From positions 1-64,000 of IMG/VR virus record IMGVR_UViG_3300042516_002076: a stretch of 64,000 nucleotides of DNA, one strand, 5' to 3'. The notes under the pieces were generated by a model, which had not been told where the DNA came from, searched no databases, and saw only the letters and a program-made list of their open reading frames with translations. Source of the DNA: a virus. Both the position numbers and the translations under genes were made by a program. The first letter of the stretch is position 1. The number at the start of each line of letters is the position of its first letter. Below, in pieces: positions 1 through 64,000 of this stretch.

Positions 1-1
1 A

Positions 2-382
2 AAAGAAACTGAACCACATGTAACCCTATTGTATGGGTTACATTCTAATGTCACTCCACAAATTATTCAACAAATCTTAGATACAATTCATTTTGGAGAT
101 ATAACTTTAAATAATATTTCTTATTTCACTAATGCAGATTATGATGTATTAAAGATGGATGCAAGTGGTGACGGGTTAGAAAAAGCTCACGCAATTTTAA
201 GTAAATTACCAAACTCAAATGAGTATGATGAATACTATCCACATATGACAATTGCATATTTACAAAAAAATAAGTGGCAAAAATATATTCCAAAATTACA
301 AAGTTTCACAACAACGGTAACACCACTATTCGCAATTTATTCAGTTCCGAGTGGTAAAAAATACAAATTAAAGATAAAATAA
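2..382 (+). CDS. 2H phosphoesterase-like protein (5' end missing)
   Basis: The reading frame is open to the left edge of the window, so the gene starts outside it. The visible part contains both signature tetrads of the 2H phosphoesterase (2'-5' RNA ligase/cyclic phosphodiesterase-like) superfamily: PHVTLLYG at the left edge, upstream of the first ATG in the window at base 29, and PHMTIAYL near base 240. The two histidines form the catalytic pair in this fold. Members open 2',3'-cyclic or 2'-5' phosphodiester bonds; phage members can repair RNA ends or cut 2-5A-type signals. The substrate here is unknown. It is followed directly by the DNA polymerase promoter. Confidence 0.65.
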   Translation, partial: KETEPHVTLLYGLHSNVTPQIIQQILDTIHFGDITLNNISYFTNADYDVLKMDASGDGLEKAHAILSKLPNSNEYDEYYPHMTIAYLQKNKWQKYIPKLQSFTTTVTPLFAIYSVPSGKKYKLKIK

Positions 383-384
383 TT

Positions 385-414
385 TTGTAATCTAAGAGTT
401 ATTCGTTATCTTTA
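385..414 (+). promoter_or_regulatory. Bacteroidetes-type promoter for DNA polymerase
   Basis: TTG at 385-387, 19 bases, then TATCTTTA at 407-414. The polymerase ATG follows six bases after the -7 box, so the transcript should be leaderless or nearly so. Confidence 0.6.
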
Positions 415-420
415 GATCAT

Positions 421-2946
421 ATGTATCAAAACGTCTATTTACAAAAAGGAAAAGATTTAGTTCATCTTTGGGATGATAAATTAGGTTATCAAACATTCCC
501 TTACAAAACATTTAATTACGCCTACGCACCGGCAGAAAGAGGTCAATCAACTGCATTAGATGGTACGAAAGTAACTAAAATCTATGAGTTTGAAAAGGAT
601 GATCCGGCATATTACGAAACGGATGTACCAGAAACAACACGTATCTTAGTAGATTTATATTCAGAAAGTGATTTACCATCGGAAGGACATGTGGTGATGA
701 CATTTGATATTGAGGTAGAAATGGAAACAGGTCTGCCTGATACCGATAAAGCTGAGAATGAGATTACGGCAATAGCAATGCACGATGGGGCAACGGATAC
801 TTACTACGCATTGATTTTAGATAAAGGTGGTAAGTTACAATCAACAATCAAAAAAGATAATAGAATTATTAAAGCATTCAAAACCGAAAGGGAAATGTTG
901 AATGCCTTCTTAACTATTTACGAATACATACATCCAACAATATTAACAGGTTGGAATGTAGATGCATTTGATATTCCGTACTTATTCAATCGTTTGGCAA
1001 ATGTATTGGGTAAGCAAAACGCATATAGATTATCACCGATTAGAGATGGTTTCTATTCACCTTACCGAAAGAAGTGGAGTTTTGCAGGTGTATCTATTTT
1101 GGATTACATTACATTATATAAAAAGTTTACTTATTCATTAATGCCTTCATACGCATTGAACTATATTGCAAAGCAGGAATTGAGTAGAACAAAATTAGAA
1201 TACGAAGGAAGTTTGGATGATTTATTCAGAGATGATATTGAGAAGTTTATTGAGTACAATATTATTGACGTTGAGTTAGTTGTTGAGTTTGATAAAAAAT
1301 TACAATACATTGACTTGTGTCGAGGTATTTGTCACGCCGGACATGTACCATATGAGGATTATTGTTTCTCATCAAAATATTTAGAGGGAGCATGTTTGAA
1401 CTACTTAAAGAAAAGAAATTTAGTAGCACCGAACAAACCAGCAGATAGAAGGGAGCAAATGGAGGCTTTGAAGGAAAGTGGTGAGCAGGGTTTCATTGGA
1501 GCATATGTAAAAGATCCAATACCAGGTAAATACGATTGGTTATATGATTTGGATTTAACATCACTATATCCATCAATCATTATGAGTTTGAATATCAGTC
1601 CTGAAACAAAGGTGGGTAAGATTGCAAACTTTGATGCAGAGGCATTTGTTAAGGGTGATTATAGAGTATGGAATATAGAACATACAGCTCTTAACTATAC
1701 TACCGAAGAATTGAGAAAAGAATTGAATGAGGAGAATTTATCTATATCATCTAATGGGGTATTGTACACACAAGAGAAAGTAGGATTGATTGCAGATATC
1801 CTAAATGAGTGGTTCTCTCAACGTGTGGAGTTTCGTAAGTTAGAGAAAAAATATGGTAAAGAAGGTGATAAAGCAAAGCACGCATTCTACGCAAAAAGAC
1901 AGTTAGTACAAAAAATCTTATTGAACTCTTTATATGGAGTATTAGGATTACCTGCATTCCGTTTTTATGATGTGGATAATGCAGCAGCCGTAACTACAAC
2001 AGGTCAGACGGTAATTAAGAATACAGCAAAGATGGTAAACATTAAGTACAATAAGGAGTTGAGTACGAATGAAGATTACAACATTTACATTGATACGGAT
2101 TCAGTATTCTTTTCAGCATTACCATTAGTTAAACATAGGTTTCCAAATTGGGCAGAGTTTGATGATGCAGCAATGACAGAAAAGATTGATGAGATAGCAG
2201 GTGAAGTACAAGATTTCTTAAATAAGTTCTATGATATGATGTCGGATAAGTTCTTTAACATTAAGAAACACAGATTTGAAATTAAGAAAGAGTATATCAG
2301 TAAGGCAGGTATTTGGATTGCAAAGAAACGATATGCACAATGGATAGTTGCAGCGAATGGTTTACCGATGGATAAATTGGATGTAAAAGGTTTAGATGTA
2401 GTTCGTTCATCATTCCCCAAAGCATTTCAAGATTTTATGGCTAGAATGTTAAGAGATATTCTACAAGGTAAATCGAATGATGCAGTAGATACTGAATTAA
2501 GAGATTTCAAATTATCATTAGCGGGATTAGATGTGGCACTTATTGCAAAAGGTGGAGCAGTAAAAGAGATTAGTAAGTATGATAAAGGGGGTAAGAATAA
2601 GATATTAGGAGATTTTGAGAAAGGAACGCCTGCACACATTAAAGCAGGTATAACTTACAATAGATTACTTAAACACTTTAATTGCCCTTTCAAATATGAA
2701 CCAATGAAAAATGGTGATAAGATTAAGTGGGTATATCTAAAACAAAATCCATTGAGTTTAGAAACAGCGGCATTCAAAGGTTATCAAGACCCTCCTGAAA
2801 TAATGGAATTTATCCAAAAGTATATTGATGTGGATAAGATATTTGAAGCAGAATTAGAAAACAAAATGGATGATTTCTATAATGCATTAGGTTGGGAAAA
2901 ATCATCATTCAGTTCAAAGAAATTAGAGGAATTTTTCTCCTTTTAA
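421..2946 (+). CDS. 43: DNA polymerase, family B, T4 gp43-like
   Basis: Replicative DNA polymerase with 3'-5' proofreading, 841 residues against about 900 for T4 gp43. Exonuclease motifs are intact: FDIEVE near residue 95, GWNVDAFDIPYL near 178-189 and YNIIDVE near 280. Polymerase motif A (DLDLTSLYPSII) is near 377, motif B (KILLNSLYGVLG) near 499 and motif C (YIDTDSVF) near 557, with both catalytic aspartate sites present. The C-terminus ends in an aromatic tail, KLEEFFSF, resembling the clamp-binding peptide of family B polymerases. The sliding clamp gene is next, and clamp-loader genes lie further down, so a T4-type replisome is encoded together. Confidence 0.97.
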   Translation: MYQNVYLQKGKDLVHLWDDKLGYQTFPYKTFNYAYAPAERGQSTALDGTKVTKIYEFEKDDPAYYETDVPETTRILVDLYSESDLPSEGHVVMTFDIEVEMETGLPDTDKAENEITAIAMHDGATDTYYALILDKGGKLQSTIKKDNRIIKAFKTEREMLNAFLTIYEYIHPTILTGWNVDAFDIPYLFNRLANVLGKQNAYRLSPIRDGFYSPYRKKWSFAGVSILDYITLYKKFTYSLMPSYALNYIAKQELSRTKLEYEGSLDDLFRDDIEKFIEYNIIDVELVVEFDKKLQYIDLCRGICHAGHVPYEDYCFSSKYLEGACLNYLKKRNLVAPNKPADRREQMEALKESGEQGFIGAYVKDPIPGKYDWLYDLDLTSLYPSIIMSLNISPETKVGKIANFDAEAFVKGDYRVWNIEHTALNYTTEELRKELNEENLSISSNGVLYTQEKVGLIADILNEWFSQRVEFRKLEKKYGKEGDKAKHAFYAKRQLVQKILLNSLYGVLGLPAFRFYDVDNAAAVTTTGQTVIKNTAKMVNIKYNKELSTNEDYNIYIDTDSVFFSALPLVKHRFPNWAEFDDAAMTEKIDEIAGEVQDFLNKFYDMMSDKFFNIKKHRFEIKKEYISKAGIWIAKKRYAQWIVAANGLPMDKLDVKGLDVVRSSFPKAFQDFMARMLRDILQGKSNDAVDTELRDFKLSLAGLDVALIAKGGAVKEISKYDKGGKNKILGDFEKGTPAHIKAGITYNRLLKHFNCPFKYEPMKNGDKIKWVYLKQNPLSLETAAFKGYQDPPEIMEFIQKYIDVDKIFEAELENKMDDFYNALGWEKSSFSSKKLEEFFSF

Positions 2947-2948
2947 AT

Positions 2949-2979
2949 TTGGTAGATTGGAAATAAAATCGTATATTAG
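2949..2979 (+). promoter_or_regulatory. promoter for sliding clamp operon
   Basis: TTG at 2949-2951, 20 bases, TATATTAG at 2972-2979. The clamp ATG is at 3002, leaving a leader of roughly 17 bases. The sequence is almost the same as the promoter at 21637, which also has the TATATTAG form of the -7 box. Confidence 0.65.
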
Positions 2980-3001
2980 ACATATAAATAAAACATAAAT
3001 T

Positions 3002-3721
3002 ATGAACAAAACAAGAATTACACGCTTTATCTCTAAGTATAACTTAGCAGGATTAGTTGAATCGGTTTCATGGAATACCGATGGCCAGAAATTATCTACT
3101 CGTTTTATCGCAGATGATAAAACAATGTTAGGTGAAATCATTTTAGATAACTTTACTTTTGAAAATGCAGAGTTGGGTATCTATACAACTTCTAACTTAA
3201 ACAAAATGTTATCAGTATTAGGTGATGATATTGATTTAGAAGTTCAAAAAGTAGAAGATAAATCTATTGCATTGGGTTTATCAAGTGATGATACTAAAGC
3301 TAGTTATCAATTAGCAGATTTAAGTGTTATCCCAAATGTACCGGAATTAAAATCATTACCTCCATTTGATATTGAGATTGATTTAGATGGTAAGTTTATT
3401 GAGAAGTTTGTAAAAGCTAAAAACGCATTGAGTGATATCGATACATTCACTGTCTTAACTGAAAAAGGTAATTTGAATTTAGTGATTGGTTATTCTAATG
3501 TAAACTCAAATAGAATTACTTTCAAAGCAAAAGAAGGATATGGTGAGGAAGTAAAAGCAATTTCATTCTCAGCAAAGTATTTGAAAGAAATATTAAGTGC
3601 TAACAAAGAAGCTACATCAGCAAAACTATTGGTATCAACAAAAGGTTTAGCTCACATCCAATTCATCATTGATGATTTTGTTTGTAAGTATTATTTAGTT
3701 GAAGTTCAGTTATCAGCATAA
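3002..3721 (+). CDS. 45: sliding clamp, T4 gp45-like
   Basis: Processivity clamp, expected to form a trimeric ring that tethers the polymerase and, in T4-like phages, can also activate late transcription. The 239 residues match the usual gp45 length (228 in T4). The alternating beta-strand pattern, an internal linker rich in proline (near residues 110-120, SVIPNVPELKSLPPFDIEI) and a C-terminal YYLVEVQL strand fit the two-domain clamp fold. Position directly after the polymerase and before the clamp-loader genes supports this. The stop codon overlaps the next ATG by one base. Confidence 0.85.
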   Translation: MNKTRITRFISKYNLAGLVESVSWNTDGQKLSTRFIADDKTMLGEIILDNFTFENAELGIYTTSNLNKMLSVLGDDIDLEVQKVEDKSIALGLSSDDTKASYQLADLSVIPNVPELKSLPPFDIEIDLDGKFIEKFVKAKNALSDIDTFTVLTEKGNLNLVIGYSNVNSNRITFKAKEGYGEEVKAISFSAKYLKEILSANKEATSAKLLVSTKGLAHIQFIIDDFVCKYYLVEVQLSA

Positions 3722-5286
3722 TGAATTACGAAAAGAAATATTTTTACGAGAGGAGTGGGTGGTTCTATGATGAACATGTAAATCTTAAATACGAAGAAGT
3801 ATTAGAGATGTCATTTCCTGATTTTGAGGCATGGGTTGCTATGTTCCGTAAGACCGCTAAGGATCAATGGGATGCAACCGGTGCACCTCCTAAAATTGGT
3901 GTAGATGAAGCAGATATCATAGAGAACTTTTCTAAATTACAAGGTTATAGAATTAACAAGTTTGAAGAAAAAGATGATGACGGAAACGAAGTCATCTTTA
4001 ACTTCAACAAATTTGCAACACCTGTAAATCAATTCTTTCCTGCAATGTATAAGACTGGTATCGGTGGTAGTACATACGACAAACCAAAACCATCTATTTA
4101 CGATATATTTACAGATGATACATATCTACCTGAGTTTACAAAACAAATGCGAAGATTGACTAGACAAGATGGTATGTATCGTTTCTCTAAAACTCTTCAT
4201 AAAGATAATGTAGAGTTTCATAATTCACACTTAGCAACTGGTAAGGAGTGGATTGAGAAATGGCAAAATGGTGATAAAGGAGAGGGATTAGGATTCGCCC
4301 TATCACAAGCAGATAGTAGAATTCCATCATTACCAATTTCAGCTGAAGAAGTAAAAGAGTTATATAAAAGTGGTGTATTGGAATATAAAAATATATCTTC
4401 ATTAAAAACAGCAGATTGGGGTGAGAATATAGACAACTTAGTTGATTTACCTAAACAACCAATTCAAATCAGGGTGTACCCATTGGGTCAGAGAATATTT
4501 CCTGAAGCAACAGCCGCATTTAGAATTGGTATGGGTTCTCAACCAGCGGTAAACTTTCCACCACTAACTGCAAAGTATCTTTATGAAAGGTTTACGAATC
4601 ATATTAAAGACCAGGATAAAATTAACATATACGACCCTTCGGCTGGCTGGGGTGGTAGAATATTAGGAGCATTGAGTGTAGGTGATAGAAATATACATTA
4701 TATAGGAAATGACCCTAATACGGAAAACTATATAGATGAAATACAAAAGAGTAGATACGAATATTTGGCAGAGTTTTTTAATTCACAAGTACCTGGTGTG
4801 GCAAATCCGTTTTGGGGACATCAGAATACTTATGAAATTTTTAGAACAGGTAGTGAGATAATTTCAAATGAACCGGAGTTTCAAAAATACAAAGGTAAGT
4901 TAGATTTTGTATTCACTTCACCACCATATTTTGACAGAGAACGATATTCAGATGATGATACACAATCATTTAAGAAGTTCAATTCATACGAAAGTTGGAG
5001 AGATGGATTTTTAAGACCTACTTTAACAACCGCATTTGAATACTTAAGAAATGATAGATATATTTGTTGGAATATTGCAGATATTAAAATAGGAAAAGAT
5101 AAGTTTTTCCCATTAGAACAAGATAGTATTGATATTCTTACAGAGTTGGGAATGGAATACAAAGATAAGTTAAGAATGACAATGAGTCCAATGACAGGGG
5201 TAGATATGAGTGGTGTGAAGAACTCTATGAAATTAGAGGGAACTTCATACAAATACGAACCAATTTTTATATTTTATAAACCATAA
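3721..5286 (+). CDS. DNA methyltransferase (SPPY type)
   Basis: SAM-dependent DNA methyltransferase of 521 residues. The SAM-binding motif I is YDPSAGWGGRI near residue 304, followed by GNDP near 323 (motif II). The catalytic motif IV is FTSPPYFDRERY near 396; SPPY is most often seen in N4-cytosine enzymes, although some N6-adenine enzymes have it. Motif I precedes motif IV. The first 290 residues are not recognised and may hold target recognition or another activity. It sits between clamp and dUTPase, so it probably modifies phage DNA during replication; there is no adjacent restriction gene. Base and exact target cannot be read from the sequence. Confidence 0.75.
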   Translation: MNYEKKYFYERSGWFYDEHVNLKYEEVLEMSFPDFEAWVAMFRKTAKDQWDATGAPPKIGVDEADIIENFSKLQGYRINKFEEKDDDGNEVIFNFNKFATPVNQFFPAMYKTGIGGSTYDKPKPSIYDIFTDDTYLPEFTKQMRRLTRQDGMYRFSKTLHKDNVEFHNSHLATGKEWIEKWQNGDKGEGLGFALSQADSRIPSLPISAEEVKELYKSGVLEYKNISSLKTADWGENIDNLVDLPKQPIQIRVYPLGQRIFPEATAAFRIGMGSQPAVNFPPLTAKYLYERFTNHIKDQDKINIYDPSAGWGGRILGALSVGDRNIHYIGNDPNTENYIDEIQKSRYEYLAEFFNSQVPGVANPFWGHQNTYEIFRTGSEIISNEPEFQKYKGKLDFVFTSPPYFDRERYSDDDTQSFKKFNSYESWRDGFLRPTLTTAFEYLRNDRYICWNIADIKIGKDKFFPLEQDSIDILTELGMEYKDKLRMTMSPMTGVDMSGVKNSMKLEGTSYKYEPIFIFYKP

Positions 5287-5289
5287 TAA

Positions 5290-5715
5290 ATGAGAACATA
5301 CATAAAAAAATTACATCCAAACGCGGTTATACCTACATATGCAAAGCAAGGTGATGCTGGGATGGATTTAGTAGCAACTGAAATTCTAAACGAAGAAGCA
5401 TTTCAAATTACATACGGAACAGGATTAGCAATGGAAATCCCATTAGGATTTGTAGGATTAGTTTTCCCACGTTCATCAATTAGAAAATACGATTTAAGTT
5501 TAACAAATTGTGTGGGTGTAATTGATAGTGGATATAGAGGTGAACTACAAGCCACATTCAGAAAGGAAAGAGGAGTTGCATCTACGAAATATGAAGTAGG
5601 TGAAAGAATTGCACAAATTATGATTATTCCACATCCAGATATTACCTTTATAGAAACCAATGAGCTTTCTGAAACCGATAGAGGTGAAGGTGCCTTTGGT
5701 TCAACAGGCAAGTAG
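5290..5715 (+). CDS. dut: dUTP diphosphatase
   Basis: Trimeric dUTPase that hydrolyses dUTP to dUMP and pyrophosphate, keeping uracil out of phage DNA and feeding dTMP synthesis. All five motifs are visible in 141 residues: GDAGMDL (near 22), PRSSIRKYDL (near 60), GVIDSGYRGEL (near 76), ERIAQIMI (near 107) and the C-terminal P-loop-like RGEGAFGSTGK. Length and motif order are those of the usual bacterial and phage enzyme. The gene ends one base before the next start. Confidence 0.95.
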   Translation: MRTYIKKLHPNAVIPTYAKQGDAGMDLVATEILNEEAFQITYGTGLAMEIPLGFVGLVFPRSSIRKYDLSLTNCVGVIDSGYRGELQATFRKERGVASTKYEVGERIAQIMIIPHPDITFIETNELSETDRGEGAFGSTGK

Positions 5716-5716
5716 T

Positions 5717-6940
5717 ATGATTTATTTACATGGACCATTTGATAGTTCAACTAATAGAGCATTATTTTATAATACAAAATGGTGGGATTTATATCATAGA
5801 TTTTTAGTATTAGAACCATCACATGAAATTGGAGATGAGCTAAGAAAAACTTTACATACGGAACAACGTGATTTTTTTGTAGAGAGTGCTTTTATTTATG
5901 ATAGAGAATTTGAATTAGTAGAAGAACCAGGATATCATATTATTCCTACCAATTTGATGGGATATCAATCTAATATTGCAGAAGCTATTAAAAAATATCC
6001 AAATAATAAATACTACATATTTGATACTGCAAATTTAGAACCATATAATATTTTTGATAATATAGGTTATATTAAAAATAACCCTAATTGTATTTTTTAC
6101 ACTACACTAATAATCGGTGAACCTAATAAACTTTTTGATTTTGGATTTATATTAAGAAAATTCATAGCAAACAGAATTGTATTACAACATTATCAATGTA
6201 ATGATATTTTTAAGAATACTAAAAAATCATATAGATTAGATTTATCAGTTAGAAATTTTCCTCAAAAAGATGAAAGGGTTGAGTTATTAAAAGTTTTACA
6301 AAATTATCAAAAGGATAATATTAATCTTAGAGTAAATGATTACTATGTAAATAGGATGGAGCAATTATATGAATTTGCAACAAAACATAATAACGCAAAT
6401 AAATTAGATCAATACAAAAATGAATTTAAGTTATTAGATAGATTAAAACAAAGTTTAGTGCCAACTACTACATTAGTAGCTGGACAACAGGAACATATTG
6501 GGGCAATGAAATTAATTGATGTTACACTTTCATCGGATATACAAATTATGTTTGAATCCAATCAAAATGGATTATATATACCAAATGAAAAAGAATGGTG
6601 TAACATTACTGAGAAAACAATTGATAATTTATTAATTGGTAAACCATTCATAATTTGTAGTAAAGTAGCATATGATTTTTTAAAACACTTTGGACTTGAA
6701 ACATATGAAACTGAATTAAAAATAGATTATGATGAAATTTGGGAAAATCCAGATTTTATAGTTAAAAATTTAACTAAGAATATAATCCGTATTTCAGAAA
6801 TGGAACAAAATGAATATGAGATAATCTTAAATGAATGTGCTATAGCAGCCGAAACAAATAGACAAAAATGTTTGGAATATATCGAAGAAAACACTATCTT
6901 AGATAATATAATAGATGATTACACTTTAAATTTTATATAA
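5717..6940 (+). CDS. glycosyltransferase-like protein, GT10-like EK motif
   Basis: A 407-residue protein, starting at MIYLHG just after the dUTPase stop; an in-frame ATG at 5660 lies inside dut and is less likely. The C-terminal third contains ESNQNGLY...NITEKTIDNLLIGKPFIICS, the pattern of an acidic residue, then T/SEKT, then a hydrophobic helix and KPF. This resembles the nucleotide-sugar-binding motif of fucosyltransferase-like (GT10) enzymes and recurs in the two genes at 51519 and 52766. The sugar and acceptor are unknown. Its place within the replication cluster could mean modification of phage DNA or of a surface glycan; neither is shown. Confidence 0.45.
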   Translation: MIYLHGPFDSSTNRALFYNTKWWDLYHRFLVLEPSHEIGDELRKTLHTEQRDFFVESAFIYDREFELVEEPGYHIIPTNLMGYQSNIAEAIKKYPNNKYYIFDTANLEPYNIFDNIGYIKNNPNCIFYTTLIIGEPNKLFDFGFILRKFIANRIVLQHYQCNDIFKNTKKSYRLDLSVRNFPQKDERVELLKVLQNYQKDNINLRVNDYYVNRMEQLYEFATKHNNANKLDQYKNEFKLLDRLKQSLVPTTTLVAGQQEHIGAMKLIDVTLSSDIQIMFESNQNGLYIPNEKEWCNITEKTIDNLLIGKPFIICSKVAYDFLKHFGLETYETELKIDYDEIWENPDFIVKNLTKNIIRISEMEQNEYEIILNECAIAAETNRQKCLEYIEENTILDNIIDDYTLNFI

Positions 6941-7890
6941 TGAGCTTCTTTGAACAAGACAAAGCAACAAAAAAAGAAAATAGTTTGTGGGTAGAAAAAT
7001 ACAGACCACAAACATTAAAAGATTATATTGGTAACGAACTTCTTAAGGAAAAAGTTCAAAGTTACTTAGATAATAATGATGTTCCACACTTACTATTATA
7101 TGGTAAAGCTGGGACAGGCAAAACAACATTGGCTAAAATTATCGCAAACACAATTGAATGTGATTATATGGTAATTAACGCATCAGATGAAAACAATGTA
7201 GAGACAGTTCGTAATAAAGTAAAAAACTTTGCAAGTGGTGCAAGTTTTAAAGGATTTAAGATTATCATATTAGATGAGTTTGATTATATGACACCAAACG
7301 CACAGGCTATTCTTAGAAACTTAATGGAAACATTTAGTAGACATACTAGATTTATCTTAACGTGTAATTATCATGAAAAAATTATTGAACCAATTTTATC
7401 GCGTTGTCAAACTTTTGCAGTAAATCCTCCATCAAAGAAAGAAGTGGCAGTGCATGTTTCGGATATCTTAAATAAAGAAGCTATTAAATTTGATATAAAG
7501 GATTTAGCAGATATCATTACAAATTTTTATCCAGATATAAGAAGGGTTATGAATACCTGTCAATTACAATCATCTAAAGGTGAATTAAAAATTGATAGAC
7601 AAACTATTTTACAGGCTGATTTCAAAAATAAAATTGTAGATATATTAGCAGGTGGTGAGGAAAAGAGAAATGCATATATTCAAATCAGACAATTAGTGGG
7701 TGATAATAAAGTAAATGATTTCGCAGAACTATATTCAACCTTATACGAAAGATTAGATGATTACGCAGCAGGAAATACGGCAAATGTAATCTTAGAATTA
7801 TCACAAGGACAGTTTAGAGATGCATTGGTTATCGATAAAGAAATCTGTTTTATGGCAACAATTATAGCAATTATAAACATTATTAAATAA
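6940..7890 (+). CDS. 44: clamp loader ATPase subunit, T4 gp44/RFC-like
   Basis: AAA+ ATPase that opens the clamp and places it on primer-template. In 316 residues it has Walker A GKAGTGKTT near residue 55, Walker B IILDEFD near 108, sensor 1 FILTCNY near 138 and the RFC-type SRCQ arginine-finger motif near 154. The N-terminal WVEKYRPQTLKDYIG is the RFC box seen in archaeal, eukaryotic and T4 loaders. Its partner is probably the gp62-like protein at 8468. The start overlaps the preceding stop. Confidence 0.92.
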   Translation: MSFFEQDKATKKENSLWVEKYRPQTLKDYIGNELLKEKVQSYLDNNDVPHLLLYGKAGTGKTTLAKIIANTIECDYMVINASDENNVETVRNKVKNFASGASFKGFKIIILDEFDYMTPNAQAILRNLMETFSRHTRFILTCNYHEKIIEPILSRCQTFAVNPPSKKEVAVHVSDILNKEAIKFDIKDLADIITNFYPDIRRVMNTCQLQSSKGELKIDRQTILQADFKNKIVDILAGGEEKRNAYIQIRQLVGDNKVNDFAELYSTLYERLDDYAAGNTANVILELSQGQFRDALVIDKEICFMATIIAIINIIK

Positions 7891-7897
7891 ATAAAAT

Positions 7898-8212
7898 ATG
7901 GCAAAGAAAGAGGAATTTAAATTAGCAAAACCATTAGGTGATAGAGTTCTAATTGAAATTGAAACGAAAGAAAAGACAGTGGGTGGTATTATCATTCCTG
8001 ATTCGGTAAGAGTAGGTGATAATAAGATTGGAAGGGTCGTAGCAGTTGGTGACGGTGTGTATACCCATAGTGGAGTTAAAGTTCCAATGACAATTAAACC
8101 AGGTGATAATGTATTACTACCTACCGGAGAAATGAGTTTACAAAGAATTAAATTAGAAAACAATGATTATCTTTTGTGTAGAGAGATGGATTTACTAATG
8201 GTAATCAGATAA
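7898..8212 (+). CDS. groES: GroES-like co-chaperonin
   Basis: A 104-residue Cpn10 fold protein. LGDRVLIEIE near the N-terminus and the mobile-loop tail GGIIIPDS are diagnostic, as are GRVVAVGDG and KPGDNVLLP. It should cap host GroEL during folding of phage proteins, the role of gp31 in T4 and of virus-encoded GroES in other phages. Unlike gp31 it looks like an ordinary bacterial GroES and could have been taken from a host. No GroEL gene is in the window. Confidence 0.92.
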   Translation: MAKKEEFKLAKPLGDRVLIEIETKEKTVGGIIIPDSVRVGDNKIGRVVAVGDGVYTHSGVKVPMTIKPGDNVLLPTGEMSLQRIKLENNDYLLCREMDLLMVIR

Positions 8213-8223
8213 AAATATAAGAT

Positions 8224-8481
8224 ATGCAACCAATGGATTTATCAAACTTAGGACAACAATCAGCAGCACAACCTGATTTAAGTAAAACAACGGCATTAGA
8301 ATGTAAGTGTGGTGGACAATTTTTCTCACCTGCTATTCATTTTAGACAAGAAAGTGCATTAGCAAGTACAAGTGGACAATCACAAACTATTCCGGTAGAG
8401 GTTTATTTGTGTATTGATTGTGGTGAAGTATTTGACCAGTTATTACCAAAATCATTAAGACCAGATAATGGCCAAGATTAA
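8224..8481 (+). CDS. small zinc-ribbon protein
   Basis: 85 residues with ECKCGGQFF near 27 and YLCIDCGEVF near 60, giving the two cysteine pairs of a zinc ribbon. Between them is a serine- and glutamine-rich loop (SALASTSGQSQTIPVEVY). The arrangement is common in small proteins of T4-like marine phages, but I know no assigned role. It lies between the GroES and clamp-loader genes and its end overlaps the next start, so it is probably co-translated with replication proteins. Confidence 0.6.
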   Translation: MQPMDLSNLGQQSAAQPDLSKTTALECKCGGQFFSPAIHFRQESALASTSGQSQTIPVEVYLCIDCGEVFDQLLPKSLRPDNGQD

Positions 8482-8956
8482 AAAAGAAACAAATGAAGTT
8501 ACAGCAAAGAGATTGGGATTATTTGACCATATCTCAGCTGTAACGGAATATCAAGATCCGGAGTATTGGGATAAAATATCAGATGATGATAAAAAGACAT
8601 TTGGTAACTTTATTATACAAAGGTATCTATCTATGAATCCTGATTGGATAGAGTGGATGGCAGATGTGCAACCATATATTCAATCACTACCAAATGAATA
8701 TTTCTATCGTTTTTTTATTGATATGATTCCACCTAAAAAATATTATCTAAAGTATATTAAAGGTAGAAAGGCAACTGAATACGAAGACTGGTTAATGGAA
8801 TTAATTATAAAAGAATATATGTGTTCCTCTAAAGAGGCATGTGATTATTTAGAAATATTATACAACACTAGAGACGGTAGAGAACAAATTCAATCTATTT
8901 GTCAAAAATACGGAATTGATAAAAAACTAATAACATCGCTTAAGTTAAAAATCTGA
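8468..8956 (+). CDS. 62: clamp loader small subunit, gp62-like (divergent)
   Basis: 162 residues, no catalytic motif, as expected for gp62, which joins four gp44 subunits in T4. Similarity to T4 gp62 is visible by eye: FFIDMIPPKKYYLKYIK corresponds to the gp62 segment around its VPRGKRYGKW, and the following ELIIKEYMCSSKEACDYLEIL matches in spacing and helix pattern. T4 gp62 is 187 residues. Location after clamp and large-subunit genes supports it. The assignment is by eye, so it remains moderate. Confidence 0.6.
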   Translation: MAKIKKETNEVTAKRLGLFDHISAVTEYQDPEYWDKISDDDKKTFGNFIIQRYLSMNPDWIEWMADVQPYIQSLPNEYFYRFFIDMIPPKKYYLKYIKGRKATEYEDWLMELIIKEYMCSSKEACDYLEILYNTRDGREQIQSICQKYGIDKKLITSLKLKI

Positions 8957-9005
8957 TAATAATCAGTATTTATTCTATACTTATATAAGTAAAAGGAGTA
9001 AATAA

Positions 9006-9656
9006 ATGAAAGCAAAGTTATTAGAATTAAAAGAAAATTGGAATGATATATTTATATCATTTCTTGCATACATTGGATTGGCATGGGTAATAATTGCATT
9101 ACTATTCCAATTTACAATGATTGGTTTACATTATACTGGAAGTGATATTCCTACTCAAGTTGGAAATTGGTTCGATCATAAATTTAATGGTTCGTTTAAA
9201 AATATGCCAGGTAATATTTGGTATAACGCAGATGAACACATTTGGGTTGAAAGTGTTACTAATGAAGTTAAGATTGGTAAATTAGCAGGTAATAGAAAAT
9301 TAGAGTTCGGAGTAAAAAATATATTAGAAGAATTCTTACAAGAAAAAGAGTATAACCTATCTCCAACTTCAACTAATAAATTATTAGTACAAATTATATT
9401 TTTAGATGTTCTTACAACAAAAAAGAATGTATCTGTTTTTCATAAAAATGAAGAAGAAGTTGTAATTCGATTAAGAGGAGTATTGAAATCTCCTGGTAAA
9501 AAAGATAAAGTAGTTATTGTAGAAGAGTCCTCATCAGAAATTTCAATGAGTACATTGATAGTGGATGAAGGTGGTGGTTTTAATCAAACAAGTTTAAGTA
9601 ATGCACTTAAAAAAAGTTGTGATAAACTAATCACTAAATTATCAGAGGTTAAATAA
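9006..9656 (+). CDS. membrane-anchored periplasmic protein, possibly CsgG/LpoB-like
   Basis: 216 residues with one membrane segment near residues 17-42 (FISFLAYIGLAWVIIALLF) and a soluble domain after it. The soluble part (an NILEEFLQEKEY helix, then beta strands and a late serine-rich segment ISMSTLIVDEGGG) resembles CsgG/LpoB-type domains, but only faintly. One of few genes with a clear Shine-Dalgarno, AAAAGGAG, seven bases before the ATG. It opens the block of exported proteins. Function not known. Confidence 0.5.
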   Translation: MKAKLLELKENWNDIFISFLAYIGLAWVIIALLFQFTMIGLHYTGSDIPTQVGNWFDHKFNGSFKNMPGNIWYNADEHIWVESVTNEVKIGKLAGNRKLEFGVKNILEEFLQEKEYNLSPTSTNKLLVQIIFLDVLTTKKNVSVFHKNEEEVVIRLRGVLKSPGKKDKVVIVEESSSEISMSTLIVDEGGGFNQTSLSNALKKSCDKLITKLSEVK

Positions 9657-9658
9657 AA

Positions 9659-11311
9659 ATGAAGAAATTCTTTATTATTTTAGGGGTAACAATACTATCC
9701 CTATTAGCATTTACAGCAAATGCACAATTAAATATTAGTCAATCATTAACTCCAACAACTGGATTAAAAGTTGGTGATACGATTACGATTCGATATAATC
9801 TAACAAAAGGAGACACTATTGTTAATCCTCGTTATCTTTGGTTTAGATACCAATTTAACAATAAGGCATTGACTTACCTTTCAACTGAATTTAATCAGGG
9901 TGCATCAACACAAACATTTTATACAGGTTGGGCTAATTATAAGTTCACTCCAAATGTAGGTGCAAATGATAACGCTTTGAATTTACAATATAGTTTGAGT
10001 CCTTGGAATTATGCAGTAAATGCAGATTGGAATGTTGGTCAATTAACAATTCAAAGAGCAGACCGTTCTATTACTGGATTGTTGGCAACACAAAAATACA
10101 TTTTAAAAGACCAAAATACTTATAACAACATTTTCAAAATAGACTTAGCAACTGGTACTGATACAACTGGTGCAAATGTTGGTACTATTACCGGTGGTGG
10201 GTTTTCATCTATATCAAATGTAACAGGTAACACATCTCAATTTAAGGTAAGAGTTCTATTCCCACAAGGATATGCAATTAGTGACCATAATGTTCAATTG
10301 ATGAGATTGAAAACAGATGGTAGTGGTGATATTGATTGGTCACAACAACCTATTACACAAGCTGCATTAGATGCAAGTGGTGAGGTAATATTCACATCAG
10401 GAGTTAAAGTTGGTGATAGTGTTGGTGTATTTATATCGCCTGCTTCTCAAAAGACTTGGATGAATAATGTAATCACAGTTTCAGATGCATATAAAGCATT
10501 TTTAGGACACTCTCAAACTGATATTACTGGAACTGCAAACTTCTTTACAAGACCTGTTTTGGAAAGAAAAATAGGTAATGTAACAAAGAACGATATGACA
10601 TTCAACGAAGCTGACTCATATAACTTATTTGCATATGTAATCGGACAAGATGTATCTACAAATGCATTTATCCCAACATCAACTTCAACTTCGTGGAGAT
10701 GGCATAGTGGTTTGTTGAATCAAAGTTGGTTAGATGGTGTTACTAAGAATAGAGTATATGTTACGGCTCCATCACAAACCGTTGATGCGGTATTTGCATG
10801 GGCAGGTGATTTAAACTGGTCACACTCATCACATCCTGACACAATTGCAACTAGAATTACACAAGGTACTTTTACAAACTCAATAAACGATAGAAACTTC
10901 CAATCACTTTCAGTAAAATCAATGTCATATACTCAACCTACATTTGAAAAGGCAACATTGGGTATTAACTCTACTTTGGAAAATGGTAAAGTTATATTAA
11001 CTGCAACATTGACAAAAGAAGGATTGGCGGGTTTACAAGTTATTATGAATTATGACGAAAGTAAATTAACTTTAGATAATGTTTCATTTGATGCAGGAAG
11101 TACAATTACAAACTTCTCAACTCGTGATGGTAGTAGATTAACATTTGGTTCTATTGACCAATTAAAGACAGCAAGAATCAAAGTAGGAACACCATATAGA
11201 TTAGTATTCACACCAAAAGAAACTTTAACAAATACTGCAGGATTATTCTATTTTATATTAGCAGATGCAGTTGATGGTTTGGGTAAGAAAGTTGATTTGA
11301 CAATAGAATAA
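9659..11311 (+). CDS. secreted protein with dockerin-like and cohesin-like parts
   Basis: 550 residues with a signal peptide (MKKFFIILGVTILSLLAFTANAQ, hydrophobic core and AQ cleavage site), so exported through Sec. The body is rich in Thr, Ser and Asn and predicted beta. Near residue 315-330 FNEADSYNLFAYVIG looks like the second half of a dockerin calcium loop with a degenerate first half. AWAGDLNWSHS near 380 is shared with the 772-residue protein at 11968. The last 130 residues (GLAGLQVIMNYDESKLTLDNV and following) fit the beta-sandwich pattern of cohesins. It is a paralogue of 11968 without the lectin domain. Probably an adhesive surface protein or virion appendage; not shown. Confidence 0.6.
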   Translation: MKKFFIILGVTILSLLAFTANAQLNISQSLTPTTGLKVGDTITIRYNLTKGDTIVNPRYLWFRYQFNNKALTYLSTEFNQGASTQTFYTGWANYKFTPNVGANDNALNLQYSLSPWNYAVNADWNVGQLTIQRADRSITGLLATQKYILKDQNTYNNIFKIDLATGTDTTGANVGTITGGGFSSISNVTGNTSQFKVRVLFPQGYAISDHNVQLMRLKTDGSGDIDWSQQPITQAALDASGEVIFTSGVKVGDSVGVFISPASQKTWMNNVITVSDAYKAFLGHSQTDITGTANFFTRPVLERKIGNVTKNDMTFNEADSYNLFAYVIGQDVSTNAFIPTSTSTSWRWHSGLLNQSWLDGVTKNRVYVTAPSQTVDAVFAWAGDLNWSHSSHPDTIATRITQGTFTNSINDRNFQSLSVKSMSYTQPTFEKATLGINSTLENGKVILTATLTKEGLAGLQVIMNYDESKLTLDNVSFDAGSTITNFSTRDGSRLTFGSIDQLKTARIKVGTPYRLVFTPKETLTNTAGLFYFILADAVDGLGKKVDLTIE

Positions 11312-11312
11312 T

Positions 11313-11966
11313 ATGAGTTATTTAGTAGCCAACATACCACCAATTGAAGTCTTAGTAGATAAGAAATTTTTATACGATTTTCAAAAAGATGAGAAAGGTA
11401 ATTATTTGGGTGATGGTGAATGGGAAACGGGACATTGGGTAAGTGTTAAATCAATTGCAAATCGTGCATTGTTATTTGAAACTTACATTGATGCATTTGG
11501 AGCAGTATATGACAAATTACCTATCCACGCATTCCGTTGGAGACCATTAGAAACGACAGATAGGGTGTTTCCTTTGGACTTCTTACAACTTTGGGATTGT
11601 CTATCATATAACATATCAGTTATCGAAAAAAGGGTTCTAAGGGGTGTTAAAACCTATACCACAATGAAAGACCATTCGGTAATAGAGGGTGATTATCTAT
11701 TTACAATTGATACATCACATTCTGACCCAAATGAAATAGATTGTGGATGGAGTGAAACACCAAACGAACATAAATGTTATAATGTATCTAAATTGGAAAA
11801 TGGTCAACTATGTGCACAACCAAATAATAGAACAAGATTTCACCAACCAAGTAGAACTGCAGATATTACTCAAATACCTTACTTTAGATATTCTACAAAA
11901 GTGTGGAAATGTGAAGATTTTGGTAAATGGAGGCCCTCGGACATAAATTGGGATTATACCACATAA
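11313..11966 (+). CDS. hypothetical protein between two exported proteins
   Basis: 217 residues, no signal peptide or membrane segment, no family recognised. It is rich in Trp, Tyr and Asp and has five cysteines (four of them after residue 140: DCGW, HKCYN, LCAQ, WKCED), which could bind metal or form disulfides. It is placed directly between the two cohesin/dockerin-like genes, one base after the first and one base before the second, so it is likely translated with them. Confidence 0.55.
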   Translation: MSYLVANIPPIEVLVDKKFLYDFQKDEKGNYLGDGEWETGHWVSVKSIANRALLFETYIDAFGAVYDKLPIHAFRWRPLETTDRVFPLDFLQLWDCLSYNISVIEKRVLRGVKTYTTMKDHSVIEGDYLFTIDTSHSDPNEIDCGWSETPNEHKCYNVSKLENGQLCAQPNNRTRFHQPSRTADITQIPYFRYSTKVWKCEDFGKWRPSDINWDYTT

Positions 11967-11967
11967 T

Positions 11968-14286
11968 ATGAAACATCTATTAGTTATATTATTTTTATTA
12001 ACATCATTTTTAGGGTTCGGACAAAGTGTATCTGCTCCGGACTCTAAATCGTTTATACCATCCACTACCGGACAAGATGCAAGTGGATTTGTATTGAGTG
12101 GATTTAGTTCTACTGCAACACTATTAGCATCAATCAGTTTAGTTAATCCACCATCAGGTACAACATTCGTATTAAACACAACAACAGGTTTAACTGCCGC
12201 AAGTGGATTTACTTTAAGTGGTAATAAGACTCGTTTAGTAGTAACGGGAACAATGGTAGATATTAACACCGCATTGGCATCACTTAAAGTAAACACAGGT
12301 TCTATAAAAGGAAATGTTTTATTATCTGTGGCAGCAACAATCAATCCAACGGGATATTTCTACAATGGTGTAAACGGACATTTTTATAGACCAATATCAA
12401 CCGGAGCAACTTATACAAACGCAAGAATTTTATCCGAAGCAACAACATTCAAAGGACAAAAAGGATATTTAGTAACAATCACTTCCGCAGATGAAGATTT
12501 GTTTATTTTTAATAATGTTCCACAAAGTAGTATTTGGTTTGCACTAACGGATGAAGAAACGGAAGGTCAATGGAAAATTGATGCCGGTCCTGAAAAAGGA
12601 ACTCTAATCAAAACATCAAACGGGCAAACTGCAGGAAACATACAAGGACAATACAATAACTGGGCAGGTGGTGAACCAAACAATAGTGGTAACGAAGATT
12701 ATGCAGTAACTAAATGGGGTGGTGGTTCTCAATGGAATGATTTACCAAATGGGTTTAGTTGTGCTTATGTAATTGAATTTGGAACTTGGACTAATCCAGA
12801 TGATGCAACATTTACAGAGTTTTATACTAATTCAGTAACTCACTCAAACGGAGAAGTCCTAACTGCACGATTCAATTTTGACTTTGGTAGTAATGTGGAT
12901 GAAACTAAATTTTCAGCAAAAGCAAACACATATAAAAATAATATATGGGATGTAACAACCAACGCATCAAGAACATTAAGTGGATTAGGTAAAGCAGATA
13001 TTACAAATGATTTAGATACTACCAAATACCCAACAGGAACTAAATATGTAAACTTAACACCTGGTGAAATTGAATTTTGTGTTATATACGAATACGATGC
13101 AACCAATAAAAGATATAGAGTTGGTTTAGATAGTAGATTATGGGAATACACACAAAACGCTCCGGTATGGAATGATGTAAAAAACTTAAAACTTTTTGAT
13201 TTATACAACGGACCAGTAATACCAAATTCAACTGGAAGTGGTGATGTTTGGTGGAATGAATATTACATTTATACTGATACTCAATTTAATTATGCAAATT
13301 CAACATATCAATCAAATTTAAGAAATGGTGGTGGTTATTATGCATTAAAATTGGCATCAACTTTTACATTTGGTGATAATACATCTTTGGCACAACACGG
13401 AATTGATTTATCATATACCAATCAAACTGAATTAAATACTTTGTATAGTAGTATAGTTAGTGTTGCAGATGTATATTTGGCATTTAAAGAATTATCAAAT
13501 GGTGGGTTGTTTGGTAATGAAACTGGTAATGAGTTTGGATATGGTATTCAATATATGAACGCCGATGTAAATGGTGATGGTTTATTTAATGAAGCAGATA
13601 CATATAAATTACTGCAACATTTAACGGGTGTAGAATCACTTACACAATATTCAACCCTAACATATTTGATGAAACTATATGGTAAATCGGAATATGATGG
13701 TATTACAAAATCAAATTGGAATACACAATTCAATTCAACGAGAAGTTTATATCCATTCAGTTTAAATACCGGAACACTTAATAACACATATAATGTTAGT
13801 GTAAGTTGGAGAGGTGATGTAAATCTTTCACATTCAGCAATACCTGTGGTTAATACAACCGCAAGCAATTCGGTTAGAAGTAGTATGAGTGTTAAAACAA
13901 TGAGTTCACCAATATCAAACGAAATCAACGCATCAATCATAACTGAAATAATAGGTGATAGTGTTTATGCATATATTACAATAGACCCACTACAACAAGA
14001 ATTAGTAGGAACTCAATTACATTTAAATTATGATAATAGTTTGTTAAAGTTTGGTAGTGTATCTTATAAAACAATAGGTTCACCAACCAATTACGGAACG
14101 GACAAAAGTGATTATGTGAATTTTGGTTCATTGATTACCGATGGTGGTGTTTTGAATAACACAACGGAATATAAAATTACATTTACAACTAAAACAAAAT
14201 TGGATAATATATTGGGATTGGTTTCGGTTGGATTTATGGATGCAGTTAACAAAAGTGGGAAAACATTAAAAATAATAATGAAATAA
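11968..14286 (+). CDS. secreted C-type lectin, dockerin-like, cohesin-like protein
   Basis: 772 residues with a signal peptide (MKHLLVILFLLTSFLGFGQ). A repeat-like beta region precedes a C-type lectin fold at about residues 130-272: SIWFALTDEETEGQWKI, then NNWAGGEPNNSGNEDYAV, then WNDLPNGFSCAYVIEF, which are its core tryptophans, the EPN sugar-binding motif and the WND motif. A canonical dockerin calcium loop, DVNGDGLFNEAD, is near residue 532, followed by SWRGDVNLSHS near 610 and a C-terminal cohesin-like sandwich. EPN suggests mannose-type specificity in known lectins. Likely binds glycans at the host surface or displays on the virion. Confidence 0.7.
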   Translation: MKHLLVILFLLTSFLGFGQSVSAPDSKSFIPSTTGQDASGFVLSGFSSTATLLASISLVNPPSGTTFVLNTTTGLTAASGFTLSGNKTRLVVTGTMVDINTALASLKVNTGSIKGNVLLSVAATINPTGYFYNGVNGHFYRPISTGATYTNARILSEATTFKGQKGYLVTITSADEDLFIFNNVPQSSIWFALTDEETEGQWKIDAGPEKGTLIKTSNGQTAGNIQGQYNNWAGGEPNNSGNEDYAVTKWGGGSQWNDLPNGFSCAYVIEFGTWTNPDDATFTEFYTNSVTHSNGEVLTARFNFDFGSNVDETKFSAKANTYKNNIWDVTTNASRTLSGLGKADITNDLDTTKYPTGTKYVNLTPGEIEFCVIYEYDATNKRYRVGLDSRLWEYTQNAPVWNDVKNLKLFDLYNGPVIPNSTGSGDVWWNEYYIYTDTQFNYANSTYQSNLRNGGGYYALKLASTFTFGDNTSLAQHGIDLSYTNQTELNTLYSSIVSVADVYLAFKELSNGGLFGNETGNEFGYGIQYMNADVNGDGLFNEADTYKLLQHLTGVESLTQYSTLTYLMKLYGKSEYDGITKSNWNTQFNSTRSLYPFSLNTGTLNNTYNVSVSWRGDVNLSHSAIPVVNTTASNSVRSSMSVKTMSSPISNEINASIITEIIGDSVYAYITIDPLQQELVGTQLHLNYDNSLLKFGSVSYKTIGSPTNYGTDKSDYVNFGSLITDGGVLNNTTEYKITFTTKTKLDNILGLVSVGFMDAVNKSGKTLKIIMK

Positions 14287-14299
14287 AAAACTAAAAATT

Positions 14300-14596
14300 A
14301 TGAATGTATCGTTTGATTATAATGAAATGAAGAATTTTATATCACACACAGGTAAATATAAAATTGTAAATGTTAAGTGTTTTATTCAAGTTCCTAGTAG
14401 TTGGTATAATCAATTTAGAAGAGAAGAAGAAGAAGTAGAGATGGAAGTGACTTACCTAATAGATGATATTGAGACTGAAAAATGGATATTTGACGAAAGA
14501 TATAGAAAAAGAAAAGACGAACTTATGAGATGGAGTATCGAATCAGTTTTTTACAGAGAATTCAAAAGTAAAATATTAGATTTATTATATAAATGA
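14300..14596 (+). CDS. hypothetical protein, charged
   Basis: 98 residues, no signal or membrane segment. An acidic stretch (REEEEVEMEVTYLIDD) is followed by a basic one (ERYRKRKDEL). Not recognised. Its stop overlaps the start of the next gene by four bases, so it is translationally coupled to the barrel protein at 14593. Confidence 0.5.
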   Translation: MNVSFDYNEMKNFISHTGKYKIVNVKCFIQVPSSWYNQFRREEEEVEMEVTYLIDDIETEKWIFDERYRKRKDELMRWSIESVFYREFKSKILDLLYK

Positions 14597-15486
14597 AAAA
14601 ACTATTATTAATCATATCGTTAGTTTTAATTGGGTTTGTTGCAAACTCACAAATCCAAAAACCTGATACATTACAACTATCTGCAAAGGAACTATTTGGA
14701 GAAAGTGATGATTGGAACGATGTGGGTATATTACAATCATATGTTAATTTTTCAAAAGATGTACTTTCATCATCAAATCTTTCAATTGGTGTAATTGGTA
14801 GACAAGTATCAACTACTCTTAATTTTGGATACCATAAATCATCTTTAAATGGACAATGGGGACATTCATTTGCAGCATCAATAAATCCTATATGGAACTA
14901 TTATGGTGTGGGATATGGACTTAGTAGAAATACAGAAAAAAGAACAACAACAATACAAACATTTTATTCTACGGACTTTGATTTCCAAAAAGATATTAAC
15001 CTATCTTTTATAGATGTGTTTAGAACAAAAAAGTATGGAACATTCGGTTATAGTTTAACAGTATCAAAATCATTTTGGGGAACTTATCAAGGTGAATGGG
15101 AAGGAAAATATACGGTAGATGAAAATGGTGATTTTAAAGATTTAATATATCCAATGATGCCGGCATCATCTGAACTTACTTATAGAGGTATGGTGATGTA
15201 CACTTATACATTGAAAACAAAAAGGGTAGATATTTCACCACAAGTATTCGCAATGAGTGATGTATATAAAGTATTCAAAGATGGTACTGAATCGGATTTG
15301 GCATATGTGGATGATTTCAATTTGGACTTATATTATGGTGTGTCTATGGATTGGAAAATAACTAAAAGATTTGTATTAAACACTAATATCAGATATAACA
15401 CAACTTGGGATAAATTAAGTGAGTCAGTTGGATATAAAAAGAGTAACCCAATCCTATTTATGATAGGAACAAACTTTCAATTTTAA
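14593..15486 (+). CDS. outer-membrane beta-barrel protein
   Basis: 297 residues with a signal peptide (MKKLLLIISLVLIGFVANSQ). The mature part alternates short hydrophobic strands with polar turns and ends in IGTNFQF, a C-terminal aromatic strand typical of barrels inserted by BamA. Residues from about 205 (VDISPQVFAMS, then GVSMDWKITKRFVLNTNIRYN) match the C-terminal part of the protein at 20156, so the two are paralogues. Function unknown; possibilities are host receptor masking or a carrier for the neighbouring lipoproteins. Confidence 0.6.
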   Translation: MKKLLLIISLVLIGFVANSQIQKPDTLQLSAKELFGESDDWNDVGILQSYVNFSKDVLSSSNLSIGVIGRQVSTTLNFGYHKSSLNGQWGHSFAASINPIWNYYGVGYGLSRNTEKRTTTIQTFYSTDFDFQKDINLSFIDVFRTKKYGTFGYSLTVSKSFWGTYQGEWEGKYTVDENGDFKDLIYPMMPASSELTYRGMVMYTYTLKTKRVDISPQVFAMSDVYKVFKDGTESDLAYVDDFNLDLYYGVSMDWKITKRFVLNTNIRYNTTWDKLSESVGYKKSNPILFMIGTNFQF

Positions 15487-15827
15487 TGAAAAAGATATTA
15501 TTCATATTAATTTTATCATTGGTAGCATGTAGAAAAACACAAGTTCCACCAATACCACAACCTGTTCCAAACATATTTAGTGTTAAAGAAAGTAGTGTAA
15601 CAAATGGACAAGAAATACAATTTGAATTAACTCAAACTGGGGTATATACATTAACAATTGGTGATAGTGTAACTAAACAAGTTTTGACAAGAGAAAGATT
15701 TAATGGACAAATTGGACAAAATAAAAAGAAAATATACACTAAAGGACTAGAAAGTAAATATTTATATCTGTTATTGGAAGATGTTACTAAAAATAAATTA
15801 GGTAAAACAATAATAGTAGTAAAATAA
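15486..15827 (+). CDS. small lipoprotein with beta-sandwich domain
   Basis: 113 residues. Lipoprotein signal ILILSLVAC with Cys at 15, so anchored in the host outer or inner membrane by acylation. The remainder is a proline-rich linker (PPIPQPVP) then an Ig-like beta domain (GQEIQFELTQTGVYTLTIGD). The domain resembles that of the next gene. Start codon overlaps the preceding stop. Function unknown. Confidence 0.6.
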   Translation: MKKILFILILSLVACRKTQVPPIPQPVPNIFSVKESSVTNGQEIQFELTQTGVYTLTIGDSVTKQVLTRERFNGQIGQNKKKIYTKGLESKYLYLLLEDVTKNKLGKTIIVVK

Positions 15828-15828
15828 A

Positions 15829-16212
15829 ATGAGAAAAATTGATAAACTTTTAGGATTAGGATTTTTGGTAACCCTTTTGGCATTGAGTTGTAGAAAGATT
15901 GACTTACCTGCACCAATTGCACAAGAATTACCAACGGAATTAAAAATATCAAATTCAGTAGGTATTAAATTACAAACTGCATTCGTAACTTCGGAAGTTG
16001 CAATGAATGTGAAAAGTGATGTAGCACAAACTGTGACTATTAGAATATTTGATATTGCAAACAAAGTTGTATCAAAATCTACAAGTGATGTTAATGTTGG
16101 TGACAATGTATTAAAAGTATATACAAATGCACTACCATCATCTGCTTATAGAATTGGAATATACGATATGAGTGGTAAACAATTAGGAATAACAGATTTT
16201 AACAAATTATAA
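15829..16212 (+). CDS. lipoprotein with T9SS-sorting-domain-like fold
   Basis: 127 residues with lipobox LLALSC (Cys near 21). The mature domain (VTIRIFDIANKVVSKSTSDVN, then LKVYTNALPSSAYRIGIYD) has the strand pattern of the type A sorting domain that sends Bacteroidetes proteins through the type IX secretion system. Here it is the whole protein rather than a C-terminal add-on, so it may be a fold relative rather than a sorting signal. It forms a pair with the lipoprotein just before it. Confidence 0.55.
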   Translation: MRKIDKLLGLGFLVTLLALSCRKIDLPAPIAQELPTELKISNSVGIKLQTAFVTSEVAMNVKSDVAQTVTIRIFDIANKVVSKSTSDVNVGDNVLKVYTNALPSSAYRIGIYDMSGKQLGITDFNKL

Positions 16213-16225
16213 AAAACAAAAATTT

Positions 16226-16534
16226 ATGTCAGAAGAAGTAGAAAAATCAGAATCAACCGGTGGTTCAATTAAGAATATACTTATCGGTTTAGTATCAACA
16301 ATCACATTAGGTGTGGGCGGTTGGTTTACAACAAAATTAACAGGTGGTGACGAAAAAGAAGCTCCAGTTCAACAAGCAGCTCCTGTAATCAACATTACAA
16401 ATTCTAACCAACAATCTGCAGGTGGAACAACTAAAGTTATCGAAAGAGAAAGAGTAGTTGAAAAAGAAAAACCAGCTCCAAAACCTAAAAAGAAAGAAGG
16501 TGATGAGTTTAAGGAAGAAGCACCTAAGTGGTAA
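16226..16534 (+). CDS. small membrane protein with charged tail
   Basis: 102 residues with one membrane segment near 15-37 (NILIGLVSTITLGVGGWF). The region after it has a glutamine/asparagine-rich stretch and then a highly charged tail (VIERERVVEKEKPAPKPKKK). Followed by two other small membrane proteins, so part of a possible holin/lysis-type or envelope cassette. Not recognised. Confidence 0.5.
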   Translation: MSEEVEKSESTGGSIKNILIGLVSTITLGVGGWFTTKLTGGDEKEAPVQQAAPVINITNSNQQSAGGTTKVIERERVVEKEKPAPKPKKKEGDEFKEEAPKW

Positions 16535-16560
16535 TTTAACATATTAAAAATTTATATAAA

Positions 16561-17217
16561 ATGGCAGAGCAACCGAGTGGTTTTAAAGACCTATTGAGTA
16601 ATATGATGAAACGCAGATGGTATATCACTGCGTTGGTATTGGGTGGATTTATGTTTATTATAGGAGGAATGTTCTTCGCTATATTTTCTAAATCCGAAAT
16701 AGCAGGAGAATGGAAAGAACTTTTACTTTTATTGTTAGGAGCATTTATTGGTTCTTATGGTAAAATCATTGACTATTGGTTTAGTGATACTGATAAGGAT
16801 AAGATGTTAGTACAAAAGATGGATGAGGAAGATGGCACATCAATGAGCAATACTGCTGATATGCCTGTAACTCCACCAAACAATACTCCATTGATTCCAG
16901 ATGCATTTGTACAAGCTGCAAAAAACGCACATGAAATCAATTTAATCGAAGCAAACAAAGTAGATGTAAAATCGGAACCAAATAATCCACAACATATCGA
17001 AACCCCTTTCAAACCACAACCAAGAACAGGCGTAGAGGTAGACGAAGATGGTGATGGTGTAATGGATGGTATTGATTTTGATGGTGATGGTAAGATTGAT
17101 GTATATTTTGCACATAGACAATGTGAACATATTTGGGGTGATGTGGATGGAGATGGTGATGAAGAATGTTTGAAGTGTGGAAAGATTAAAGATGAAGATG
17201 CTGAAATGGCAGGATAA
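16561..17217 (+). CDS. membrane protein with calcium-loop and zinc-ribbon tail
   Basis: 218 residues. Two membrane segments (about 21-42, ALVLGGFMFIIGGMFF; and about 52-68, LLLLLLGAFIGSYG). The tail has three aspartate-rich loops, DEDGDGVMDG, DFDGDGKIDV and DVDGDGDEEC, of the EF-hand/thrombospondin-3 type, interleaved with a His and three cysteines (QCEHIWG and CLKCG) able to make a zinc site. The membrane part is holin-like, but the metal-binding tail is not usual for a holin. No family named. Confidence 0.5.
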   Translation: MAEQPSGFKDLLSNMMKRRWYITALVLGGFMFIIGGMFFAIFSKSEIAGEWKELLLLLLGAFIGSYGKIIDYWFSDTDKDKMLVQKMDEEDGTSMSNTADMPVTPPNNTPLIPDAFVQAAKNAHEINLIEANKVDVKSEPNNPQHIETPFKPQPRTGVEVDEDGDGVMDGIDFDGDGKIDVYFAHRQCEHIWGDVDGDGDEECLKCGKIKDEDAEMAG

Positions 17218-17257
17218 ATAGAGGTTACACCTTAATAACAATTAAAAGGAGTAAATT

Positions 17258-17536
17258 ATGGGATTTTGGAAAGAATTATTTAAAGACAACAACGATATCA
17301 ACGAAAAATCAGTAGTTGGTTTCATATCATTCGGTATGATGGTAATCGCTCTATTCGTAGACTTGGTAACAGGTTGGATGGGTAAAGAATTATTAATCAA
17401 CGAGTATATTTTTAACGGATTTTTAGTAATCACTTTGGGTTCATTTGGTATCGCTTCAGTTGATAAGTACATCAATAGAAAAGCGGAACATGATAAGAAC
17501 AAATTAGAAGCCGGAGCCGAAGAGGAATTAGGTTAA
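17258..17536 (+). CDS. holin-like small membrane protein
   Basis: 92 residues with two membrane segments (about 20-40, VGFISFGMMVIALFVDLV; and about 52-68, IFNGFLVITLGSFGIA) and a charged C-terminal tail (KYINRKAEHDKNKLE). Size and topology fit class II holins, but no lysis enzyme is adjacent. A clear Shine-Dalgarno, AAAAGGAG, precedes the ATG by eight bases. A strong terminator follows. Confidence 0.5.
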   Translation: MGFWKELFKDNNDINEKSVVGFISFGMMVIALFVDLVTGWMGKELLINEYIFNGFLVITLGSFGIASVDKYINRKAEHDKNKLEAGAEEELG

Positions 17537-17552
17537 TAATTTATTAACATTG

Positions 17553-17581
17553 AAACCCTCACTTTATGTGGGGGTTTTTTT
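17553..17581 (+). terminator. hairpin terminator
   Basis: Stem AAACCCTCAC paired with GTGGGGGTTT across a four-base loop, followed by a T tract. The same ten-base stem occurs at 39707. Confidence 0.8.
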
Positions 17582-17585
17582 ATTT

Positions 17586-18287
17586 ATGCGTATGGATAAC
17601 TTATTAACAATAGTAATACCTTGTAAAAATGAAAGAGATAACATATATGAGTGTATTGGATTTATTGCAAAGCAAATGGGTTCCGCAGGACTTAAAGTTA
17701 TTATTGCAGATACTTCCGATGAGGGTGATAGTTTAGATTTTTTATATTATGTTCAAAGAGATTTTAAATACTCATTGGATATAGAAATTATACAAGGTGG
17801 TTTTCCAGCTAAAGCAAGATTAGATGGTAGTAAATTAGTAACTACACCTTACATTTTATTTTTGGATGCAGACATAATGTTGCAAGATAAATTCATATTA
17901 GGTGAATGTTTAGCATACAATACTGATTTAGTGACGGTACCATTTCAAACCGAAAAGGGATTCAATTGGATATTTCGATTATTTGATATCCAGCAAAGAA
18001 TGAGTAATTGGTTAAGAACTCCTTTTGCAGTAGGTGGATTTCAATTATGGAAAACTGAAGCATATTGGAAAACCGGTGGATACGATGAAACTCATTTATT
18101 CGCAGAAGATTATTGGGTTTCTCAAAGAGCAGAAGTAATGAAAATACACAAAACAAAAGGTGTATGGACATCTGCAAGAAGATTTAAGAATAAAGGATTT
18201 TTTTATATGTTTATATTAAGTATTAAATGCTACATCAACCGAAACAATACAGAATTTTTCAAAAATCATCAAAATTATTGGATATGA
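17586..18287 (+). CDS. glycosyltransferase family 2
   Basis: About 233 residues, starting after the terminator; the ATG at 17550 lies in the terminator and is rejected, and 17592 is an alternative. LLTIVIPCKNERDN at the N-terminus and LFLDADIML (DxD, binds nucleotide sugar and metal) near residue 92 are typical GT-A features. The C-terminal RRFKNKGFFYMFILSIKCYI is hydrophobic. It overlaps the LpxH-like gene by four bases, so the two should be made together and may act on one glycolipid substrate. Confidence 0.75.
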   Translation: MRMDNLLTIVIPCKNERDNIYECIGFIAKQMGSAGLKVIIADTSDEGDSLDFLYYVQRDFKYSLDIEIIQGGFPAKARLDGSKLVTTPYILFLDADIMLQDKFILGECLAYNTDLVTVPFQTEKGFNWIFRLFDIQQRMSNWLRTPFAVGGFQLWKTEAYWKTGGYDETHLFAEDYWVSQRAEVMKIHKTKGVWTSARRFKNKGFFYMFILSIKCYINRNNTEFFKNHQNYWI

Positions 18288-19006
18288 GATATCAAACGAT
18301 AATCGTATCTGATTTACATTTGGGAACTAAAGATTCTAAAGCTGAGGAGTTTATAGAATTTATAGAAGCACACCCAACCGAACTACTAATCCTTAATGGT
18401 GATATCATAGATGGGTGGGCTTTGAATAGAGGAACAAAATGGAAAAAACCACATACAAAGGTTATTTCAAAATTATTACAATTATCAAACAAAACCAGAA
18501 TCATTTGGATAAGAGGTAATCATGACGAATTTATACAAGAGTTCATCGGAACACATTTGGGAGCAATTGAAATTAGAGAAGATTATAAGTTGGATATCGA
18601 TAATACTATGGAGAGTTACTATATTTTCCACGGAGATGTTATTGATGTTTTTATAACAAAATATAAATGGTTATCAAAGATAGGTTCAGTAGGATATGAT
18701 TTTGCACTTTGGTTAAATAGAATTTATAACACATATCGTAAATGGAGAAAACTACCTTACATTTCAATATCACAAAAGATTAAGGGTAGTGTTAAAGTAG
18801 CAACAAACTATGTAAACGATTTTGAAGTTACCGCATTGAGTATGGCTACTAAAAAAGGGTGTAATGGGGTGATTTGTGGCCACATTCACCAACCCGCGGA
18901 TAGAATGATTAATGGTAAACGATATCTCAATAGTGGAGATTGGGTAGAAAATATGAGTGCTATTTGTATAGATAATACCGGAAAGGTATATTTATATGAA
19001 AAGTAA
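18284..19006 (+). CDS. metallophosphoesterase, LpxH-like
   Basis: 240 residues starting at MRYQTI in the ATGA overlap. All metal-binding blocks are visible: DLHLG near 10, GDIIDGW near 40, RGNHDEF near 78, HGDVID near 116 and CGHIHQP near 197. Closest in pattern to UDP-2,3-diacylglucosamine hydrolase (LpxH), which cleaves the pyrophosphate in lipid A synthesis at the inner membrane. A broader phosphoesterase role cannot be excluded. Its pairing with a glycosyltransferase suggests action on lipid-linked sugars. Confidence 0.7.
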   Translation: MRYQTIIVSDLHLGTKDSKAEEFIEFIEAHPTELLILNGDIIDGWALNRGTKWKKPHTKVISKLLQLSNKTRIIWIRGNHDEFIQEFIGTHLGAIEIREDYKLDIDNTMESYYIFHGDVIDVFITKYKWLSKIGSVGYDFALWLNRIYNTYRKWRKLPYISISQKIKGSVKVATNYVNDFEVTALSMATKKGCNGVICGHIHQPADRMINGKRYLNSGDWVENMSAICIDNTGKVYLYEK

Positions 19007-19012
19007 TCATGT

Positions 19013-19735
19013 ATGAAAAAATTAAGCGTATTATTAAGTTTCTTTTTGTTAAGCAGTGTTGTGGGTGTTGCTCAAACAATAGGAAGCACTAAGACAGAAC
19101 AATTTAAAGCATCGTTTGAAACAAAGATTGATATTTCTCAATTCTTAGATTACGATGGTCCTCAAATTCCTATTCAAATTTTAAAGGCAGGTATATCTGA
19201 TGAGATGTATGAAATGTATCCTGAATTAAAAGAAAAGAGAGTAGGATTGGGTGTTGCAAATATCTCAATGGAATATTTAGAAAACCTTAATCGTTTCAAA
19301 TTCACCGAAGATAAAACGGAAATTAAGAATAGAATGGTTAAACAATTCCAAGCATCAGCAGCTGGAATTTCCGAAAACAAATTAGATGGTAGAGGAAAGA
19401 TTAGTTTAGCAGAATACTTTGTAACAATTGAATGTTATGATTATTCAGTATCAGAAGATGAGACTATAAACTTAAAAGATGGTATCAAAGATAATATGGT
19501 GACAAGAATAGGTTTACAAGTTAGATTTACAAATGCAGAAACAGGAGTGGTATTTGGTGCAAGTGGATTAGGAGAAGCAACTACCAATAGACAATTAACA
19601 CTATTATCAGATGCAACGATAGACCCAATCAAATTCAATCAATCAACTATTTCTATTGCAACAAAGAAAGCATTAGATATCGCTTGTGCAAGAATATTAG
19701 ATAGGATGATTAAAAAAGGAATATTTACAAAATAA
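19013..19735 (+). CDS. CsgG-like exported protein
   Basis: 240 residues with a signal peptide ending VVGVAQ. The sequence from about 80 (VGLGVANISMEYLENLNRF) through AEYFVTIECYDYSV near 138, RIGLQVRFTNAETGVVFGASG near 165 and the C-terminal helix KKALDIACARILDRM is the arrangement of CsgG-family proteins, which form curli export pores or related periplasmic assemblies. It has no lipobox Cys, which CsgG of E. coli has. Its company with exported proteins hints that it may help place them on the surface. Confidence 0.55.
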   Translation: MKKLSVLLSFFLLSSVVGVAQTIGSTKTEQFKASFETKIDISQFLDYDGPQIPIQILKAGISDEMYEMYPELKEKRVGLGVANISMEYLENLNRFKFTEDKTEIKNRMVKQFQASAAGISENKLDGRGKISLAEYFVTIECYDYSVSEDETINLKDGIKDNMVTRIGLQVRFTNAETGVVFGASGLGEATTNRQLTLLSDATIDPIKFNQSTISIATKKALDIACARILDRMIKKGIFTK

Positions 19736-19746
19736 AAATTTACAAA

Positions 19747-19854
19747 ATGGGAACAAAACCTAAAAAGAAAAGAGCAATGAGAAGTGTTAAATCTGGAATT
19801 AAGACAGCAGAACAAATTAAAAAGAATTTGGCAATTTTACAAAACTTAAAATAA
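19747..19854 (+). CDS. very small basic protein
   Basis: 35 residues (MGTKPKKKRAMRSVKS then GIKTAEQIKKNLAILQNLK) with a strongly basic N-terminal half and a helical end. It fits exactly between two genes: its stop shares one base with the next ATG. Not recognised. Confidence 0.4.
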   Translation: MGTKPKKKRAMRSVKSGIKTAEQIKKNLAILQNLK

Positions 19855-20156
19855 TGAGAAAGTTATTATTAGTATTATTACTGGGATTATTTAGTTGCAC
19901 ACCTGTAAGATATGTGTATGTTGACCAAAAAGATTCAGTTGTAAAAAAACAAAGAGTTGTATATGATGATTTGTATGTTCCATCACCATTCTTTTTTAAT
20001 TACGGATGGGGTGTTCCTTATTACAATCCAATCATTATACAAAGACAAAGACCTATTGTAATTCCACGTAGACCAATAGTACAACCAAATAGATGGGTTA
20101 GGCCTAATACTCCACAAAGAACTTTACCACCTAGAGTACCTAGAGTAAAAAGATAA
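19854..20156 (+). CDS. lipoprotein, proline- and arginine-rich
   Basis: 100 residues with lipobox LLGLFSC (Cys 15). The mature part is rich in Tyr, Pro and Arg (RPIVIPRRPIVQPNRW), with a strongly basic C-terminus (PPRVPRVKR). Not recognised. It overlaps the next start by one base and is likely coupled to the barrel protein. Confidence 0.55.
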   Translation: MRKLLLVLLLGLFSCTPVRYVYVDQKDSVVKKQRVVYDDLYVPSPFFFNYGWGVPYYNPIIIQRQRPIVIPRRPIVQPNRWVRPNTPQRTLPPRVPRVKR

Positions 20157-21631
20157 TGAAAAAATGGATATCAACATTACTAATAATTGTTATATCCCTA
20201 ACGGTATTTAAAGCCGAAGGACAAACTTATACCCAATCATTTATAGATAAGTGTACCGGTGAGAGAAAGGTTGCAACTACAACAATGATAAATGGTAGTG
20301 CAACAGTTTCTTTTTACAATGAGGTAAGAACATTCACACCATTAGAAGTTCAAACAGGACAATTACAACTTTGGATAAATCAAGTCTATCTTAGATATTC
20401 AACTGCAGCATGTCCTACAAATGTAGTAGTTCAACAAACGGTAACTAATGCGGTAGCACAAACGGCATCAAACGCGGCAAGTAGTGCAGCAAGTAATGCA
20501 GCATCTGCCGCAGCAAGTAGTGCAGCATCTACCGCTGCAAAACCACCTACTATAAATGTACCGCCACCACCACCACCTCCGGCGGCATCGGCACCTCCAC
20601 CACCGGCACCAACGGCATCGGCACCACCTCCGGCAAGTAGTAGTTCATCAAATCCTCCACCTGCAAGTGGTGGTTCTACACAAAGTGGGGGTAGTTCTTC
20701 ATCATCTTCGTCACAAAGTTCGGGCAGTTCATCTTCATCGGGAGAGAGTTCATCTAGCAGTAGTTCATCTTCATCCGAAAGTAAGACTGAAACTAAATCG
20801 GAAACAAAGAGTGAATCGAAATCAGAAAGTAAAAGTGAAGAGAAAAAATCGGAAAGTAAGAGTGAAGAAAAGAAAGAAGAGAAAAAATCTGAAGAGAAAA
20901 AAGAAGAAAAGAAAGAGGAAAAAAAGGAAGAAAAGAAGGAGGAAAAGAAAAAAGAAGAAAAGAAAAAAAGTGGTAACTTAAATCCAATGTTAGTATCATC
21001 GGATTACTCAGTTGTAGAAAGTGCAGATAGAAAGTTTGGTTCTATATTAGGATTGGGTTGGAGTAGAGCAAGTATGGCGGGTGATGAGATGTTCTCTGCA
21101 AACGCAATGATATGGTCTAATTTGAAACAATTTGCATTGGGTGGTGGTTATACTAAAATGGAATTTAATGAGGGTAAATTGGATGCAATACACTCTTACG
21201 GAGTAACTGGTGCATATTTGGATGGAAACTATATGGGATTGTTAGGATATACATGGATTAAACCACATCCTAAATACGGAACATATGGTTATAATGTGGG
21301 TATGGTAAATCTATTCTTAAAAAATGCAGAGAATAAATTTGATTATTCTATCATAACATCAGCTGTTGCATTTTGGACTAAACCTTATCAGTATTCAAAG
21401 AAACTTACAATATCACCACAAGTATTCATAATGTCATCTCCGTTATCCTATAATTCATCAACAGGTGGTACTACGGTAAATAGACATGCGGGATTCTTAA
21501 TGGGTTCATCTTTTGACTATAAATTGAGTAAAAGATTCGGATTCAGTTTTAACTACAAATTCAATGGTTCTACACAACCAAATACACCATTATTACATAT
21601 GTTTTTGGTGGGTTCTAGACTAATGTTATAG
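20156..21631 (+). CDS. outer-membrane barrel with low-complexity stalk
   Basis: 491 residues. Signal peptide ends KAEGQ. A short N-terminal domain is followed by an Ala/Ser repeat, a proline-rich stretch, a long serine tract, and a Lys/Glu tract (about residues 100-275). The C-terminal 215 residues form a barrel like that of 14593 (LTISPQVFIMS, then DYKLSKRFGFSFNYKFNG, ending HMFLVGSRLML). The low-complexity part could span peptidoglycan or extend from the surface; E/K-rich tracts can form single helices. Function unknown. Confidence 0.6.
   Translation: MKKWISTLLIIVISLTVFKAEGQTYTQSFIDKCTGERKVATTTMINGSATVSFYNEVRTFTPLEVQTGQLQLWINQVYLRYSTAACPTNVVVQQTVTNAVAQTASNAASSAASNAASAAASSAASTAAKPPTINVPPPPPPPAASAPPPPAPTASAPPPASSSSSNPPPASGGSTQSGGSSSSSSSQSSGSSSSSGESSSSSSSSSSESKTETKSETKSESKSESKSEEKKSESKSEEKKEEKKSEEKKEEKKEEKKEEKKEEKKKEEKKKSGNLNPMLVSSDYSVVESADRKFGSILGLGWSRASMAGDEMFSANAMIWSNLKQFALGGGYTKMEFNEGKLDAIHSYGVTGAYLDGNYMGLLGYTWIKPHPKYGTYGYNVGMVNLFLKNAENKFDYSIITSAVAFWTKPYQYSKKLTISPQVFIMSSPLSYNSSTGGTTVNRHAGFLMGSSFDYKLSKRFGFSFNYKFNGSTQPNTPLLHMFLVGSRLML
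20450..20975 (+). repeat. low-complexity coding tract
   Basis: Within the barrel gene, repeats of GCA-AGT-type, then CCA/CCT, then TCA/TCT, then GAA-AAG codons. Likely to vary in length between related phages by slippage. Confidence 0.6.
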
Positions 21632-21636
21632 ATTTT

Positions 21637-21667
21637 TTGGTAAATTAAGGGAATTGTCGTATATTAG
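21637..21667 (+). promoter_or_regulatory. promoter, leaderless transcript of PD-(D/E)XK gene
   Basis: TTG at 21637-21639, 20 bases, TATATTAG at 21660-21667; the ATG at 21673 is five bases further on. Confidence 0.65.
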
Positions 21668-21672
21668 AGTAT

Positions 21673-22545
21673 ATGGCAAAAGTAAGTTATTCACAATACA
21701 CAATGTGGGCAAATTGTCCACAACAATACAAGTTAGCATACATAGATAAACTAAGTGAATCTAAATCAAATATCAATATGGTATTTGGAACAGCTATGCA
21801 CGAAGTTTTACAACACTATCTTACTGTCTTTTACGGAGTAAGTAAAAAACAGGCTAATCAATTAGACCTTAAAGGTATGTTATTAGAGGCTCTTAAATCC
21901 AATTTTAAGAAGGAACAAGAGAAGTTTAGTGATGGTGAGGTAGTTTGTACTAAAGAGGAATTAGAGGAGTTCTATGGGGATGGTATTGAGATATTAAACT
22001 GGTTTGAAAAACATAGTGATAGATTGTTTTCAAAGAAAGGATGGGAATTGGTAGGAGTAGAAAAAGTGCTTAATCTAAAGGTAGCTGAAAATGTAAATTA
22101 TATGGGATTCATTGACGTTCTTTTGAAACATAAAGAAAGTGGTGAATACTATATTATAGATTTTAAGACTAGTGGTAGGGGTTGGACAAAGGATATGAAA
22201 AAAGATAAAACCAAAATCAACCAATTATTACTTTACAAATACTTTCTATCTATTCAGTATGGCATTGATATAGAAAAAATCAAAGTTGAATATCATATCA
22301 TCAAACGAAAGGTAAATAAAGATTTTGAATATCCTATTCCACATATATCAGCATTTATACCGGCACATGGAACTAATACTACATTGAAAGGCTATAAAGA
22401 ATTTATGCAGTTTGTAAATTCAGTATTCAACGAAGATGGTAGTTACAAATTAGATGGAGATTATACACCAAATCCAGGTGAAAAAAATAAGAATTGTAGA
22501 TGGTGTGAATTTAAGGATAGAAAATTGTGTTCTTTATTTCAATAA
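21673..22545 (+). CDS. PD-(D/E)XK nuclease, RecB/Cas4-like
   Basis: 290 residues. SYSQYTMWANCPQQYKLAY at the N-terminus and FGTAMHEVLQHYL near 37 are the start of the RecB-like nuclease fold; GFIDVLL near 145 gives the catalytic Asp and YIIDFKTSG near 160 the Asp-x-Lys pair. The C-terminal NCRWCEFKDRKLC with Cys at 10 provides three further cysteines that, with Cys 15 near the N-terminus, fit the iron-sulfur cluster of Cas4/AddB-type nucleases. Expected to be a 5'-3' or end-processing exonuclease in phage replication or recombination. No CRISPR array is present. Confidence 0.8.
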   Translation: MAKVSYSQYTMWANCPQQYKLAYIDKLSESKSNINMVFGTAMHEVLQHYLTVFYGVSKKQANQLDLKGMLLEALKSNFKKEQEKFSDGEVVCTKEELEEFYGDGIEILNWFEKHSDRLFSKKGWELVGVEKVLNLKVAENVNYMGFIDVLLKHKESGEYYIIDFKTSGRGWTKDMKKDKTKINQLLLYKYFLSIQYGIDIEKIKVEYHIIKRKVNKDFEYPIPHISAFIPAHGTNTTLKGYKEFMQFVNSVFNEDGSYKLDGDYTPNPGEKNKNCRWCEFKDRKLCSLFQ

Positions 22546-22586
22546 TTATATATTTATATACATATATAAAATTAAAAGGAAATATT

Positions 22587-22784
22587 ATGGCAGAAAAGAC
22601 ACAATTAACATCTGTAAAAATATTGACCGGTTTATACAAAGATTTCAAAGTATTTACAATTACTGATGGAATTACGTTACAAAAATTGGTTAATAGAAGT
22701 TTAGACCTCTATATGAATGATTTGGATTATAGAGATAGATTAACAAAATATTCAGAGTTACAAGTAAGTGGTTCACAATTTTAA
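22587..22784 (+). CDS. ribbon-helix-helix protein
   Basis: 65 residues starting at MAEKTQ, with AAAAGGA upstream. LTSVKILTGLYKDFKVF then GITLQKLVNRSLDLYMND matches the strand-helix-helix pattern of MetJ/Arc-like regulators. Probably a dimeric DNA-binding repressor; a candidate reader of the palindromes at 43-62 kb, though with no direct link. Confidence 0.55.
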   Translation: MAEKTQLTSVKILTGLYKDFKVFTITDGITLQKLVNRSLDLYMNDLDYRDRLTKYSELQVSGSQF

Positions 22785-22800
22785 GAAACAAAAATAAGTT

Positions 22801-24204
22801 ATGGCAAAAAAGAAAATCTTATTGTTAGCAGATGATTTAAGAATGACTAGTGGTATTGCAAATATGAGCAAACAATTAGTAATGGGTTCGTTAAATGAAT
22901 ACGATTGGGTACAAATTGGTGCAGCAGTTAAACATCCTGAAGAAGGAAAAATTTTAGATTTATGTGATGATGTTCGTAGTAGAACAGGAATTGAAGATGC
23001 GTATTTAAAAATATATCCATCTAGTGGTTATGGTACTCCTGAAAAGTTAAGAGAAGTAATGAATTTGGAAAATCCAGACGCTATCTTACACTTTACAGAT
23101 CCGAGATATTGGATTTGGTTATATGATATCGAACATGAAATCAGACAAACTACACCAATATTTTTCTACCACATTTGGGATGATATGCCAGACCCAAAAT
23201 ACAATAGAGATTATTACGAAAGTTGTGATTGGATTGGTACAATATCTAAACAAACATTTGGTATTACAAATAGAGTTTGGAGTTTAACTACAAAGGATAG
23301 ATGGAAACAACCTGCTGATTGGCAAGTAAGTTATGTACCACATGGTATTAATCCAGATGATTATAAACCAACAGAAGTACCAGCAGATTTTCGTAAACAA
23401 GTTTTAGGTGGTAAAGATTACGATTTTGTATTGTATTGGAGTAATAGAAATATTCGTAGAAAACAACCAATTGAAGTTATTTACGCATTCAAAGAATTTA
23501 TTTCTAAATTACCAAAAGAAAAAGCAGATAAATGTGTATTATTAATGCACACACAGCCAGTAGATGAAAATGGTACTGATTTACCTAAAGTGGTATTAGA
23601 TAACGCATCGGAATGTAATGTATTATTTGATACTGGTAGATGGAATGAAGAACAATTAAACTACCTTTATAACATAGCTGATGTAACACTTAATGTTGCA
23701 TCAAATGAAGGATTTGGTTTAGCAACAGCTGAATCAATTATGGCAGGTACACCTATTATTGTAAACGTAACAGGTGGTATGCAAGACCAATGTGGTTTCT
23801 TATTCCAAAATGATGAAGTGGGTGGAAATTGGGATTACACAAGACCATCGGATTATGTAAAATGGGGTTCACTACATGATTGGAGATTGTGGAAAGATAA
23901 ATTGAAGTGGGGAGATTGGGTAACTCCAGTATGGCCTACATCCCGTTCATTTACAGGTTCAGTTCCTACACCTTATATATTTGAAGACCATATTGATTAT
24001 GTTGAAGTAGCAGATTCAATTAAGTATTGGTATGATATGGGTATAGAGAAAAGAAAAGAAAAAGGTTTATTAGGTAGAGATTTTGCTTTAGGTGTGGGTG
24101 GATTGAGTGTTAAGAATATGTGTCAAACTCTAATTAATGGAATGAACACTGCATTCAAAAATTGGAAACCTAGAAAAAAATATGAATTATTCAAAATAAA
24201 ATAA
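22801..24204 (+). CDS. glycosyltransferase, GT-B fold (GT4-like)
   Basis: 467 residues. N-terminal ILLLADDLRMTSGIANMSKQL is the first Rossmann domain of GT4 enzymes; NEGFGLATAESIMAG near residue 300 is the conserved E-x7-E nucleotide-sugar motif; PHGIN near 180 is also typical. First of a run of transferases. A phage with this many might rebuild the host capsule or O-antigen, or decorate its own capsid or DNA. Confidence 0.8.
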   Translation: MAKKKILLLADDLRMTSGIANMSKQLVMGSLNEYDWVQIGAAVKHPEEGKILDLCDDVRSRTGIEDAYLKIYPSSGYGTPEKLREVMNLENPDAILHFTDPRYWIWLYDIEHEIRQTTPIFFYHIWDDMPDPKYNRDYYESCDWIGTISKQTFGITNRVWSLTTKDRWKQPADWQVSYVPHGINPDDYKPTEVPADFRKQVLGGKDYDFVLYWSNRNIRRKQPIEVIYAFKEFISKLPKEKADKCVLLMHTQPVDENGTDLPKVVLDNASECNVLFDTGRWNEEQLNYLYNIADVTLNVASNEGFGLATAESIMAGTPIIVNVTGGMQDQCGFLFQNDEVGGNWDYTRPSDYVKWGSLHDWRLWKDKLKWGDWVTPVWPTSRSFTGSVPTPYIFEDHIDYVEVADSIKYWYDMGIEKRKEKGLLGRDFALGVGGLSVKNMCQTLINGMNTAFKNWKPRKKYELFKIK

Positions 24205-24207
24205 GTT

Positions 24208-25482
24208 ATGGCAGAAATTAAAAAACCATTATTAGTATTTCAAGCACCGGTAGCAACAAGAAGTGGATATGGTGACCACGCTAGAGATTTAGTTAGAAGT
24301 TTGATAAAGTTGGATAAGTATGATATAAAGATTGTATCAACGAGATGGGGGTCTACACCAATGACAGGTTTAGATGGTAATAAAGAATCTGATAAAGAAA
24401 TTATAAGTAGAATAGGATTACCAATTGAAAGAGCACCGGATGTGTTTATACAAGTTACGGTGGCAAATGAGTTTCAACCAAAAGGAACATATAACATTGG
24501 AATCACAGCAGGAGTAGAAACGACAGTTGCACCTATTGATTTTATACATGGTTGTAATAGAATGGATTTGATTATTGTACCATCTGAATTTACAAAAGAT
24601 GTGTTACTTAAAACAGCTTATCAAGAAAAAGATAACAGAACAGGACAGGTAATTAATAACTTTAAAATTACAAAACCAATTGAAGTTTTATTTGAAGGAT
24701 TTAACAACGAAACATTTGGTGCCGATGCAGTTCCCTACATTGGTGAATTAGATAATATTAAAGAGGATTTTGCATTCTTAATTACAGGTCATTGGTTAGC
24801 AGGAGATTTAGGACATGATAGAAAAGATATAGGTATGACAATTAAATCTTTTTGCCACGCATTTAGAGGTGATAAAAAAGCACCGGCATTGGTTCTTAAA
24901 ACATCATCCGCAGGATTTGGGGTTAGAGATAGAGAAGCTATGGCAGGTAGAATCGAAGAACTTACACAAGAGTTTGGTAAAGATTGTCCTCCTATCTATT
25001 TACTACATGGTGAATTTACCGAAGATGAAATGCATGGTTTATACGAACATCCAAAAGTAAAAGCAATGGTATCGTTTACACATGGTGAAGGATTTGGTAG
25101 ACCACTTTTAGAATTTAGTTTGACGGGTAAGCCGGTGATTGCATCTAATTGGAGTGGTCAATTGGATTTCTTAAAAGAAGGTGCGGTATTATTGGATGGA
25201 GAATTAAAAGAAGTACATCCATCAGCACAAAATCAATTCTTACTTCAGGGTAGTAAATGGTTTTATGTGAATTATTCTAACGCAATTAATAAATTAAAAG
25301 ATATTTATAAGAACTACGATAAGTATAAAGTTGAATCTAAAAAATTGGGTAAGCATAATAACGAAAACTTTAGCTTAGAAAAAATGACTAAATTATTTGA
25401 TACAATATTAAACGAAAAAGTTCCAACAATAAAGCAATTTATACCATTAAATTTACCAACACTTAAGAAAGTAGATGACTAG
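24208..25482 (+). CDS. glycosyltransferase, GT-B fold (GT4-like)
   Basis: 424 residues. APVATRSGYGDHARDLVRSL starts the first Rossmann domain and THGEGFGRPLLEFSLTGKPVIA near 290 is the nucleotide-sugar site, with the two glutamates spaced by seven. Follows the previous GT4 gene by three bases. Acceptor and sugar unknown. Confidence 0.8.
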   Translation: MAEIKKPLLVFQAPVATRSGYGDHARDLVRSLIKLDKYDIKIVSTRWGSTPMTGLDGNKESDKEIISRIGLPIERAPDVFIQVTVANEFQPKGTYNIGITAGVETTVAPIDFIHGCNRMDLIIVPSEFTKDVLLKTAYQEKDNRTGQVINNFKITKPIEVLFEGFNNETFGADAVPYIGELDNIKEDFAFLITGHWLAGDLGHDRKDIGMTIKSFCHAFRGDKKAPALVLKTSSAGFGVRDREAMAGRIEELTQEFGKDCPPIYLLHGEFTEDEMHGLYEHPKVKAMVSFTHGEGFGRPLLEFSLTGKPVIASNWSGQLDFLKEGAVLLDGELKEVHPSAQNQFLLQGSKWFYVNYSNAINKLKDIYKNYDKYKVESKKLGKHNNENFSLEKMTKLFDTILNEKVPTIKQFIPLNLPTLKKVDD

Positions 25483-26020
25483 TAGTTTTTTTTATTATAA
25501 ACCATACTTTTACAAAGAAGTTAATATATCATATAATGATGTTAAGATAGGTGGTTTTTATAGAATATATAATTACAAATATGAGGATACCGGTAAAGCA
25601 AAAACCTATACTGAAGCAAAGACTCCTATTATTTTAGTGATAGGAAAAGATCCGAGAAAATTATTAGTACATTGTATAAAATTAAATAATCTACCATTTA
25701 GACGATTTTTAAAATTATATGAAGATATTCAAAATGAAGTTTATACTAAAGAGTTAATTTTAGAAATTGAAAAATATACGGAAGATGTTAAAGTAAAACA
25801 AAAATTAAAATATAGTAGGGGAGCTAAACCAATTATAATAGATAAAACAGGTAGAGCTTTTTATACAAAAAAAGTTACAAGAAATAAAGATTTAGAAAAA
25901 TACGATACATACAGAACATACAAACGGATGAATTTAAAAAACATTAAAGAATTATATTTGAATGTATCTAAATTAAAAAGTAGAATTGGTTTAAAAAACT
26001 TTAATGAAGAAAAAGATTAA
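25475..26020 (+). CDS. hypothetical protein in glycosyltransferase cluster
   Basis: 181 residues, start overlaps the previous gene by eight bases. The middle (YRIYNYKYEDTGKAKTY then ILVIGKDPRKLLVHCIKLNNLP) reads like a small beta-barrel of SH3 type; the C-terminal half is basic and helical. No signal peptide. Not recognised. Confidence 0.5.
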   Translation: MTSSFFYYKPYFYKEVNISYNDVKIGGFYRIYNYKYEDTGKAKTYTEAKTPIILVIGKDPRKLLVHCIKLNNLPFRRFLKLYEDIQNEVYTKELILEIEKYTEDVKVKQKLKYSRGAKPIIIDKTGRAFYTKKVTRNKDLEKYDTYRTYKRMNLKNIKELYLNVSKLKSRIGLKNFNEEKD

Positions 26021-26022
26021 TT

Positions 26023-26649
26023 ATGAAAATAAGTTACGCAGTTACGGTCGCAGATGAAATAAAGGAAATACAACAATTACTTCCGTTATTAATACAAAAT
26101 AAACAAAATACAGATGAAATTGTAGTTCAATACGATAACCAAAAAGTTACGGTTGAAGTTTTAGAATACCTAAATGATTTAGTGTATGATAAGAAAATAG
26201 ATAGATTAGTTGGATATCCATTAAATGGTGATTTTGGAACATATAAACAACATCTAAACCAAAATTGTCAAGGTGAATGGATATTTCAATTAGATGCAGA
26301 TGAACTATTAGAAGAACAATTAATTAGTAATTTAGGTACGATACTTAATGGTAATGATAGTATTGATATGTTCTTTATTCCAAGAATTAATATTGTAAAT
26401 GGTTTAACTGAAGCACATATCCAAAAATGGAAATGGCAAGTTAATGATAAAGGTTGGGTAAATTTTCCAGATGTACAAGGTAGATTATATAAAAATAAAC
26501 AATCTATTTTTTGGGCAGGAAAAGTACATGAACAATTACAAGGATTCGAAAGTTATACTATATTCCCACAAGATGAAATGTATTGTATCAAACACATTAA
26601 AGAAATAGAAAGACAAGAAAGGCAAAATAATTTCTATGAGCAATTATAA
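26023..26649 (+). CDS. glycosyltransferase family 2
   Basis: 208 residues. QLDADELLEE near 88 supplies the DxD metal/nucleotide site, and RLYKNKQSIFWAGKVHEQ near 155-172 is the helix after it seen in many GT2 enzymes. N-terminal MKISYAVTVADEIKEI is the start of the GT-A fold. Confidence 0.75.
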   Translation: MKISYAVTVADEIKEIQQLLPLLIQNKQNTDEIVVQYDNQKVTVEVLEYLNDLVYDKKIDRLVGYPLNGDFGTYKQHLNQNCQGEWIFQLDADELLEEQLISNLGTILNGNDSIDMFFIPRINIVNGLTEAHIQKWKWQVNDKGWVNFPDVQGRLYKNKQSIFWAGKVHEQLQGFESYTIFPQDEMYCIKHIKEIERQERQNNFYEQL

Positions 26650-27277
26650 AGAAGTTACAGTAGTTTGTACAAGTTGTAATAGACCAGATTTATTAGAGAA
26701 AACATTAGATAGTTTTCATACATATAACACCTATCAATGTGAGTCAATCAATGTAATAGATGATAGTGGTGTGGTTGGGTGTAATGACCATTTAAAAGAG
26801 AAATTCCCATCTGTAAATTTTTGGTACAATAAAATAAATTTAGGACAAGTTGCAAGTATTGATAAAATGTATGGGTATGTAGGTACTCCATATGTTTTTC
26901 ATATGGAAGAAGATTGGGAATTTTACAAAGAAGGATTTATAGAAGCATGTTTAGATGTAATTGATTTAGATGAGAAAATTATATGTGTATGGACAAGAGA
27001 CCCTAACGATACACCACATCCAACTATTGACCCTACCTATGATATAAATGGTAGAGGTGTTAGACGATTGGTGTGGGGATTTGATGGACATTGGCACGGA
27101 TTTACATTCAATCCATCTTTAAAGAAAATGAAAGATTGGGATGGATATGCAAAAATTGGTAGAGAATTAGAATTAAGTAAATATTATTATGAACAAGATT
27201 ATTTCGCTATGATATTCACCGAAGGATATTGTAAACACATTGGATGGAATAGACATGTAACTGATAAAGGAGAATAA
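26636..27277 (+). CDS. glycosyltransferase family 2
   Basis: 213 residues, overlapping the previous gene by fourteen bases. EVTVVCTSCNRPDLLEKTLDS starts the fold, INVIDDSG near 40 is the UDP-binding strand and HMEEDWEFYKEG near 90 is an acidic metal-site variant of DxD. Sugar unknown. Confidence 0.75.
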   Translation: MSNYKEVTVVCTSCNRPDLLEKTLDSFHTYNTYQCESINVIDDSGVVGCNDHLKEKFPSVNFWYNKINLGQVASIDKMYGYVGTPYVFHMEEDWEFYKEGFIEACLDVIDLDEKIICVWTRDPNDTPHPTIDPTYDINGRGVRRLVWGFDGHWHGFTFNPSLKKMKDWDGYAKIGRELELSKYYYEQDYFAMIFTEGYCKHIGWNRHVTDKGE

Positions 27278-27278
27278 A

Positions 27279-27848
27279 ATGAAAAAATTAAATGAAATTA
27301 TTGATTGGTATGGTAGTGATAAAAATTTAAGTGGATATACACCATATTATGTAGAAATTTTTGAGAGTATTAGAGAACAAAAGATTGAGTTATTAGAAAT
27401 TGGAATTGGTACAATTATACAACATGCACCAAGTAGTATGGCAAACACTAGAATACAAAACTACAAACCTGGTGCAAGTTTAAGGAGTTGGCAAGAATAT
27501 TTTACAAACGCTAGCATTTATGGTGGAGATATTCAATTCGATACACAATTTTCTGAAGATAGAATTAAAACATTTTTATTTGATTCAACAAAAAAATTCG
27601 AATGTGATGTTACATTAGAAGATATGCAATTTGATATTATAATTGATGATGGGTGGCATTGGTATGAAGCACAATTAAATACATTTGATAATTTATATAA
27701 TAGAGTAAAATCAGGTGGATATTATGTAATAGAAGATATTGAACAGGGTAGTGGTAGTCCACTATTCGGTGAGATGGAAAAAAAATTAAATGGAATTAAA
27801 TATACAACAAGTGATGCAAAAAATTTAATGATAATATGCAAACCATAG
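27279..27848 (+). CDS. SAM-dependent methyltransferase, TylF/macrocin-O-methyltransferase-like
   Basis: 189 residues. LLEIGIGT near 36 is the SAM-binding motif and FDIIIDDGWHWYEAQLNTF near 113 is the catalytic metal motif typical of TylF-type sugar O-methyltransferases; GGYYVIEDI follows. Set among glycosyltransferases, it probably methylates a sugar. The SAM-binding loop is stretched by HAPSSMANTRIQNY, common in phage and bacterial surface-glycan members. Confidence 0.75.
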   Translation: MKKLNEIIDWYGSDKNLSGYTPYYVEIFESIREQKIELLEIGIGTIIQHAPSSMANTRIQNYKPGASLRSWQEYFTNASIYGGDIQFDTQFSEDRIKTFLFDSTKKFECDVTLEDMQFDIIIDDGWHWYEAQLNTFDNLYNRVKSGGYYVIEDIEQGSGSPLFGEMEKKLNGIKYTTSDAKNLMIICKP

Positions 27849-28999
27849 AAGTAATACCACAAATAACATTTGCAATAGCAAGTAAGAATAACTTTCGTTA
27901 TGTAAAACATGCTGTTAAATATATTAGAGAAAATTGTTATCGTAAAGATCACATAATCCATATTGGAATTGATGGTGAAGATATTGAATTAGAAGAGTGG
28001 GTAAAAGAACAAAACCAAAATGGTGATATCAACATACTGGTATCTAATGGTGTTAGTGGAATAGCAGCTATCTACAATGATATTGCAAAAAAAGCAACAA
28101 CGGATTTTATCATTATATACCATGCTGATATGATAGCAGGTAAAGATGTGGATTTGTATTTATATAAACAATGGAAGCAAGGTACGATAGTATCAGCTAC
28201 TCGTATAGAACCACCTTTACATCCAGCCGATCCGGCAAAGATAGTAGATAACTTTGGATTATGGCCAGAGGAAGATTTTACCGATGGATTTAAGAAAGAA
28301 CAATTCAATCAATTTGTAGAAAACAATTTGGATAATGATAAAATTACAAAAGGTGTATTTGCACCTTGGTTAATTCACACAAAAGATTATTGGGAAGTTG
28401 GTGGACATGATGAAACCCTAAACTCACATAGTGAAGATAGAGACCTATTCAATCGTTTTTTATTAAATGGATTTGATTTCGTTCAACCATGGAACTCAAT
28501 GGTATATCATTTGACATGTAGAGGTGGACAATTTGAACACGCGATCTCAACTGAAAACTTACAAACAAAATCGGAAAGTTGGAATGCATTAGCAGCAGAA
28601 AATACAAAGAAGTTTATTCGTAAATGGGGAACTACTCCATTATATAATGAATTTCAATATCCAATTGTAGCACCTAAATATAATATTGGTTTAATCATTA
28701 ATAACGCATCAATGGATTTAGTTATATTTTTAGAACCATACTTTACAACAATATACACTAACAATTTAGGTAAAGTTGAAGGTGTTAGTAAATTAAAAGA
28801 TATTAATGATGAACTTACCAATGATATTTTTGTTACATTAAATGCAGAGCAACTAACTAATGAAAATATAGGATTTTTATTTCAATTACCACATATTTTA
28901 AAACAAAGTGGAGAAGTGGGTAGTATGAAATACGATATTTTTAATTTGTATATAAAATCATTAATAGAATATCAAAACGATTTAATTAAAGTAAATTAA
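27836..28999 (+). CDS. glycosyltransferase family 2, two-part
   Basis: 387 residues, overlapping the previous gene by 13 bases. PQITFAIASKNNFRYVKHAV at the start, IYHADMIAG near 95 (metal site), and GHDETLNSHSEDRDLFNR near 195 are GT2 features. The last 120 residues (TPLYNEFQYPIVAPKYNIG onwards) are an extra domain not recognised. Confidence 0.75.
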   Translation: MQTIEVIPQITFAIASKNNFRYVKHAVKYIRENCYRKDHIIHIGIDGEDIELEEWVKEQNQNGDINILVSNGVSGIAAIYNDIAKKATTDFIIIYHADMIAGKDVDLYLYKQWKQGTIVSATRIEPPLHPADPAKIVDNFGLWPEEDFTDGFKKEQFNQFVENNLDNDKITKGVFAPWLIHTKDYWEVGGHDETLNSHSEDRDLFNRFLLNGFDFVQPWNSMVYHLTCRGGQFEHAISTENLQTKSESWNALAAENTKKFIRKWGTTPLYNEFQYPIVAPKYNIGLIINNASMDLVIFLEPYFTTIYTNNLGKVEGVSKLKDINDELTNDIFVTLNAEQLTNENIGFLFQLPHILKQSGEVGSMKYDIFNLYIKSLIEYQNDLIKVN

Positions 29000-29030
29000 T
29001 CTTATATTTATATATTAGAGGAAAAATAAT

Positions 29031-29744
29031 ATGCCAGCAGTAAGTAAAGCACAACAAAAATTTATGGGAATGGTTCACGCCGCACAAAAAGGTGAAGAAC
29101 CATCTAGTCCAGAAGTAGCAAAAGTAGCTAAAGATATGAGTAAGAAATCAGCAAAAGATTTTGCATCCACAAAACATAAAGGATTACCTAACAAAGTAGT
29201 GGAATCTAGTTATGATAGTGAAACTGATGATTTAGTATCTGCAATCGTAGTTAATCCAGCAAGAGTGGAAAGTAAATTACCAAAACCTACAAATGAAATT
29301 TTGTGGAAAGCAACCGGTAAAGTATGTGAAGGCAGAGGGATGGCAGAAAGAGTTAAGATGTATGAAAAGAAAGGTGGTGGTTGGAGAATGGGTGAGAATA
29401 GAGATGAGCAAGTATACAACAGCATAAAAGAATTCTATTACAATGAAGTTAAAAAACAAAATGTAAAAGAAGTAAGTGATTTTGTAGATGAAGGTGGTGA
29501 AGGAGATCATGAAGTATCTATGGCAAGAAATGCATTACAGGCTATAGCAAGAAACTCACAAGAAATAATGGGAAAGATTGGAATAAATGAAAAAGATATT
29601 CCAGGATGGATACAAGACCATATCTCACAAGCAAATAGTTTTCTAAATCAGGTAGCACAAAACTATCATGAAGTAGAAGGTGATGCAAATAATAAAGACA
29701 ATTTCGTAACTAACGACCCTAACAATAAATCTAATGGAAAATAA
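29031..29744 (+). CDS. DUF3008-type protein with phage C-terminal domain
   Basis: 237 residues. The first 55 residues (PAVSKAQQKFMGMVHAAQKG, then DFASTKHKGLP) match DUF3008, common in phages. The last 80 (EVSMARNALQAIARNSQEIM, then IPGWIQDHISQANSFL) match a helical domain that recurs in phage proteins of unknown role. Preceded by GAGG (Shine-Dalgarno-like) and a possible -7 box TATATTAG at 29011-29018 without a matching TTG. Confidence 0.6.
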   Translation: MPAVSKAQQKFMGMVHAAQKGEEPSSPEVAKVAKDMSKKSAKDFASTKHKGLPNKVVESSYDSETDDLVSAIVVNPARVESKLPKPTNEILWKATGKVCEGRGMAERVKMYEKKGGGWRMGENRDEQVYNSIKEFYYNEVKKQNVKEVSDFVDEGGEGDHEVSMARNALQAIARNSQEIMGKIGINEKDIPGWIQDHISQANSFLNQVAQNYHEVEGDANNKDNFVTNDPNNKSNGK

Positions 29745-30108
29745 AGAATTAGAAGTATACATTTTTAATTTAATGCAGTTTCAATCACAAGTTAAAATAT
29801 GGCATTGGCAAACTAAAATATATTCTAAACATCAGGCATTAGGTGAATTGTATGATTTTATATCAACTCAATTAGATGAATTTACCGAAACAGCAATGGG
29901 TAAATATGGTAGACCAGATTCTAGTGGTATAACTCACACATTCGTAAATTTAAATGATAAAGAAATTATTACAACAATAGATAAGTATATTGAAGAATCC
30001 ATTAAATTAGGTGAAGTACTACCAAAAGAAGATACTGATTTGTTAAATTTAAGAGATGAAATTATCGGAAACTTAAATAAAACAAAATACTTATTGACAT
30101 TAAAATAA
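29734..30108 (+). CDS. Dps/ferritin-like helical protein (DUF5856-like)
   Basis: 124 residues, all helical by pattern. FQSQVKIWHWQTKIYSKHQA followed by LYDFISTQLDEFTETA resembles the first helices of Dps proteins and a phage family of unknown function. It overlaps the preceding gene by 11 bases. Iron-binding residues cannot be assigned with confidence. Confidence 0.5.
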   Translation: MENKELEVYIFNLMQFQSQVKIWHWQTKIYSKHQALGELYDFISTQLDEFTETAMGKYGRPDSSGITHTFVNLNDKEIITTIDKYIEESIKLGEVLPKEDTDLLNLRDEIIGNLNKTKYLLTLK

Positions 30109-30112
30109 GGTT

Positions 30113-30913
30113 ATGGTTAAGGTAATTGCAGCAGGAACCTCATTCACATTTGGTTCAGGATTACATTTTTACGAACGATTTAAAAATAATAAAGAACTTA
30201 CATTTTTTGATTTAGAACCAATTGATAACGAAACTAATATTAAAAATTCGTATAGTTCATTATTGGCTAAAAAATTTGATGGAGAAAGTAGTATAGTAGG
30301 TACATCCGGTTATTATAATTCATTTTTAGATTCAATAGCAGAAATTAAAACTTTATTAGAAACTAATTCAAATGTAAAAATTGTTTTGTTTCAATTAATA
30401 AATCCAGAAAGAGATTTTTTTATATACAATGATGTTATCTATTATTTAGATATTACAAATTATAATACATTTATTGATTCAAAAAATAAATTATTATCTA
30501 CATTAGATGATAGTATAGATAAAACCGATTTTACCGAAAAATTAGATAAAGATATAGAATTATACACATATGATCAATGTCAATGGAAAATAAATCACAC
30601 TAGGTATTTTATTGATAAATTAACTGAATTAAATCATTATCTTACAAGTAAAGGAATAATTTTACAAATATTATCATATTATGATTCATATGATAGTTCA
30701 CTTTTAAGTTTTCCTAAAAATTCATTTGTAATTATCAATCATAATGAAATAAGATATTCTAATATTTTTAATTTTGTTAAAAATACTAAATTAAGAATTT
30801 GTGATGATATTAACATTACAGATGATGAACATCCTAATTTTAAAGCACATGAAATTGTAGCGGAATCGGTATATCAAAATATATTAAAACATCCGTTATA
30901 TAGAACAATCTAA
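30113..30913 (+). CDS. SGNH hydrolase-like protein 1
   Basis: 266 residues. The N-terminal AAGTSFTFGSGL holds the catalytic-Ser block (G-x-S-F-x-x-G) and the C-terminal DDEHPNFKAHEIVAESVYQ carries the D-x-x-H pair near the end, the layout of GDSL/SGNH esterases. These remove acetyl or other acyl groups from sugars. First of four such proteins to 35.7 kb. Confidence 0.6.
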   Translation: MVKVIAAGTSFTFGSGLHFYERFKNNKELTFFDLEPIDNETNIKNSYSSLLAKKFDGESSIVGTSGYYNSFLDSIAEIKTLLETNSNVKIVLFQLINPERDFFIYNDVIYYLDITNYNTFIDSKNKLLSTLDDSIDKTDFTEKLDKDIELYTYDQCQWKINHTRYFIDKLTELNHYLTSKGIILQILSYYDSYDSSLLSFPKNSFVIINHNEIRYSNIFNFVKNTKLRICDDINITDDEHPNFKAHEIVAESVYQNILKHPLYRTI

Positions 30914-30924
30914 TATTTATATTT

Positions 30925-31242
30925 ATGGAAAATATATATTCAGTTTTAATTACGGCAATAACCGTACTAGGTGGAACAGGTGCTTGGAGATACTACGAAA
31001 AGAGAGCACTAAATAAAGAAAGAGATGATGAGTTTATCAGACACGATTGTAAAGACCGTATCTCTAAATTAGAAGCTCTATTAGAAGCTTCCTCAAAAGA
31101 AAAAGATGACCTTAGAAATATGGTATTGGCTCTTACTAAAGAAGTAGCAGCTCTATCTGTAAAAGTTGAATTTCTTACTAAAGAAAATGATAAGTTAGAA
31201 AAGGCACTACCAAAAACTAAAAAGCAACAATTAAACGGATAA
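30925..31242 (+). CDS. membrane protein with coiled coil
   Basis: 105 residues. Short membrane segment at residues 3-22 (NIYSVLITAITVLGGTGAW), then a long heptad coiled coil (ISKLEALLEASSKEKDDLRN and following). The shape fits phage lysis accessory proteins (Rz-like) or small phage membrane anchors; no partner gene decides it. Confidence 0.5.
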   Translation: MENIYSVLITAITVLGGTGAWRYYEKRALNKERDDEFIRHDCKDRISKLEALLEASSKEKDDLRNMVLALTKEVAALSVKVEFLTKENDKLEKALPKTKKQQLNG

Positions 31243-31769
31243 TGATTTTATTAAAAGATTTATTAAACGAAGATAAGAAATTAAGAATATTTGATTTTGA
31301 TGATACACTTGTCAAAACTAAATCGTTTATACATGTTACACACAAAGACGGCAAAAAATCTAAATTAACTCCTGGTCAATATGCAGTATATGTAAAAAAG
31401 GCAGGTGATGAGTTTGATTACAAAGATTTTGAAAAAGTGAACAAACCAGAAATGATTGTTGGTTACACTAAATTATTAAAAAGATTTGTAGAAGGTGAAG
31501 GACAACGCAAGGTAACTATATTAACAGCAAGAGCCGCATATAAACCAGTTAAAGAATATTTAAAAGATATCGGATTAGGAAGTGTATATGTAGTTGCATT
31601 AGGTGATAGTGACCCACAAAAGAAAGCAAAATACATAGAAGATATGATTAAGAAAGGATATGATGATGTATTCTTTATTGATGATTCTCCAAAAAATATA
31701 GCAGCGGTACAAAAATTAGAGAGAGAGTATCCAGAAGTAAAGTTTAGAATACAATTAGCTAGACTTTAA
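31242..31769 (+). CDS. HAD-superfamily phosphatase-like protein
   Basis: 175 residues. RIFDFDDTLVKTKSF near the N-terminus has the nucleophile and acid aspartates, TILTARAAY near 90 is motif II and VFFIDDSPKN near 145 is motif IV. Likely phosphatase or polynucleotide 3'-phosphatase-like; substrate unknown. A distinct HAD gene is at 41561. Confidence 0.7.
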   Translation: MILLKDLLNEDKKLRIFDFDDTLVKTKSFIHVTHKDGKKSKLTPGQYAVYVKKAGDEFDYKDFEKVNKPEMIVGYTKLLKRFVEGEGQRKVTILTARAAYKPVKEYLKDIGLGSVYVVALGDSDPQKKAKYIEDMIKKGYDDVFFIDDSPKNIAAVQKLEREYPEVKFRIQLARL

Positions 31770-31770
31770 T

Positions 31771-31801
31771 TTGGTAGTATGGGTTTTATTTAGTAAATTA
31801 G
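31771..31801 (+). promoter_or_regulatory. promoter, leaderless transcript of SGNH gene
   Basis: TTG at 31771-31773, 20 bases, TAAATTAG at 31794-31801; the ATG at 31806 is four bases further on. Confidence 0.55.
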
Positions 31802-31805
31802 TTAT

Positions 31806-32570
31806 ATGAAATCATTAAGGTTTTGGAAAAAAGAAGCATTCGAAGTAACTACCGAACCCATTTGGAATTTAACAGAAAGAATTAATTCAGTTCATACCAC
31901 ATCTGGAAATGATGAAAGTGGAACATGTACATATACCTATAACGAATTAGGATATAGGGGTGATTCTATTTACAAAGGTGGGGTAAGAATATTATCAGTA
32001 GGTGATTCACATACTGAGGGTGTTGGTGTAAGTGATGGGGAAACTTGGTCACATCAATTATCAAAACTCATACCAAATGGTGTAGATTTAAATGCTGGAT
32101 TTGGTGGTAGAAGTAACGATTATATAGCAAGAACAATACTAACAATGTTTAAGACATTTAGACCTGATATTGTATTGGTAATGTATACATATCCTACTAG
32201 AAAAGAATATTACACAAAGAAAGGTGATTTACAACCTTTTCATGTTAATCCTTGGGGATATTTTAAAAATGATGAAGTGGGTAAAGATGAACATCAATCG
32301 TATTTAAAAATATCACATGATGAAAACGATATGATTAATTGGTATAAGAATCATTTATTAATTAGTAATTTTTTAAAAGCTAATAATACACCTTTCTTTT
32401 GGAATGGTAGTTTTTTAAATGATAGTACCATAAAAGAAGATAATAGATTTGATGGTGAATACGATAATTTTTTAGATAAGTCTGCGGAAAAAACACACGC
32501 CGGACCATTGCATAATAAACTTTACGCTAAAAAATTACATAACTTTTTAAAATCAAAAGATGTCTTTTAA
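31806..32570 (+). CDS. SGNH hydrolase-like protein 2
   Basis: 254 residues. ILSVGDSHTEGVGVSDGE near 60 is the clearest GDSL block of the four paralogues. The second block is FGGRSNDY near 100 (the G and N of SGNH). A C-terminal THAGPLHNKLYAKKL holds the His. This is most likely a true esterase. No signal peptide, so it would act in the cytoplasm unless part of the virion. Confidence 0.7.
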   Translation: MKSLRFWKKEAFEVTTEPIWNLTERINSVHTTSGNDESGTCTYTYNELGYRGDSIYKGGVRILSVGDSHTEGVGVSDGETWSHQLSKLIPNGVDLNAGFGGRSNDYIARTILTMFKTFRPDIVLVMYTYPTRKEYYTKKGDLQPFHVNPWGYFKNDEVGKDEHQSYLKISHDENDMINWYKNHLLISNFLKANNTPFFWNGSFLNDSTIKEDNRFDGEYDNFLDKSAEKTHAGPLHNKLYAKKLHNFLKSKDVF

Positions 32571-33408
32571 AAAAATATATCTAAATGGTTGTTCTTTTAT
32601 GTGGGGTATGAATCATTCTAATCCTATTACATTCCCGTATTTTGAAGAAACAAAAGATATAGATACATCACATGGGGTTCATTGGAACGGACCCACTCAA
32701 TTTAATAATTATGATTGGGTTAGACAAAAATATAATATAGCGGGTAGATTAAAAGAACATTATAATAATAAAGAAGTTATAGATGAATCGATATATGGTG
32801 GTTCATTACAAAGAGTAGTAAGAAAAACATACAATTGGATTATTAATAATTACGAATGTGCAACGGATACTTTGTTTATATTAGAATGGCCTATTGGAGT
32901 TAGAAACGAAATTTATATACCAATTCAAAATAGATATGTAAATTATACTTCTAATTTTGATAATTTTGATGGAATGGATCCTTATATTCATAGATTAATG
33001 ATAAATGAATATTCACCTAACTTCTTTTCAGAAGAAATTCAGTTTATAGAGGATTTACATTCAATGGTTGGTTTGTTATCTCTTATAAATCAAGTTGGTG
33101 GAAAATACTTAATATTATTAGATGAGTTTCCAATTGAAAACCATTCAACTGAGACTTCAAAATATATAAACGAAGATAGAATTGATGATATATTAAATAA
33201 GTTTGTATATCCACACATTGTAAAATTTAATCATACTGAAAAACAAAATATAACATCTATGATGGAATATTATAGAGATTATGAAAAAGCAACGATTACA
33301 AATGATACACATGGAAAATTACAAGATGAACATAATTCTTTAAGAGGAACTAAATTAATTACAGAACAAATTATAAAAAATATAAATGACAGAAGTAATT
33401 ATTTTTAA
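32560..33408 (+). CDS. SGNH hydrolase-like protein 3
   Basis: 282 residues, overlapping the previous gene by 11 bases. IYLNGCSFMWGMNHS at the start has the Ser block in the variant G-C-S-F. SIYGGSLQRVVRKT near 85 may be block II. A C-terminal NDTHGKLQDEHNSLRGT holds candidate Asp and His. Family assignment is weaker than for 31806. Confidence 0.55.
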   Translation: MSFKKIYLNGCSFMWGMNHSNPITFPYFEETKDIDTSHGVHWNGPTQFNNYDWVRQKYNIAGRLKEHYNNKEVIDESIYGGSLQRVVRKTYNWIINNYECATDTLFILEWPIGVRNEIYIPIQNRYVNYTSNFDNFDGMDPYIHRLMINEYSPNFFSEEIQFIEDLHSMVGLLSLINQVGGKYLILLDEFPIENHSTETSKYINEDRIDDILNKFVYPHIVKFNHTEKQNITSMMEYYRDYEKATITNDTHGKLQDEHNSLRGTKLITEQIIKNINDRSNYF

Positions 33409-34090
33409 GTATAATAGTGATATAGTACCAGATTTTAAAGTGATTGCACCTCTTAAACACGGTACTCGTTTTTTATCAGATAACAATCCAGTTGAAAAAA
33501 AACGAATTAGTACAGTACACGTAATACAAAAATTTGAAGATGACCTAACTAATGAATTGTTTGATTTTATTGATAATCCAAAATCTACAAAAACAATAAA
33601 ATTAAAAAAAATACAAATATTAAAAAAACAAGAGAGTTATTTTGTATATAGAAATCCATATGATGCATTTATAAGTGCAATTCAAACTGGATATGCATCT
33701 ACACAAGCTAATAAATCAACGGATGACTTAGGTGCAAATATGACAAATAATAACCATTTTTATACACACTATTATAGAGTATTAGAAAGGATTTTAGAAA
33801 ATACAGAAGATGATATCATTTCGTTTATAGAATTAAATGATTTAACTGAATTTTTTAGAATTCAAACACTTAGACCACTTAATTTTTCTAAAGAAAAATA
33901 TTCATTTGATAGTTATATTACAAAAGAAGAGCTAGAAAATTTGTGCAAAGAAAAGCATCCAATGTTATGGCATAGATTTATGATTGAAATAGAAAAAGAA
34001 AAAATTGCATTAGGTAATTTACTCAAAAAATTTGATTGGAAAATTAAAATTAATAAAGAAATATCGGATATGCAAAATATAAAACCTTAA
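33386..34090 (+). CDS. sulfotransferase-like protein
   Basis: 234 residues. LKHGTRFL near 25 fits the 5'-phosphosulfate loop of sulfotransferases, and YFVYRNPYDAFISAIQTG near 88 fits the 3'-phosphate loop (R-x-P-x-x-x-x-x-S). Sulfotransferases move sulfate from PAPS to sugars or proteins. Set between SGNH-like genes, it may sulfate a glycan. The loops are shorter than usual, so certainty is moderate. Confidence 0.5.
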   Translation: MTEVIIFKYNSDIVPDFKVIAPLKHGTRFLSDNNPVEKKRISTVHVIQKFEDDLTNELFDFIDNPKSTKTIKLKKIQILKKQESYFVYRNPYDAFISAIQTGYASTQANKSTDDLGANMTNNNHFYTHYYRVLERILENTEDDIISFIELNDLTEFFRIQTLRPLNFSKEKYSFDSYITKEELENLCKEKHPMLWHRFMIEIEKEKIALGNLLKKFDWKIKINKEISDMQNIKP

Positions 34091-34095
34091 TTTAT

Positions 34096-34126
34096 TTGGT
34101 AGTTTCTATTTTTTTTAATATATTTG
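34096..34126 (+). promoter_or_regulatory. promoter for 34147 gene
   Basis: TTG at 34096-34098, 20 bases, TATATTTG at 34119-34126. Leader of about 15 bases. Confidence 0.6.
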
Positions 34127-34146
34127 AGTATAATATTAAATAAACT

Positions 34147-34446
34147 ATGGCACCGAAACAAAAAGAAGGAGAATTTCATATCGGAGATGGAAAGCATCTT
34201 ATGGTAAAAAGTTCTACGGTCGTATCAATGAATGATCAATTAAGATTGATGACCGGAGAAGGAAAGAGTATTACACTAAATGTAGAAATTAAAGCAGATT
34301 TTGATAAAATACCACAACCATACCATCAGATGTTTTTGCAAATGTTACAAATTCGTTATGGTGGAATCGTAAATATTTGGGATAACACACAACCTTTTAC
34401 ACCTCCAGAAAAACAAAAGAAAAAATGGTATCAAATATGGAAATAA
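34147..34446 (+). CDS. hypothetical protein
   Basis: 99 residues. Mixed alpha/beta sequence (EFHIGDGKHLMVKSSTVVS) ending in a basic Trp-rich tail (KQKKKWYQIWK). Not recognised. First gene of a new transcript. Confidence 0.5.
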   Translation: MAPKQKEGEFHIGDGKHLMVKSSTVVSMNDQLRLMTGEGKSITLNVEIKADFDKIPQPYHQMFLQMLQIRYGGIVNIWDNTQPFTPPEKQKKKWYQIWK

Positions 34447-34583
34447 TACAATATCTAATATTAGGAATAATTGGAACATTTATTTGGTTAGGATATGAAA
34501 TGTATACTGCACCAATGATGGATGAAAATGGTAGAATTATTAAGAAAGGAAAACGATTAAAAGATTTGTTTAAAAAAAAGTAA
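34437..34583 (+). CDS. single-pass membrane microprotein
   Basis: 48 residues: a membrane helix (IIQYLILGIIGTFIWLGY) then a basic tail (KKGKRLKDLFKKK). Its ATG overlaps the end of the previous gene by ten bases and its stop is one base from the next ATG, so it is likely real. Function unknown. Confidence 0.5.
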   Translation: MEIIQYLILGIIGTFIWLGYEMYTAPMMDENGRIIKKGKRLKDLFKKK

Positions 34584-34584
34584 T

Positions 34585-34860
34585 ATGAAAGAATTTATAC
34601 AAAAGTATCAGAAAGCAATTGTTGGAACAGGTGCAGTATCAGTATTATTGATATGTTATTATCAACAAAAAGAATTAGCAAAATTGAGAAGTGAAGTGAA
34701 TAAAATAACTACATCTACTACAATTGATAGTTTGGCTACTGAAAATTTTATGTTAAAAACACAGAATGGTAGATATGAATTAAGTTTAGAACACCTGTAC
34801 GAAGTAAATCCTACGGCGGCTAAACAATTTGATGAATATTTACAAAGTGAAACTGAATAA
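34585..34860 (+). CDS. membrane protein with coiled coil
   Basis: 91 residues: membrane helix at about 11-27 (AIVGTGAVSVLLICYYQQ) and a predicted coiled coil (LAKLRSEVNKITTSTTI). Overlaps the next start by one base. Forms a pair with the microprotein before it, as holin/spanin genes do; not proven. Confidence 0.5.
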   Translation: MKEFIQKYQKAIVGTGAVSVLLICYYQQKELAKLRSEVNKITTSTTIDSLATENFMLKTQNGRYELSLEHLYEVNPTAAKQFDEYLQSETE

Positions 34861-35654
34861 TGGGAGCGATTTGGTGTAGAGGATGTTCGTTTACATTTGG
34901 AGAAGGATTACAATTCTTTTCTAATTTAAAATCGGTTACTATACCAAAACAACATATGTTTGATTATGAAGAACTAACACATGTTCAATATAGGTTTATT
35001 CAAAATAATAGATATTCCAAACTATTAGCAGATTTATTAGGTAGTGTAGATGTAAATTCATCTAAAAATGGAGGATCAAACGATGGAATATATAAAGAAT
35101 TACGATTATTAAGTATAAATGATAACGAAATAAAAATAAAGGATAGAGTTGGGTATAATAGAGAAACATATACAAGATTAGATGAAATAGATTATATTGT
35201 AATTCAGTTTACTAACATATACAGAGATGAACTATTAATAAATAATAAAGTATATCCACAGCTTAATATGGTTACAAATGTAGATGAGTATATTAAAACA
35301 TATTTAAAAGATGATTTAACATTTGATGATTATACAAAAATTTTATGTGAGCAAACTATTAACAAATTTAAAAATGTCTTTAAAAAGATAGAACAAAAAA
35401 AACCAAATATAAAGATAAGAGTATTTAGTTGGGAAAACGAATTGGATGAATATCTTAGATTAGATGAATATTTTAAAGATAAAATAATCACATTTAATTA
35501 TAAAGATAAAGAATATAAAACATTAAGAGATATTGTATACTCAAAATCTAAACTAACAATACAAGAAACATTTCATCCAAATTGTAGAAATGATCAACAT
35601 ATGAATTTAGAAGGACACAAATTAATAGCAGAATCAATTTTTAAAACTTTATAA
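34860..35654 (+). CDS. SGNH hydrolase-like protein 4
   Basis: 264 residues. CRGCSFTFGEGLQFF at the start is nearly the same as the 30113 block, and the end NLEGHKLIAESIFKTL matches its KAHEIVAESVYQ. So 34860 and 30113 are the closest pair among the four. Confidence 0.6.
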   Translation: MGAIWCRGCSFTFGEGLQFFSNLKSVTIPKQHMFDYEELTHVQYRFIQNNRYSKLLADLLGSVDVNSSKNGGSNDGIYKELRLLSINDNEIKIKDRVGYNRETYTRLDEIDYIVIQFTNIYRDELLINNKVYPQLNMVTNVDEYIKTYLKDDLTFDDYTKILCEQTINKFKNVFKKIEQKKPNIKIRVFSWENELDEYLRLDEYFKDKIITFNYKDKEYKTLRDIVYSKSKLTIQETFHPNCRNDQHMNLEGHKLIAESIFKTL

Positions 35655-35667
35655 TAAAACAAAAATT

Positions 35668-36045
35668 ATGGGACAACAGCATGTAACACTAAACATCGGA
35701 GATGATGGATTAGTAAAATCGGTAGGACATGATATGGGTGGTTCTTACGAAATAGAAACACCTAAATATGAACAATTAGAAATCAATTTTCCAAAAGTAG
35801 ATGGACAGGGTGAATCTATTTATGAAACATGTATTCAATGTGGTAAAGAAACTACTACATTAAAAAGTACACATATAGATTTTAGAATAGGTTATGTAGA
35901 AGGTGCAGGACAATTATGTTGGCATTGTTATACAGGTAAATCTAGGAGTCTTATCACAATAGATGAGAGAACTATCATTGATACACCTAACGATGCAGAA
36001 TTGGGTGCAAAGGTACGCAGACAGTACTTTGAAAATAAGTCCTAA
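35668..36045 (+). CDS. zinc-ribbon protein
   Basis: 125 residues with TCIQCGKE near 50 and LCWHCYTG near 88, a C-x2-C pair repeated. Rest is beta-rich N-terminally and acidic at the end. Not recognised further. Confidence 0.55.
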   Translation: MGQQHVTLNIGDDGLVKSVGHDMGGSYEIETPKYEQLEINFPKVDGQGESIYETCIQCGKETTTLKSTHIDFRIGYVEGAGQLCWHCYTGKSRSLITIDERTIIDTPNDAELGAKVRRQYFENKS

Positions 36046-36050
36046 AATAT

Positions 36051-36081
36051 TTGGAAAACTGAAAAATTGTCAGTATCTTTA
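36051..36081 (+). promoter_or_regulatory. promoter for H1-like gene
   Basis: TTG at 36051-36053, 20 bases, TATCTTTA at 36074-36081. Leader of about 70 bases before 36156, the longest in the window. Confidence 0.7.
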
Positions 36082-36155
36082 TGGTATAAATGGTTCGTAT
36101 ATATTATAGTTATTTACGAATTCGGTTACATATTTTTTAAATTAAAAGAAAGTTT

Positions 36156-36338
36156 ATGGGAAGTAAAAAACAAGAAATTTTCGAAACAATGAAATCGTTG
36201 TTCGTAAAATTTGAAGAAGAGCACAACAAGACAACAAAAGTATCTCAAAAGAATGCACGAACGTATATCGGCGACTTAAAGAAGTTAGTTACAGATTACC
36301 GACAAGCATCAGTTGAAGAGACGAAAAACAGTAAGTAA
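36156..36338 (+). CDS. histone H1-like (Hc1-type) DNA-binding protein
   Basis: 60 residues. MKSLFVKFEEEHNKTTKVSQ, then ARTYIGDLKKLVTDYRQ, is close to the short H1-like proteins of Bacteroidetes chromosomes, where lysine-rich helices coat DNA. Own promoter and a strong terminator right after it suggest high, separate expression. Role could be genome packing or silencing of host genes. Confidence 0.5.
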   Translation: MGSKKQEIFETMKSLFVKFEEEHNKTTKVSQKNARTYIGDLKKLVTDYRQASVEETKNSK

Positions 36339-36345
36339 ACCCAAT

Positions 36346-36378
36346 GGGGGTGGAAAGTAATATCTCCACCCCTTTTTA
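36346..36378 (+). terminator. hairpin terminator
   Basis: GGGGTGGA pairs with TCCACCCC across a ten-base loop, followed by five Ts. No promoter can be seen between it and the receptor gene, so transcription of that gene may depend on read-through. Confidence 0.75.
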
Positions 36379-36405
36379 TTTTTAAACCAAAACACAAAAA
36401 CAAAC

Positions 36406-39400
36406 ATGAAAAAAGCGATTTTATCGTTGTTCCTTTCAGTATCAGTTTTAATGGGATTCGGTCAAGTTACCACATCCTCTATTTCTGGTGTAGTTAAGAA
36501 CGAAAAGCAAGAAGTGTTGGTAGGTGCTACAATACATGTAGTTCACACTCCAACAGGTACTCAGTACAAAACCGTAACAAATAAGAATGGTGTTTATGCA
36601 TTACCTGCAGTAAGAGTAGGTGGCCCATACACATTACATGCTTCATTTGTTGGATTTAGAAAAGGTGAAGAAACAGATGTAAACGCTCAATTGGGTGTAA
36701 CTACAAATGTGAACTTTACATTAGTAGATGAGAAATCAACTCTTAAAGAAGTAGTTGTGACTGGAACAAAATCTGGATTATTCTCAAAAGAAAAGACAGG
36801 AGCAGCACAACAATTTACTCGTAGAGAGTTACAAACTATTCCAATTACAGGAGCTAGAACAATCAATGGTATTACTAAATACAATCCATTCGGTGATGGT
36901 TCTTCATTTGGAGCACAAGATTCTCGTTTGAACAACTTCACAATCGATGGTTCTCAATTTAATAACAACTTTGGATTAGGTTCATCTGCACAAGCGGGTG
37001 GTAGAACCGGTGCAAGTGCTATTTCATTGGATGCGATTGACCAATTACAAGTGAATGTTGCTCCATTTGATATCCGTCAGTCTGGGTTTACTGGTGCAGG
37101 TATCAATGCGGTAACAAGAAGTGGTACAAATGAAATTGAAGGTTCGGTATATCAAACACAAAGAGATAATAGTTCTCGTTATGTTGGTGATAATGCAAGA
37201 GGAACAAAAGTAACTGCATCTAAATTTGATGAGAAGGTACAAGGTTTCCGTTTAGGAGCACCAATCATTAAGAACAAATTATTTATCTTTGGTAACTACG
37301 AATCAATTGAGAAAACTGAACCAGGTACAACTTGGATTTCATCGGGTTCTCCTTTAACCGGTTCACAAGTAAGTAGACCAACTTTCCAACAATTAACTGA
37401 CCTTTCTAAATTTATGAAAGATAAGTTTAATTACGAAACAGGTCCATTTGAAGGATATTCTAATACCAACACATCTAATAAATTTTTAGTTCGTGTTGAT
37501 TGGAATATTAACGATAAGAACAAATTAACTGCTCGTTATGTATACCATAATTCAGAAGCACAAATTGGTATTTCAAATTCACAATCTGCAGGTTTTGGTA
37601 ATAGAACGCAAAACATCAACGCAATGTCTTTCCAAAATAGTGGATATACTATTCAGGATAACACTCGTTCGGCAGTATTAGAATTAAACTCTAAGATTTC
37701 AAATACATTATACAATAACTTAATTGTATCGTATGATAAACAAATTGAGAACAGAGGTTATTTATCTCAAATGTTCCCAACGATTGACATTAAAGAAGGT
37801 TCTACTACATTAACATCAGTAGGATTTGACCCATTCACTCCGGGTAACAAATTAGACTACTCTACAATCAATGTTACTAATAACTTAACAAAGTATTTAG
37901 GTAAACATACAATCGTAAGTGGTTTCAATTTCCAAAGTTATGAATCTAATAACTTATTCTTCCCAGCATCAAATGGTGTTTATATTTTCAATAGCTTAGC
38001 TGATTTCTATACTGCAGCTAATCAATCATTAGCAAATGGTGGTAAACCATCTGCGTTTGCACCAGCTCGTTTCCAATTCCGTTATTCGGCGTTGCCAGGA
38101 GCAATTGAACCAATGCAAACTTTAAGATCTTATAGAACTGATTTATATTTACAAGACGAATATAACGCAACTAAAGATTTAAAATTGACTTTTGGTATTA
38201 GAGCAAACATTATTGATTTTGAAAACAGCGCATTAGAAAATCCAGCAATCACTGCAATGACTTTTGCAAATGGTGAAAAGTGGAATACAGGTGTAATGCC
38301 TAAAACACAAGTCCTTTTTGAACCAAGATTAGGTTTCAACTATGACTTAAAAGGTGAAAAGAAAACACAATTTAGAGGTGGTACCGGTGTATTCACTGGT
38401 CGTCCTCCGTATGTATTCTTATCTAACCAAATCGGTAACAATGGTGTGTTAACTGGATTTATTGATGTAAGTGGTACTGCAGCTGCACCTTATGGTTTTA
38501 CTGCTGACCCTAACAAATATTTTATCCCATCAACTCCAACTTTACCATCAACATTTGATTTAGCATTGACTGACCCTAACTACAAATTCCCACAAGTTTG
38601 GAAAACCAATTTGGCGGTAGACCAAAAGTTACCATTCTTCGGATTAGTAGCAACGGCAGAATACTTATACAACAAAACAATAAACGCAGTTCATTACTAT
38701 GAAGCTAACCTAAGAAATCCAGTAGGAACTTTGGGTGGTGTAGATAACAGACCTCGTTTCGGTGGAAGTGATGCAACTGTAAGAGTAAATAACAATGTGA
38801 GTAGAGCAGCAGTTCTTACGAGTAAGAATGGTGCATACCACGAATCATTGACATTGAAATTAGAGAAACCATATCAAAAAGGTTTCTGGGGTTCATTCGC
38901 TTGGACAACTGCTAACTCAAAAGACTTTATGAGTGCAGGTTCAATCGCTAGTGGTAGTTGGCAATCAGCATTATCAGTTAATGGTAATAACGATTTAGGA
39001 TTATCATTTGCAGACGCATTTGTTAAAAATAGATTCGTAGGTTTATTAGGATATAGAATTGAATATGGTTCTAAATATGGTGGAGCAACTACATTTACAT
39101 TAGGTTATGTAGGACAACAAGGTAATCCATATTCTTATATCGCAGCGGGTGATTTAAATGGTGATAGAGTAAACAACAACGATTTAATTTTCGTTCCAAT
39201 GAAGGGTTCGGATATTAGATTTGCAAGTTTAACTGCAGGTGGTAAAACATTTACTGAAGCAGAACAACAAGCTGCATTTGATAAGTTTATCGGACAAGAT
39301 AAATACTTATCAACTCGTAGAGGTCAATACGCTGAAAGAAATGGTGGTTTATTACCTTACTTACATAGATTTGATTTATCGGTAGCACAAGATGTATTTG

Positions 39401-39684
39401 TTAAGATTGGTGGAAAGAGAAATGCTTTCCAAATCAGAGCGGACATCTTAAACTTTGGTAATATGATTGATAATAAGTTTGGTGTTTCACAAAGAGCTAC
39501 GGCACCTCAAATTTTGAACTTTGTAAGCAGAGATGCGGTTACAAATGTTCCAACATTTAGATTGGCAACACAAAGATTAACAGATGGTTCTACTATTTTA
39601 GCTAGAGATAGTTATCAGTACAACTCATCGGTATTTGATGTATGGTCTGCACAATTAGGTATCCGTTACATCTTCGGTAAATAA
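36406..39684 (+). CDS. TonB-dependent receptor, Oar/CarboxypepD-reg type
   Basis: 1092 residues. Signal peptide MKKAILSLFLSVSVLMGFGQ. A carboxypeptidase-regulatory-like domain (SISGVVKNEKQEVLVGATIH) spans about 25-105, then the TonB-box-like KEVVVTG near 112, then a plug with INGITKYNPFGDGSSFGAQD and a barrel ending SAQLGIRYIFGK. The architecture is that of Oar-like receptors of Bacteroidetes, which transport or export large substrates at the outer membrane with TonB energy. Full length and no frameshift, so it should be functional. A phage gene of this class is very unusual. Confidence 0.85.
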   Translation: MKKAILSLFLSVSVLMGFGQVTTSSISGVVKNEKQEVLVGATIHVVHTPTGTQYKTVTNKNGVYALPAVRVGGPYTLHASFVGFRKGEETDVNAQLGVTTNVNFTLVDEKSTLKEVVVTGTKSGLFSKEKTGAAQQFTRRELQTIPITGARTINGITKYNPFGDGSSFGAQDSRLNNFTIDGSQFNNNFGLGSSAQAGGRTGASAISLDAIDQLQVNVAPFDIRQSGFTGAGINAVTRSGTNEIEGSVYQTQRDNSSRYVGDNARGTKVTASKFDEKVQGFRLGAPIIKNKLFIFGNYESIEKTEPGTTWISSGSPLTGSQVSRPTFQQLTDLSKFMKDKFNYETGPFEGYSNTNTSNKFLVRVDWNINDKNKLTARYVYHNSEAQIGISNSQSAGFGNRTQNINAMSFQNSGYTIQDNTRSAVLELNSKISNTLYNNLIVSYDKQIENRGYLSQMFPTIDIKEGSTTLTSVGFDPFTPGNKLDYSTINVTNNLTKYLGKHTIVSGFNFQSYESNNLFFPASNGVYIFNSLADFYTAANQSLANGGKPSAFAPARFQFRYSALPGAIEPMQTLRSYRTDLYLQDEYNATKDLKLTFGIRANIIDFENSALENPAITAMTFANGEKWNTGVMPKTQVLFEPRLGFNYDLKGEKKTQFRGGTGVFTGRPPYVFLSNQIGNNGVLTGFIDVSGTAAAPYGFTADPNKYFIPSTPTLPSTFDLALTDPNYKFPQVWKTNLAVDQKLPFFGLVATAEYLYNKTINAVHYYEANLRNPVGTLGGVDNRPRFGGSDATVRVNNNVSRAAVLTSKNGAYHESLTLKLEKPYQKGFWGSFAWTTANSKDFMSAGSIASGSWQSALSVNGNNDLGLSFADAFVKNRFVGLLGYRIEYGSKYGGATTFTLGYVGQQGNPYSYIAAGDLNGDRVNNNDLIFVPMKGSDIRFASLTAGGKTFTEAEQQAAFDKFIGQDKYLSTRRGQYAERNGGLLPYLHRFDLSVAQDVFVKIGGKRNAFQIRADILNFGNMIDNKFGVSQRATAPQILNFVSRDAVTNVPTFRLATQRLTDGSTILARDSYQYNSSVFDVWSAQLGIRYIFGK

Positions 39685-39706
39685 GATTACGCAGTCAAAT
39701 ATACTC

Positions 39707-39737
39707 AAACCCTCACCTAATAAGTGGGGGTTTTTTT
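39707..39737 (+). terminator. hairpin terminator
   Basis: AAACCCTCAC pairs with GTGGGGGTTT across a seven-base loop, followed by a T tract. Identical stem to that at 17553. Confidence 0.8.
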
Positions 39738-39759
39738 ATATTCGTATATATTTATATGT

Positions 39760-40395
39760 ATGAAAAAATTACTTACATTAATCGCGTTTACATTAATCTT
39801 AATTGGTAGTAAAGCACAAGACATCGTAGTATTAAAACATACAAACTACACATCACACTTTAGTAAATCAAAGAAATATCCTGTAATGGTGGAGTGGTGG
39901 GAAACAAAAGCAAAAGTAGCATGTGAAAAACCATTAGCTAGAAAGGATAACTTTAAACCAGATCCACAATTACCAAATGAAACTAATATTGGACAGGATT
40001 ATGTAGGTAGTGGATTCGATAGAGGTCATTTGATGCCGGCAAAGAGTAACCAATGCCAAACTCAGCAAGTTCAGGATGAGTGTTTCTATTATTCAAATAT
40101 GGCAGCACAATACCATAGATTAAATGCAGGTGATTGGAAATCATTGGAAACCCTAACAAGAGAAATTGCATCTAAGCAAGACTCAGTTCACATATGGGCA
40201 GGAAATGTAGGTGAGATTAAAAGAATAGGTAAAGTAGCAGTTCCTAAACAATGTTGGAAAGTGGTATACACTAAGAAATCAAATGAATGGATGGCATTTA
40301 TATTTGAGAACGATTTATCAAATCCGGATGGAATAAATAATAATAAAGTTGACTTAGTTGATGTAGAAAAATTGACTGGGTTGAAGTTTAAATAA
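39760..40395 (+). CDS. secreted DNA/RNA non-specific endonuclease (DRGH type)
   Basis: 211 residues, starting at MKKLLT; the upstream ATG at 39724 is inside the terminator. Signal peptide ends IGSKAQ. DRGHLMPA near residue 88 carries the catalytic His of the beta-beta-alpha-metal nucleases (NucA type), and NMAAQYHRLN near 112 carries the metal-binding Asn. It would degrade nucleic acid in the periplasm or outside, unlike phage cytoplasmic nucleases. It follows the receptor directly. Confidence 0.85.
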   Translation: MKKLLTLIAFTLILIGSKAQDIVVLKHTNYTSHFSKSKKYPVMVEWWETKAKVACEKPLARKDNFKPDPQLPNETNIGQDYVGSGFDRGHLMPAKSNQCQTQQVQDECFYYSNMAAQYHRLNAGDWKSLETLTREIASKQDSVHIWAGNVGEIKRIGKVAVPKQCWKVVYTKKSNEWMAFIFENDLSNPDGINNNKVDLVDVEKLTGLKFK

Positions 40396-40400
40396 GTTTT

Positions 40401-41033
40401 ATGGAAAATGAAGGTTTCTTTCCCAATTTGGATGAAACACCAAAAAAAAGAAAGGGAAAAAGTTGGTCAACTGGCACAACTAAAAGAGGATTAGGTGCAA
40501 GACCGTTGTTAGAGACGGAAATTAAAGAAGCACAATCAAAATCACGTTCGGCATTCGAAACAGCTAGAACATTGGGAGTATCGTATAACACATATAAGAA
40601 GTATGCAAAACTATACGATATATTTGATGTAAATTATAATCCTGCAAATATACCGATTGAACGCAGGTTGAATTTGAATGTAGGTAAATATCCATTGGCA
40701 GATATCTTACAAGGGATGTATCCACATTATCCTATTATCAAATTAAAGAAACGATTGTTAAAAAATGGTGTGTTCCCTACTGAATGTACTTGTTGTGGAT
40801 TTGATGAGGTTAGAATTACGGATGGAAAATCACCTTTACTATTAGATTTTTTAGATGGTGATTGGACAAATCATAGAATAGAGAATCTAAGGTTCTTATG
40901 TTATAATTGTTTCTTTCTATTGATAGGTAAGAGAAAGATACCTAAAAACGGACAATTTGTAGAACAGGGTATTACAGGCGATGAAGATGATAATGAAGTA
41001 GAAGATATTGAAATTGAAGATGAAGAAATTTAG
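40401..41033 (+). CDS. degenerate HNH protein with helix-turn-helix
   Basis: 210 residues. FETARTLGVSYNTYKKYAKL near 53 resembles a helix-turn-helix. ECTCCGFDE near 130 and LCYNCF near 168 are the zinc pairs of HNH proteins, and LLLDFLDGDWTNHRIENLRF replaces the usual LxxHHxDG block: the first catalytic His is Asp and the final His is Phe. So it keeps the fold but probably lacks nuclease activity, and may bind DNA. Acidic C-terminus. Confidence 0.6.
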   Translation: MENEGFFPNLDETPKKRKGKSWSTGTTKRGLGARPLLETEIKEAQSKSRSAFETARTLGVSYNTYKKYAKLYDIFDVNYNPANIPIERRLNLNVGKYPLADILQGMYPHYPIIKLKKRLLKNGVFPTECTCCGFDEVRITDGKSPLLLDFLDGDWTNHRIENLRFLCYNCFFLLIGKRKIPKNGQFVEQGITGDEDDNEVEDIEIEDEEI

Positions 41034-41043
41034 TAAATAAGAT

Positions 41044-41074
41044 TTGGAAAATTCAGAAATTTAAGTTATCTTTA
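41044..41074 (+). promoter_or_regulatory. promoter for DUF4494-like gene
   Basis: TTG at 41044-41046, 20 bases, TATCTTTA at 41067-41074. Confidence 0.65.
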
Positions 41075-41098
41075 ATTATAAACAAAAACAATAAAGTT

Positions 41099-41326
41099 AT
41101 GGCAAAGTATTATGAAGTACAAGTTACAATGCACCACGAAGTAGATAATGGTAAGGGTGTAAGTAAAGTAAAGAAAACAAAAGAAAATTATTTAGTAGAT
41201 GCAATGAGTGTAACTGAAGCAGAAGCTAGAGTAGTTAAATTATTCACCGATGCGGCAATCAATGTAGATTACGAAGTGACAGGTGCAAAAGAAAGTAAAA
41301 TTATTGAAGTAGTAACTGCTGAATAA
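41099..41326 (+). CDS. DUF4494-like protein
   Basis: 75 residues. YYEVQVTMHHEVDNGKGVSK, then NYLVDAMSVTEAEARV is the pattern of DUF4494, widespread in Bacteroidetes and their phages, role unknown. Ends on the start of the next gene. Confidence 0.6.
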   Translation: MAKYYEVQVTMHHEVDNGKGVSKVKKTKENYLVDAMSVTEAEARVVKLFTDAAINVDYEVTGAKESKIIEVVTAE

Positions 41327-41574
41327 TGGAAAAGGAAATTAAAGAACAAAAAATACAAGTTCTTAAAAGAGTTCCACCTGGTGATAGATGGGTAATGGCG
41401 GATGGTAAAAATTCGGCAGTATACCCATCTCTTACCGATGCATTAGAAGCTTGGTATCAATTTAGAGGAGATACACAATTCTTTATGGATGCTCGTAAAG
41501 GGACGGTTGAAATTATCAAACAAGAAGAAGTAGAAAAACCTACAAAGAAATTCTCACTATATGGCGAAGAATAA
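41326..41574 (+). CDS. hypothetical protein
   Basis: 82 residues, no signal or membrane segment, not recognised. A PGDRWVMADG core precedes a helix and a basic/acidic tail. Overlaps the next start by 14 bases. Confidence 0.5.
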   Translation: MEKEIKEQKIQVLKRVPPGDRWVMADGKNSAVYPSLTDALEAWYQFRGDTQFFMDARKGTVEIIKQEEVEKPTKKFSLYGEE

Positions 41575-41938
41575 TAGAAAAACAATATTTTGTGACATTG
41601 ATGGTACATTGGTATTTCAGTTTCCCTTTGATGAATTTGATGAAAACAAAGTAGAAGTTCTACCGGGTGTTGCAGAAAAAATCAAAGAATGGAAAGAAGC
41701 AGACCATTATATTGTTTTAACTACTGCAAGACCTGAAGAAATGAGAGAGGGTACTACTAAACAAATGAAATTAGCAGGTATTCACTTTAATCAATTAGTA
41801 ATGGGTATAGGTAGAGAGGAAAGATACCTTATAAACAATAACGAAAAACTAACACCTGAGATTAATAGAGCAATTGGTATTTCAGTAAAAAGAGATGGTG
41901 GATTTACGGATATAGATTTCAAATCAATTGGATTATGA
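41561..41938 (+). CDS. HAD-superfamily phosphatase
   Basis: 125 residues. IFCDIDGTLVFQFPF near residue 9 has both motif I aspartates; VLTTARPEE near 47 is motif II. The C-terminal part is short, so motif IV is hard to assign. Probably a small-molecule phosphatase. Confidence 0.7.
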   Translation: MAKNNRKTIFCDIDGTLVFQFPFDEFDENKVEVLPGVAEKIKEWKEADHYIVLTTARPEEMREGTTKQMKLAGIHFNQLVMGIGREERYLINNNEKLTPEINRAIGISVKRDGGFTDIDFKSIGL

Positions 41939-42252
41939 GTTTTATAATAACGAGTAAATGTACGGATGTATGTGATGGTGGGTGTTTAACGGTTTGTCCT
42001 ATGGATTGTATTCATGGACCTATCAATCCCACCGGTGCGGGGAAAGAGCTCGCAGAATCAAAGGAAAAGGGGCTTAAAGGTATACAAATGTATATAAACC
42101 CTAATGATTGTATTGATTGTAGTGCTTGTATACCTGAATGTCCTGTTGACGCCATTGTTTCTAGTGAGGATGAGGCAATACAACTCGGTGAATATCAATC
42201 AGTTATAAAGAATTACGAATTTTTTGGCCTAAAATATTTGGAAAATCAATAA
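41935..42252 (+). CDS. ferredoxin with two iron-sulfur sites
   Basis: 105 residues. CTDVCDGGCLTVCPMDC near 8-24 and CIDCSACIPECPVDAI near 60-75 are the two cysteine sets of bacterial-type ferredoxins (3Fe-4S/4Fe-4S or 2[4Fe-4S]). Electron donor, acting in the cytoplasm. It overlaps the phosphatase gene by four bases. Could support a ribonucleotide reductase, radical enzyme or host pathway; the partner is not in the window with certainty. Confidence 0.85.
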   Translation: MSFIITSKCTDVCDGGCLTVCPMDCIHGPINPTGAGKELAESKEKGLKGIQMYINPNDCIDCSACIPECPVDAIVSSEDEAIQLGEYQSVIKNYEFFGLKYLENQ

Positions 42253-42268
42253 ATCTTTCGTATCTTTA
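42238..42268 (+). promoter_or_regulatory. promoter for 42309 gene
   Basis: TTG at 42238-42240 inside the ferredoxin end, 20 bases, TATCTTTA at 42261-42268. Confidence 0.7.
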
Positions 42269-42308
42269 TGTTATACTTATATTTAATTATTAAACAAAAC
42301 ACAAAAAA

Positions 42309-42587
42309 ATGAGTACATTTGTAATTATAGTTATCGCATTAGCAGTGGCGGGTGCATTAACTTACCTTTTAATGAAAAAAGGAAAAATTCAGGATTTAAA
42401 CAATAATAACATTCCTGATGTAATTGAAGAAAAAGTTGCAGAAGTTAAAGAAACAGCAACTAATTTAAAAAATGATGTTAAAGCTAAAACTAAAAAAGCT
42501 AAACAAATCGTAGCTGAAGTTGCTAAGGTAGTAAAAACCGATGCAAAACCAAAGAAATCAGCAAATAAGAAAAAAACCACTAAATAA
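42309..42587 (+). CDS. membrane-anchored lysine-rich protein
   Basis: 92 residues. N-terminal membrane helix (FVIIVIALAVAGALTYLLM), then NNNNIPDVIEEKV, then a long Lys/Ala/Val helix and a basic end (KKSANKKKTTK). Similar small proteins occur in Bacteroidetes genomes. Role unknown. Confidence 0.55.
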   Translation: MSTFVIIVIALAVAGALTYLLMKKGKIQDLNNNNIPDVIEEKVAEVKETATNLKNDVKAKTKKAKQIVAEVAKVVKTDAKPKKSANKKKTTK

Positions 42588-42588
42588 T

Positions 42589-42619
42589 TTGGTAGTTTCA
42601 AAAATAAAGTATATCTTTG
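42589..42619 (+). promoter_or_regulatory. promoter for small lipoprotein
   Basis: TTG at 42589-42591, 20 bases, TATCTTTG at 42612-42619, the full consensus. Confidence 0.75.
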
Positions 42620-42651
42620 ACTTATAAACAATTAAAAACTAAAAAAACAAC

Positions 42652-42828
42652 ATGAAAAAAGTGTTAGCAATTTTCGCTATCGCAGCTTTAGTAGCTTGTG
42701 GTGGTGCAACAACAACAGAAGTAGTAACTGATTCAACAGCAGTTCAAACTGATTCAACAGCGGTTCAAACGGATTCAACCGCAGCAGTGGTAGAAACACC
42801 AACAACTGAAGCAGTAGAAGTTAAGTAA
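42652..42828 (+). CDS. small lipoprotein with TDSTAVQ repeats
   Basis: 58 residues. Signal MKKVLAIFAIAALVAC with lipobox LVAC, then three near-repeats of TDSTAVQ and a Glu/Thr tail. Almost the same kind of short lipoprotein is common in Bacteroidetes chromosomes. It has its own consensus promoter and a terminator immediately after, so a single-gene highly expressed unit. Role unknown. Confidence 0.6.
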   Translation: MKKVLAIFAIAALVACGGATTTEVVTDSTAVQTDSTAVQTDSTAAVVETPTTEAVEVK

Positions 42829-42834
42829 ATTATA

Positions 42835-42866
42835 AAGGGGATAAGAAATTATCCCCTTTTTTATTA
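42835..42866 (+). terminator. hairpin terminator
   Basis: AAGGGGATAA pairs with TTATCCCCTT around a GAAA tetraloop, followed by Ts. Confidence 0.85.
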
Positions 42867-42881
42867 AAGGAGTAACAATAG

Positions 42882-43319
42882 ATGATTAAATGGAAAAAAG
42901 AGATGCAAGAAAGTTACAATTTATACTTAGATGATATTAGAGAGCCTTCTCAATCATTCAAAAAGAGTGGTGATAGTAGATACAATGATTTAAAATGGAA
43001 CATTGTTAGATGTTATAGTGAATTTGTAGAAACAATAGCATTAAATGGTATTCCTAATATCGTATCATTTGACCACGATTTAGGTGAGGAACATATTAAC
43101 TACTATTTTGATAATGGTGGTAGAGAAAATCCTCCTGACCCATTAAAAGGTCACTTTACCGAAAAGACTGGATATGACTGTGCTAAGTGGTTGGTTGAGT
43201 ATTGTAGTGAAAATGGTTTACCAATGCCAGAATACCTAATACATTCAGCAAATCCTGTGGGAAGTCAAAATATCCGTTTTATATTGGAAAATTACACTAA
43301 AAAACACCCATTTTCATAA
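42882..43319 (+). CDS. cyclic-phosphate processing Receiver-like (cREC) protein
   Basis: 145 residues. YLDDIREP near 16, then VSFDHDLG near 63, TGYDCAKWLVEYC near 95 and HSANPVG near 122 is the conserved pattern of cREC-type proteins, receiver-like proteins linked to cyclic phosphate RNA/nucleotide processing in conflict systems and phages. AAAGGAG precedes the start by nine bases. Its stop lies within the first palindromic operator. Confidence 0.65.
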   Translation: MIKWKKEMQESYNLYLDDIREPSQSFKKSGDSRYNDLKWNIVRCYSEFVETIALNGIPNIVSFDHDLGEEHINYYFDNGGRENPPDPLKGHFTEKTGYDCAKWLVEYCSENGLPMPEYLIHSANPVGSQNIRFILENYTKKHPFS

Positions 43320-43340
43320 CTAGTTGATTATCAATGAGTT
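43318..43340 (+). promoter_or_regulatory. palindromic operator A1
   Basis: One of ten 23-bp sites with half-site AACTNRTTGA, three-base centre, TCAAYNAGTT. Here the centre is TTA. Overlaps the cREC stop codon. Confidence 0.6.
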
Positions 43341-43367
43341 ACGATATTAGAAAAAAATCTAATGTGT

Positions 43368-43390
43368 AAATGATTGATTGTCAACGATTT
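43368..43390 (+). promoter_or_regulatory. palindromic operator A2
   Basis: Less perfect copy of the 23-bp site (AAATGATTGA then TGTCAACGATTT), exactly 50 bases after A1 and 21 bases before the -33 TTG. Confidence 0.5.
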
Positions 43391-43411
43391 TAAAAAAACT
43401 TTCCAAAAAGT

Positions 43412-43442
43412 TTGGCGGTTTCAAAATAATGTCGTATCTTTG
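43412..43442 (+). promoter_or_regulatory. promoter A
   Basis: TTG at 43412-43414, 20 bases, TATCTTTG at 43435-43442. Confidence 0.75.
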
Positions 43443-43507
43443 GTATATATCCAAATTGATAAAGATATATCCACACACACATTATATAATCTTTTAATAT
43501 GACAGTT

Positions 43508-43765
43508 ATGAGTAAACTACCAAAAAATCTTAAAATGATTAGTTGTCCCAAATGTTTAGGTAAAATGCCTGAATTGAGATTAACTAAATTCGGTTATCGT
43601 TTTTGTATTAATTGTTCCACTACACAAAGAGTTGGTGGTGTTGCAATTGCAAATCATAAGACGGGTAACGAAATACAAATTATGCCTATGGAACAAGCAA
43701 ATAGATTATACAAGTTGTCACAAAGACAAGGGTATGGTGTTTGTAAAGGTATGAAACATAATTAA
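43508..43765 (+). CDS. zinc-finger protein
   Basis: 85 residues from the GTTATG start at 43508; an ATG at 43499 is possible. ISCPKCLGKMPEL and RFCINCSTTQ give two C-x2-C pairs. The end (QANRLYKLSQRQGYGVCKG) is a short helix. May bind nucleic acid or partner proteins. Confidence 0.55.
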   Translation: MSKLPKNLKMISCPKCLGKMPELRLTKFGYRFCINCSTTQRVGGVAIANHKTGNEIQIMPMEQANRLYKLSQRQGYGVCKGMKHN

Positions 43766-43793
43766 TAATATTTAACTTTTTAATTCTAAACAA

Positions 43794-43808
43794 ATGTGGA
43801 GCCACCAC
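43794..43808 (+). promoter_or_regulatory. 5'-leader hairpin
   Basis: TGTGG pairs with CCACA around AGCCA. The ATG at 43831 is about 35 bases after GTGG. The same stem shape with swapped outer base pair occurs at 48991. Confidence 0.4.
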
Positions 43809-43830
43809 ACTAAAAACTGGAAAAACACGT

Positions 43831-44001
43831 ATGACTACTTTAAAGTCTAAATTTGAATTTATTTCAAACCAATTAAACGAAGCATTAACTAGCGCTAACA
43901 CTACAACTTCTGAACAAAAGAAAGCGTATTATTTAAGTAGAGCTTTGTACTATTCACAAAGATTGAATACATTAGCACAAAGAGCTAAGATTTCTGCATA
44001 A
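43831..44001 (+). CDS. small helical protein
   Basis: 56 residues (TLKSKFEFISNQLNEALTSA then AYYLSRALYYSQRLNTLAQR), helical and uncharged in the middle. Not recognised. It lies between the hairpin leader and the tRNA-like element. Confidence 0.45.
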   Translation: MTTLKSKFEFISNQLNEALTSANTTTSEQKKAYYLSRALYYSQRLNTLAQRAKISA

Positions 44002-44015
44002 TTTGCAGATAAACT

Positions 44016-44061
44016 AAGATAGTTTGGAACATGTAGGGGTTCAATTCCCCTACTATCTTCA
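44016..44061 (+). ncRNA. tRNA-like acceptor/T-arm minihelix
   Basis: AGATAGT at 44017-44023 pairs perfectly with ACTATCT at 44052-44058, one more A-T pair extends it. The T-arm is AGGGG, loop TTCAATT (the T-loop consensus TTCRANN), CCCCT at 44035-44051, and joins the acceptor strand directly, as in tRNA. Only TTGGAACATGT lies where D-arm, anticodon arm and variable loop should be; its GG could take the place of D-loop G18-G19. Not a working tRNA. Could be processed by RNase P/Z, mimic tRNA or be a fragment. Confidence 0.5.
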
Positions 44062-44090
44062 TATTTATTAAACACTAAAACATAAAGAGT

Positions 44091-46181
44091 ATGGGCTGGT
44101 ATGACAGTTTTAAAACAGGTACATTAGATTACCTTACAAAAGGTAGTTATTCAAAACAAAAAAAGAAATCTGCAAGTTCATTTTGGGCAGATGAGTGGAG
44201 CCAGTACGATACTCCTACTACCTATTGGAGTGGTGGTGAATGGAAAACACAACAACTTTCCAAAGTAGAAAATAGTACGGCAGAGTTACTTAAACTTAAC
44301 GCACACAAAAGAGCAATCTCTAACTTTGTAAACATTCTTACAAATAAAAACATTCCTGTTACATTTGCTAAGAAAGGTGATTCATATACGGATGGTAAAT
44401 CCGTAGTATTATCAGCTGAGGTTAAACCTGATAAGTTTGACGTTGCAGTAGGTTTAGCATTGCACGAAGCATCACACATTGTTCTTACAGACTTTGAATT
44501 GATGCCTAAGTATAATGCACCTAAAGATATGTTCAATCAGTTTGCAGTTGCAGCTGGTAAGGACCCTCAAAATTTAGATAGTGTAGAATATCATCTAAAC
44601 AAAGATAACTTATTTGATGTAGTTAAATCATTGGTAAACTTTGTAGAGGATAGAAGGATTGATCAATACATCTACAATACTTGTCCAGGTTATAGAGATT
44701 ATTATAGAGCATTGTATGATGAGTATTTCTATGATACTACTATTGATAAGGGATTGCAAAGTGATGAATATACGGATGAAACATTACAATCGTATATGTT
44801 CCGTATCATTAATATCACAAACAGCAATAGTGACCTTAGTAAGTTAAAAGGTTTGAAAGAAATTTATCAAATCTTAGACCTTAAAAACATCAATAGGTTA
44901 AAATCAACTAAAGATTCATTAGAGGTAGCAGAAAAGATTACTAATACTATTCTAAAAAACATTAGTATTGAGTTATCCGAAAAACCACAAAATGGAAATG
45001 GTGAAGGTGAAGGTGGTGAACCACAAGAAATTGATGATTTGGGAGAAAACTTTGAAATTACACAAGGTGATGATAGTGGTGATAATTCATGTACAGGCGT
45101 TAAATTATCTAAAAATGCTAAGGCACAATTAGATAAAGCTATTAAGAAACAAAAAGATTTCGTAAACAATAATCTTAAAAAGAAAGCCTTAACTAAGAAA
45201 GAAAATGATACACTAGACCAAATTGATAAGAGTGGAACTACAATGGAAAATGTAGGTGATACTAAATTGGAAAATGGTGGACATATTCCAGTAGTTCAAT
45301 GTATGGTTTCTAAGAAAATGACAGAATCATTGATGCAAGATAGAGAGTTTCCATTTGCATATTGGAGTGATTATGATAATAAGTTTCACAACTGGAATGA
45401 GGAAACATTACGCAGAGGTATTATAATGGGTACTATTTTAGGTAAGAGAATTGCTGTTCGTAGTGAGGAAAGAGAAACAATCAATCCACGTCAAAAGAAT
45501 GGTAGAATTGATAAGAGAATGGTAGCGGCATTGGGGTATGATTATGTAAATGTATTCTCTCACAAAGAAGTAGATAAATTCAAAAAGGTAATGTTACATA
45601 TTACTATTGATGGTAGTGGTAGTATGAGTGGTAGGAATTGGAATGACTCATTGGCATTAGCAATTGCAATTTGTAAAGCAGGTTCAATGGTTAGTAACTT
45701 GAATGTGCAGGTATCTATTAGAGGTACTTGGGGTAACAAACCTTACATATGTATTGCGTATGATAGTAGAGTTGACAAGTTTGAGAAAGTAAAAAGATTG
45801 TTCCCTGCTTTACAAGCAAATGGTACAACACCTGAGGGTTTAACATTCCAAGCTATTATGAAACACTTTGTAGAAAGTACAAAAGATATGGATAGTTATT
45901 TCTTAAACATATGTGATGGTGAGCCTACCTTCTCAAACGATCAGGTAAGTTATGGTGGCCAAAATGCAGTTCTGCATACTAAGAAAATGGTAAACCAAAT
46001 TAGAGAAATGGGTATCAATGTAATGAGTTACTTTGTAAGTGAGGGTGGTGGTAGTAGTTGGGGTAGTAGTTCAAAGGATAAATTCAAACAAATGTATGGT
46101 AGTGACAGTAGATTCATAGATGTTACACAAATCGTACCAATTACAAAGACATTGAACGAGTTATTTATGAAAAAAGGGTAA
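44091..46181 (+). CDS. VWA-zincin protein, CobT-like
   Basis: 696 residues. ALHEASHIVLTDFE near 125 is a zincin HExxH motif, with FVEDRRIDQYI near 187 supplying a further acidic residue. A Glu-rich linker follows. The C-terminal von Willebrand factor A domain has the metal-adhesion site ITIDGSGSMSG near 503. The pairing of such a protein with a MoxR ATPase (next gene, after promoter B) is the CobS/CobT-like system seen in cyanophages and other T4-like phages, of uncertain role, possibly remodelling a host complex. Confidence 0.8.
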   Translation: MGWYDSFKTGTLDYLTKGSYSKQKKKSASSFWADEWSQYDTPTTYWSGGEWKTQQLSKVENSTAELLKLNAHKRAISNFVNILTNKNIPVTFAKKGDSYTDGKSVVLSAEVKPDKFDVAVGLALHEASHIVLTDFELMPKYNAPKDMFNQFAVAAGKDPQNLDSVEYHLNKDNLFDVVKSLVNFVEDRRIDQYIYNTCPGYRDYYRALYDEYFYDTTIDKGLQSDEYTDETLQSYMFRIINITNSNSDLSKLKGLKEIYQILDLKNINRLKSTKDSLEVAEKITNTILKNISIELSEKPQNGNGEGEGGEPQEIDDLGENFEITQGDDSGDNSCTGVKLSKNAKAQLDKAIKKQKDFVNNNLKKKALTKKENDTLDQIDKSGTTMENVGDTKLENGGHIPVVQCMVSKKMTESLMQDREFPFAYWSDYDNKFHNWNEETLRRGIIMGTILGKRIAVRSEERETINPRQKNGRIDKRMVAALGYDYVNVFSHKEVDKFKKVMLHITIDGSGSMSGRNWNDSLALAIAICKAGSMVSNLNVQVSIRGTWGNKPYICIAYDSRVDKFEKVKRLFPALQANGTTPEGLTFQAIMKHFVESTKDMDSYFLNICDGEPTFSNDQVSYGGQNAVLHTKKMVNQIREMGINVMSYFVSEGGGSSWGSSSKDKFKQMYGSDSRFIDVTQIVPITKTLNELFMKKG

Positions 46182-46198
46182 AAAACACCAAAAAACCT

Positions 46199-46221
46199 AA
46201 CTGGTTGAGTATCAACAAGTT
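46199..46221 (+). promoter_or_regulatory. palindromic operator B1
   Basis: AACTGGTTGA then GTA then TCAACAAGTT, a near-perfect copy of the 23-bp site. It leads into the 12-bp palindrome GTTATGCATAAC at 46219-46230. Confidence 0.6.
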
Positions 46222-46247
46222 ATGCATAACAATAAAATGGGGTGCAT

Positions 46248-46270
46248 AACTCGTTGATTACTAACCACTT
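46248..46270 (+). promoter_or_regulatory. palindromic operator B2
   Basis: AACTCGTTGA half-site intact, second half degenerate. Starts 49 bases after B1 and ends ten bases before the -33 TTG. Confidence 0.5.
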
Positions 46271-46280
46271 AAAAATATAT

Positions 46281-46311
46281 TTGGTAGATTGGCAAAAAAG
46301 TTGTATCTTTG
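46281..46311 (+). promoter_or_regulatory. promoter B for MoxR ATPase
   Basis: TTG at 46281-46283, 20 bases, TATCTTTG at 46304-46311. Confidence 0.75.
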
Positions 46312-46367
46312 ATATAATCAAATGAGTAGAAATATAAACAATAAACAATAAACATTAAATTTCAGTT

Positions 46368-47594
46368 ATGAGTAAAAAAATGCAAAACGCAGAGTTCGGT
46401 TACACACAAGAGTGTTACAAAGTAGACAACATTAAATCTCGCTTCAACCTTGTTAATACAATGGGTGAAGTTGCAGATGATTCAACGATTGTAGGTAGTT
46501 CAATGAGAAAGAGAGCACATACAAACGGAAAAGCAATTAGAGGACACATCAATAAGAATGGTGTGAAAACATATCGTATGGTAGAAATGCAAGAATATAC
46601 GGATATGTTGGTTAAGCCGATGAATACGGATATCGCAGAAACTATCGTAGAAAATCCAACGGAGCATAAAGATGTTATTGATTTCATCCACAAAGACGGT
46701 ATGGAGTTGAAACCTGCTAACTTAATTATGAACGAATTAAAGTGGAAATACTTATTGCGTTCAGCAGTTAGAGCTCGTAATATTATGATGACAGGACCGG
46801 CTGGTAGTGGTAAAACAATGGCAGCTAAAGCATTAGTAAGTGCATTGAAACGCCCTTTCTTTTACTTTAACTTAGGTGCTACACAAGACCCGAGAGCAGC
46901 TTTGATTGGTAACACACACTTTAACAAATCGACTGGTACATACTTTAGTGAATCAGCATTCATTAAAGCAATTAAGACACCTTATGCAGTTGTATTGTTA
47001 GATGAGTTGAGTAGAGCACATCCAGAAGCTGCTAATATCTTAATGACGGTATTAGACCAAACACAAAGATACTTACGATTAGATGAGCAAGATAATTCAC
47101 CAATCGTTGAGGTAGCAAAAGGTGTTACGTTTGTAGCAACCGCGAATATCGGCTCGGAATATACTGCAACACGTGTTATGGATAGAGCGTTGTTAGACCG
47201 TTTTGTAACTATTGAGGTAGATACACTAAACGCAGATCAAGAATATCAGTTATTAAATATGTTGTATCCTGATACCAATCAAGAGGATTTGAAAGCAGTA
47301 GCTGAAATTGCATCTCACACACGTGACCAAGTAAAAAGTGAGGTTGGTAAATTAACAACGGCAGTATCTACTCGTATTTCAGTAGAGATGGCAGGTTTGT
47401 TATATGATGGTTTCAACTTATTAGAAGCAGCAGAAGTAGCAATCTTTCCATTCTATTCGCAAGATGGTGGTATGGATAGTGAACGTACATATATTAAACA
47501 ATTAGTTCAAAAATACATCCGTGACGAGAATGATGGTGAAAAGTTATTCAACGAAGTGACAGAAGATGCTAATGATGATACGATAGTGTGGTAG
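46368..47594 (+). CDS. MoxR-family AAA+ ATPase, CobS-like
   Basis: 408 residues. Walker A GPAGSGKT near 142, Walker B VVLLDELSR near 206, sensor 1 FVATANIGS near 260 and the arginine-finger region DRALLDRF near 275. MoxR enzymes act as chaperones with VWA partners; the VWA-zincin gene is immediately upstream, so the two likely form a complex. It has its own operator-controlled promoter. Confidence 0.9.
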   Translation: MSKKMQNAEFGYTQECYKVDNIKSRFNLVNTMGEVADDSTIVGSSMRKRAHTNGKAIRGHINKNGVKTYRMVEMQEYTDMLVKPMNTDIAETIVENPTEHKDVIDFIHKDGMELKPANLIMNELKWKYLLRSAVRARNIMMTGPAGSGKTMAAKALVSALKRPFFYFNLGATQDPRAALIGNTHFNKSTGTYFSESAFIKAIKTPYAVVLLDELSRAHPEAANILMTVLDQTQRYLRLDEQDNSPIVEVAKGVTFVATANIGSEYTATRVMDRALLDRFVTIEVDTLNADQEYQLLNMLYPDTNQEDLKAVAEIASHTRDQVKSEVGKLTTAVSTRISVEMAGLLYDGFNLLEAAEVAIFPFYSQDGGMDSERTYIKQLVQKYIRDENDGEKLFNEVTEDANDDTIVW

Positions 47595-47605
47595 ATATGT
47601 TATGA

Positions 47606-47644
47606 GGGTAGAGTTCATACTCATACTCATAACTGGCTCTACCC
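47606..47644 (+). other. hairpin after MoxR gene
   Basis: GGGTAGAG pairs with CTCTACCC around a loop that contains CATACT repeats. No T tract follows, so it may protect or process the mRNA rather than terminate it. Confidence 0.4.
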
Positions 47645-47655
47645 AATATTAACTC

Positions 47656-47690
47656 GATAGGGGTGCATTCTGCATCCCTATCATTTTTTT
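47656..47690 (+). terminator. hairpin terminator
   Basis: GATAGGG-TGCA pairs with TGCA-CCCTATC (one mismatch) around TTC, then seven Ts. Confidence 0.85.
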
Positions 47691-47709
47691 AATTTTAAAA
47701 CATAAACAT

Positions 47710-48360
47710 ATGCCGAATTGGTGCTTAAATAGATTGACAGTAAGTGGTGATAAACATGAGATTAACAAATTCAAAGAACTTACATTAGTTAAACCGGAGA
47801 AAAGTAGTGAACTGAATTTTACTATGGAAGTTTTATATCCTACTCCAACGGAATTATTAGAACAAACATCACCTGCAATGTGGCGTGGTGACGAACTGGA
47901 TGTTGAAGGTAAGTTGGAATTTGAAAAGAAGATAGAAGAAATTAAAGAAAAGTATGGATATACTGACTGGTATAATTGGAGAGTAGATAAGTGGGGTACT
48001 AAATGGGATGCAGCAGAAAGTTGTATATGTGATGATACGGATGAATTATTTGTAGTAGAATACGATACAGCATGGGCACCTAATATTGCTTGGGTTCAAT
48101 ATGTAGCAAAAGCATTTCCTGCATTACAATTTACTTTGACCTTTGAAGAACCCAGTATGAACTTTTGTGGTATATACGAAGTGAAAGGTGAAAATGAGGA
48201 CCTAATGGAAGGTGAATTAGAATATGTAGATGAAGAAACAGGTAGACAGGTTTACTATGATGGTGAAATTGAAAAGTATCGTTATAGTGACACGAATGAA
48301 ATCGCAGGTACTGAAGATGAAGACTTTTGGCCTGAAATGAGAAACCCTTTTAATAACTAA
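47710..48360 (+). CDS. Api92-like protein
   Basis: 216 residues. MPNWCLNRLTVSG at the start and WGTKWDAAESC then YDTAWAPNIAWV are the fingerprints of Api92/DUF1281-like phage proteins with a ferredoxin-like fold. Acidic end. Role unknown. Confidence 0.7.
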   Translation: MPNWCLNRLTVSGDKHEINKFKELTLVKPEKSSELNFTMEVLYPTPTELLEQTSPAMWRGDELDVEGKLEFEKKIEEIKEKYGYTDWYNWRVDKWGTKWDAAESCICDDTDELFVVEYDTAWAPNIAWVQYVAKAFPALQFTLTFEEPSMNFCGIYEVKGENEDLMEGELEYVDEETGRQVYYDGEIEKYRYSDTNEIAGTEDEDFWPEMRNPFNN

Positions 48361-48369
48361 ACAAACACA

Positions 48370-48972
48370 ATGGCATTAACTAAAAACGTAACGGCATTCA
48401 TTAATCATGTGAAAGGACATTGTAAAGAAGTAGGTATTAAATATGATGTTCGTCCTGTAAAGTATTTGGTATTAAGTGGCAATATAAGATGTAGTGGTTA
48501 CTTTTGTGAAGAAACTATGAAATTAGTAGTAGCAGGTAAAAGTAAAGATTGGTTGGGTATATTAGTACACGAATACGCACATCTAACACAATGGCAAGAT
48601 AAGAGCACTAACATATGGAAAACCGGCTCGACTGGAGTGACAAATTTAGATGATTGGTTAGGTGGTAAGAAAATTCGTAGTGTTAAGAAAGCAATAGAAT
48701 GGAGTAGAGATTTAGAATTGGATAATGAGAAACGTGCAGTAAAACTAATTAAAAAATGGCAACTACCGGTAGACCTTAACGATTACATTAAAAAAGCAAA
48801 CGCATATATTCAGTTCTACAATTATATGAGATACTCAAAGAGATGGAGTAGACCAGGCAACGCACCATATAGTAACAAAGCTATTTATGAAGCGATGCCA
48901 CCTAATTTTAGAATGAACTACAAAAAAATGAGTGACAAGTATTTAAAATTATACAAAGAACAAAATATATAA
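48370..48972 (+). CDS. zincin metallopeptidase-like protein
   Basis: 200 residues. ILVHEYAHLTQW near 60 is an HExxH motif; ELDNEKRAVKLI near 117 could supply the third ligand. SprT-like length. The Glu is kept, so activity is plausible. Substrate unknown. Confidence 0.6.
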   Translation: MALTKNVTAFINHVKGHCKEVGIKYDVRPVKYLVLSGNIRCSGYFCEETMKLVVAGKSKDWLGILVHEYAHLTQWQDKSTNIWKTGSTGVTNLDDWLGGKKIRSVKKAIEWSRDLELDNEKRAVKLIKKWQLPVDLNDYIKKANAYIQFYNYMRYSKRWSRPGNAPYSNKAIYEAMPPNFRMNYKKMSDKYLKLYKEQNI

Positions 48973-48990
48973 AGATTTTTTTTAAAACGA

Positions 48991-49005
48991 AGTGGAGACA
49001 CCACT
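48991..49005 (+). promoter_or_regulatory. 5'-leader hairpin
   Basis: AGTGG pairs with CCACT around AGACA, 34 bases before the ATG at 49026. Core GTGGAGNCACCAC, followed two bases later by TAAAAA, is shared with 43796. Confidence 0.4.
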
Positions 49006-49025
49006 ATAAAAATTGAATTATAAAC

Positions 49026-50309
49026 ATGGCTAAAACCAAAAAAACCGGACCTGTATCCATTAGGCAACTGACAGGTGGTAAAAAGGGAGAACCAATTATT
49101 CCTAAAATAACTGCTCCAATAGGGAGTTATGAATTGGTAGACATTAATGAAGTATTGGATAATCCAGGACAAGTGATTTATGTAGATACATCACGTGAAT
49201 TAGGTGAAACTCCACAAGAAGCATTAATTAATCATTATGCAACACTTGCAGAAAGTATAGAACAAACTGGATTAGAACAAATACCTGTTGTCTTTAGGTT
49301 TAAAGATGGGACACTATGTTTTAAGTCCGGTATGACAAGACGAGAGGTGTTAAGACGTATGGGAGCAACTCATATACCAATAACGATTATTGATAGAATG
49401 GATATTACATACGATGAATATACAAATAGTCCAGAACATTGGTTTGACAAATACACCGATACAGCATCCTCTAATATTATGGATACTGAAAGGAAAAAGG
49501 AGATTAATCAGTATAAACAAATGCTGGTAATAGAAGATGATCATAAAAAGAAATTTGGTAAACCATTATCAATTGATAATTTTAATAAAGCACTTACAAT
49601 GACTGGATTAACACAGGATTTGTATGATAAGTTTCAGGCGGTACAAACCGAATGGCCAGAAATGTATGACAAATTGTTAATATTAAAAAAGACAGTTATA
49701 CCAGCTTATAAAGAACTTTTACAAAAGAGAAAGCAACAAGCTAAAACAAAGAAAGCAAATCCTGCAGGATTTGGATTAGTAGATAAACAAATTATGAAAA
49801 AAATCCTAAATGCAGTAGCGGGATTAATGTTTGAATTGAATGAAGTAAAACTAATGACGAATGGTTTAAATCATGATTTCTTAAACTTAATTCAAACTAA
49901 TATTAGAGGTGGATTATTACATGAAGCAATTGTTCATTCATTTAAACACATTATGAATGATGCAAACCCAGACCATTCATGGGAAGCATATGATAATATG
50001 ACATATGATTTATTAAGTACCGGTATTGGACTTGAAATTGATGTTAAAACAAGAATCTTAGGTAGTAAAGATTGGACATGTAAAGCAAACAATATTAAAA
50101 GTGGATTTTATCTATTTGTTGAAGCAAATGATGATATGACACAATGGTTTGTAGCATATGGATATACTAAAGCAGAGGATTGGGATAAGAAAAATACAAT
50201 GGGCATGTATAATACTAAAACTTTAGCAAAGAATATCGGTAAGAATATGAATATACTTATTGGTAATATTGACAGTAAAGGAAAATTATATACACATCCA
50301 ATTCAATAG
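49026..50309 (+). CDS. ParB-like domain fused to possible PD-(D/E)XK domain
   Basis: 427 residues. The N-terminal 130 residues look like ParB/sulfiredoxin-like: LAESIEQTGLEQIPVVFRF, then FKSGMTRREVLRRMG near 105, which is the nucleotide-binding GxxRR-like motif. The C-terminal third has WEAYDNMTYDLLSTGIGLEI then DVKTRILGSKDW, where D-V-K could be the D-x-K of a PD-(D/E)XK nuclease with the earlier Asp. Such a fusion would join a CTPase/nuclease-like head to a nuclease. Middle is helical. Confidence 0.55.
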   Translation: MAKTKKTGPVSIRQLTGGKKGEPIIPKITAPIGSYELVDINEVLDNPGQVIYVDTSRELGETPQEALINHYATLAESIEQTGLEQIPVVFRFKDGTLCFKSGMTRREVLRRMGATHIPITIIDRMDITYDEYTNSPEHWFDKYTDTASSNIMDTERKKEINQYKQMLVIEDDHKKKFGKPLSIDNFNKALTMTGLTQDLYDKFQAVQTEWPEMYDKLLILKKTVIPAYKELLQKRKQQAKTKKANPAGFGLVDKQIMKKILNAVAGLMFELNEVKLMTNGLNHDFLNLIQTNIRGGLLHEAIVHSFKHIMNDANPDHSWEAYDNMTYDLLSTGIGLEIDVKTRILGSKDWTCKANNIKSGFYLFVEANDDMTQWFVAYGYTKAEDWDKKNTMGMYNTKTLAKNIGKNMNILIGNIDSKGKLYTHPIQ

Positions 50310-50313
50310 AAAC

Positions 50314-50347
50314 AAAGGGGGACAGAAATGTTCCCCTTTTTTTGTTA
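50314..50347 (+). terminator. hairpin terminator
   Basis: AAGGGGGACA pairs with TGTTCCCCTT (one wobble) around a GAAA tetraloop, then a T tract. Same tetraloop as at 42835. Confidence 0.85.
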
Positions 50348-50372
50348 ATCACATTATTTATTAGTATATTTA
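50342..50372 (+). promoter_or_regulatory. promoter, leaderless transcript
   Basis: TTG at 50342-50344 in the terminator T tract, 20 bases, TATATTTA at 50365-50372, ATG at 50376. Confidence 0.5.
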
Positions 50373-50375
50373 AGT

Positions 50376-50660
50376 ATGGAATTTAATAAGACAGATGAGG
50401 AACTAAAACAAATGTCAGATGATGAATTGTTTGCTTATTTAGATGCCAAAGCAGCACATTTAAAGAAGTATACTGCACCCTTAAGCAATTGGCATGTTAA
50501 ACGATATTCTCACATTGGAGAAGCAGTAAGTAAAACGGATAGAGGAACGGATGAAGTGTTCGCAGATGGGTTGTATGATAGTTTAAAACCGATTATAGAG
50601 GCAAATGATAGTGAATCATTTAATAGAATGGCAGATAAAATTAAAAAGAGAAATAAATAA
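50376..50660 (+). CDS. hypothetical protein
   Basis: 94 residues, acidic N-terminus (DEELKQMSDDELFAYLDAKA), charged helical C-terminus. Not recognised. Overlaps the next ATG by one base. Confidence 0.5.
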   Translation: MEFNKTDEELKQMSDDELFAYLDAKAAHLKKYTAPLSNWHVKRYSHIGEAVSKTDRGTDEVFADGLYDSLKPIIEANDSESFNRMADKIKKRNK

Positions 50661-50845
50661 TGGGATTTAATCACTGTCACATACCTAATATCTCAGCAGT
50701 AATGTGGGAATTAGAAACACATGGAATTGAAAAGTTTGTAAAATTATATACATCCTATGATTCCTATGGTGGTGATAGTGAAGCAATACAATTTATAGAA
50801 CAAACATTAAAACAATATTATGAGCAAGCAACAACTATCAACTAA
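50660..50845 (+). CDS. small hypothetical protein
   Basis: 61 residues (NHCHIPNISAVMWELETHGI), no motif recognised. Overlaps the next gene by 26 bases. Confidence 0.45.
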   Translation: MGFNHCHIPNISAVMWELETHGIEKFVKLYTSYDSYGGDSEAIQFIEQTLKQYYEQATTIN

Positions 50846-51113
50846 TGAACCAATTGATGTTACACATGATGAAGATTATGTATATGAACAATATCTAACA
50901 CAAGAAAAATTGAATGAGGAGTATTGGCAGCATAAGGCAAATGAAACTATTGAAACTATTAATTCAATATACGATAATAGATTTTGTTATGCAGATGTAA
51001 TTGCCGCGGTTATGGAAGTGACAGGTGATGAAGAATTTACAGAATCAGTAGGAAATAAGTTGAATGAATTGTATGTTAGGAGATTGACATTTGATGCATA
51101 CCAAAATAAATAA
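50820..51113 (+). CDS. hypothetical protein
   Basis: 97 residues, acidic (DVTHDEDYVYEQYLTQEKL), helical; no family recognised. Confidence 0.5.
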   Translation: MSKQQLSTNEPIDVTHDEDYVYEQYLTQEKLNEEYWQHKANETIETINSIYDNRFCYADVIAAVMEVTGDEEFTESVGNKLNELYVRRLTFDAYQNK

Positions 51114-51115
51114 TT

Positions 51116-51535
51116 ATGGGTTACAATAGATTTAGATGGTGGACAAAAGGAAAGAAAAAGAATCCTTTACCGGAACATTATCCATTATCACAAAAAATTC
51201 AGAATGGTGATTATGATTATTCGTATATGTTTGCAGAAGCTAAAGAGATGAGAGATACTGCTCAGAAAGTATATCAACAAACATACGATAACTATGGTGG
51301 AACTGATGAAAAGAATAGGATTGAAGTTTCGTTAGAAGCATCTCAAATGAAAAGAATAAAAGCAATTAAGTTGGAGTTAGAAGCTAACAAAGATGAGCAG
51401 AATATACTTTACAAATTGAGGAGAGATTTAACTAAAACATTCGGTATAGATTTGTGGAATGAGGCAATGGAAAAAGTAGATGGTGATTTATTAGATTTAT
51501 ATACTTACTATAAAAAGAATGCAGTTAAAGATTAA
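51116..51535 (+). CDS. hypothetical helical protein
   Basis: 139 residues. A basic start (FRWWTKGKKKNPLPEHYP) precedes a long helical part (SLEASQMKRIKAIKLELEA). Not recognised. Overlaps the next gene by 17 bases. Confidence 0.5.
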   Translation: MGYNRFRWWTKGKKKNPLPEHYPLSQKIQNGDYDYSYMFAEAKEMRDTAQKVYQQTYDNYGGTDEKNRIEVSLEASQMKRIKAIKLELEANKDEQNILYKLRRDLTKTFGIDLWNEAMEKVDGDLLDLYTYYKKNAVKD

Positions 51536-52769
51536 GTTTTCAGAAATAAGAGGTGACTTTGGCATTAAGGATTTAGATCTCTACTCAACGGAAAGTAGAG
51601 AATCATATATCCGACAAGGTCACATGAAACAATTTATATTTTCAGTTCAGAAATACGGAGATATAGAATTTATAGAGGATGAGGAAGTATATTGTTTATT
51701 TTATACTGAATCAATTTCATCTGCAATACCTCACTTTATCAATTTAGATAAGAGTAAGGATATATTACATAAACTTAGGACCGGTGTTATAAAGAAGTTC
51801 ATATTCTATGGTGAGGATATGGACTTTCTTACTGTCGCTGGTCCTGTGCCAGGATTAGTTCAACAATTAAACCATTTCTTTGGTGAGCATATTGATAAGG
51901 TTTGGATTAGTATAGCTAGTAAAAACTGGTCGCATGATTGGGGTAATATTAATGTGGTATATAACTTAGGATGTTTACCTTACTTTATTGAGAACAATAT
52001 TGAAAAGATAGAGGAGGAAAATATCATAGTAGATAGTTCTAAAGCAGAAAAGCATTTTTATACAACCAACAATCAACCGAGAGAAGCTAGGATGCATTTG
52101 TATAAGCACTTATTGGATAATAGGATGATGAGTAAGTGTGAAGCAAGTTTCTTTTTTAGATATTGGGATGATGGAAAGAAGTATATTACATATAGTGACA
52201 GAGAAAGAGATGGTGCAAAGAAATTACTACCAGATATAGATGATGAATTTCAGTTTCCTGTTAGAGTATTTGAGAATGAATTAGAGGGTGGACACTATTA
52301 TAATTGTAAGTGGGTAAACTTTGAAAAGAACAATAATGCATTGATAGATGTTGTAATAGAAACCTTAAGTGATGGTGTTGATTTTTGTTCACTTACCGAA
52401 AAGACATTTAGACCTATTATATGTAAGAAACCATTTTTAGTATTTGGTTCAGCCGGTCTATATAGAGGATTAGAGGAAATGGGATTCAAACTATTTCCAG
52501 GATTATATGATGCTGATATATTAGATGATACTACTGAATTTAACGAGATAATGGATGAGTTACGACATGAGGATAATGCAAAGGTAGTTTTCTATGAGAG
52601 GAGATTTAATAAGTTTCTAAAGATATTAGATAGATTAGCAGAAATGGATATAGAACAATTAAGAGAATTAGTAGATGAAACTTGGTTTAATTGTGAGTAT
52701 AATTATAACGTCTTATTACACATAATTAAAAAAGAAAAAGAGGATACTATTAAGTTGTTTTCATTATGA
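51519..52769 (+). CDS. glycosyltransferase-like protein, GT10-like
   Basis: 416 residues. VVIETLSDGVDFCSLTEKTF then RPIICKKPFLVFGSAGLY near 285-320 resembles the E...TEK...P...G nucleotide-sugar motif of GT10 fucosyltransferase-like enzymes. Middle part ELDGAKK/DRERDGAKKLLPD is not assigned. Overlaps the next gene, a paralogue, by four bases. Confidence 0.5.
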   Translation: MQLKIKFSEIRGDFGIKDLDLYSTESRESYIRQGHMKQFIFSVQKYGDIEFIEDEEVYCLFYTESISSAIPHFINLDKSKDILHKLRTGVIKKFIFYGEDMDFLTVAGPVPGLVQQLNHFFGEHIDKVWISIASKNWSHDWGNINVVYNLGCLPYFIENNIEKIEEENIIVDSSKAEKHFYTTNNQPREARMHLYKHLLDNRMMSKCEASFFFRYWDDGKKYITYSDRERDGAKKLLPDIDDEFQFPVRVFENELEGGHYYNCKWVNFEKNNNALIDVVIETLSDGVDFCSLTEKTFRPIICKKPFLVFGSAGLYRGLEEMGFKLFPGLYDADILDDTTEFNEIMDELRHEDNAKVVFYERRFNKFLKILDRLAEMDIEQLRELVDETWFNCEYNYNVLLHIIKKEKEDTIKLFSL

Positions 52770-53872
52770 TTGTAAGATGTTTTAAATATGAACCAAATAG
52801 TGAATTAGTTTTCAATGAACAACCACAGTTAGATAATTACCATATTAAACTAAAACAGGATGAAGATGTCTTAGTAATTCACATAATGGATAATTCGCCA
52901 AATCCAAACATTAATCTAATTGAGGAATTTATTAGAAAAATAAACATCAACAAAGTAGTAATAGATTTTACATCAGTTGAGTGTTATGTTCAAAAAAGTG
53001 TAGTAGAAGAATTAGAAAAGAGATTAGCTCGTTTCACACTTAGAATATTGACAGTTAATATTGTTAATAACGAATACAAATCACATATCTTTTTTCCTAC
53101 ACATGCATTTCAATTATTACATAAATTTGATGAATTAATTGATCCTATATTTGAAATACAAACAAAGGTTTTAGCTACAAAGAAACGATTAAAGAAGTAT
53201 CTATTTTTAAATCACCATCTTAGAACGGAGAGGTTTAAGATATTTGAATCATTATATAAAAACAATAACCTAAATGATGGTTTGGTTAGTTTTAATTGGA
53301 CGTTAGAACATAACGAATTTGTAGCATCACAATATTCGGTATCTATGGATGATTTAGAATACATCAAAAATTCAGATGCATATTCTATACTACCTATTGA
53401 ATTGGATGGTAGTAATGAAATAGCACGTACATTTGATAATAATATAACAGGTATACAAAATCCTGTCTATTTCTCACCACCTAATACAAACATTACACAT
53501 TACTTTAATGTATACTTTGAAATAATAACTGAAGGATTTAGTAGTAATACACCATTTCATCCGTATGTCGATAGAACAAATCTATTGCATTATTCCGAAA
53601 AGATTTACAAACCATTATTATTCGGTGTTCCCTTTTGTTTTTGGGGACCGGAAAATACATTAGAGGAATTTAAAAAGTATTTAGGATTTAAGTTTGATTG
53701 TCCATTATACTATTCAAATGTTGGATATGATTTAAACCAATTTTGTGATAAAGTAAACGAATTATCTAACTTATCATATAAAGAATTACACACATTGTAT
53801 TATCAGTATATTGATGATATTAAACATAACCAACAAACATTAATAAACTATTTAAAAAACATAACAATATGA
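52766..53872 (+). CDS. glycosyltransferase-like protein, GT10-like
   Basis: 368 residues. FEIITEGFSSN then LLHYSEKIYKPLLFGVPFCF near 255-295 is the same motif as in 5717 and 51519. KYLFLNHHLRTERFKIFESL near 147 is another conserved block. Likely transfers a sugar; acceptor unknown. Confidence 0.5.
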   Translation: MIVRCFKYEPNSELVFNEQPQLDNYHIKLKQDEDVLVIHIMDNSPNPNINLIEEFIRKININKVVIDFTSVECYVQKSVVEELEKRLARFTLRILTVNIVNNEYKSHIFFPTHAFQLLHKFDELIDPIFEIQTKVLATKKRLKKYLFLNHHLRTERFKIFESLYKNNNLNDGLVSFNWTLEHNEFVASQYSVSMDDLEYIKNSDAYSILPIELDGSNEIARTFDNNITGIQNPVYFSPPNTNITHYFNVYFEIITEGFSSNTPFHPYVDRTNLLHYSEKIYKPLLFGVPFCFWGPENTLEEFKKYLGFKFDCPLYYSNVGYDLNQFCDKVNELSNLSYKELHTLYYQYIDDIKHNQQTLINYLKNITI

Positions 53873-54273
53873 CAGAAAGAAAGTATTTACCAACCCTAAG
53901 TGAATTAATTGATAGATTAAGTATCGTTCAATTAAAAGAAGTATTTATTGCAGAACATAAAGCAGAATACGGACAGGAAATTAAAGATATAGTAAATGAT
54001 ATTCAAATTTTATTAGATGAGAATAAAAGTGTAGTGACCGCAGAAACTATTAGAGCAATTGTAGTATTATCACAAATGAACTTACATATTTGGCACAACG
54101 AATCAAACTATCGTAAGGGAATTAGAGATGGCAACAATTTAGAATTAACACATGGTATCAACGGAATTAGAAATACTGCAAAGAATAAGATACAAGAAGT
54201 TAATGGTGGTAGAAAAGATTACAAGATAGATTGTTTAGCAGCAGAATTTAAGGATTGGGAGATTTCTTGGTAA
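53869..54273 (+). CDS. helical protein in glycosyl cluster (DUF4254-like)
   Basis: 134 residues. LPTLSELIDRLSIVQLKEVF then MNLHIWHNESNYRKG resembles short helical proteins next to glycosyltransferases in bacteria and phages. It overlaps the preceding gene by four bases. Role unknown. Confidence 0.55.
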   Translation: MTERKYLPTLSELIDRLSIVQLKEVFIAEHKAEYGQEIKDIVNDIQILLDENKSVVTAETIRAIVVLSQMNLHIWHNESNYRKGIRDGNNLELTHGINGIRNTAKNKIQEVNGGRKDYKIDCLAAEFKDWEISW

Positions 54274-54331
54274 AATAACCCAAAAATAGGGTAATATATT
54301 ACAAAAAATCGTAATATTAACCCATTTTCAC

Positions 54332-54354
54332 AACTCATTGATTATCAACAAGTT
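54332..54354 (+). promoter_or_regulatory. palindromic operator C1
   Basis: AACTCATTGA, TTA, TCAACAAGTT: the closest copy to the consensus. Confidence 0.65.
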
Positions 54355-54356
54355 AT

Positions 54357-54379
54357 AACTTATTGGTTTTCAATGGGTT
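54357..54379 (+). promoter_or_regulatory. palindromic operator C2
   Basis: Starts 25 bases after C1 (AACTTATTGG, TTT, TCAATGGGTT). Confidence 0.6.
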
Positions 54380-54426
54380 ATCTATGTCTATTAGATTTTT
54401 TTTATATATGAAAAAAACATATGCGT

Positions 54427-54449
54427 AACTGATTGATCCTCAATAAAAA
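54427..54449 (+). promoter_or_regulatory. palindromic operator C3
   Basis: AACTGATTGA with TCAA kept and the last bases lost, 70 bases after C2. Confidence 0.45.
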
Positions 54450-54475
54450 CTTTTAAAAATAGTTCAAAAATAGCA

Positions 54476-54505
54476 TTGTTAGTCAAAAATATCGTCGTAT
54501 CTTTG
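54476..54505 (+). promoter_or_regulatory. promoter C
   Basis: TTG at 54476-54478, 19 bases, TATCTTTG at 54498-54505. A box GCATTGTTAGTC around the TTG is shared with promoter D. Confidence 0.75.
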
Positions 54506-54550
54506 GGTATATCCCAACAATGAGGGACTGGTATATAAAAAAATTATAAT

Positions 54551-55396
54551 ATGAATACAATGAAATTTACAACAATCGGTAATGCTAAAAAGGTAACGGG
54601 TTTATCTTATTTAGGTAGTGTAGCAAGTAGTTCAAAAATTGCTAAAGGTTTAAAGTACAATGAAATGACTTACATTTTGTATCTTGCTCCTGCTGAACAA
54701 AGTGGTTACAATGTTTGTCCTGGTTCAACGGCTGAATGCAGAGAAGCTTGTTTAACTGAAAGTGGACACAATAGAATTGATGTTAAGAAAAATGCAATCA
54801 ACAAAGCTCGTATCAAAAAAACTAAATTGTTCTTTGAGCATAGAGAGTTCTTTATGGGTTGGTTAGTAACTGAAATTAATAAAGCTAGAAACGATGCCTT
54901 TGCTAAAGGATATACATTTTCAGTTCGTTTAAATGGGACATCGGATATTCAACCAACATTATTTAAATTCAATGGTAAGGTGATTTTTGATGTATTTAAC
55001 GAAGTGACATTTTATGATTATACTAAGGTTGCTAATCGTTTTAAGTTATTAAATAAGTATTCTAACTATGATTTAACTTATTCTTTTAGTGGTTACAATA
55101 TGTTACAATCATTGGAGTTATTAGAAAATAATAAAGGTAGAGTTGCAATGGTATTTGAAGGTAAACAATTACCCAAATCATTTATGGGTTACAAAGTAAT
55201 TGATGGTGATGAATACGATATGAGACACTTAGATGAGACGGGTGTAATTGTAGGATTGAAGTTTAAGTTTGTTAGAACAAAGATTGATACTGCACATAAC
55301 AAATTCATTATCCCTATGGATAGCAAGTTTAGTGTGTATGATGTAAACCCTTTGATAACAAAAGCTGCTCAAAATAAATTGGCATTAGCTAAGTAA
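54551..55396 (+). CDS. gp88-like phage protein
   Basis: 281 residues. YILYLAPAEQSGYNVCPGST then AECREACLTESGHNRIDVKK near 40-80, three cysteines (CPG...C...C), are the fingerprint of the gp88 family of phages. RLNGTSDIQPTLF near 138 follows. The fold resembles radical-SAM-like barrels, but no function is known. Confidence 0.65.
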   Translation: MNTMKFTTIGNAKKVTGLSYLGSVASSSKIAKGLKYNEMTYILYLAPAEQSGYNVCPGSTAECREACLTESGHNRIDVKKNAINKARIKKTKLFFEHREFFMGWLVTEINKARNDAFAKGYTFSVRLNGTSDIQPTLFKFNGKVIFDVFNEVTFYDYTKVANRFKLLNKYSNYDLTYSFSGYNMLQSLELLENNKGRVAMVFEGKQLPKSFMGYKVIDGDEYDMRHLDETGVIVGLKFKFVRTKIDTAHNKFIIPMDSKFSVYDVNPLITKAAQNKLALAK

Positions 55397-55397
55397 T

Positions 55398-55535
55398 ATG
55401 AAAACACATTATGAAAGAACTATCAAACGTACCGAACAAAAAGAAGCGGGTGCATTTGATGGTAGGTATAAACAAAAGATTGTACCTAACAAAAAAAGAA
55501 AAGCCGCTAAATTGTGGGCTCGTAAAAACAAATAA
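55398..55535 (+). CDS. small basic protein
   Basis: 45 residues with many Lys/Arg (KQKIVPNKKRKAAKLWARKN). ATG and stop fit neatly after the previous gene and before 55547. May bind nucleic acid. Confidence 0.45.
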   Translation: MKTHYERTIKRTEQKEAGAFDGRYKQKIVPNKKRKAAKLWARKNK

Positions 55536-55546
55536 AATATAAAGAT

Positions 55547-55759
55547 ATGAAATTAGAATTGAATTTATTGGAATTGAATCAGTTGTATTATGCAACTAGT
55601 AAGTTAGTAGAACAAAATGAGTCTCACTTAAAAGAGTTGGGTACAAATATTAGTAGTATAGAATACTTTACTAATGAATTAAATAAATCAGTAGTGTTGA
55701 GAAATAAAATACAAACTAGTTTGTATGATGAAGTTAATAAATTAGATAACATAGATTAA
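55547..55759 (+). CDS. small helical protein
   Basis: 70 residues, leucine- and asparagine-rich helices (LNLLELNQLYYATSKLVEQN). Not recognised. Confidence 0.5.
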   Translation: MKLELNLLELNQLYYATSKLVEQNESHLKELGTNISSIEYFTNELNKSVVLRNKIQTSLYDEVNKLDNID

Positions 55760-55770
55760 ATAATAATATT

Positions 55771-56118
55771 ATGAGAGTAACTGATGAAAAAGCAATAGAG
55801 TATCTTAATGGTAACCCTATTGTAAAAAAGTTTATAGATGAAGTAAATGAAAAAAGAAAAGAATACTATAAAGGTAATTCTTTTATGGATGGAAAAACGG
55901 ATTTGATTATTGAGATAGGTAACAAATATATTCGTTTATGGAGTGGGACTAGTTGTTGGGGTTTTATTAGTAGAGTGGATGGCGATTTGAAAGGTGCACC
56001 GATTAAGAAAGGTGATTTATTAAAACCAGCAACTTGGAAAGCACCAGCAAAACACGCTAGAGGTAACATAATAGATGGTACAGCAAGATGGAGTGAATAC
56101 GGACCTGAATATCTTTAA
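55771..56118 (+). CDS. hypothetical phage protein
   Basis: 115 residues. IEIGNKYIRLWSGTSCWGFI then GDLLKPATWKAPAKHARGN resembles a small phage protein with a beta barrel and a basic loop; not assigned. Likely not secreted. Confidence 0.55.
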   Translation: MRVTDEKAIEYLNGNPIVKKFIDEVNEKRKEYYKGNSFMDGKTDLIIEIGNKYIRLWSGTSCWGFISRVDGDLKGAPIKKGDLLKPATWKAPAKHARGNIIDGTARWSEYGPEYL

Positions 56119-56132
56119 TTAAAACAAACTAT

Positions 56133-56192
56133 ATGAATAGATTTATACCCTGGTATCCAATCAACGAAGTAATTAAAAACATTAAAAGATAA
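56133..56192 (+). CDS. very short possible ORF
   Basis: 19 residues (MNRFIPWYPINEVIKNIKR), ATATG spacing like neighbours. Too short to be sure. Confidence 0.2.
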   Translation: MNRFIPWYPINEVIKNIKR

Positions 56193-56195
56193 TAT

Positions 56196-56882
56196 ATGAG
56201 TATCAATAGAACAAAAAACTTTATAGCAACTATCCCAATGAAAAGTGAGGAGCAGGTTATAGAAATTAAAAAAGTATTAGAACAAATCTTTGGTTGGGTA
56301 GTATTGAAAGGTCGTCATAGTGACAGAAAATCCGTAGTTAAGAATTGGATGAAGTGGAAACAAAATGATGTACCTTGGAGATTAGCTCAGTATATTGATG
56401 TTTACTTACATCCTAAGAATCCAAACTATAATAGTACGAAAGGTATTCATAGACAGAATATGAAGTTAAATGATAATAGTGTTATTACTGCTCGTATGTT
56501 AGGTAATATGAAATTGAGTTTTGCAGATGGGCATTACAATACGATACAAAGTAAAGGTGGTACACCATATCAAGTAATAATGAATATGCATAACAAAACT
56601 TATCATAAAGTTGTAGTGACACAAACACCGAAAGTTCACCGAAATTCTAAAAAACCTTATGGTATGGTTGCTAAACAAATATGGCAGTTTATGAAAGTTA
56701 GACATGATGCTAGTTTTACCGAAATAAAAACTTATTATGATGTTGATATTAGAGGTAACAAAACTATGATTGATGGTGGTAGTTTTATTCATCATCACCA
56801 ATCATTAAGAAAACCATCAACAAAGAGAGGTTGGTATTTAGCTAAAAAACCAAATGGTAGATACACATTAAATGTATGTTAA
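56196..56882 (+). CDS. hypothetical basic protein
   Basis: 228 residues, rich in Lys and His (RGWYLAKKPNGRYTLN at the end, FIHHHQSLRKPSTKRGW before it). The first 60 residues could be a ferredoxin-like domain. A basic, His-rich protein may bind nucleic acid. Not recognised. Confidence 0.5.
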   Translation: MSINRTKNFIATIPMKSEEQVIEIKKVLEQIFGWVVLKGRHSDRKSVVKNWMKWKQNDVPWRLAQYIDVYLHPKNPNYNSTKGIHRQNMKLNDNSVITARMLGNMKLSFADGHYNTIQSKGGTPYQVIMNMHNKTYHKVVVTQTPKVHRNSKKPYGMVAKQIWQFMKVRHDASFTEIKTYYDVDIRGNKTMIDGGSFIHHHQSLRKPSTKRGWYLAKKPNGRYTLNVC

Positions 56883-56883
56883 T

Positions 56884-57087
56884 ATGAAAACATTTATAGT
56901 AATTTATTTAGTGTTAATGTTACCGGTAATCGGACAAGCACATACACTAATGAAACAAAATATAACTGAGCAAGTTAGAAATACCTTCATCTATAATTTT
57001 AGAGTGTTTATAGTATTAATATTCTATACTCCGAGATGGTGGTGGTTATTCTTTATAGGATTGATTGATAAATTTAAAAATAAATAA
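56884..57087 (+). CDS. small membrane protein
   Basis: 67 residues from MKTFIV at 56884. Signal-like or membrane segment (FIVIYLVLMLPVIGQA), second hydrophobic segment with RWWWLFFIG. Not recognised. Confidence 0.45.
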   Translation: MKTFIVIYLVLMLPVIGQAHTLMKQNITEQVRNTFIYNFRVFIVLIFYTPRWWWLFFIGLIDKFKNK

Positions 57088-57088
57088 A

Positions 57089-57310
57089 ATGGCAATATAC
57101 AACAATGAGATTGACCCAAATATAATAATGTGGGAGCAATTAGAAAAAGAAAGAAACGAAACAATAGCAACACTAGAGTTTCAAGAATGGATGAAAGAAT
57201 TAAATGTTTCTCAATCATATGAGGACCCTACATTAAAACATAATGCAGGTGATTTGATGAGACAGTACGATATGAAAAAATATTCTAAATTAAACTTTAA
57301 ACAAAACTAA
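57089..57310 (+). CDS. small hypothetical protein
   Basis: 73 residues, start at MAIYNN directly after the previous stop. Acidic helix (WEQLEKERNETIATLEFQEW). Not recognised. Confidence 0.45.
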   Translation: MAIYNNEIDPNIIMWEQLEKERNETIATLEFQEWMKELNVSQSYEDPTLKHNAGDLMRQYDMKKYSKLNFKQN

Positions 57311-57311
57311 T

Positions 57312-57719
57312 ATGAACATAGCATTAACAATAGAACAAGTAAAGATGATGAGCAAAGCCGGATTTCACAAAGAAGCATTAGATGAATGTGATAAGGCAAT
57401 TGAGTATTTAGTAAAAGCAGAGAATGAGGGTAAATCATCCGTAGTGACATATTTACCAATTTTCGGTGAACCTATTATGACTAGATACGGAGTAAGTAAA
57501 AGAGTAAACGGATATGATAAGAAAGAATCTAAAAACATTGAGTTTTGGAAAGATAGATTCTTTGATTTGATATTGTTGTTTACGCAAAGATACAATAGAA
57601 AAATGGGAATTAAACCAAAGAAAGTAAAACCCTTTAAGAAAGGAAGTGTTGATAGAGTATATGCATCAAATGCAAGTTTTGGTTCAGCAGGACCTTCATA
57701 TAGAAATTCATTAGATTAA
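57312..57719 (+). CDS. hypothetical protein, basic end
   Basis: 135 residues. Helical first half (TIEQVKMMSKAGFHKEALDE), basic C-terminus (KPKKVKPFKKGSVDRVYA). Not recognised. Confidence 0.5.
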   Translation: MNIALTIEQVKMMSKAGFHKEALDECDKAIEYLVKAENEGKSSVVTYLPIFGEPIMTRYGVSKRVNGYDKKESKNIEFWKDRFFDLILLFTQRYNRKMGIKPKKVKPFKKGSVDRVYASNASFGSAGPSYRNSLD

Positions 57720-57739
57720 TAAATAAAAACAAATAAATT

Positions 57740-58096
57740 ATGAAAGCGATTAAGATTGATGCAAAAAATAGACAAGTTATTGAAGTAGATATTACATCTG
57801 ACTACAATGATATTAACAAAGAGATTGGTTCTCAAATATTCACAATAGCACATTCGTTAAAGAAGCGTGATACTATTATGGTAGATGATGAGGGATTATA
57901 TAATAATGATAATACTTTCTTTGTTTATAAAGGAGCACATCAGCCGTTTGCAGGTAATGGTTTGATTGTAGGTTGTAATGCAAAAGGTGACACAGTTGAT
58001 TGTAAGATTGATATCAACGAAGTGAAACAAAATGTAGAGTTTTACGATAGAAACACATTAGCTATGGCAATGGCATTTGGTAAAGTAAAATACTAA
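57740..58096 (+). CDS. DUF3846-like protein
   Basis: 118 residues. AIKIDAKNRQVIEVDITSDY, then DTIMVDDEGLYNNDNTFFVY and GNGLIVGCNAKGD are the pattern of DUF3846-type phage proteins. Role unknown. Confidence 0.6.
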   Translation: MKAIKIDAKNRQVIEVDITSDYNDINKEIGSQIFTIAHSLKKRDTIMVDDEGLYNNDNTFFVYKGAHQPFAGNGLIVGCNAKGDTVDCKIDINEVKQNVEFYDRNTLAMAMAFGKVKY

Positions 58097-58097
58097 T

Positions 58098-58244
58098 ATG
58101 AGAACGTATTATGATGTAACATTAGTGACAATAAGTGGAGATAAGGTGGATATCAAAAAATTAACATATTCACAAATCGCACAATTAACATCTAATGCAG
58201 ATTTAAATAGAATTATAATTAATAAAGAATATACTAAAAAATAA
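58098..58244 (+). CDS. microprotein
   Basis: 48 residues (MRTYYDVTLVTISGDKV then SQIAQLTSNADLNRIIINKE). Starts one base after the previous stop. Not recognised. Confidence 0.45.
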   Translation: MRTYYDVTLVTISGDKVDIKKLTYSQIAQLTSNADLNRIIINKEYTKK

Positions 58245-58248
58245 AGTT

Positions 58249-58626
58249 ATGGGATTAGATATGTATGCTTTTTCTACTAAAGCAAAACCGAAATCGGAAG
58301 TAGATTTTGAAACTAAGAATTTTAAACCAGAGGAAGTTCACTATTGGAGAAAGCATCCAAACTTACATGGTTGGATGCAATCGTTATATGATTCAAAGGG
58401 TGGAACATCCGATAGTTTCAATGGTGATTGTGTTGTATTGGATAGTGAAGATTTAGATAATTTAGAACAAGATATAAGAGATTATAATTTACCAGATACA
58501 TCTGGTTTCTTTTTTGGACAAAGTAGTAATGGTGATGAAGAAATCAAAGATGATTTGGAGTTTGTTAGTAAAGCAAGGGAAGCAATCAAACAAGGTAAGA
58601 CCGTATATTACACAAGTTGGTGGTAA
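58249..58626 (+). CDS. phage protein with MGLDMY start
   Basis: 125 residues. MGLDMYAF, VHYWRKHPNLHGWMQSLYD, GFFFGQSS and a YYTSWW end form a conserved phage family I recognise but cannot name. Acidic and compact. Confidence 0.55.
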   Translation: MGLDMYAFSTKAKPKSEVDFETKNFKPEEVHYWRKHPNLHGWMQSLYDSKGGTSDSFNGDCVVLDSEDLDNLEQDIRDYNLPDTSGFFFGQSSNGDEEIKDDLEFVSKAREAIKQGKTVYYTSWW

Positions 58627-58642
58627 AATTAAAATTTAAAAT

Positions 58643-58858
58643 ATGATTAAGAGTAAAAAACAAAAGTTAGGAATTGAAATTGATTTGACGGGACCGGATG
58701 GTAACGCATTTGTATTGATTGGTATGGCAAGTAGATTAGCTAAACAATTAGGTAAAGATGGTAGAGCCATTCAAAAAGAAATGATTGATGGTAATTACGA
58801 ACATTTAGTAAACACATTCGATAAACATTTCGGAGAATTTGTAACCTTATATAGATAA
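58643..58858 (+). CDS. small phage protein
   Basis: 71 residues. GPDGNAFVLIGMASRLAKQL then MIDGNYEHLVNTFDKHFGEF, a family recurring in T4-like phages without function. Confidence 0.55.
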   Translation: MIKSKKQKLGIEIDLTGPDGNAFVLIGMASRLAKQLGKDGRAIQKEMIDGNYEHLVNTFDKHFGEFVTLYR

Positions 58859-58862
58859 CACA

Positions 58863-59195
58863 ATGAGATTCAAATCAAATCATCCACCATTTTCATACGA
58901 AGGAGTATTCAGTAACCAAAAGTATGTTATATGTAGTTCCGATGGAGATGGGTGGGTTAAAGTAGATAGACATTATAGTTGGAATGAATTAGAACCATTG
59001 TGGGATAAAATAGAATATGGTAAAACTAATGTAGTGACAAAAACTAAACGAAAAGAATACAAAGTAAGTGGTAGTAAAGGAAATGTATATAAAGTAGTTA
59101 GTGATGAGGGCATTTGGAGTTGTAGTTGTCCCGCACATGGTTTCGGTAGAGGTAAAGATTGTAAACATATTATTCAAATAAAAAATAAAAAATAA
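58863..59195 (+). CDS. SWIM zinc-finger protein
   Basis: 110 residues. WSCSCPAHGFGRGKDCKHII near 87-106 is a SWIM finger (C-x-C...C-x-H). Could bind DNA or proteins. The other SWIM protein is at 61100. Confidence 0.7.
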   Translation: MRFKSNHPPFSYEGVFSNQKYVICSSDGDGWVKVDRHYSWNELEPLWDKIEYGKTNVVTKTKRKEYKVSGSKGNVYKVVSDEGIWSCSCPAHGFGRGKDCKHIIQIKNKK

Positions 59196-59200
59196 AAGTT

Positions 59201-59584
59201 ATGGGATGTTTTAGTTTTATATGTAAAGAGACTGGGTTGCCAGTTGCATCAGATTCATTTAGTGGTGATGCGGTAAGATTGTACCTATTAAAAAATGGTG
59301 AGGTTATAGAGGAGATGCGAGGTCATTACGATTCATATGGTAGAGTATTCAAAGACAAAACTTGTGAAGATTCGTTTGAATGGAAAATGCATTGGAGTGA
59401 TGTATGTGATATGATGTTTAATGATAATCCAGGTGATGGTATTGCGGTAGTATTAGAAAAGTATTTTACAGGTAAGATACCAACAACACAAAGTGAAGGA
59501 GATCCTGACCAAGGATGGGGTGAATATAATGGTGGTGGTAAAAAAATTAAAGAACCAGCACATATTGTATATTTTAAAAAATAA
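59201..59584 (+). CDS. phage protein with MGCFSF start
   Basis: 127 residues. MGCFSFICKETGLPVASDSF then RGHYDSYGRVF are conserved in a phage family of unknown role. Confidence 0.55.
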   Translation: MGCFSFICKETGLPVASDSFSGDAVRLYLLKNGEVIEEMRGHYDSYGRVFKDKTCEDSFEWKMHWSDVCDMMFNDNPGDGIAVVLEKYFTGKIPTTQSEGDPDQGWGEYNGGGKKIKEPAHIVYFKK

Positions 59585-59587
59585 AAG

Positions 59588-59749
59588 ATGCAAGTAAAAG
59601 AAAGTAAAACAAATTGGCACTTTAGAATAAGTGTAGCTAAATCAATTTTAAGGATTATAGCAGGTATCGCATTAGTGAATAGTTTACTGATTCCAGCCGG
59701 TTCATTTTTTATAGTGGCTGAGATATTAGGAATTATTGAGGAATTGTAA
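59588..59749 (+). CDS. small membrane protein
   Basis: 53 residues with a hydrophobic segment (ILRIIAGIALVNSLLIPAG) at about 21-45. Starts three bases after the previous stop. Not recognised. Confidence 0.45.
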   Translation: MQVKESKTNWHFRISVAKSILRIIAGIALVNSLLIPAGSFFIVAEILGIIEEL

Positions 59750-59760
59750 AACTTAGTAGA

Positions 59761-59955
59761 ATGAAAAATACACTTAAACAACGAACTTACGAATGTAAAT
59801 GTGGGGCATTAACAAAAGAATATCTTTGGGATAATGATTTGGATAACACAAAAGTTAAATGTTCGGATTGTTCAAAGTTATTAACTAAAAAGAATTTAGT
59901 AACACAAACTACAACCGATGCAGTAAGTATTAGAACACCAACAAAAAATAGATAA
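59761..59955 (+). CDS. zinc-ribbon microprotein
   Basis: 64 residues; YECKCGAL and VKCSDCSK supply C-x-C and C-x2-C. Basic tail. Confidence 0.5.
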   Translation: MKNTLKQRTYECKCGALTKEYLWDNDLDNTKVKCSDCSKLLTKKNLVTQTTTDAVSIRTPTKNR

Positions 59956-59958
59956 CAA

Positions 59959-60333
59959 ATGAAAAAAATATTTCCAAAGAAAGAAAGAGGACCAATGATG
60001 TTAATTGATAAGGTATTTACTATTCCATTATTTCATGCTAATACACAACAATATGTATGTACCGAAGTTGTGGAATTAGGTAGTAGTACACATAGTAAAA
60101 CATATGGATTATATTTCAAATGGTTACCAACATCATTTAGTGTACCTGAAATATTAAGAATGGACATTGAAATATACAAACAAAATATTAAACCATTTTT
60201 AGTTAGCATATCTTTGTATGAAAAAACAAATAGTGGAAACTATGTTGTAACTTGTAATGGACATTTTGATGAAGATTACATATCAACGCCTGCAAAAATT
60301 CAAACTATGATTGAACGATTAATAAATAGATAA
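59959..60333 (+). CDS. hypothetical protein
   Basis: 124 residues, beta-rich (YGLYFKWLPTSFSVPEILRM). No family recognised. Overlaps the next start by one base. Confidence 0.5.
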   Translation: MKKIFPKKERGPMMLIDKVFTIPLFHANTQQYVCTEVVELGSSTHSKTYGLYFKWLPTSFSVPEILRMDIEIYKQNIKPFLVSISLYEKTNSGNYVVTCNGHFDEDYISTPAKIQTMIERLINR

Positions 60334-60695
60334 TGAAAACAAAAACATATTTTAGTGAGTTCCGTGGTGACATTGCTGTTGCTATTTTAGGTAAAGATGA
60401 TTATCGATACGGAGTGATGAAACCTTTATTCGATATGTGTGGTTTTGGTTTTGCTGAAACAAGTTCGGGTTGTGTATTCATTGATGGTGAAGTAAAACTA
60501 ACCAAAGATGAATTGAAATGGGTAGAAGCACATGAAGTAGCACACATACTTTTAAAACACACAAAGGAAAGAAACGATAATGATGAAATTGCAGCTGATA
60601 TGTTTGCAATTATATTACTAAAAGATAAAGGATATACCAAAGCAGCACAATTGATAGAGGACAAATTTGAAGAAAGACATAAAAGAAAATTATAA
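60333..60695 (+). CDS. zincin (ImmA/M78-like) protein
   Basis: 120 residues. WVEAHEVAHILLKHTKERND near 62 is HExxH, and DEIAADMFAI near 85 supplies the third metal ligand; this is the pattern of ImmA/IrrE-like peptidases. It lacks an N-terminal DNA-binding domain. Might cut a host regulator. Confidence 0.6.
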   Translation: MKTKTYFSEFRGDIAVAILGKDDYRYGVMKPLFDMCGFGFAETSSGCVFIDGEVKLTKDELKWVEAHEVAHILLKHTKERNDNDEIAADMFAIILLKDKGYTKAAQLIEDKFEERHKRKL

Positions 60696-60698
60696 GTT

Positions 60699-61103
60699 AT
60701 GAATTACAATATAATACTTTCAATAGTAATGGTATGTTTACCTTACGAAATGGAACGTGAAGAGTTACGAATCAATAAAATGATTGAAACGATTACTCCC
60801 GAAATAGTGACACTAACCACATATAAAGCAAATGTAGGAGAAACCGATAGTACACCAAATATAACTGCGAGTGGTTTTAAAATTACTAACCCAAAGAAAC
60901 ATAGAATAATTGCAGTTAGTAGAGATTTAAAAAAGAAATACAAATTCGGACAAAAGATAAGAATAACAGGAGCCGGTAAATATGATGGCACGTATAGGGT
61001 ACATGATGTAATGAACAAACGATATAGAAATAGAATTGATATATTAATTGGAGATAAAGATAAACAAACTAAATTAAACAAAATTAAAATATATAAGATA
61101 TGA
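60699..61103 (+). CDS. 3D-domain (MltA/RlpA-like) protein
   Basis: 134 residues. Hydrophobic N-terminus (IILSIVMVCLP), then TYKANVGETDSTPNITASGF and KYDGTYRVHDVMNKRYRNRI near 90-112 with three aspartates that define the 3D domain of peptidoglycan-active transglycosylases. Candidate lysis or injection enzyme. Confidence 0.6.
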   Translation: MNYNIILSIVMVCLPYEMEREELRINKMIETITPEIVTLTTYKANVGETDSTPNITASGFKITNPKKHRIIAVSRDLKKKYKFGQKIRITGAGKYDGTYRVHDVMNKRYRNRIDILIGDKDKQTKLNKIKIYKI

Positions 61104-61633
61104 GAAGGCCAGAAAATTTCCACAAAATAGATAATGAAAGTTTACCAATAGGTAGTCAAATAGTAAATATAGATGTAAGCAAAGAAGGGTTTTTTGTTAT
61201 GAATAATGGGATTGGTAATAGTTGGAATAATGTAGTTCTATTTGAAATGGATTGGGAAAACGAACAATACAATGTTAAGATATGTGTATTGGGTGAAGGA
61301 ACGGATGGTTGGTATTTACATGAAAAACTGCCTATACCAAAATTTTTAATGAAAACCGTAAATGCATTTAAAGAATTTGTATATAGTAATATGATGGATG
61401 TGGTATCTAAGGTAGATTTAACTAACATAGAACCTGATATGGCAGGAATAACTAATGTAGATGTAGTAGAAGTTAAACATAATGTACAAAGTAGTTCAGG
61501 TCCTAATACAACATACGAAGTGACAGAAAATGTAGGTGGAATTTTTGATTTATGGAGTTGTAGTTGTCCTGCATTTATGTATAGTAAAGAAACACCACAA
61601 ACGTGTAAACATATTAAATCAATTAAAAAATAA
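61100..61633 (+). CDS. SWIM zinc-finger protein
   Basis: 177 residues. The C-terminal WSCSCPAFMYSKETPQTCKH matches the finger of 58863. The rest is beta-rich, not assigned. Confidence 0.65.
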   Translation: MRRPENFHKIDNESLPIGSQIVNIDVSKEGFFVMNNGIGNSWNNVVLFEMDWENEQYNVKICVLGEGTDGWYLHEKLPIPKFLMKTVNAFKEFVYSNMMDVVSKVDLTNIEPDMAGITNVDVVEVKHNVQSSSGPNTTYEVTENVGGIFDLWSCSCPAFMYSKETPQTCKHIKSIKK

Positions 61634-61637
61634 ACAT

Positions 61638-61910
61638 ATGAAACAATTTAAAGACTTGGAATTTAAACCACACCCAATGGCAGATGGATTGAATGGTATA
61701 ATTAGCCGTATTGAATTTGATAATGGATTCGGTGCAAGTGTAGTAAAACATCAATACTCTTATGGTGGTGATAGAGGCTTATATGAATTAGCAGTATTGG
61801 ATAGTAATGGTGAAGTGCATTATGATAATTCAGTTGCTAATGGTGATGTGATTGGTTATTTAAGACCTGAAGATGTGACAGATGTAATGGAAAAAATACA
61901 AAAATTGTAG
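61638..61910 (+). CDS. small phage protein
   Basis: 90 residues from MKQFKD; an in-frame ATG at 61536 lies inside the previous gene. PHPMADGLNGIISRIEFDNG then GDRGLYELAVLDSNG and VIGYLRPEDV form a known phage family without function. Confidence 0.55.
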   Translation: MKQFKDLEFKPHPMADGLNGIISRIEFDNGFGASVVKHQYSYGGDRGLYELAVLDSNGEVHYDNSVANGDVIGYLRPEDVTDVMEKIQKL

Positions 61911-61951
61911 TGTTCATATATTAAATAATCATAATATATGGATAAAAGCAT

Positions 61952-61974
61952 AACTCATTGATTATCAGCAAGTT
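61952..61974 (+). promoter_or_regulatory. palindromic operator D1
   Basis: AACTCATTGA, TTA, TCAGCAAGTT: differs from C1 in one base. Confidence 0.65.
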
Positions 61975-61976
61975 AT

Positions 61977-61999
61977 AAGTTGTTGGTTTTCAATGAGTT
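61977..61999 (+). promoter_or_regulatory. palindromic operator D2
   Basis: Starts 25 bases after D1, as C2 does after C1 (AAGTTGTTGG, TTT, TCAATGAGTT). Confidence 0.6.
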
Positions 62000-62035
62000 A
62001 TAAATCTTTATGGCATTGGGTAATTATTAAGACGT

Positions 62036-62058
62036 AACTCGTTGATACTCAATAAACA
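62036..62058 (+). promoter_or_regulatory. palindromic operator D3
   Basis: AACTCGTTGA, then TAC and TCAA; end degenerate, like C3. Confidence 0.45.
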
Positions 62059-62094
62059 ATCTTTATTTTAGGTAAAAATAGTTTAAAAAAGGCA

Positions 62095-62124
62095 TTGTTA
62101 GTCCAATAAAAAGTCGTATCTTTG
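62095..62124 (+). promoter_or_regulatory. promoter D
   Basis: TTG at 62095-62097, 19 bases, TATCTTTG at 62117-62124. Shares the GCATTGTTAGTC box with promoter C. Confidence 0.75.
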
Positions 62125-62171
62125 ATTATTACCGACAGGATAAAACACGACACATAATAAAAAATTATAAT

Positions 62172-62585
62172 ATGAACTATTATCAAATTGTAGCATTTGC
62201 ACAAACCTTAAAATCTAAAAATATGAAAAGTAACAATGAGAATGCATTTATCAATGATGCGTATGATGAAGAAAGTAAATTACACATTGAGTTTATGAGT
62301 GAAGTGAAACGACACGATTATTCTTATATGATGAGTGATGATGATAGAGTTTATAGAAACGGCCGTAGTGTTGAAAAACAAATTGAAGAAAAACTACACG
62401 CACTTATCAACATATGTAAATATGATGCAAGTGATTTGTTGGATGAAGTTCTAACCAATGTAAAACAAGAATACAATGATAGGGATAGTAACGGAGATGA
62501 TTTAACACATAGAGTAATTAAAGGTTGGTTCAAACCTTATACTGAAACTGAAAGAAAATTATTCACATTAAACAACGATAGATAA
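62172..62585 (+). CDS. hypothetical protein
   Basis: 137 residues, possible later start at 62223. Acidic, helical (RSVEKQIEEKLHALINICKY). First gene after promoter D, upstream of the ligase. Not recognised. Confidence 0.5.
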   Translation: MNYYQIVAFAQTLKSKNMKSNNENAFINDAYDEESKLHIEFMSEVKRHDYSYMMSDDDRVYRNGRSVEKQIEEKLHALINICKYDASDLLDEVLTNVKQEYNDRDSNGDDLTHRVIKGWFKPYTETERKLFTLNNDR

Positions 62586-62586
62586 T

Positions 62587-63696
62587 ATGAAACTAGATAC
62601 AATATACAAAAAGACAAAGACAGGTGCAACGCAAGAATGGACAATTGAAGTAGTGGGTAACAAATACCGAACTCATAGTGGACAAGTTGGTGGTGCTATT
62701 ACTACGAATGAATGGACAATTTGTTATGGTAAGAATGTAGGTAGAGCAAACGAAACTACGGATAAAGAACAAACAATGGCAGAAGCCGTAGCAAAGAGAA
62801 CAAAGAAGTTAGAGAGTGGTTACTTTGAGAATATCAAACACATTAACAAACAACAATACTTTGAACCAATGTTGGCAAGTAAGTGGGAAGATAGTAAAGA
62901 TAAGATTACTTACCCAATCTTTTCACAACCTAAGTTAGATGGTATTCGTTGTGTAGTGACAAAAGATGGTATGTTTAGTAGAAATGGTAAACCAATCATT
63001 TCAGCACCACATATTAGAAAGAGTTTGGATGATATATTTCAAGTATATCCTGAATTGATATTGGATGGTGAGTTATATGCTGACAAGTTCGCAAATGACT
63101 TTAATAAGATTGTATCGTTGGTAAAGAAAACTAAACCAAATGATACCGATTTGAAAGAAAGTAAAAAGAATATTCAGTATTGGATTTATGATTTACCTGA
63201 TAACGATATACAATTTGGTGAAAGATGTGAAAGATTAAATGAGTTGTTTGAAAATTACAATTCATTCAGTAAGCATTGTGTAGAAGTTGAAACTGAGATT
63301 TGTAATGATGAAGATGAAGTGATGGGGTTGTATGAGGAATATGTGGATAATGGATTTGAAGGTCAGATGTTACGATTGAATAAAGAGTATGAGAATAAGA
63401 GAAGTAAATCTTTAATGAAACATAAATCGTTTGTTGATGAAGAATATACTATTTTGGATATCGTAGAGGGTGAGGGTAATAGAACTGGAACGGCTGGTTA
63501 TATGGTATTTGAAACGATTGAAGGTAAACGATTCAAATCAAATGTAAAAGGAACGTGGGATGAAACTGCCGAAATGTTAAAGAATAAAAAGAAACTAATA
63601 GGCAAGCAAGCAACGATTAAGTATTTCAATCTAACACCAGATGGAATACCTCGTTTCCCATATGTAATTAATATTGATAGAAACGAATACGAATAA
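62587..63696 (+). CDS. ATP-dependent DNA ligase with WGR-like N-terminus
   Basis: 369 residues. Motif I QPKLDGIRC near 117 carries the AMP-binding Lys, motif III ELILDGELY near 157, motif IV FEGQMLR near 258 and motif V SLMKHKSF near 276. The first 80 residues (TIEVVGNKYRTHSGQVGGAI) resemble a WGR domain. Seals nicks in phage DNA replication and repair. Confidence 0.9.
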   Translation: MKLDTIYKKTKTGATQEWTIEVVGNKYRTHSGQVGGAITTNEWTICYGKNVGRANETTDKEQTMAEAVAKRTKKLESGYFENIKHINKQQYFEPMLASKWEDSKDKITYPIFSQPKLDGIRCVVTKDGMFSRNGKPIISAPHIRKSLDDIFQVYPELILDGELYADKFANDFNKIVSLVKKTKPNDTDLKESKKNIQYWIYDLPDNDIQFGERCERLNELFENYNSFSKHCVEVETEICNDEDEVMGLYEEYVDNGFEGQMLRLNKEYENKRSKSLMKHKSFVDEEYTILDIVEGEGNRTGTAGYMVFETIEGKRFKSNVKGTWDETAEMLKNKKKLIGKQATIKYFNLTPDGIPRFPYVINIDRNEYE

Positions 63697-63697
63697 T

Positions 63698-64000
63698 ATG
63701 ATAACGATAAAGAATATAGATAAAATAGTATCAATCAATTCACAAGATATTGAAGTGATGGATTGGAAACAAGAACCTGATTATTATCAATTTACATTTG
63801 AGCATGATAACATACATTCAACAACTTTCGTAGCTAAAATGAATAGACATCATGATTGGGGTGATACCGATTCATATAGAATGAGATTATGGGATGGTAT
63901 AAATAGTTCACCATTAGAATATAATTTTGGATTGCATGATATAGAAAATCCATTCACATTACTCAACTACTTAAAAGATGTATTGTATGATTGGGATAAT
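63698..64000 (+). CDS. hypothetical protein (3' end missing)
   Basis: The frame opens one base after the ligase stop (MITIKNIDKIVSIN) and runs open through the right edge, 101 codons. Trp- and Asp-rich (MNRHHDWGDTDSYRMRLWDG). No family recognised. Confidence 0.5.
   Translation, partial: MITIKNIDKIVSINSQDIEVMDWKQEPDYYQFTFEHDNIHSTTFVAKMNRHHDWGDTDSYRMRLWDGINSSPLEYNFGLHDIENPFTLLNYLKDVLYDWDN

Follow-up and report, generated by a model that had tools for sequence, protein, structure and literature searches.

Eleven copies of one palindromic sequence lie upstream of five promoters in the 69,098-bp record IMGVR_UViG_3300042516_002076, from an uncultured Bacteroidota phage, of which the first 64,000 nucleotides form the window analyzed here. 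The same palindrome recurs both among jumbo-phage relatives and in smaller phages that form a distinct group, and the distances between neighbouring copies follow the turn of the DNA helix. From the sites, their positions, recurrence, phasing and distribution, we infer with a probability of roughly 55% that they are the operators of one DNA-bound dimeric regulator, probably a phage-encoded activator, at a subset of phage promoters. To our knowledge, little is known about gene control in Bacteroidota phages without isolates.

Palindromic sites upstream of five promoters

The original prediction described ten palindromes with the half-site AACTNRTTGA and a three-base centre, and all ten were present (Table 1). 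The pattern AACTNRTTGANNNTCAAYNAGTT, with up to three mismatches, matched at 12 places in the window, as compared with a mean of 0.40 and a maximum of 2 in 100 dinucleotide shuffles. Three of the ten sites fit this pattern without a mismatch, and the other seven differ by 1–3. A weight-matrix scan, which had been proposed as a check, was performed on the whole record with a symmetric 25-bp matrix trained each time without the promoter under test, and the ten sites took ranks 2–11 of all positions. The palindrome consensus is approximately TAACTnRTTGATnATCAAYnAGTTA (25 bp). The sites were not found at equal density in genes: all but one of the 11 matrix hits scoring over 15 bits were intergenic, in a record with a non-coding share of 8.6%. 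The twelfth pattern match, at position 55562 (intragenic, three mismatches, 11.6 bits), is probably a chance occurrence. No similar site had been noticed at the other promoters; however, operator E precedes a fifth promoter and had been overlooked. The eleven sites are all located within 42–62 kb, and the matrix scan of the record found none in the first 42 kb. The operator-bearing part may correspond to an early region, as it had been called.

Table 1. Predicted operators and promoters in the window
Feature	Position	Strand	Description
Operator E	42182-42204	+	1 mismatch, 24.1 bits; within last 71 bases of ferredoxin ORF 41935-42252
Promoter E	42237-42268	+	-33 TTTGG 42237-42241; -7 TATCTTTA 42261-42268; next gene 42309-42587
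Operator A1	43318-43340	+	exact match; matrix
Operator A2	43368-43390	+	50 bp downstream of A1; pattern and matrix
Promoter A	43411-43442	+	TTTGG 43411-43415; TATCTTTG 43435-43442; first gene 43499-43765, small CxxC...CxxC protein
Operator B1	46199-46221	+	exact match; matrix
Operator B2	46248-46270	+	49 bp downstream of B1; pattern and matrix
Promoter B	46280-46311	+	TTTGG 46280-46284; TATCTTTG 46304-46311; AAA ATPase gene 46368-47594
Operator C1	54332-54354	+	exact match; matrix
Operator C2	54357-54379	+	abuts C1, 25 bp step; pattern and matrix
Operator C3	54427-54449	+	right half weak; 15.8 bits
Promoter C	54476-54505	+	TTGTTAG 54476-54482; TATCTTTG 54498-54505; Gp88-family gene 54551-55396
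Operator D1	61952-61974	+	pattern and matrix
Operator D2	61977-61999	+	abuts D1, 25 bp step; pattern and matrix
Operator D3	62036-62058	+	right half weak; 22.1 bits
Promoter D	62095-62124	+	TTGTTAG 62095-62101; TATCTTTG 62117-62124; genes 62172-62585 (no assigned function) and 62587-63696 (DNA ligase)

The ten predicted sites were confirmed on the sequence to lie upstream of the -33 box. Operators are present at five of the record's eleven promoter-like intergenic sequences and absent from the other six, and only 36 of 188 promoter-like sequences have sites. Among 68 site-promoter pairs, the site was upstream in 62 and over the core promoter in none. When the 237 bases downstream were examined in both orientations, 47 of 123 exact IMG/VR sites were followed by a promoter, versus 157 of 2400 random positions; for exact bacterial sites, the counts were 2 of 123 versus 72 of 2360. 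Because the sites are mostly intergenic, located upstream of -33/-7 promoters, recurrent in relatives and confined to some promoters, the idea of one regulator acting over several promoters of one region is well supported; the protein suggested for this role, encoded at 22587, found no support, as described below.

Recurrence in relatives and in smaller phages

The record groups with jumbo phages, the largest of these relatives reaching 289 kb. At a cut-off of 15 bits, the matrix gave 134 hits in eight genomes and 7 in the reversed sequences; 120 of the 134 were intergenic, in genomes with a non-coding share of 6.5–19.8%. The relatives G011, G014 and G023 have 0, 2 and 1 sites above 15 bits (0, 2 and 0 in reversed sequences). 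A de novo dyad search recovered ATTGA-N3-TCAAT in G019 and yielded nothing beyond A/T runs in G011, G014 and G023; it was also blank in the site-bearing G006, and therefore its power is low.

In the relative G001, operators recur at promoters A, B, C and E, and the copy of operator E is identical, lying in the ferredoxin gene at 37570 before a like promoter. The identities between G000 and G001 in the sites and then in the flanks were 43/50 and 111/152 for A, 40/50 and 104/137 for B, 64/75 and 160/203 for C, and 69/75 and 100/187 for the D-like promoter. Only at D do the sites clearly exceed their flanks in conservation. The promoter B sites were also detected at the loci L246 (G001), L248, L249, L251, L272 and others; a site scoring more than 13 bits was present in the 500 bases preceding the AAA gene at 23 of 80 loci, including most of the nearest relatives. 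The same sites are borne by the distinct group of smaller phages, which has few genes in common with the jumbo group. A tblastn search for a close isolated relative with the AAA ATPase gave 26 phage records, none of which reached 60% identity, and the two that were checked, LR756508 and OP172706, contained no sites.

Neighbouring sites are helically phased

The spacings were exactly as claimed (A, 50; B, 49; C, 25 and 70; D, 25 and 59), but the proposal that 50 is about twice the step of 25 is not the rule. The neighbour distances in the family form a comb of about 10.5 bp, with teeth at about 27, 38, 50, 60 and 70, and thus 50 is a tooth of this comb. The comb is new here beyond the first observation. 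Similar promoters and clusters were dropped before counting (332 to 93, and 176 to 82 for the neighbour-spacing clusters). The 82 clusters gave a period of 10.6–11.2 bp, depending on the range, and the phase was alike in two sequence sets. After strict removal of similar promoters, which reduced the neighbour pairs from 78 to 25, of which 21 span up to 80 bp, the best period was 10.5 bp (n = 21, p = 0.0003; p = 0.0045 over all periods). Still stricter filters left 5 spacings, with no period (p = 0.39). A promoter of G001 that resembles D, with another gene behind it, is shorter than D by 21 and 10 bases, corresponding to about two turns and one turn.

Phasing between the sites and the promoter is suggestive only. 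For 26 single sites, p was 0.004 at 10.5 bp and 0.04 over all periods, and the distances peaked near 51, 62 and 72 bases from the -7 end, with off-peak values of 58, 67, 68, 89 and 91. The signal was weaker when all 48 promoters were included, each with its nearest site.

Helical phasing between adjacent operators is a classic feature of repressors that loop DNA or bind cooperatively. The sites could conceivably be repressor operators, with cooperative dimers looping or coating the DNA upstream and thereby shutting off the promoters at some stage. The -33 boxes fit this as well, because they scored 3.80 of 5 at 25 promoters with operators and 3.89 at 125 without (p = 0.72); they are no weaker, and a need for activation is therefore not visible. 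However, repressor sites usually overlap the core promoter, as none of the 68 pairs does, and we regard repression as unlikely. Since no site was seen over the core promoter, the regulator most likely activates in the class-I style.

Host genomes

A host-encoded transcription factor recruited by several phages would account for the sharing of sites at host-type promoters by two distinct phage groups, and for the lack of a DNA-binding family common to both groups that tracks the sites. Against this, exact sites were found in only 6 of 395 (reversed control, 4 of 395), 2 of 346 and 4 of 348 Bacteroidota genomes, although the hosts are perhaps unsampled. The sampled host genomes thus give no support to the captured host regulator that the original prediction offered as an alternative. 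The matching genomes hold one site each, except G434 with 12. Eight of the eleven bacterial places classified in the first sample are within genes (3) or between convergent genes (5), the others being tandem (2) and divergent (1). No host regulon was detected in 1,089 look-ups of sampled Bacteroidota genomes, in which the samples overlap and from which the true hosts may be missing. A composite site-plus-promoter pattern matched 0 of 395 genomes, a weak result as only 25 of 120 viral loci match it and it missed the window record. The non-canonical LexA motifs of Bacteroidetes given in PMC8565304, GGA-N5-TCC and CTAA-N5-TTAG, resemble our sites in being palindromic, in the same phylum and, on the LexA side, connected with phage-like regulators, but neither agrees with our consensus. 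We consider a host factor rather improbable.

Candidate regulators and repeat elements

A phage-encoded regulator, which is the most likely origin, would explain the presence of the sites in two distinct phage groups and their lack in the sampled host chromosomes. The ribbon-helix-helix protein at 22587, proposed originally, has an orthologue (46–52% identity) in the site-poor G011, G014 and G023, which argues against this role. No regulator gene tracking the sites was found among the candidates searched across site-bearing and site-poor genomes. Gene families of G020 and G019 were filtered for presence in three or more of four site-bearing genomes and for absence from G011, G014 and G023, and inspection by eye showed no DNA-binding protein among them. 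The small CxxC protein at 43499 had seemed specific, but its profile also finds many relatives without sites.

Profiles of 39 small-phage families were run against eleven genomes and part of G013, and seven matched below 0.003, including a ribbon-helix-helix family, A2 (F37), and F25. The latter, which we take to be a T4-type late sigma factor, occurs in site-less genomes too. From the small phages G443 and G447, 54 of 108 ORFs, picked by eye towards non-structural proteins, were compared with Pfam and PHROGs, and the matches indicate that small phages do have DNA-binding proteins. Family F3 is sigma-like (phrog_1740 in 4 of 5 members tested, among the matches listed for 25 of 50 families), and G443's own member gave a weak HTH match only. 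A DUF5856 protein of the small phages, also encoded in the window at 29734-30108, corresponds to phrog_858, 'starvation-inducible transcriptional regulator', among the matches listed; its family, taken to be F31, is found in the site-less G014 and G023. No DNA-binding protein tracking the sites in both phage groups was present among the small-phage matches listed.

Family A2 (L016 1300-1440, G020, G019, G013, G021) is a weak lead. It occurs in all five searched records of 250–290 kb (G013, G014, G019, G020, G021), its gene lies 1–3 kb downstream of operators, in the direction of the operator promoters, in the small phages L016, L028, L098 and L111, and it gives weak Pfam matches to RHH_5, ParG and 56B_RHH. 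It is nevertheless improbable as the regulator, because it is present in G014, where sites equal the reversed control (2 vs 2), absent from the site-bearing G039 (482 kb, 11 sites), G006 (237 kb, 8 sites) and small phages G442, G443, G444 and G447, and not encoded near the operators in G020 or G019.

At free position 5, the self-complementary fraction is 0.19 for 125 viral sites and 0.62 for 121 bacterial sites, and the low viral value is more consistent with protein binding than with a hairpin; free position 6 gives 0.45 in both. Repeat elements or terminator hairpins without a regulatory role are thus very improbable: the core does occur 178 times in one Microscillaceae genome and 12 times in G434, there more often self-complementary, but the viral sites are neither fully self-complementary nor placed after genes, as terminators and REP elements are, and keep their helical spacing upstream of promoters.

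Discussion

The palindromes are predicted to be the sites of one sequence-specific dimeric regulator. This protein would govern a subset of host-type promoters (-33 TTTGG / -7 TATCTTTG) by occupying one or several sites located before the -33 box, and its neighbouring molecules would touch each other, and probably RNA polymerase as well, across a fixed helix turn, so that the spacings would shift by about whole turns.

The phi29 late activator p4, from a phage of Bacillus, is a phage protein whose target is an inverted repeat preceding a host-type promoter, and the putative phage-protein palindromes described here have a similar arrangement. As described in PMC3931495, P2 Ogr and P4 Delta are phage-encoded activators required at four late promoters with the palindromic TGT-N12-ACA. 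One palindromic element is likewise repeated at several promoters in our case, but it differs in sequence and size and forms phased arrays of up to five or more sites, and the Ogr/Delta zinc finger (PF04606) was above the cut-off in 0 of 24 site-bearing records, with two sub-threshold matches containing stops. In class-I activation by CRP, the effect varies with distance at a period of about 10.5 bp, according to PMC6301791. Our sites are likewise upstream of -33 and off the core promoter; however, they are not CRP-type sites, the promoter phasing is suggestive only, and activation would be the expected mode here. Core promoters are usually, though not necessarily, weaker in class-I activation, unlike those observed here. 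No phage paper, by title, was among the matches listed for the cores TTGATTATCAA and TTGATAATCAA in literature text, and topic searches gave nothing on such phage operators among the matches listed; we make no claim that they are unpublished.

The operator code, with its helical rule, can be read from sequence and marks possibly co-regulated promoters in many metagenomic phages. The operator sequence supplies bait DNA for finding the protein, and the helical rule predicts that shifts of 5 bp break control and shifts of 10 bp preserve it. A further, rather unlikely reading is that a regulator of an undescribed family reads one shared, helically phased operator code in jumbo and small Bacteroidota phages. 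If both phage groups do share one regulator, co-infecting phages could switch each other's promoters.

Palindromic sites in the virus record

The ten palindromic sites upstream of promoters A–D and the distances between them were confirmed in the window, which covers the first 64,000 bases of the 69,098-bp virus record. The site pattern was found 12 times in the window against 0.40 expected by chance, and when a symmetric 25-bp matrix was trained with the tested promoter left out, the sites of that promoter ranked 2–11 in the whole record. Equal site density inside genes, the refuting condition of the original prediction, did not hold: 10 of 11 matrix matches above 15 bits were intergenic. The original prediction of no similar site at other promoters was not borne out, since one site precedes a fifth promoter (see table). 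This site at first resembled an in-gene stray; the ferredoxin gene of the relative G001 carries an identical site, ahead of a like promoter. No site was found at six other promoter-like intergenic sequences of the record (-7 at 407, 34119, 36074, 41067, 42612 and 50365). The -33 TTTG and -7 TAnnTTTG boxes are of the known Bacteroides type (PMC7366714).

Coordinates of the sites, promoters and genes discussed
Feature	Sequence	Position	Remark
Fifth-promoter site	window	42182-42204	within last 71 bases of ferredoxin gene; ends 33 bases before TTTGG
Fifth promoter	window	42237-42268	serves gene 42309-42587
Outer-membrane beta-barrel protein	window	36406-39684	1092 residues; carboxypeptidase-regulatory-like domain; Pfam OMP_b-brl_4, E 3e-50
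Cyclic-phosphate-processing receiver domain	window	42882-43319	cREC_REC, E 3e-21; directly before operator A
Small CxxC...CxxC protein	window	43499-43765	conserved 'GGVAIANHKTGNEIQIM' tail
DUF5856 protein	window	29734-30108	phrog_858 ('starvation-inducible transcriptional regulator')
Sigma-like F3 member	L016	2515-3084	
Sigma-like F3 member	L028	3364-3921	
Sigma-like F3 member	L098	4981-5535	

Among the other genes in the window, the phage-encoded beta-barrel protein resembles a bacterial surface receptor. The CxxC...CxxC protein is widespread in the large (jumbo) relatives and fell below every Pfam cut-off, and a family with the look of the receiver-domain protein is kept in site-bearing relatives.

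Occurrence of the sites in related viruses

Using the AAA ATPase behind promoter B as a lead, 80 of 198 IMG/VR loci were kept, some on records of 130–289 kb. The 500 bases upstream of the ATPase gene hold a site scoring more than 13 bits at 23 of these 80 loci, with varying site spacing (49 bp in the window and L246, 38 bp in L272). Eight genomes (G000, the virus record itself, G001, G006, G019, G020, G029, G035 and G038) contained 134 sites above 15 bits, 120 of them intergenic, against 7 in the reversed sequences, while the counts for site and reversed control were 0 and 0 in G011, 2 and 2 in G014, and 1 and 0 in G023. In G019 (288,673 bp) the operator takes a variant form, AACCCATTGA...TCAATGGGTT, and stands singly at 18656, 33478, 178174, 186087 and 240155. 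This variant was recovered again by a matrix-free search and suggests a changed regulator specificity. Between G000 and G001, conservation of sites and flanks was 43/50 vs 111/152 at A, 40/50 vs 104/137 at B, 64/75 vs 160/203 at C and 69/75 vs 100/187 at the D-like promoter. The sites are thus clearly better kept only at the last, which counts against our overall reading.

A search of IMG/VR with the exact pattern gave at least 120 stretches. Among the matches listed was a group of small phages (for example L028, L036, L052, L070, L095, L098, L111 and L120), whose sites are clustered between divergent genes or ahead of leading operons. Because L036, L052, L070, L095 and L120 have only 0–3 ORFs (≥80 residues) in common with the jumbo set, and some families were common to both by profile search, this group is distinct rather than wholly unrelated.

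Spacing and position of the sites

After removal of similar clusters, 82 remained, giving 124 neighbour spacings: 25 bp (24), 26–30 (22), 34–41 (23), 43 (1), 46 (1), 48–51 (24), 58–60 (11), 64–71 (9) and 79–103 (9), with none at 31–33, 52–57 or 61–63 bp. The best period was 10.6–11.2 bp depending on the range, reached by 0 of 1500 simulations, and the phase was alike in two sequence sets (6.9 and 7.4 bp of 10.5). A stricter filter compared spacers and flanks with a threshold of 60% identity, a value close to the 95% point for shuffled pairs. It left 21 spacings of at most 80 bp (34, 35, 37, 37, 38, 39, 40, 41, 48, 49, 49, 50, 51, 51, 51, 59, 60, 60, 60, 69 and 79), with a best period of 10.5 (p=0.0003; p=0.0045 over all periods). 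Still stricter cut-offs left five spacings and no period (p=0.39). The spacing values of the original prediction stood, while its view of 50 as about twice 25 did not: 50 fits the period of about 10.5 bp. Sites one 25-bp step apart abut, which is an arrangement of its own. A G001 promoter, D-like in sequence and located before another gene, is shorter than D by 21 and 10 bases, about two turns and one turn.

Among the viral matches listed, a promoter lay close downstream of 47 of 123 exact sites, compared with 157 of 2400 random positions; at bacterial loci the values were 2/123 and 72/2360. By a promoter rule that overlooks variants such as TAACTTTG in G001, operators were present at 36 of 188 promoter-like sequences of the eight genomes, and none of 68 site-promoter pairs had the core promoter covered. 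Site centres were 40–90 bases upstream of the -7 end in 38 pairs and 90–165 in 24; four were downstream and two farther upstream. Single sites (n=26) gathered at 51–52, 60–64 and 70–75 bases from the -7 end, with others at 58, 67, 68, 84, 89 and 91, which is only suggestive of helical phasing with the promoter. The -33 boxes of operator promoters were not weaker than those of other promoters, which also counts against our reading.

Candidate regulators and the host side

The ribbon-helix-helix protein at 22587, proposed originally, was rejected because it is conserved whether or not sites are present. The sigma-like family F3, found in 11 small-phage sequences, matches phrog_1740 RNA polymerase sigma factor, and a family of the DUF5856 kind is common to small phages and site-less relatives; neither tracks the sites in both phage groups. 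The small ribbon-helix-helix family A2 occurs in all five searched records of 250–290 kb, including the site-poor G014, and behind operators in some small phages, and is absent from the 482-kb G039 (11 sites) and from G006. We treat A2 as no more than a lead.

The exact site was found in 6 of 395 Bacteroidota genomes, compared with 4 in the reversed control. A slightly narrower pattern matched 2 of 346 genomes from one order and 4 of 348 from a second order; the three samples overlap. These genomes had one copy each, except G434 with 12. A host regulon is not visible in the sampled genomes. Separately, one bacterial genome (Microscillaceae MAG Prado074, G046; loci L127–L202) has 178 exact copies of AACTNNTTGANNNTCAANNAGTT. 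Both free positions were self-complementary in 0.60 of 30 of its sites, and all 17 sites classified were between genes, 7 of these sites between convergent ones.

From their sequences, the sites are a recurrent, helically phased putative operator family of uncultured Bacteroidota phages, and these candidate operators most likely serve a putative activator.
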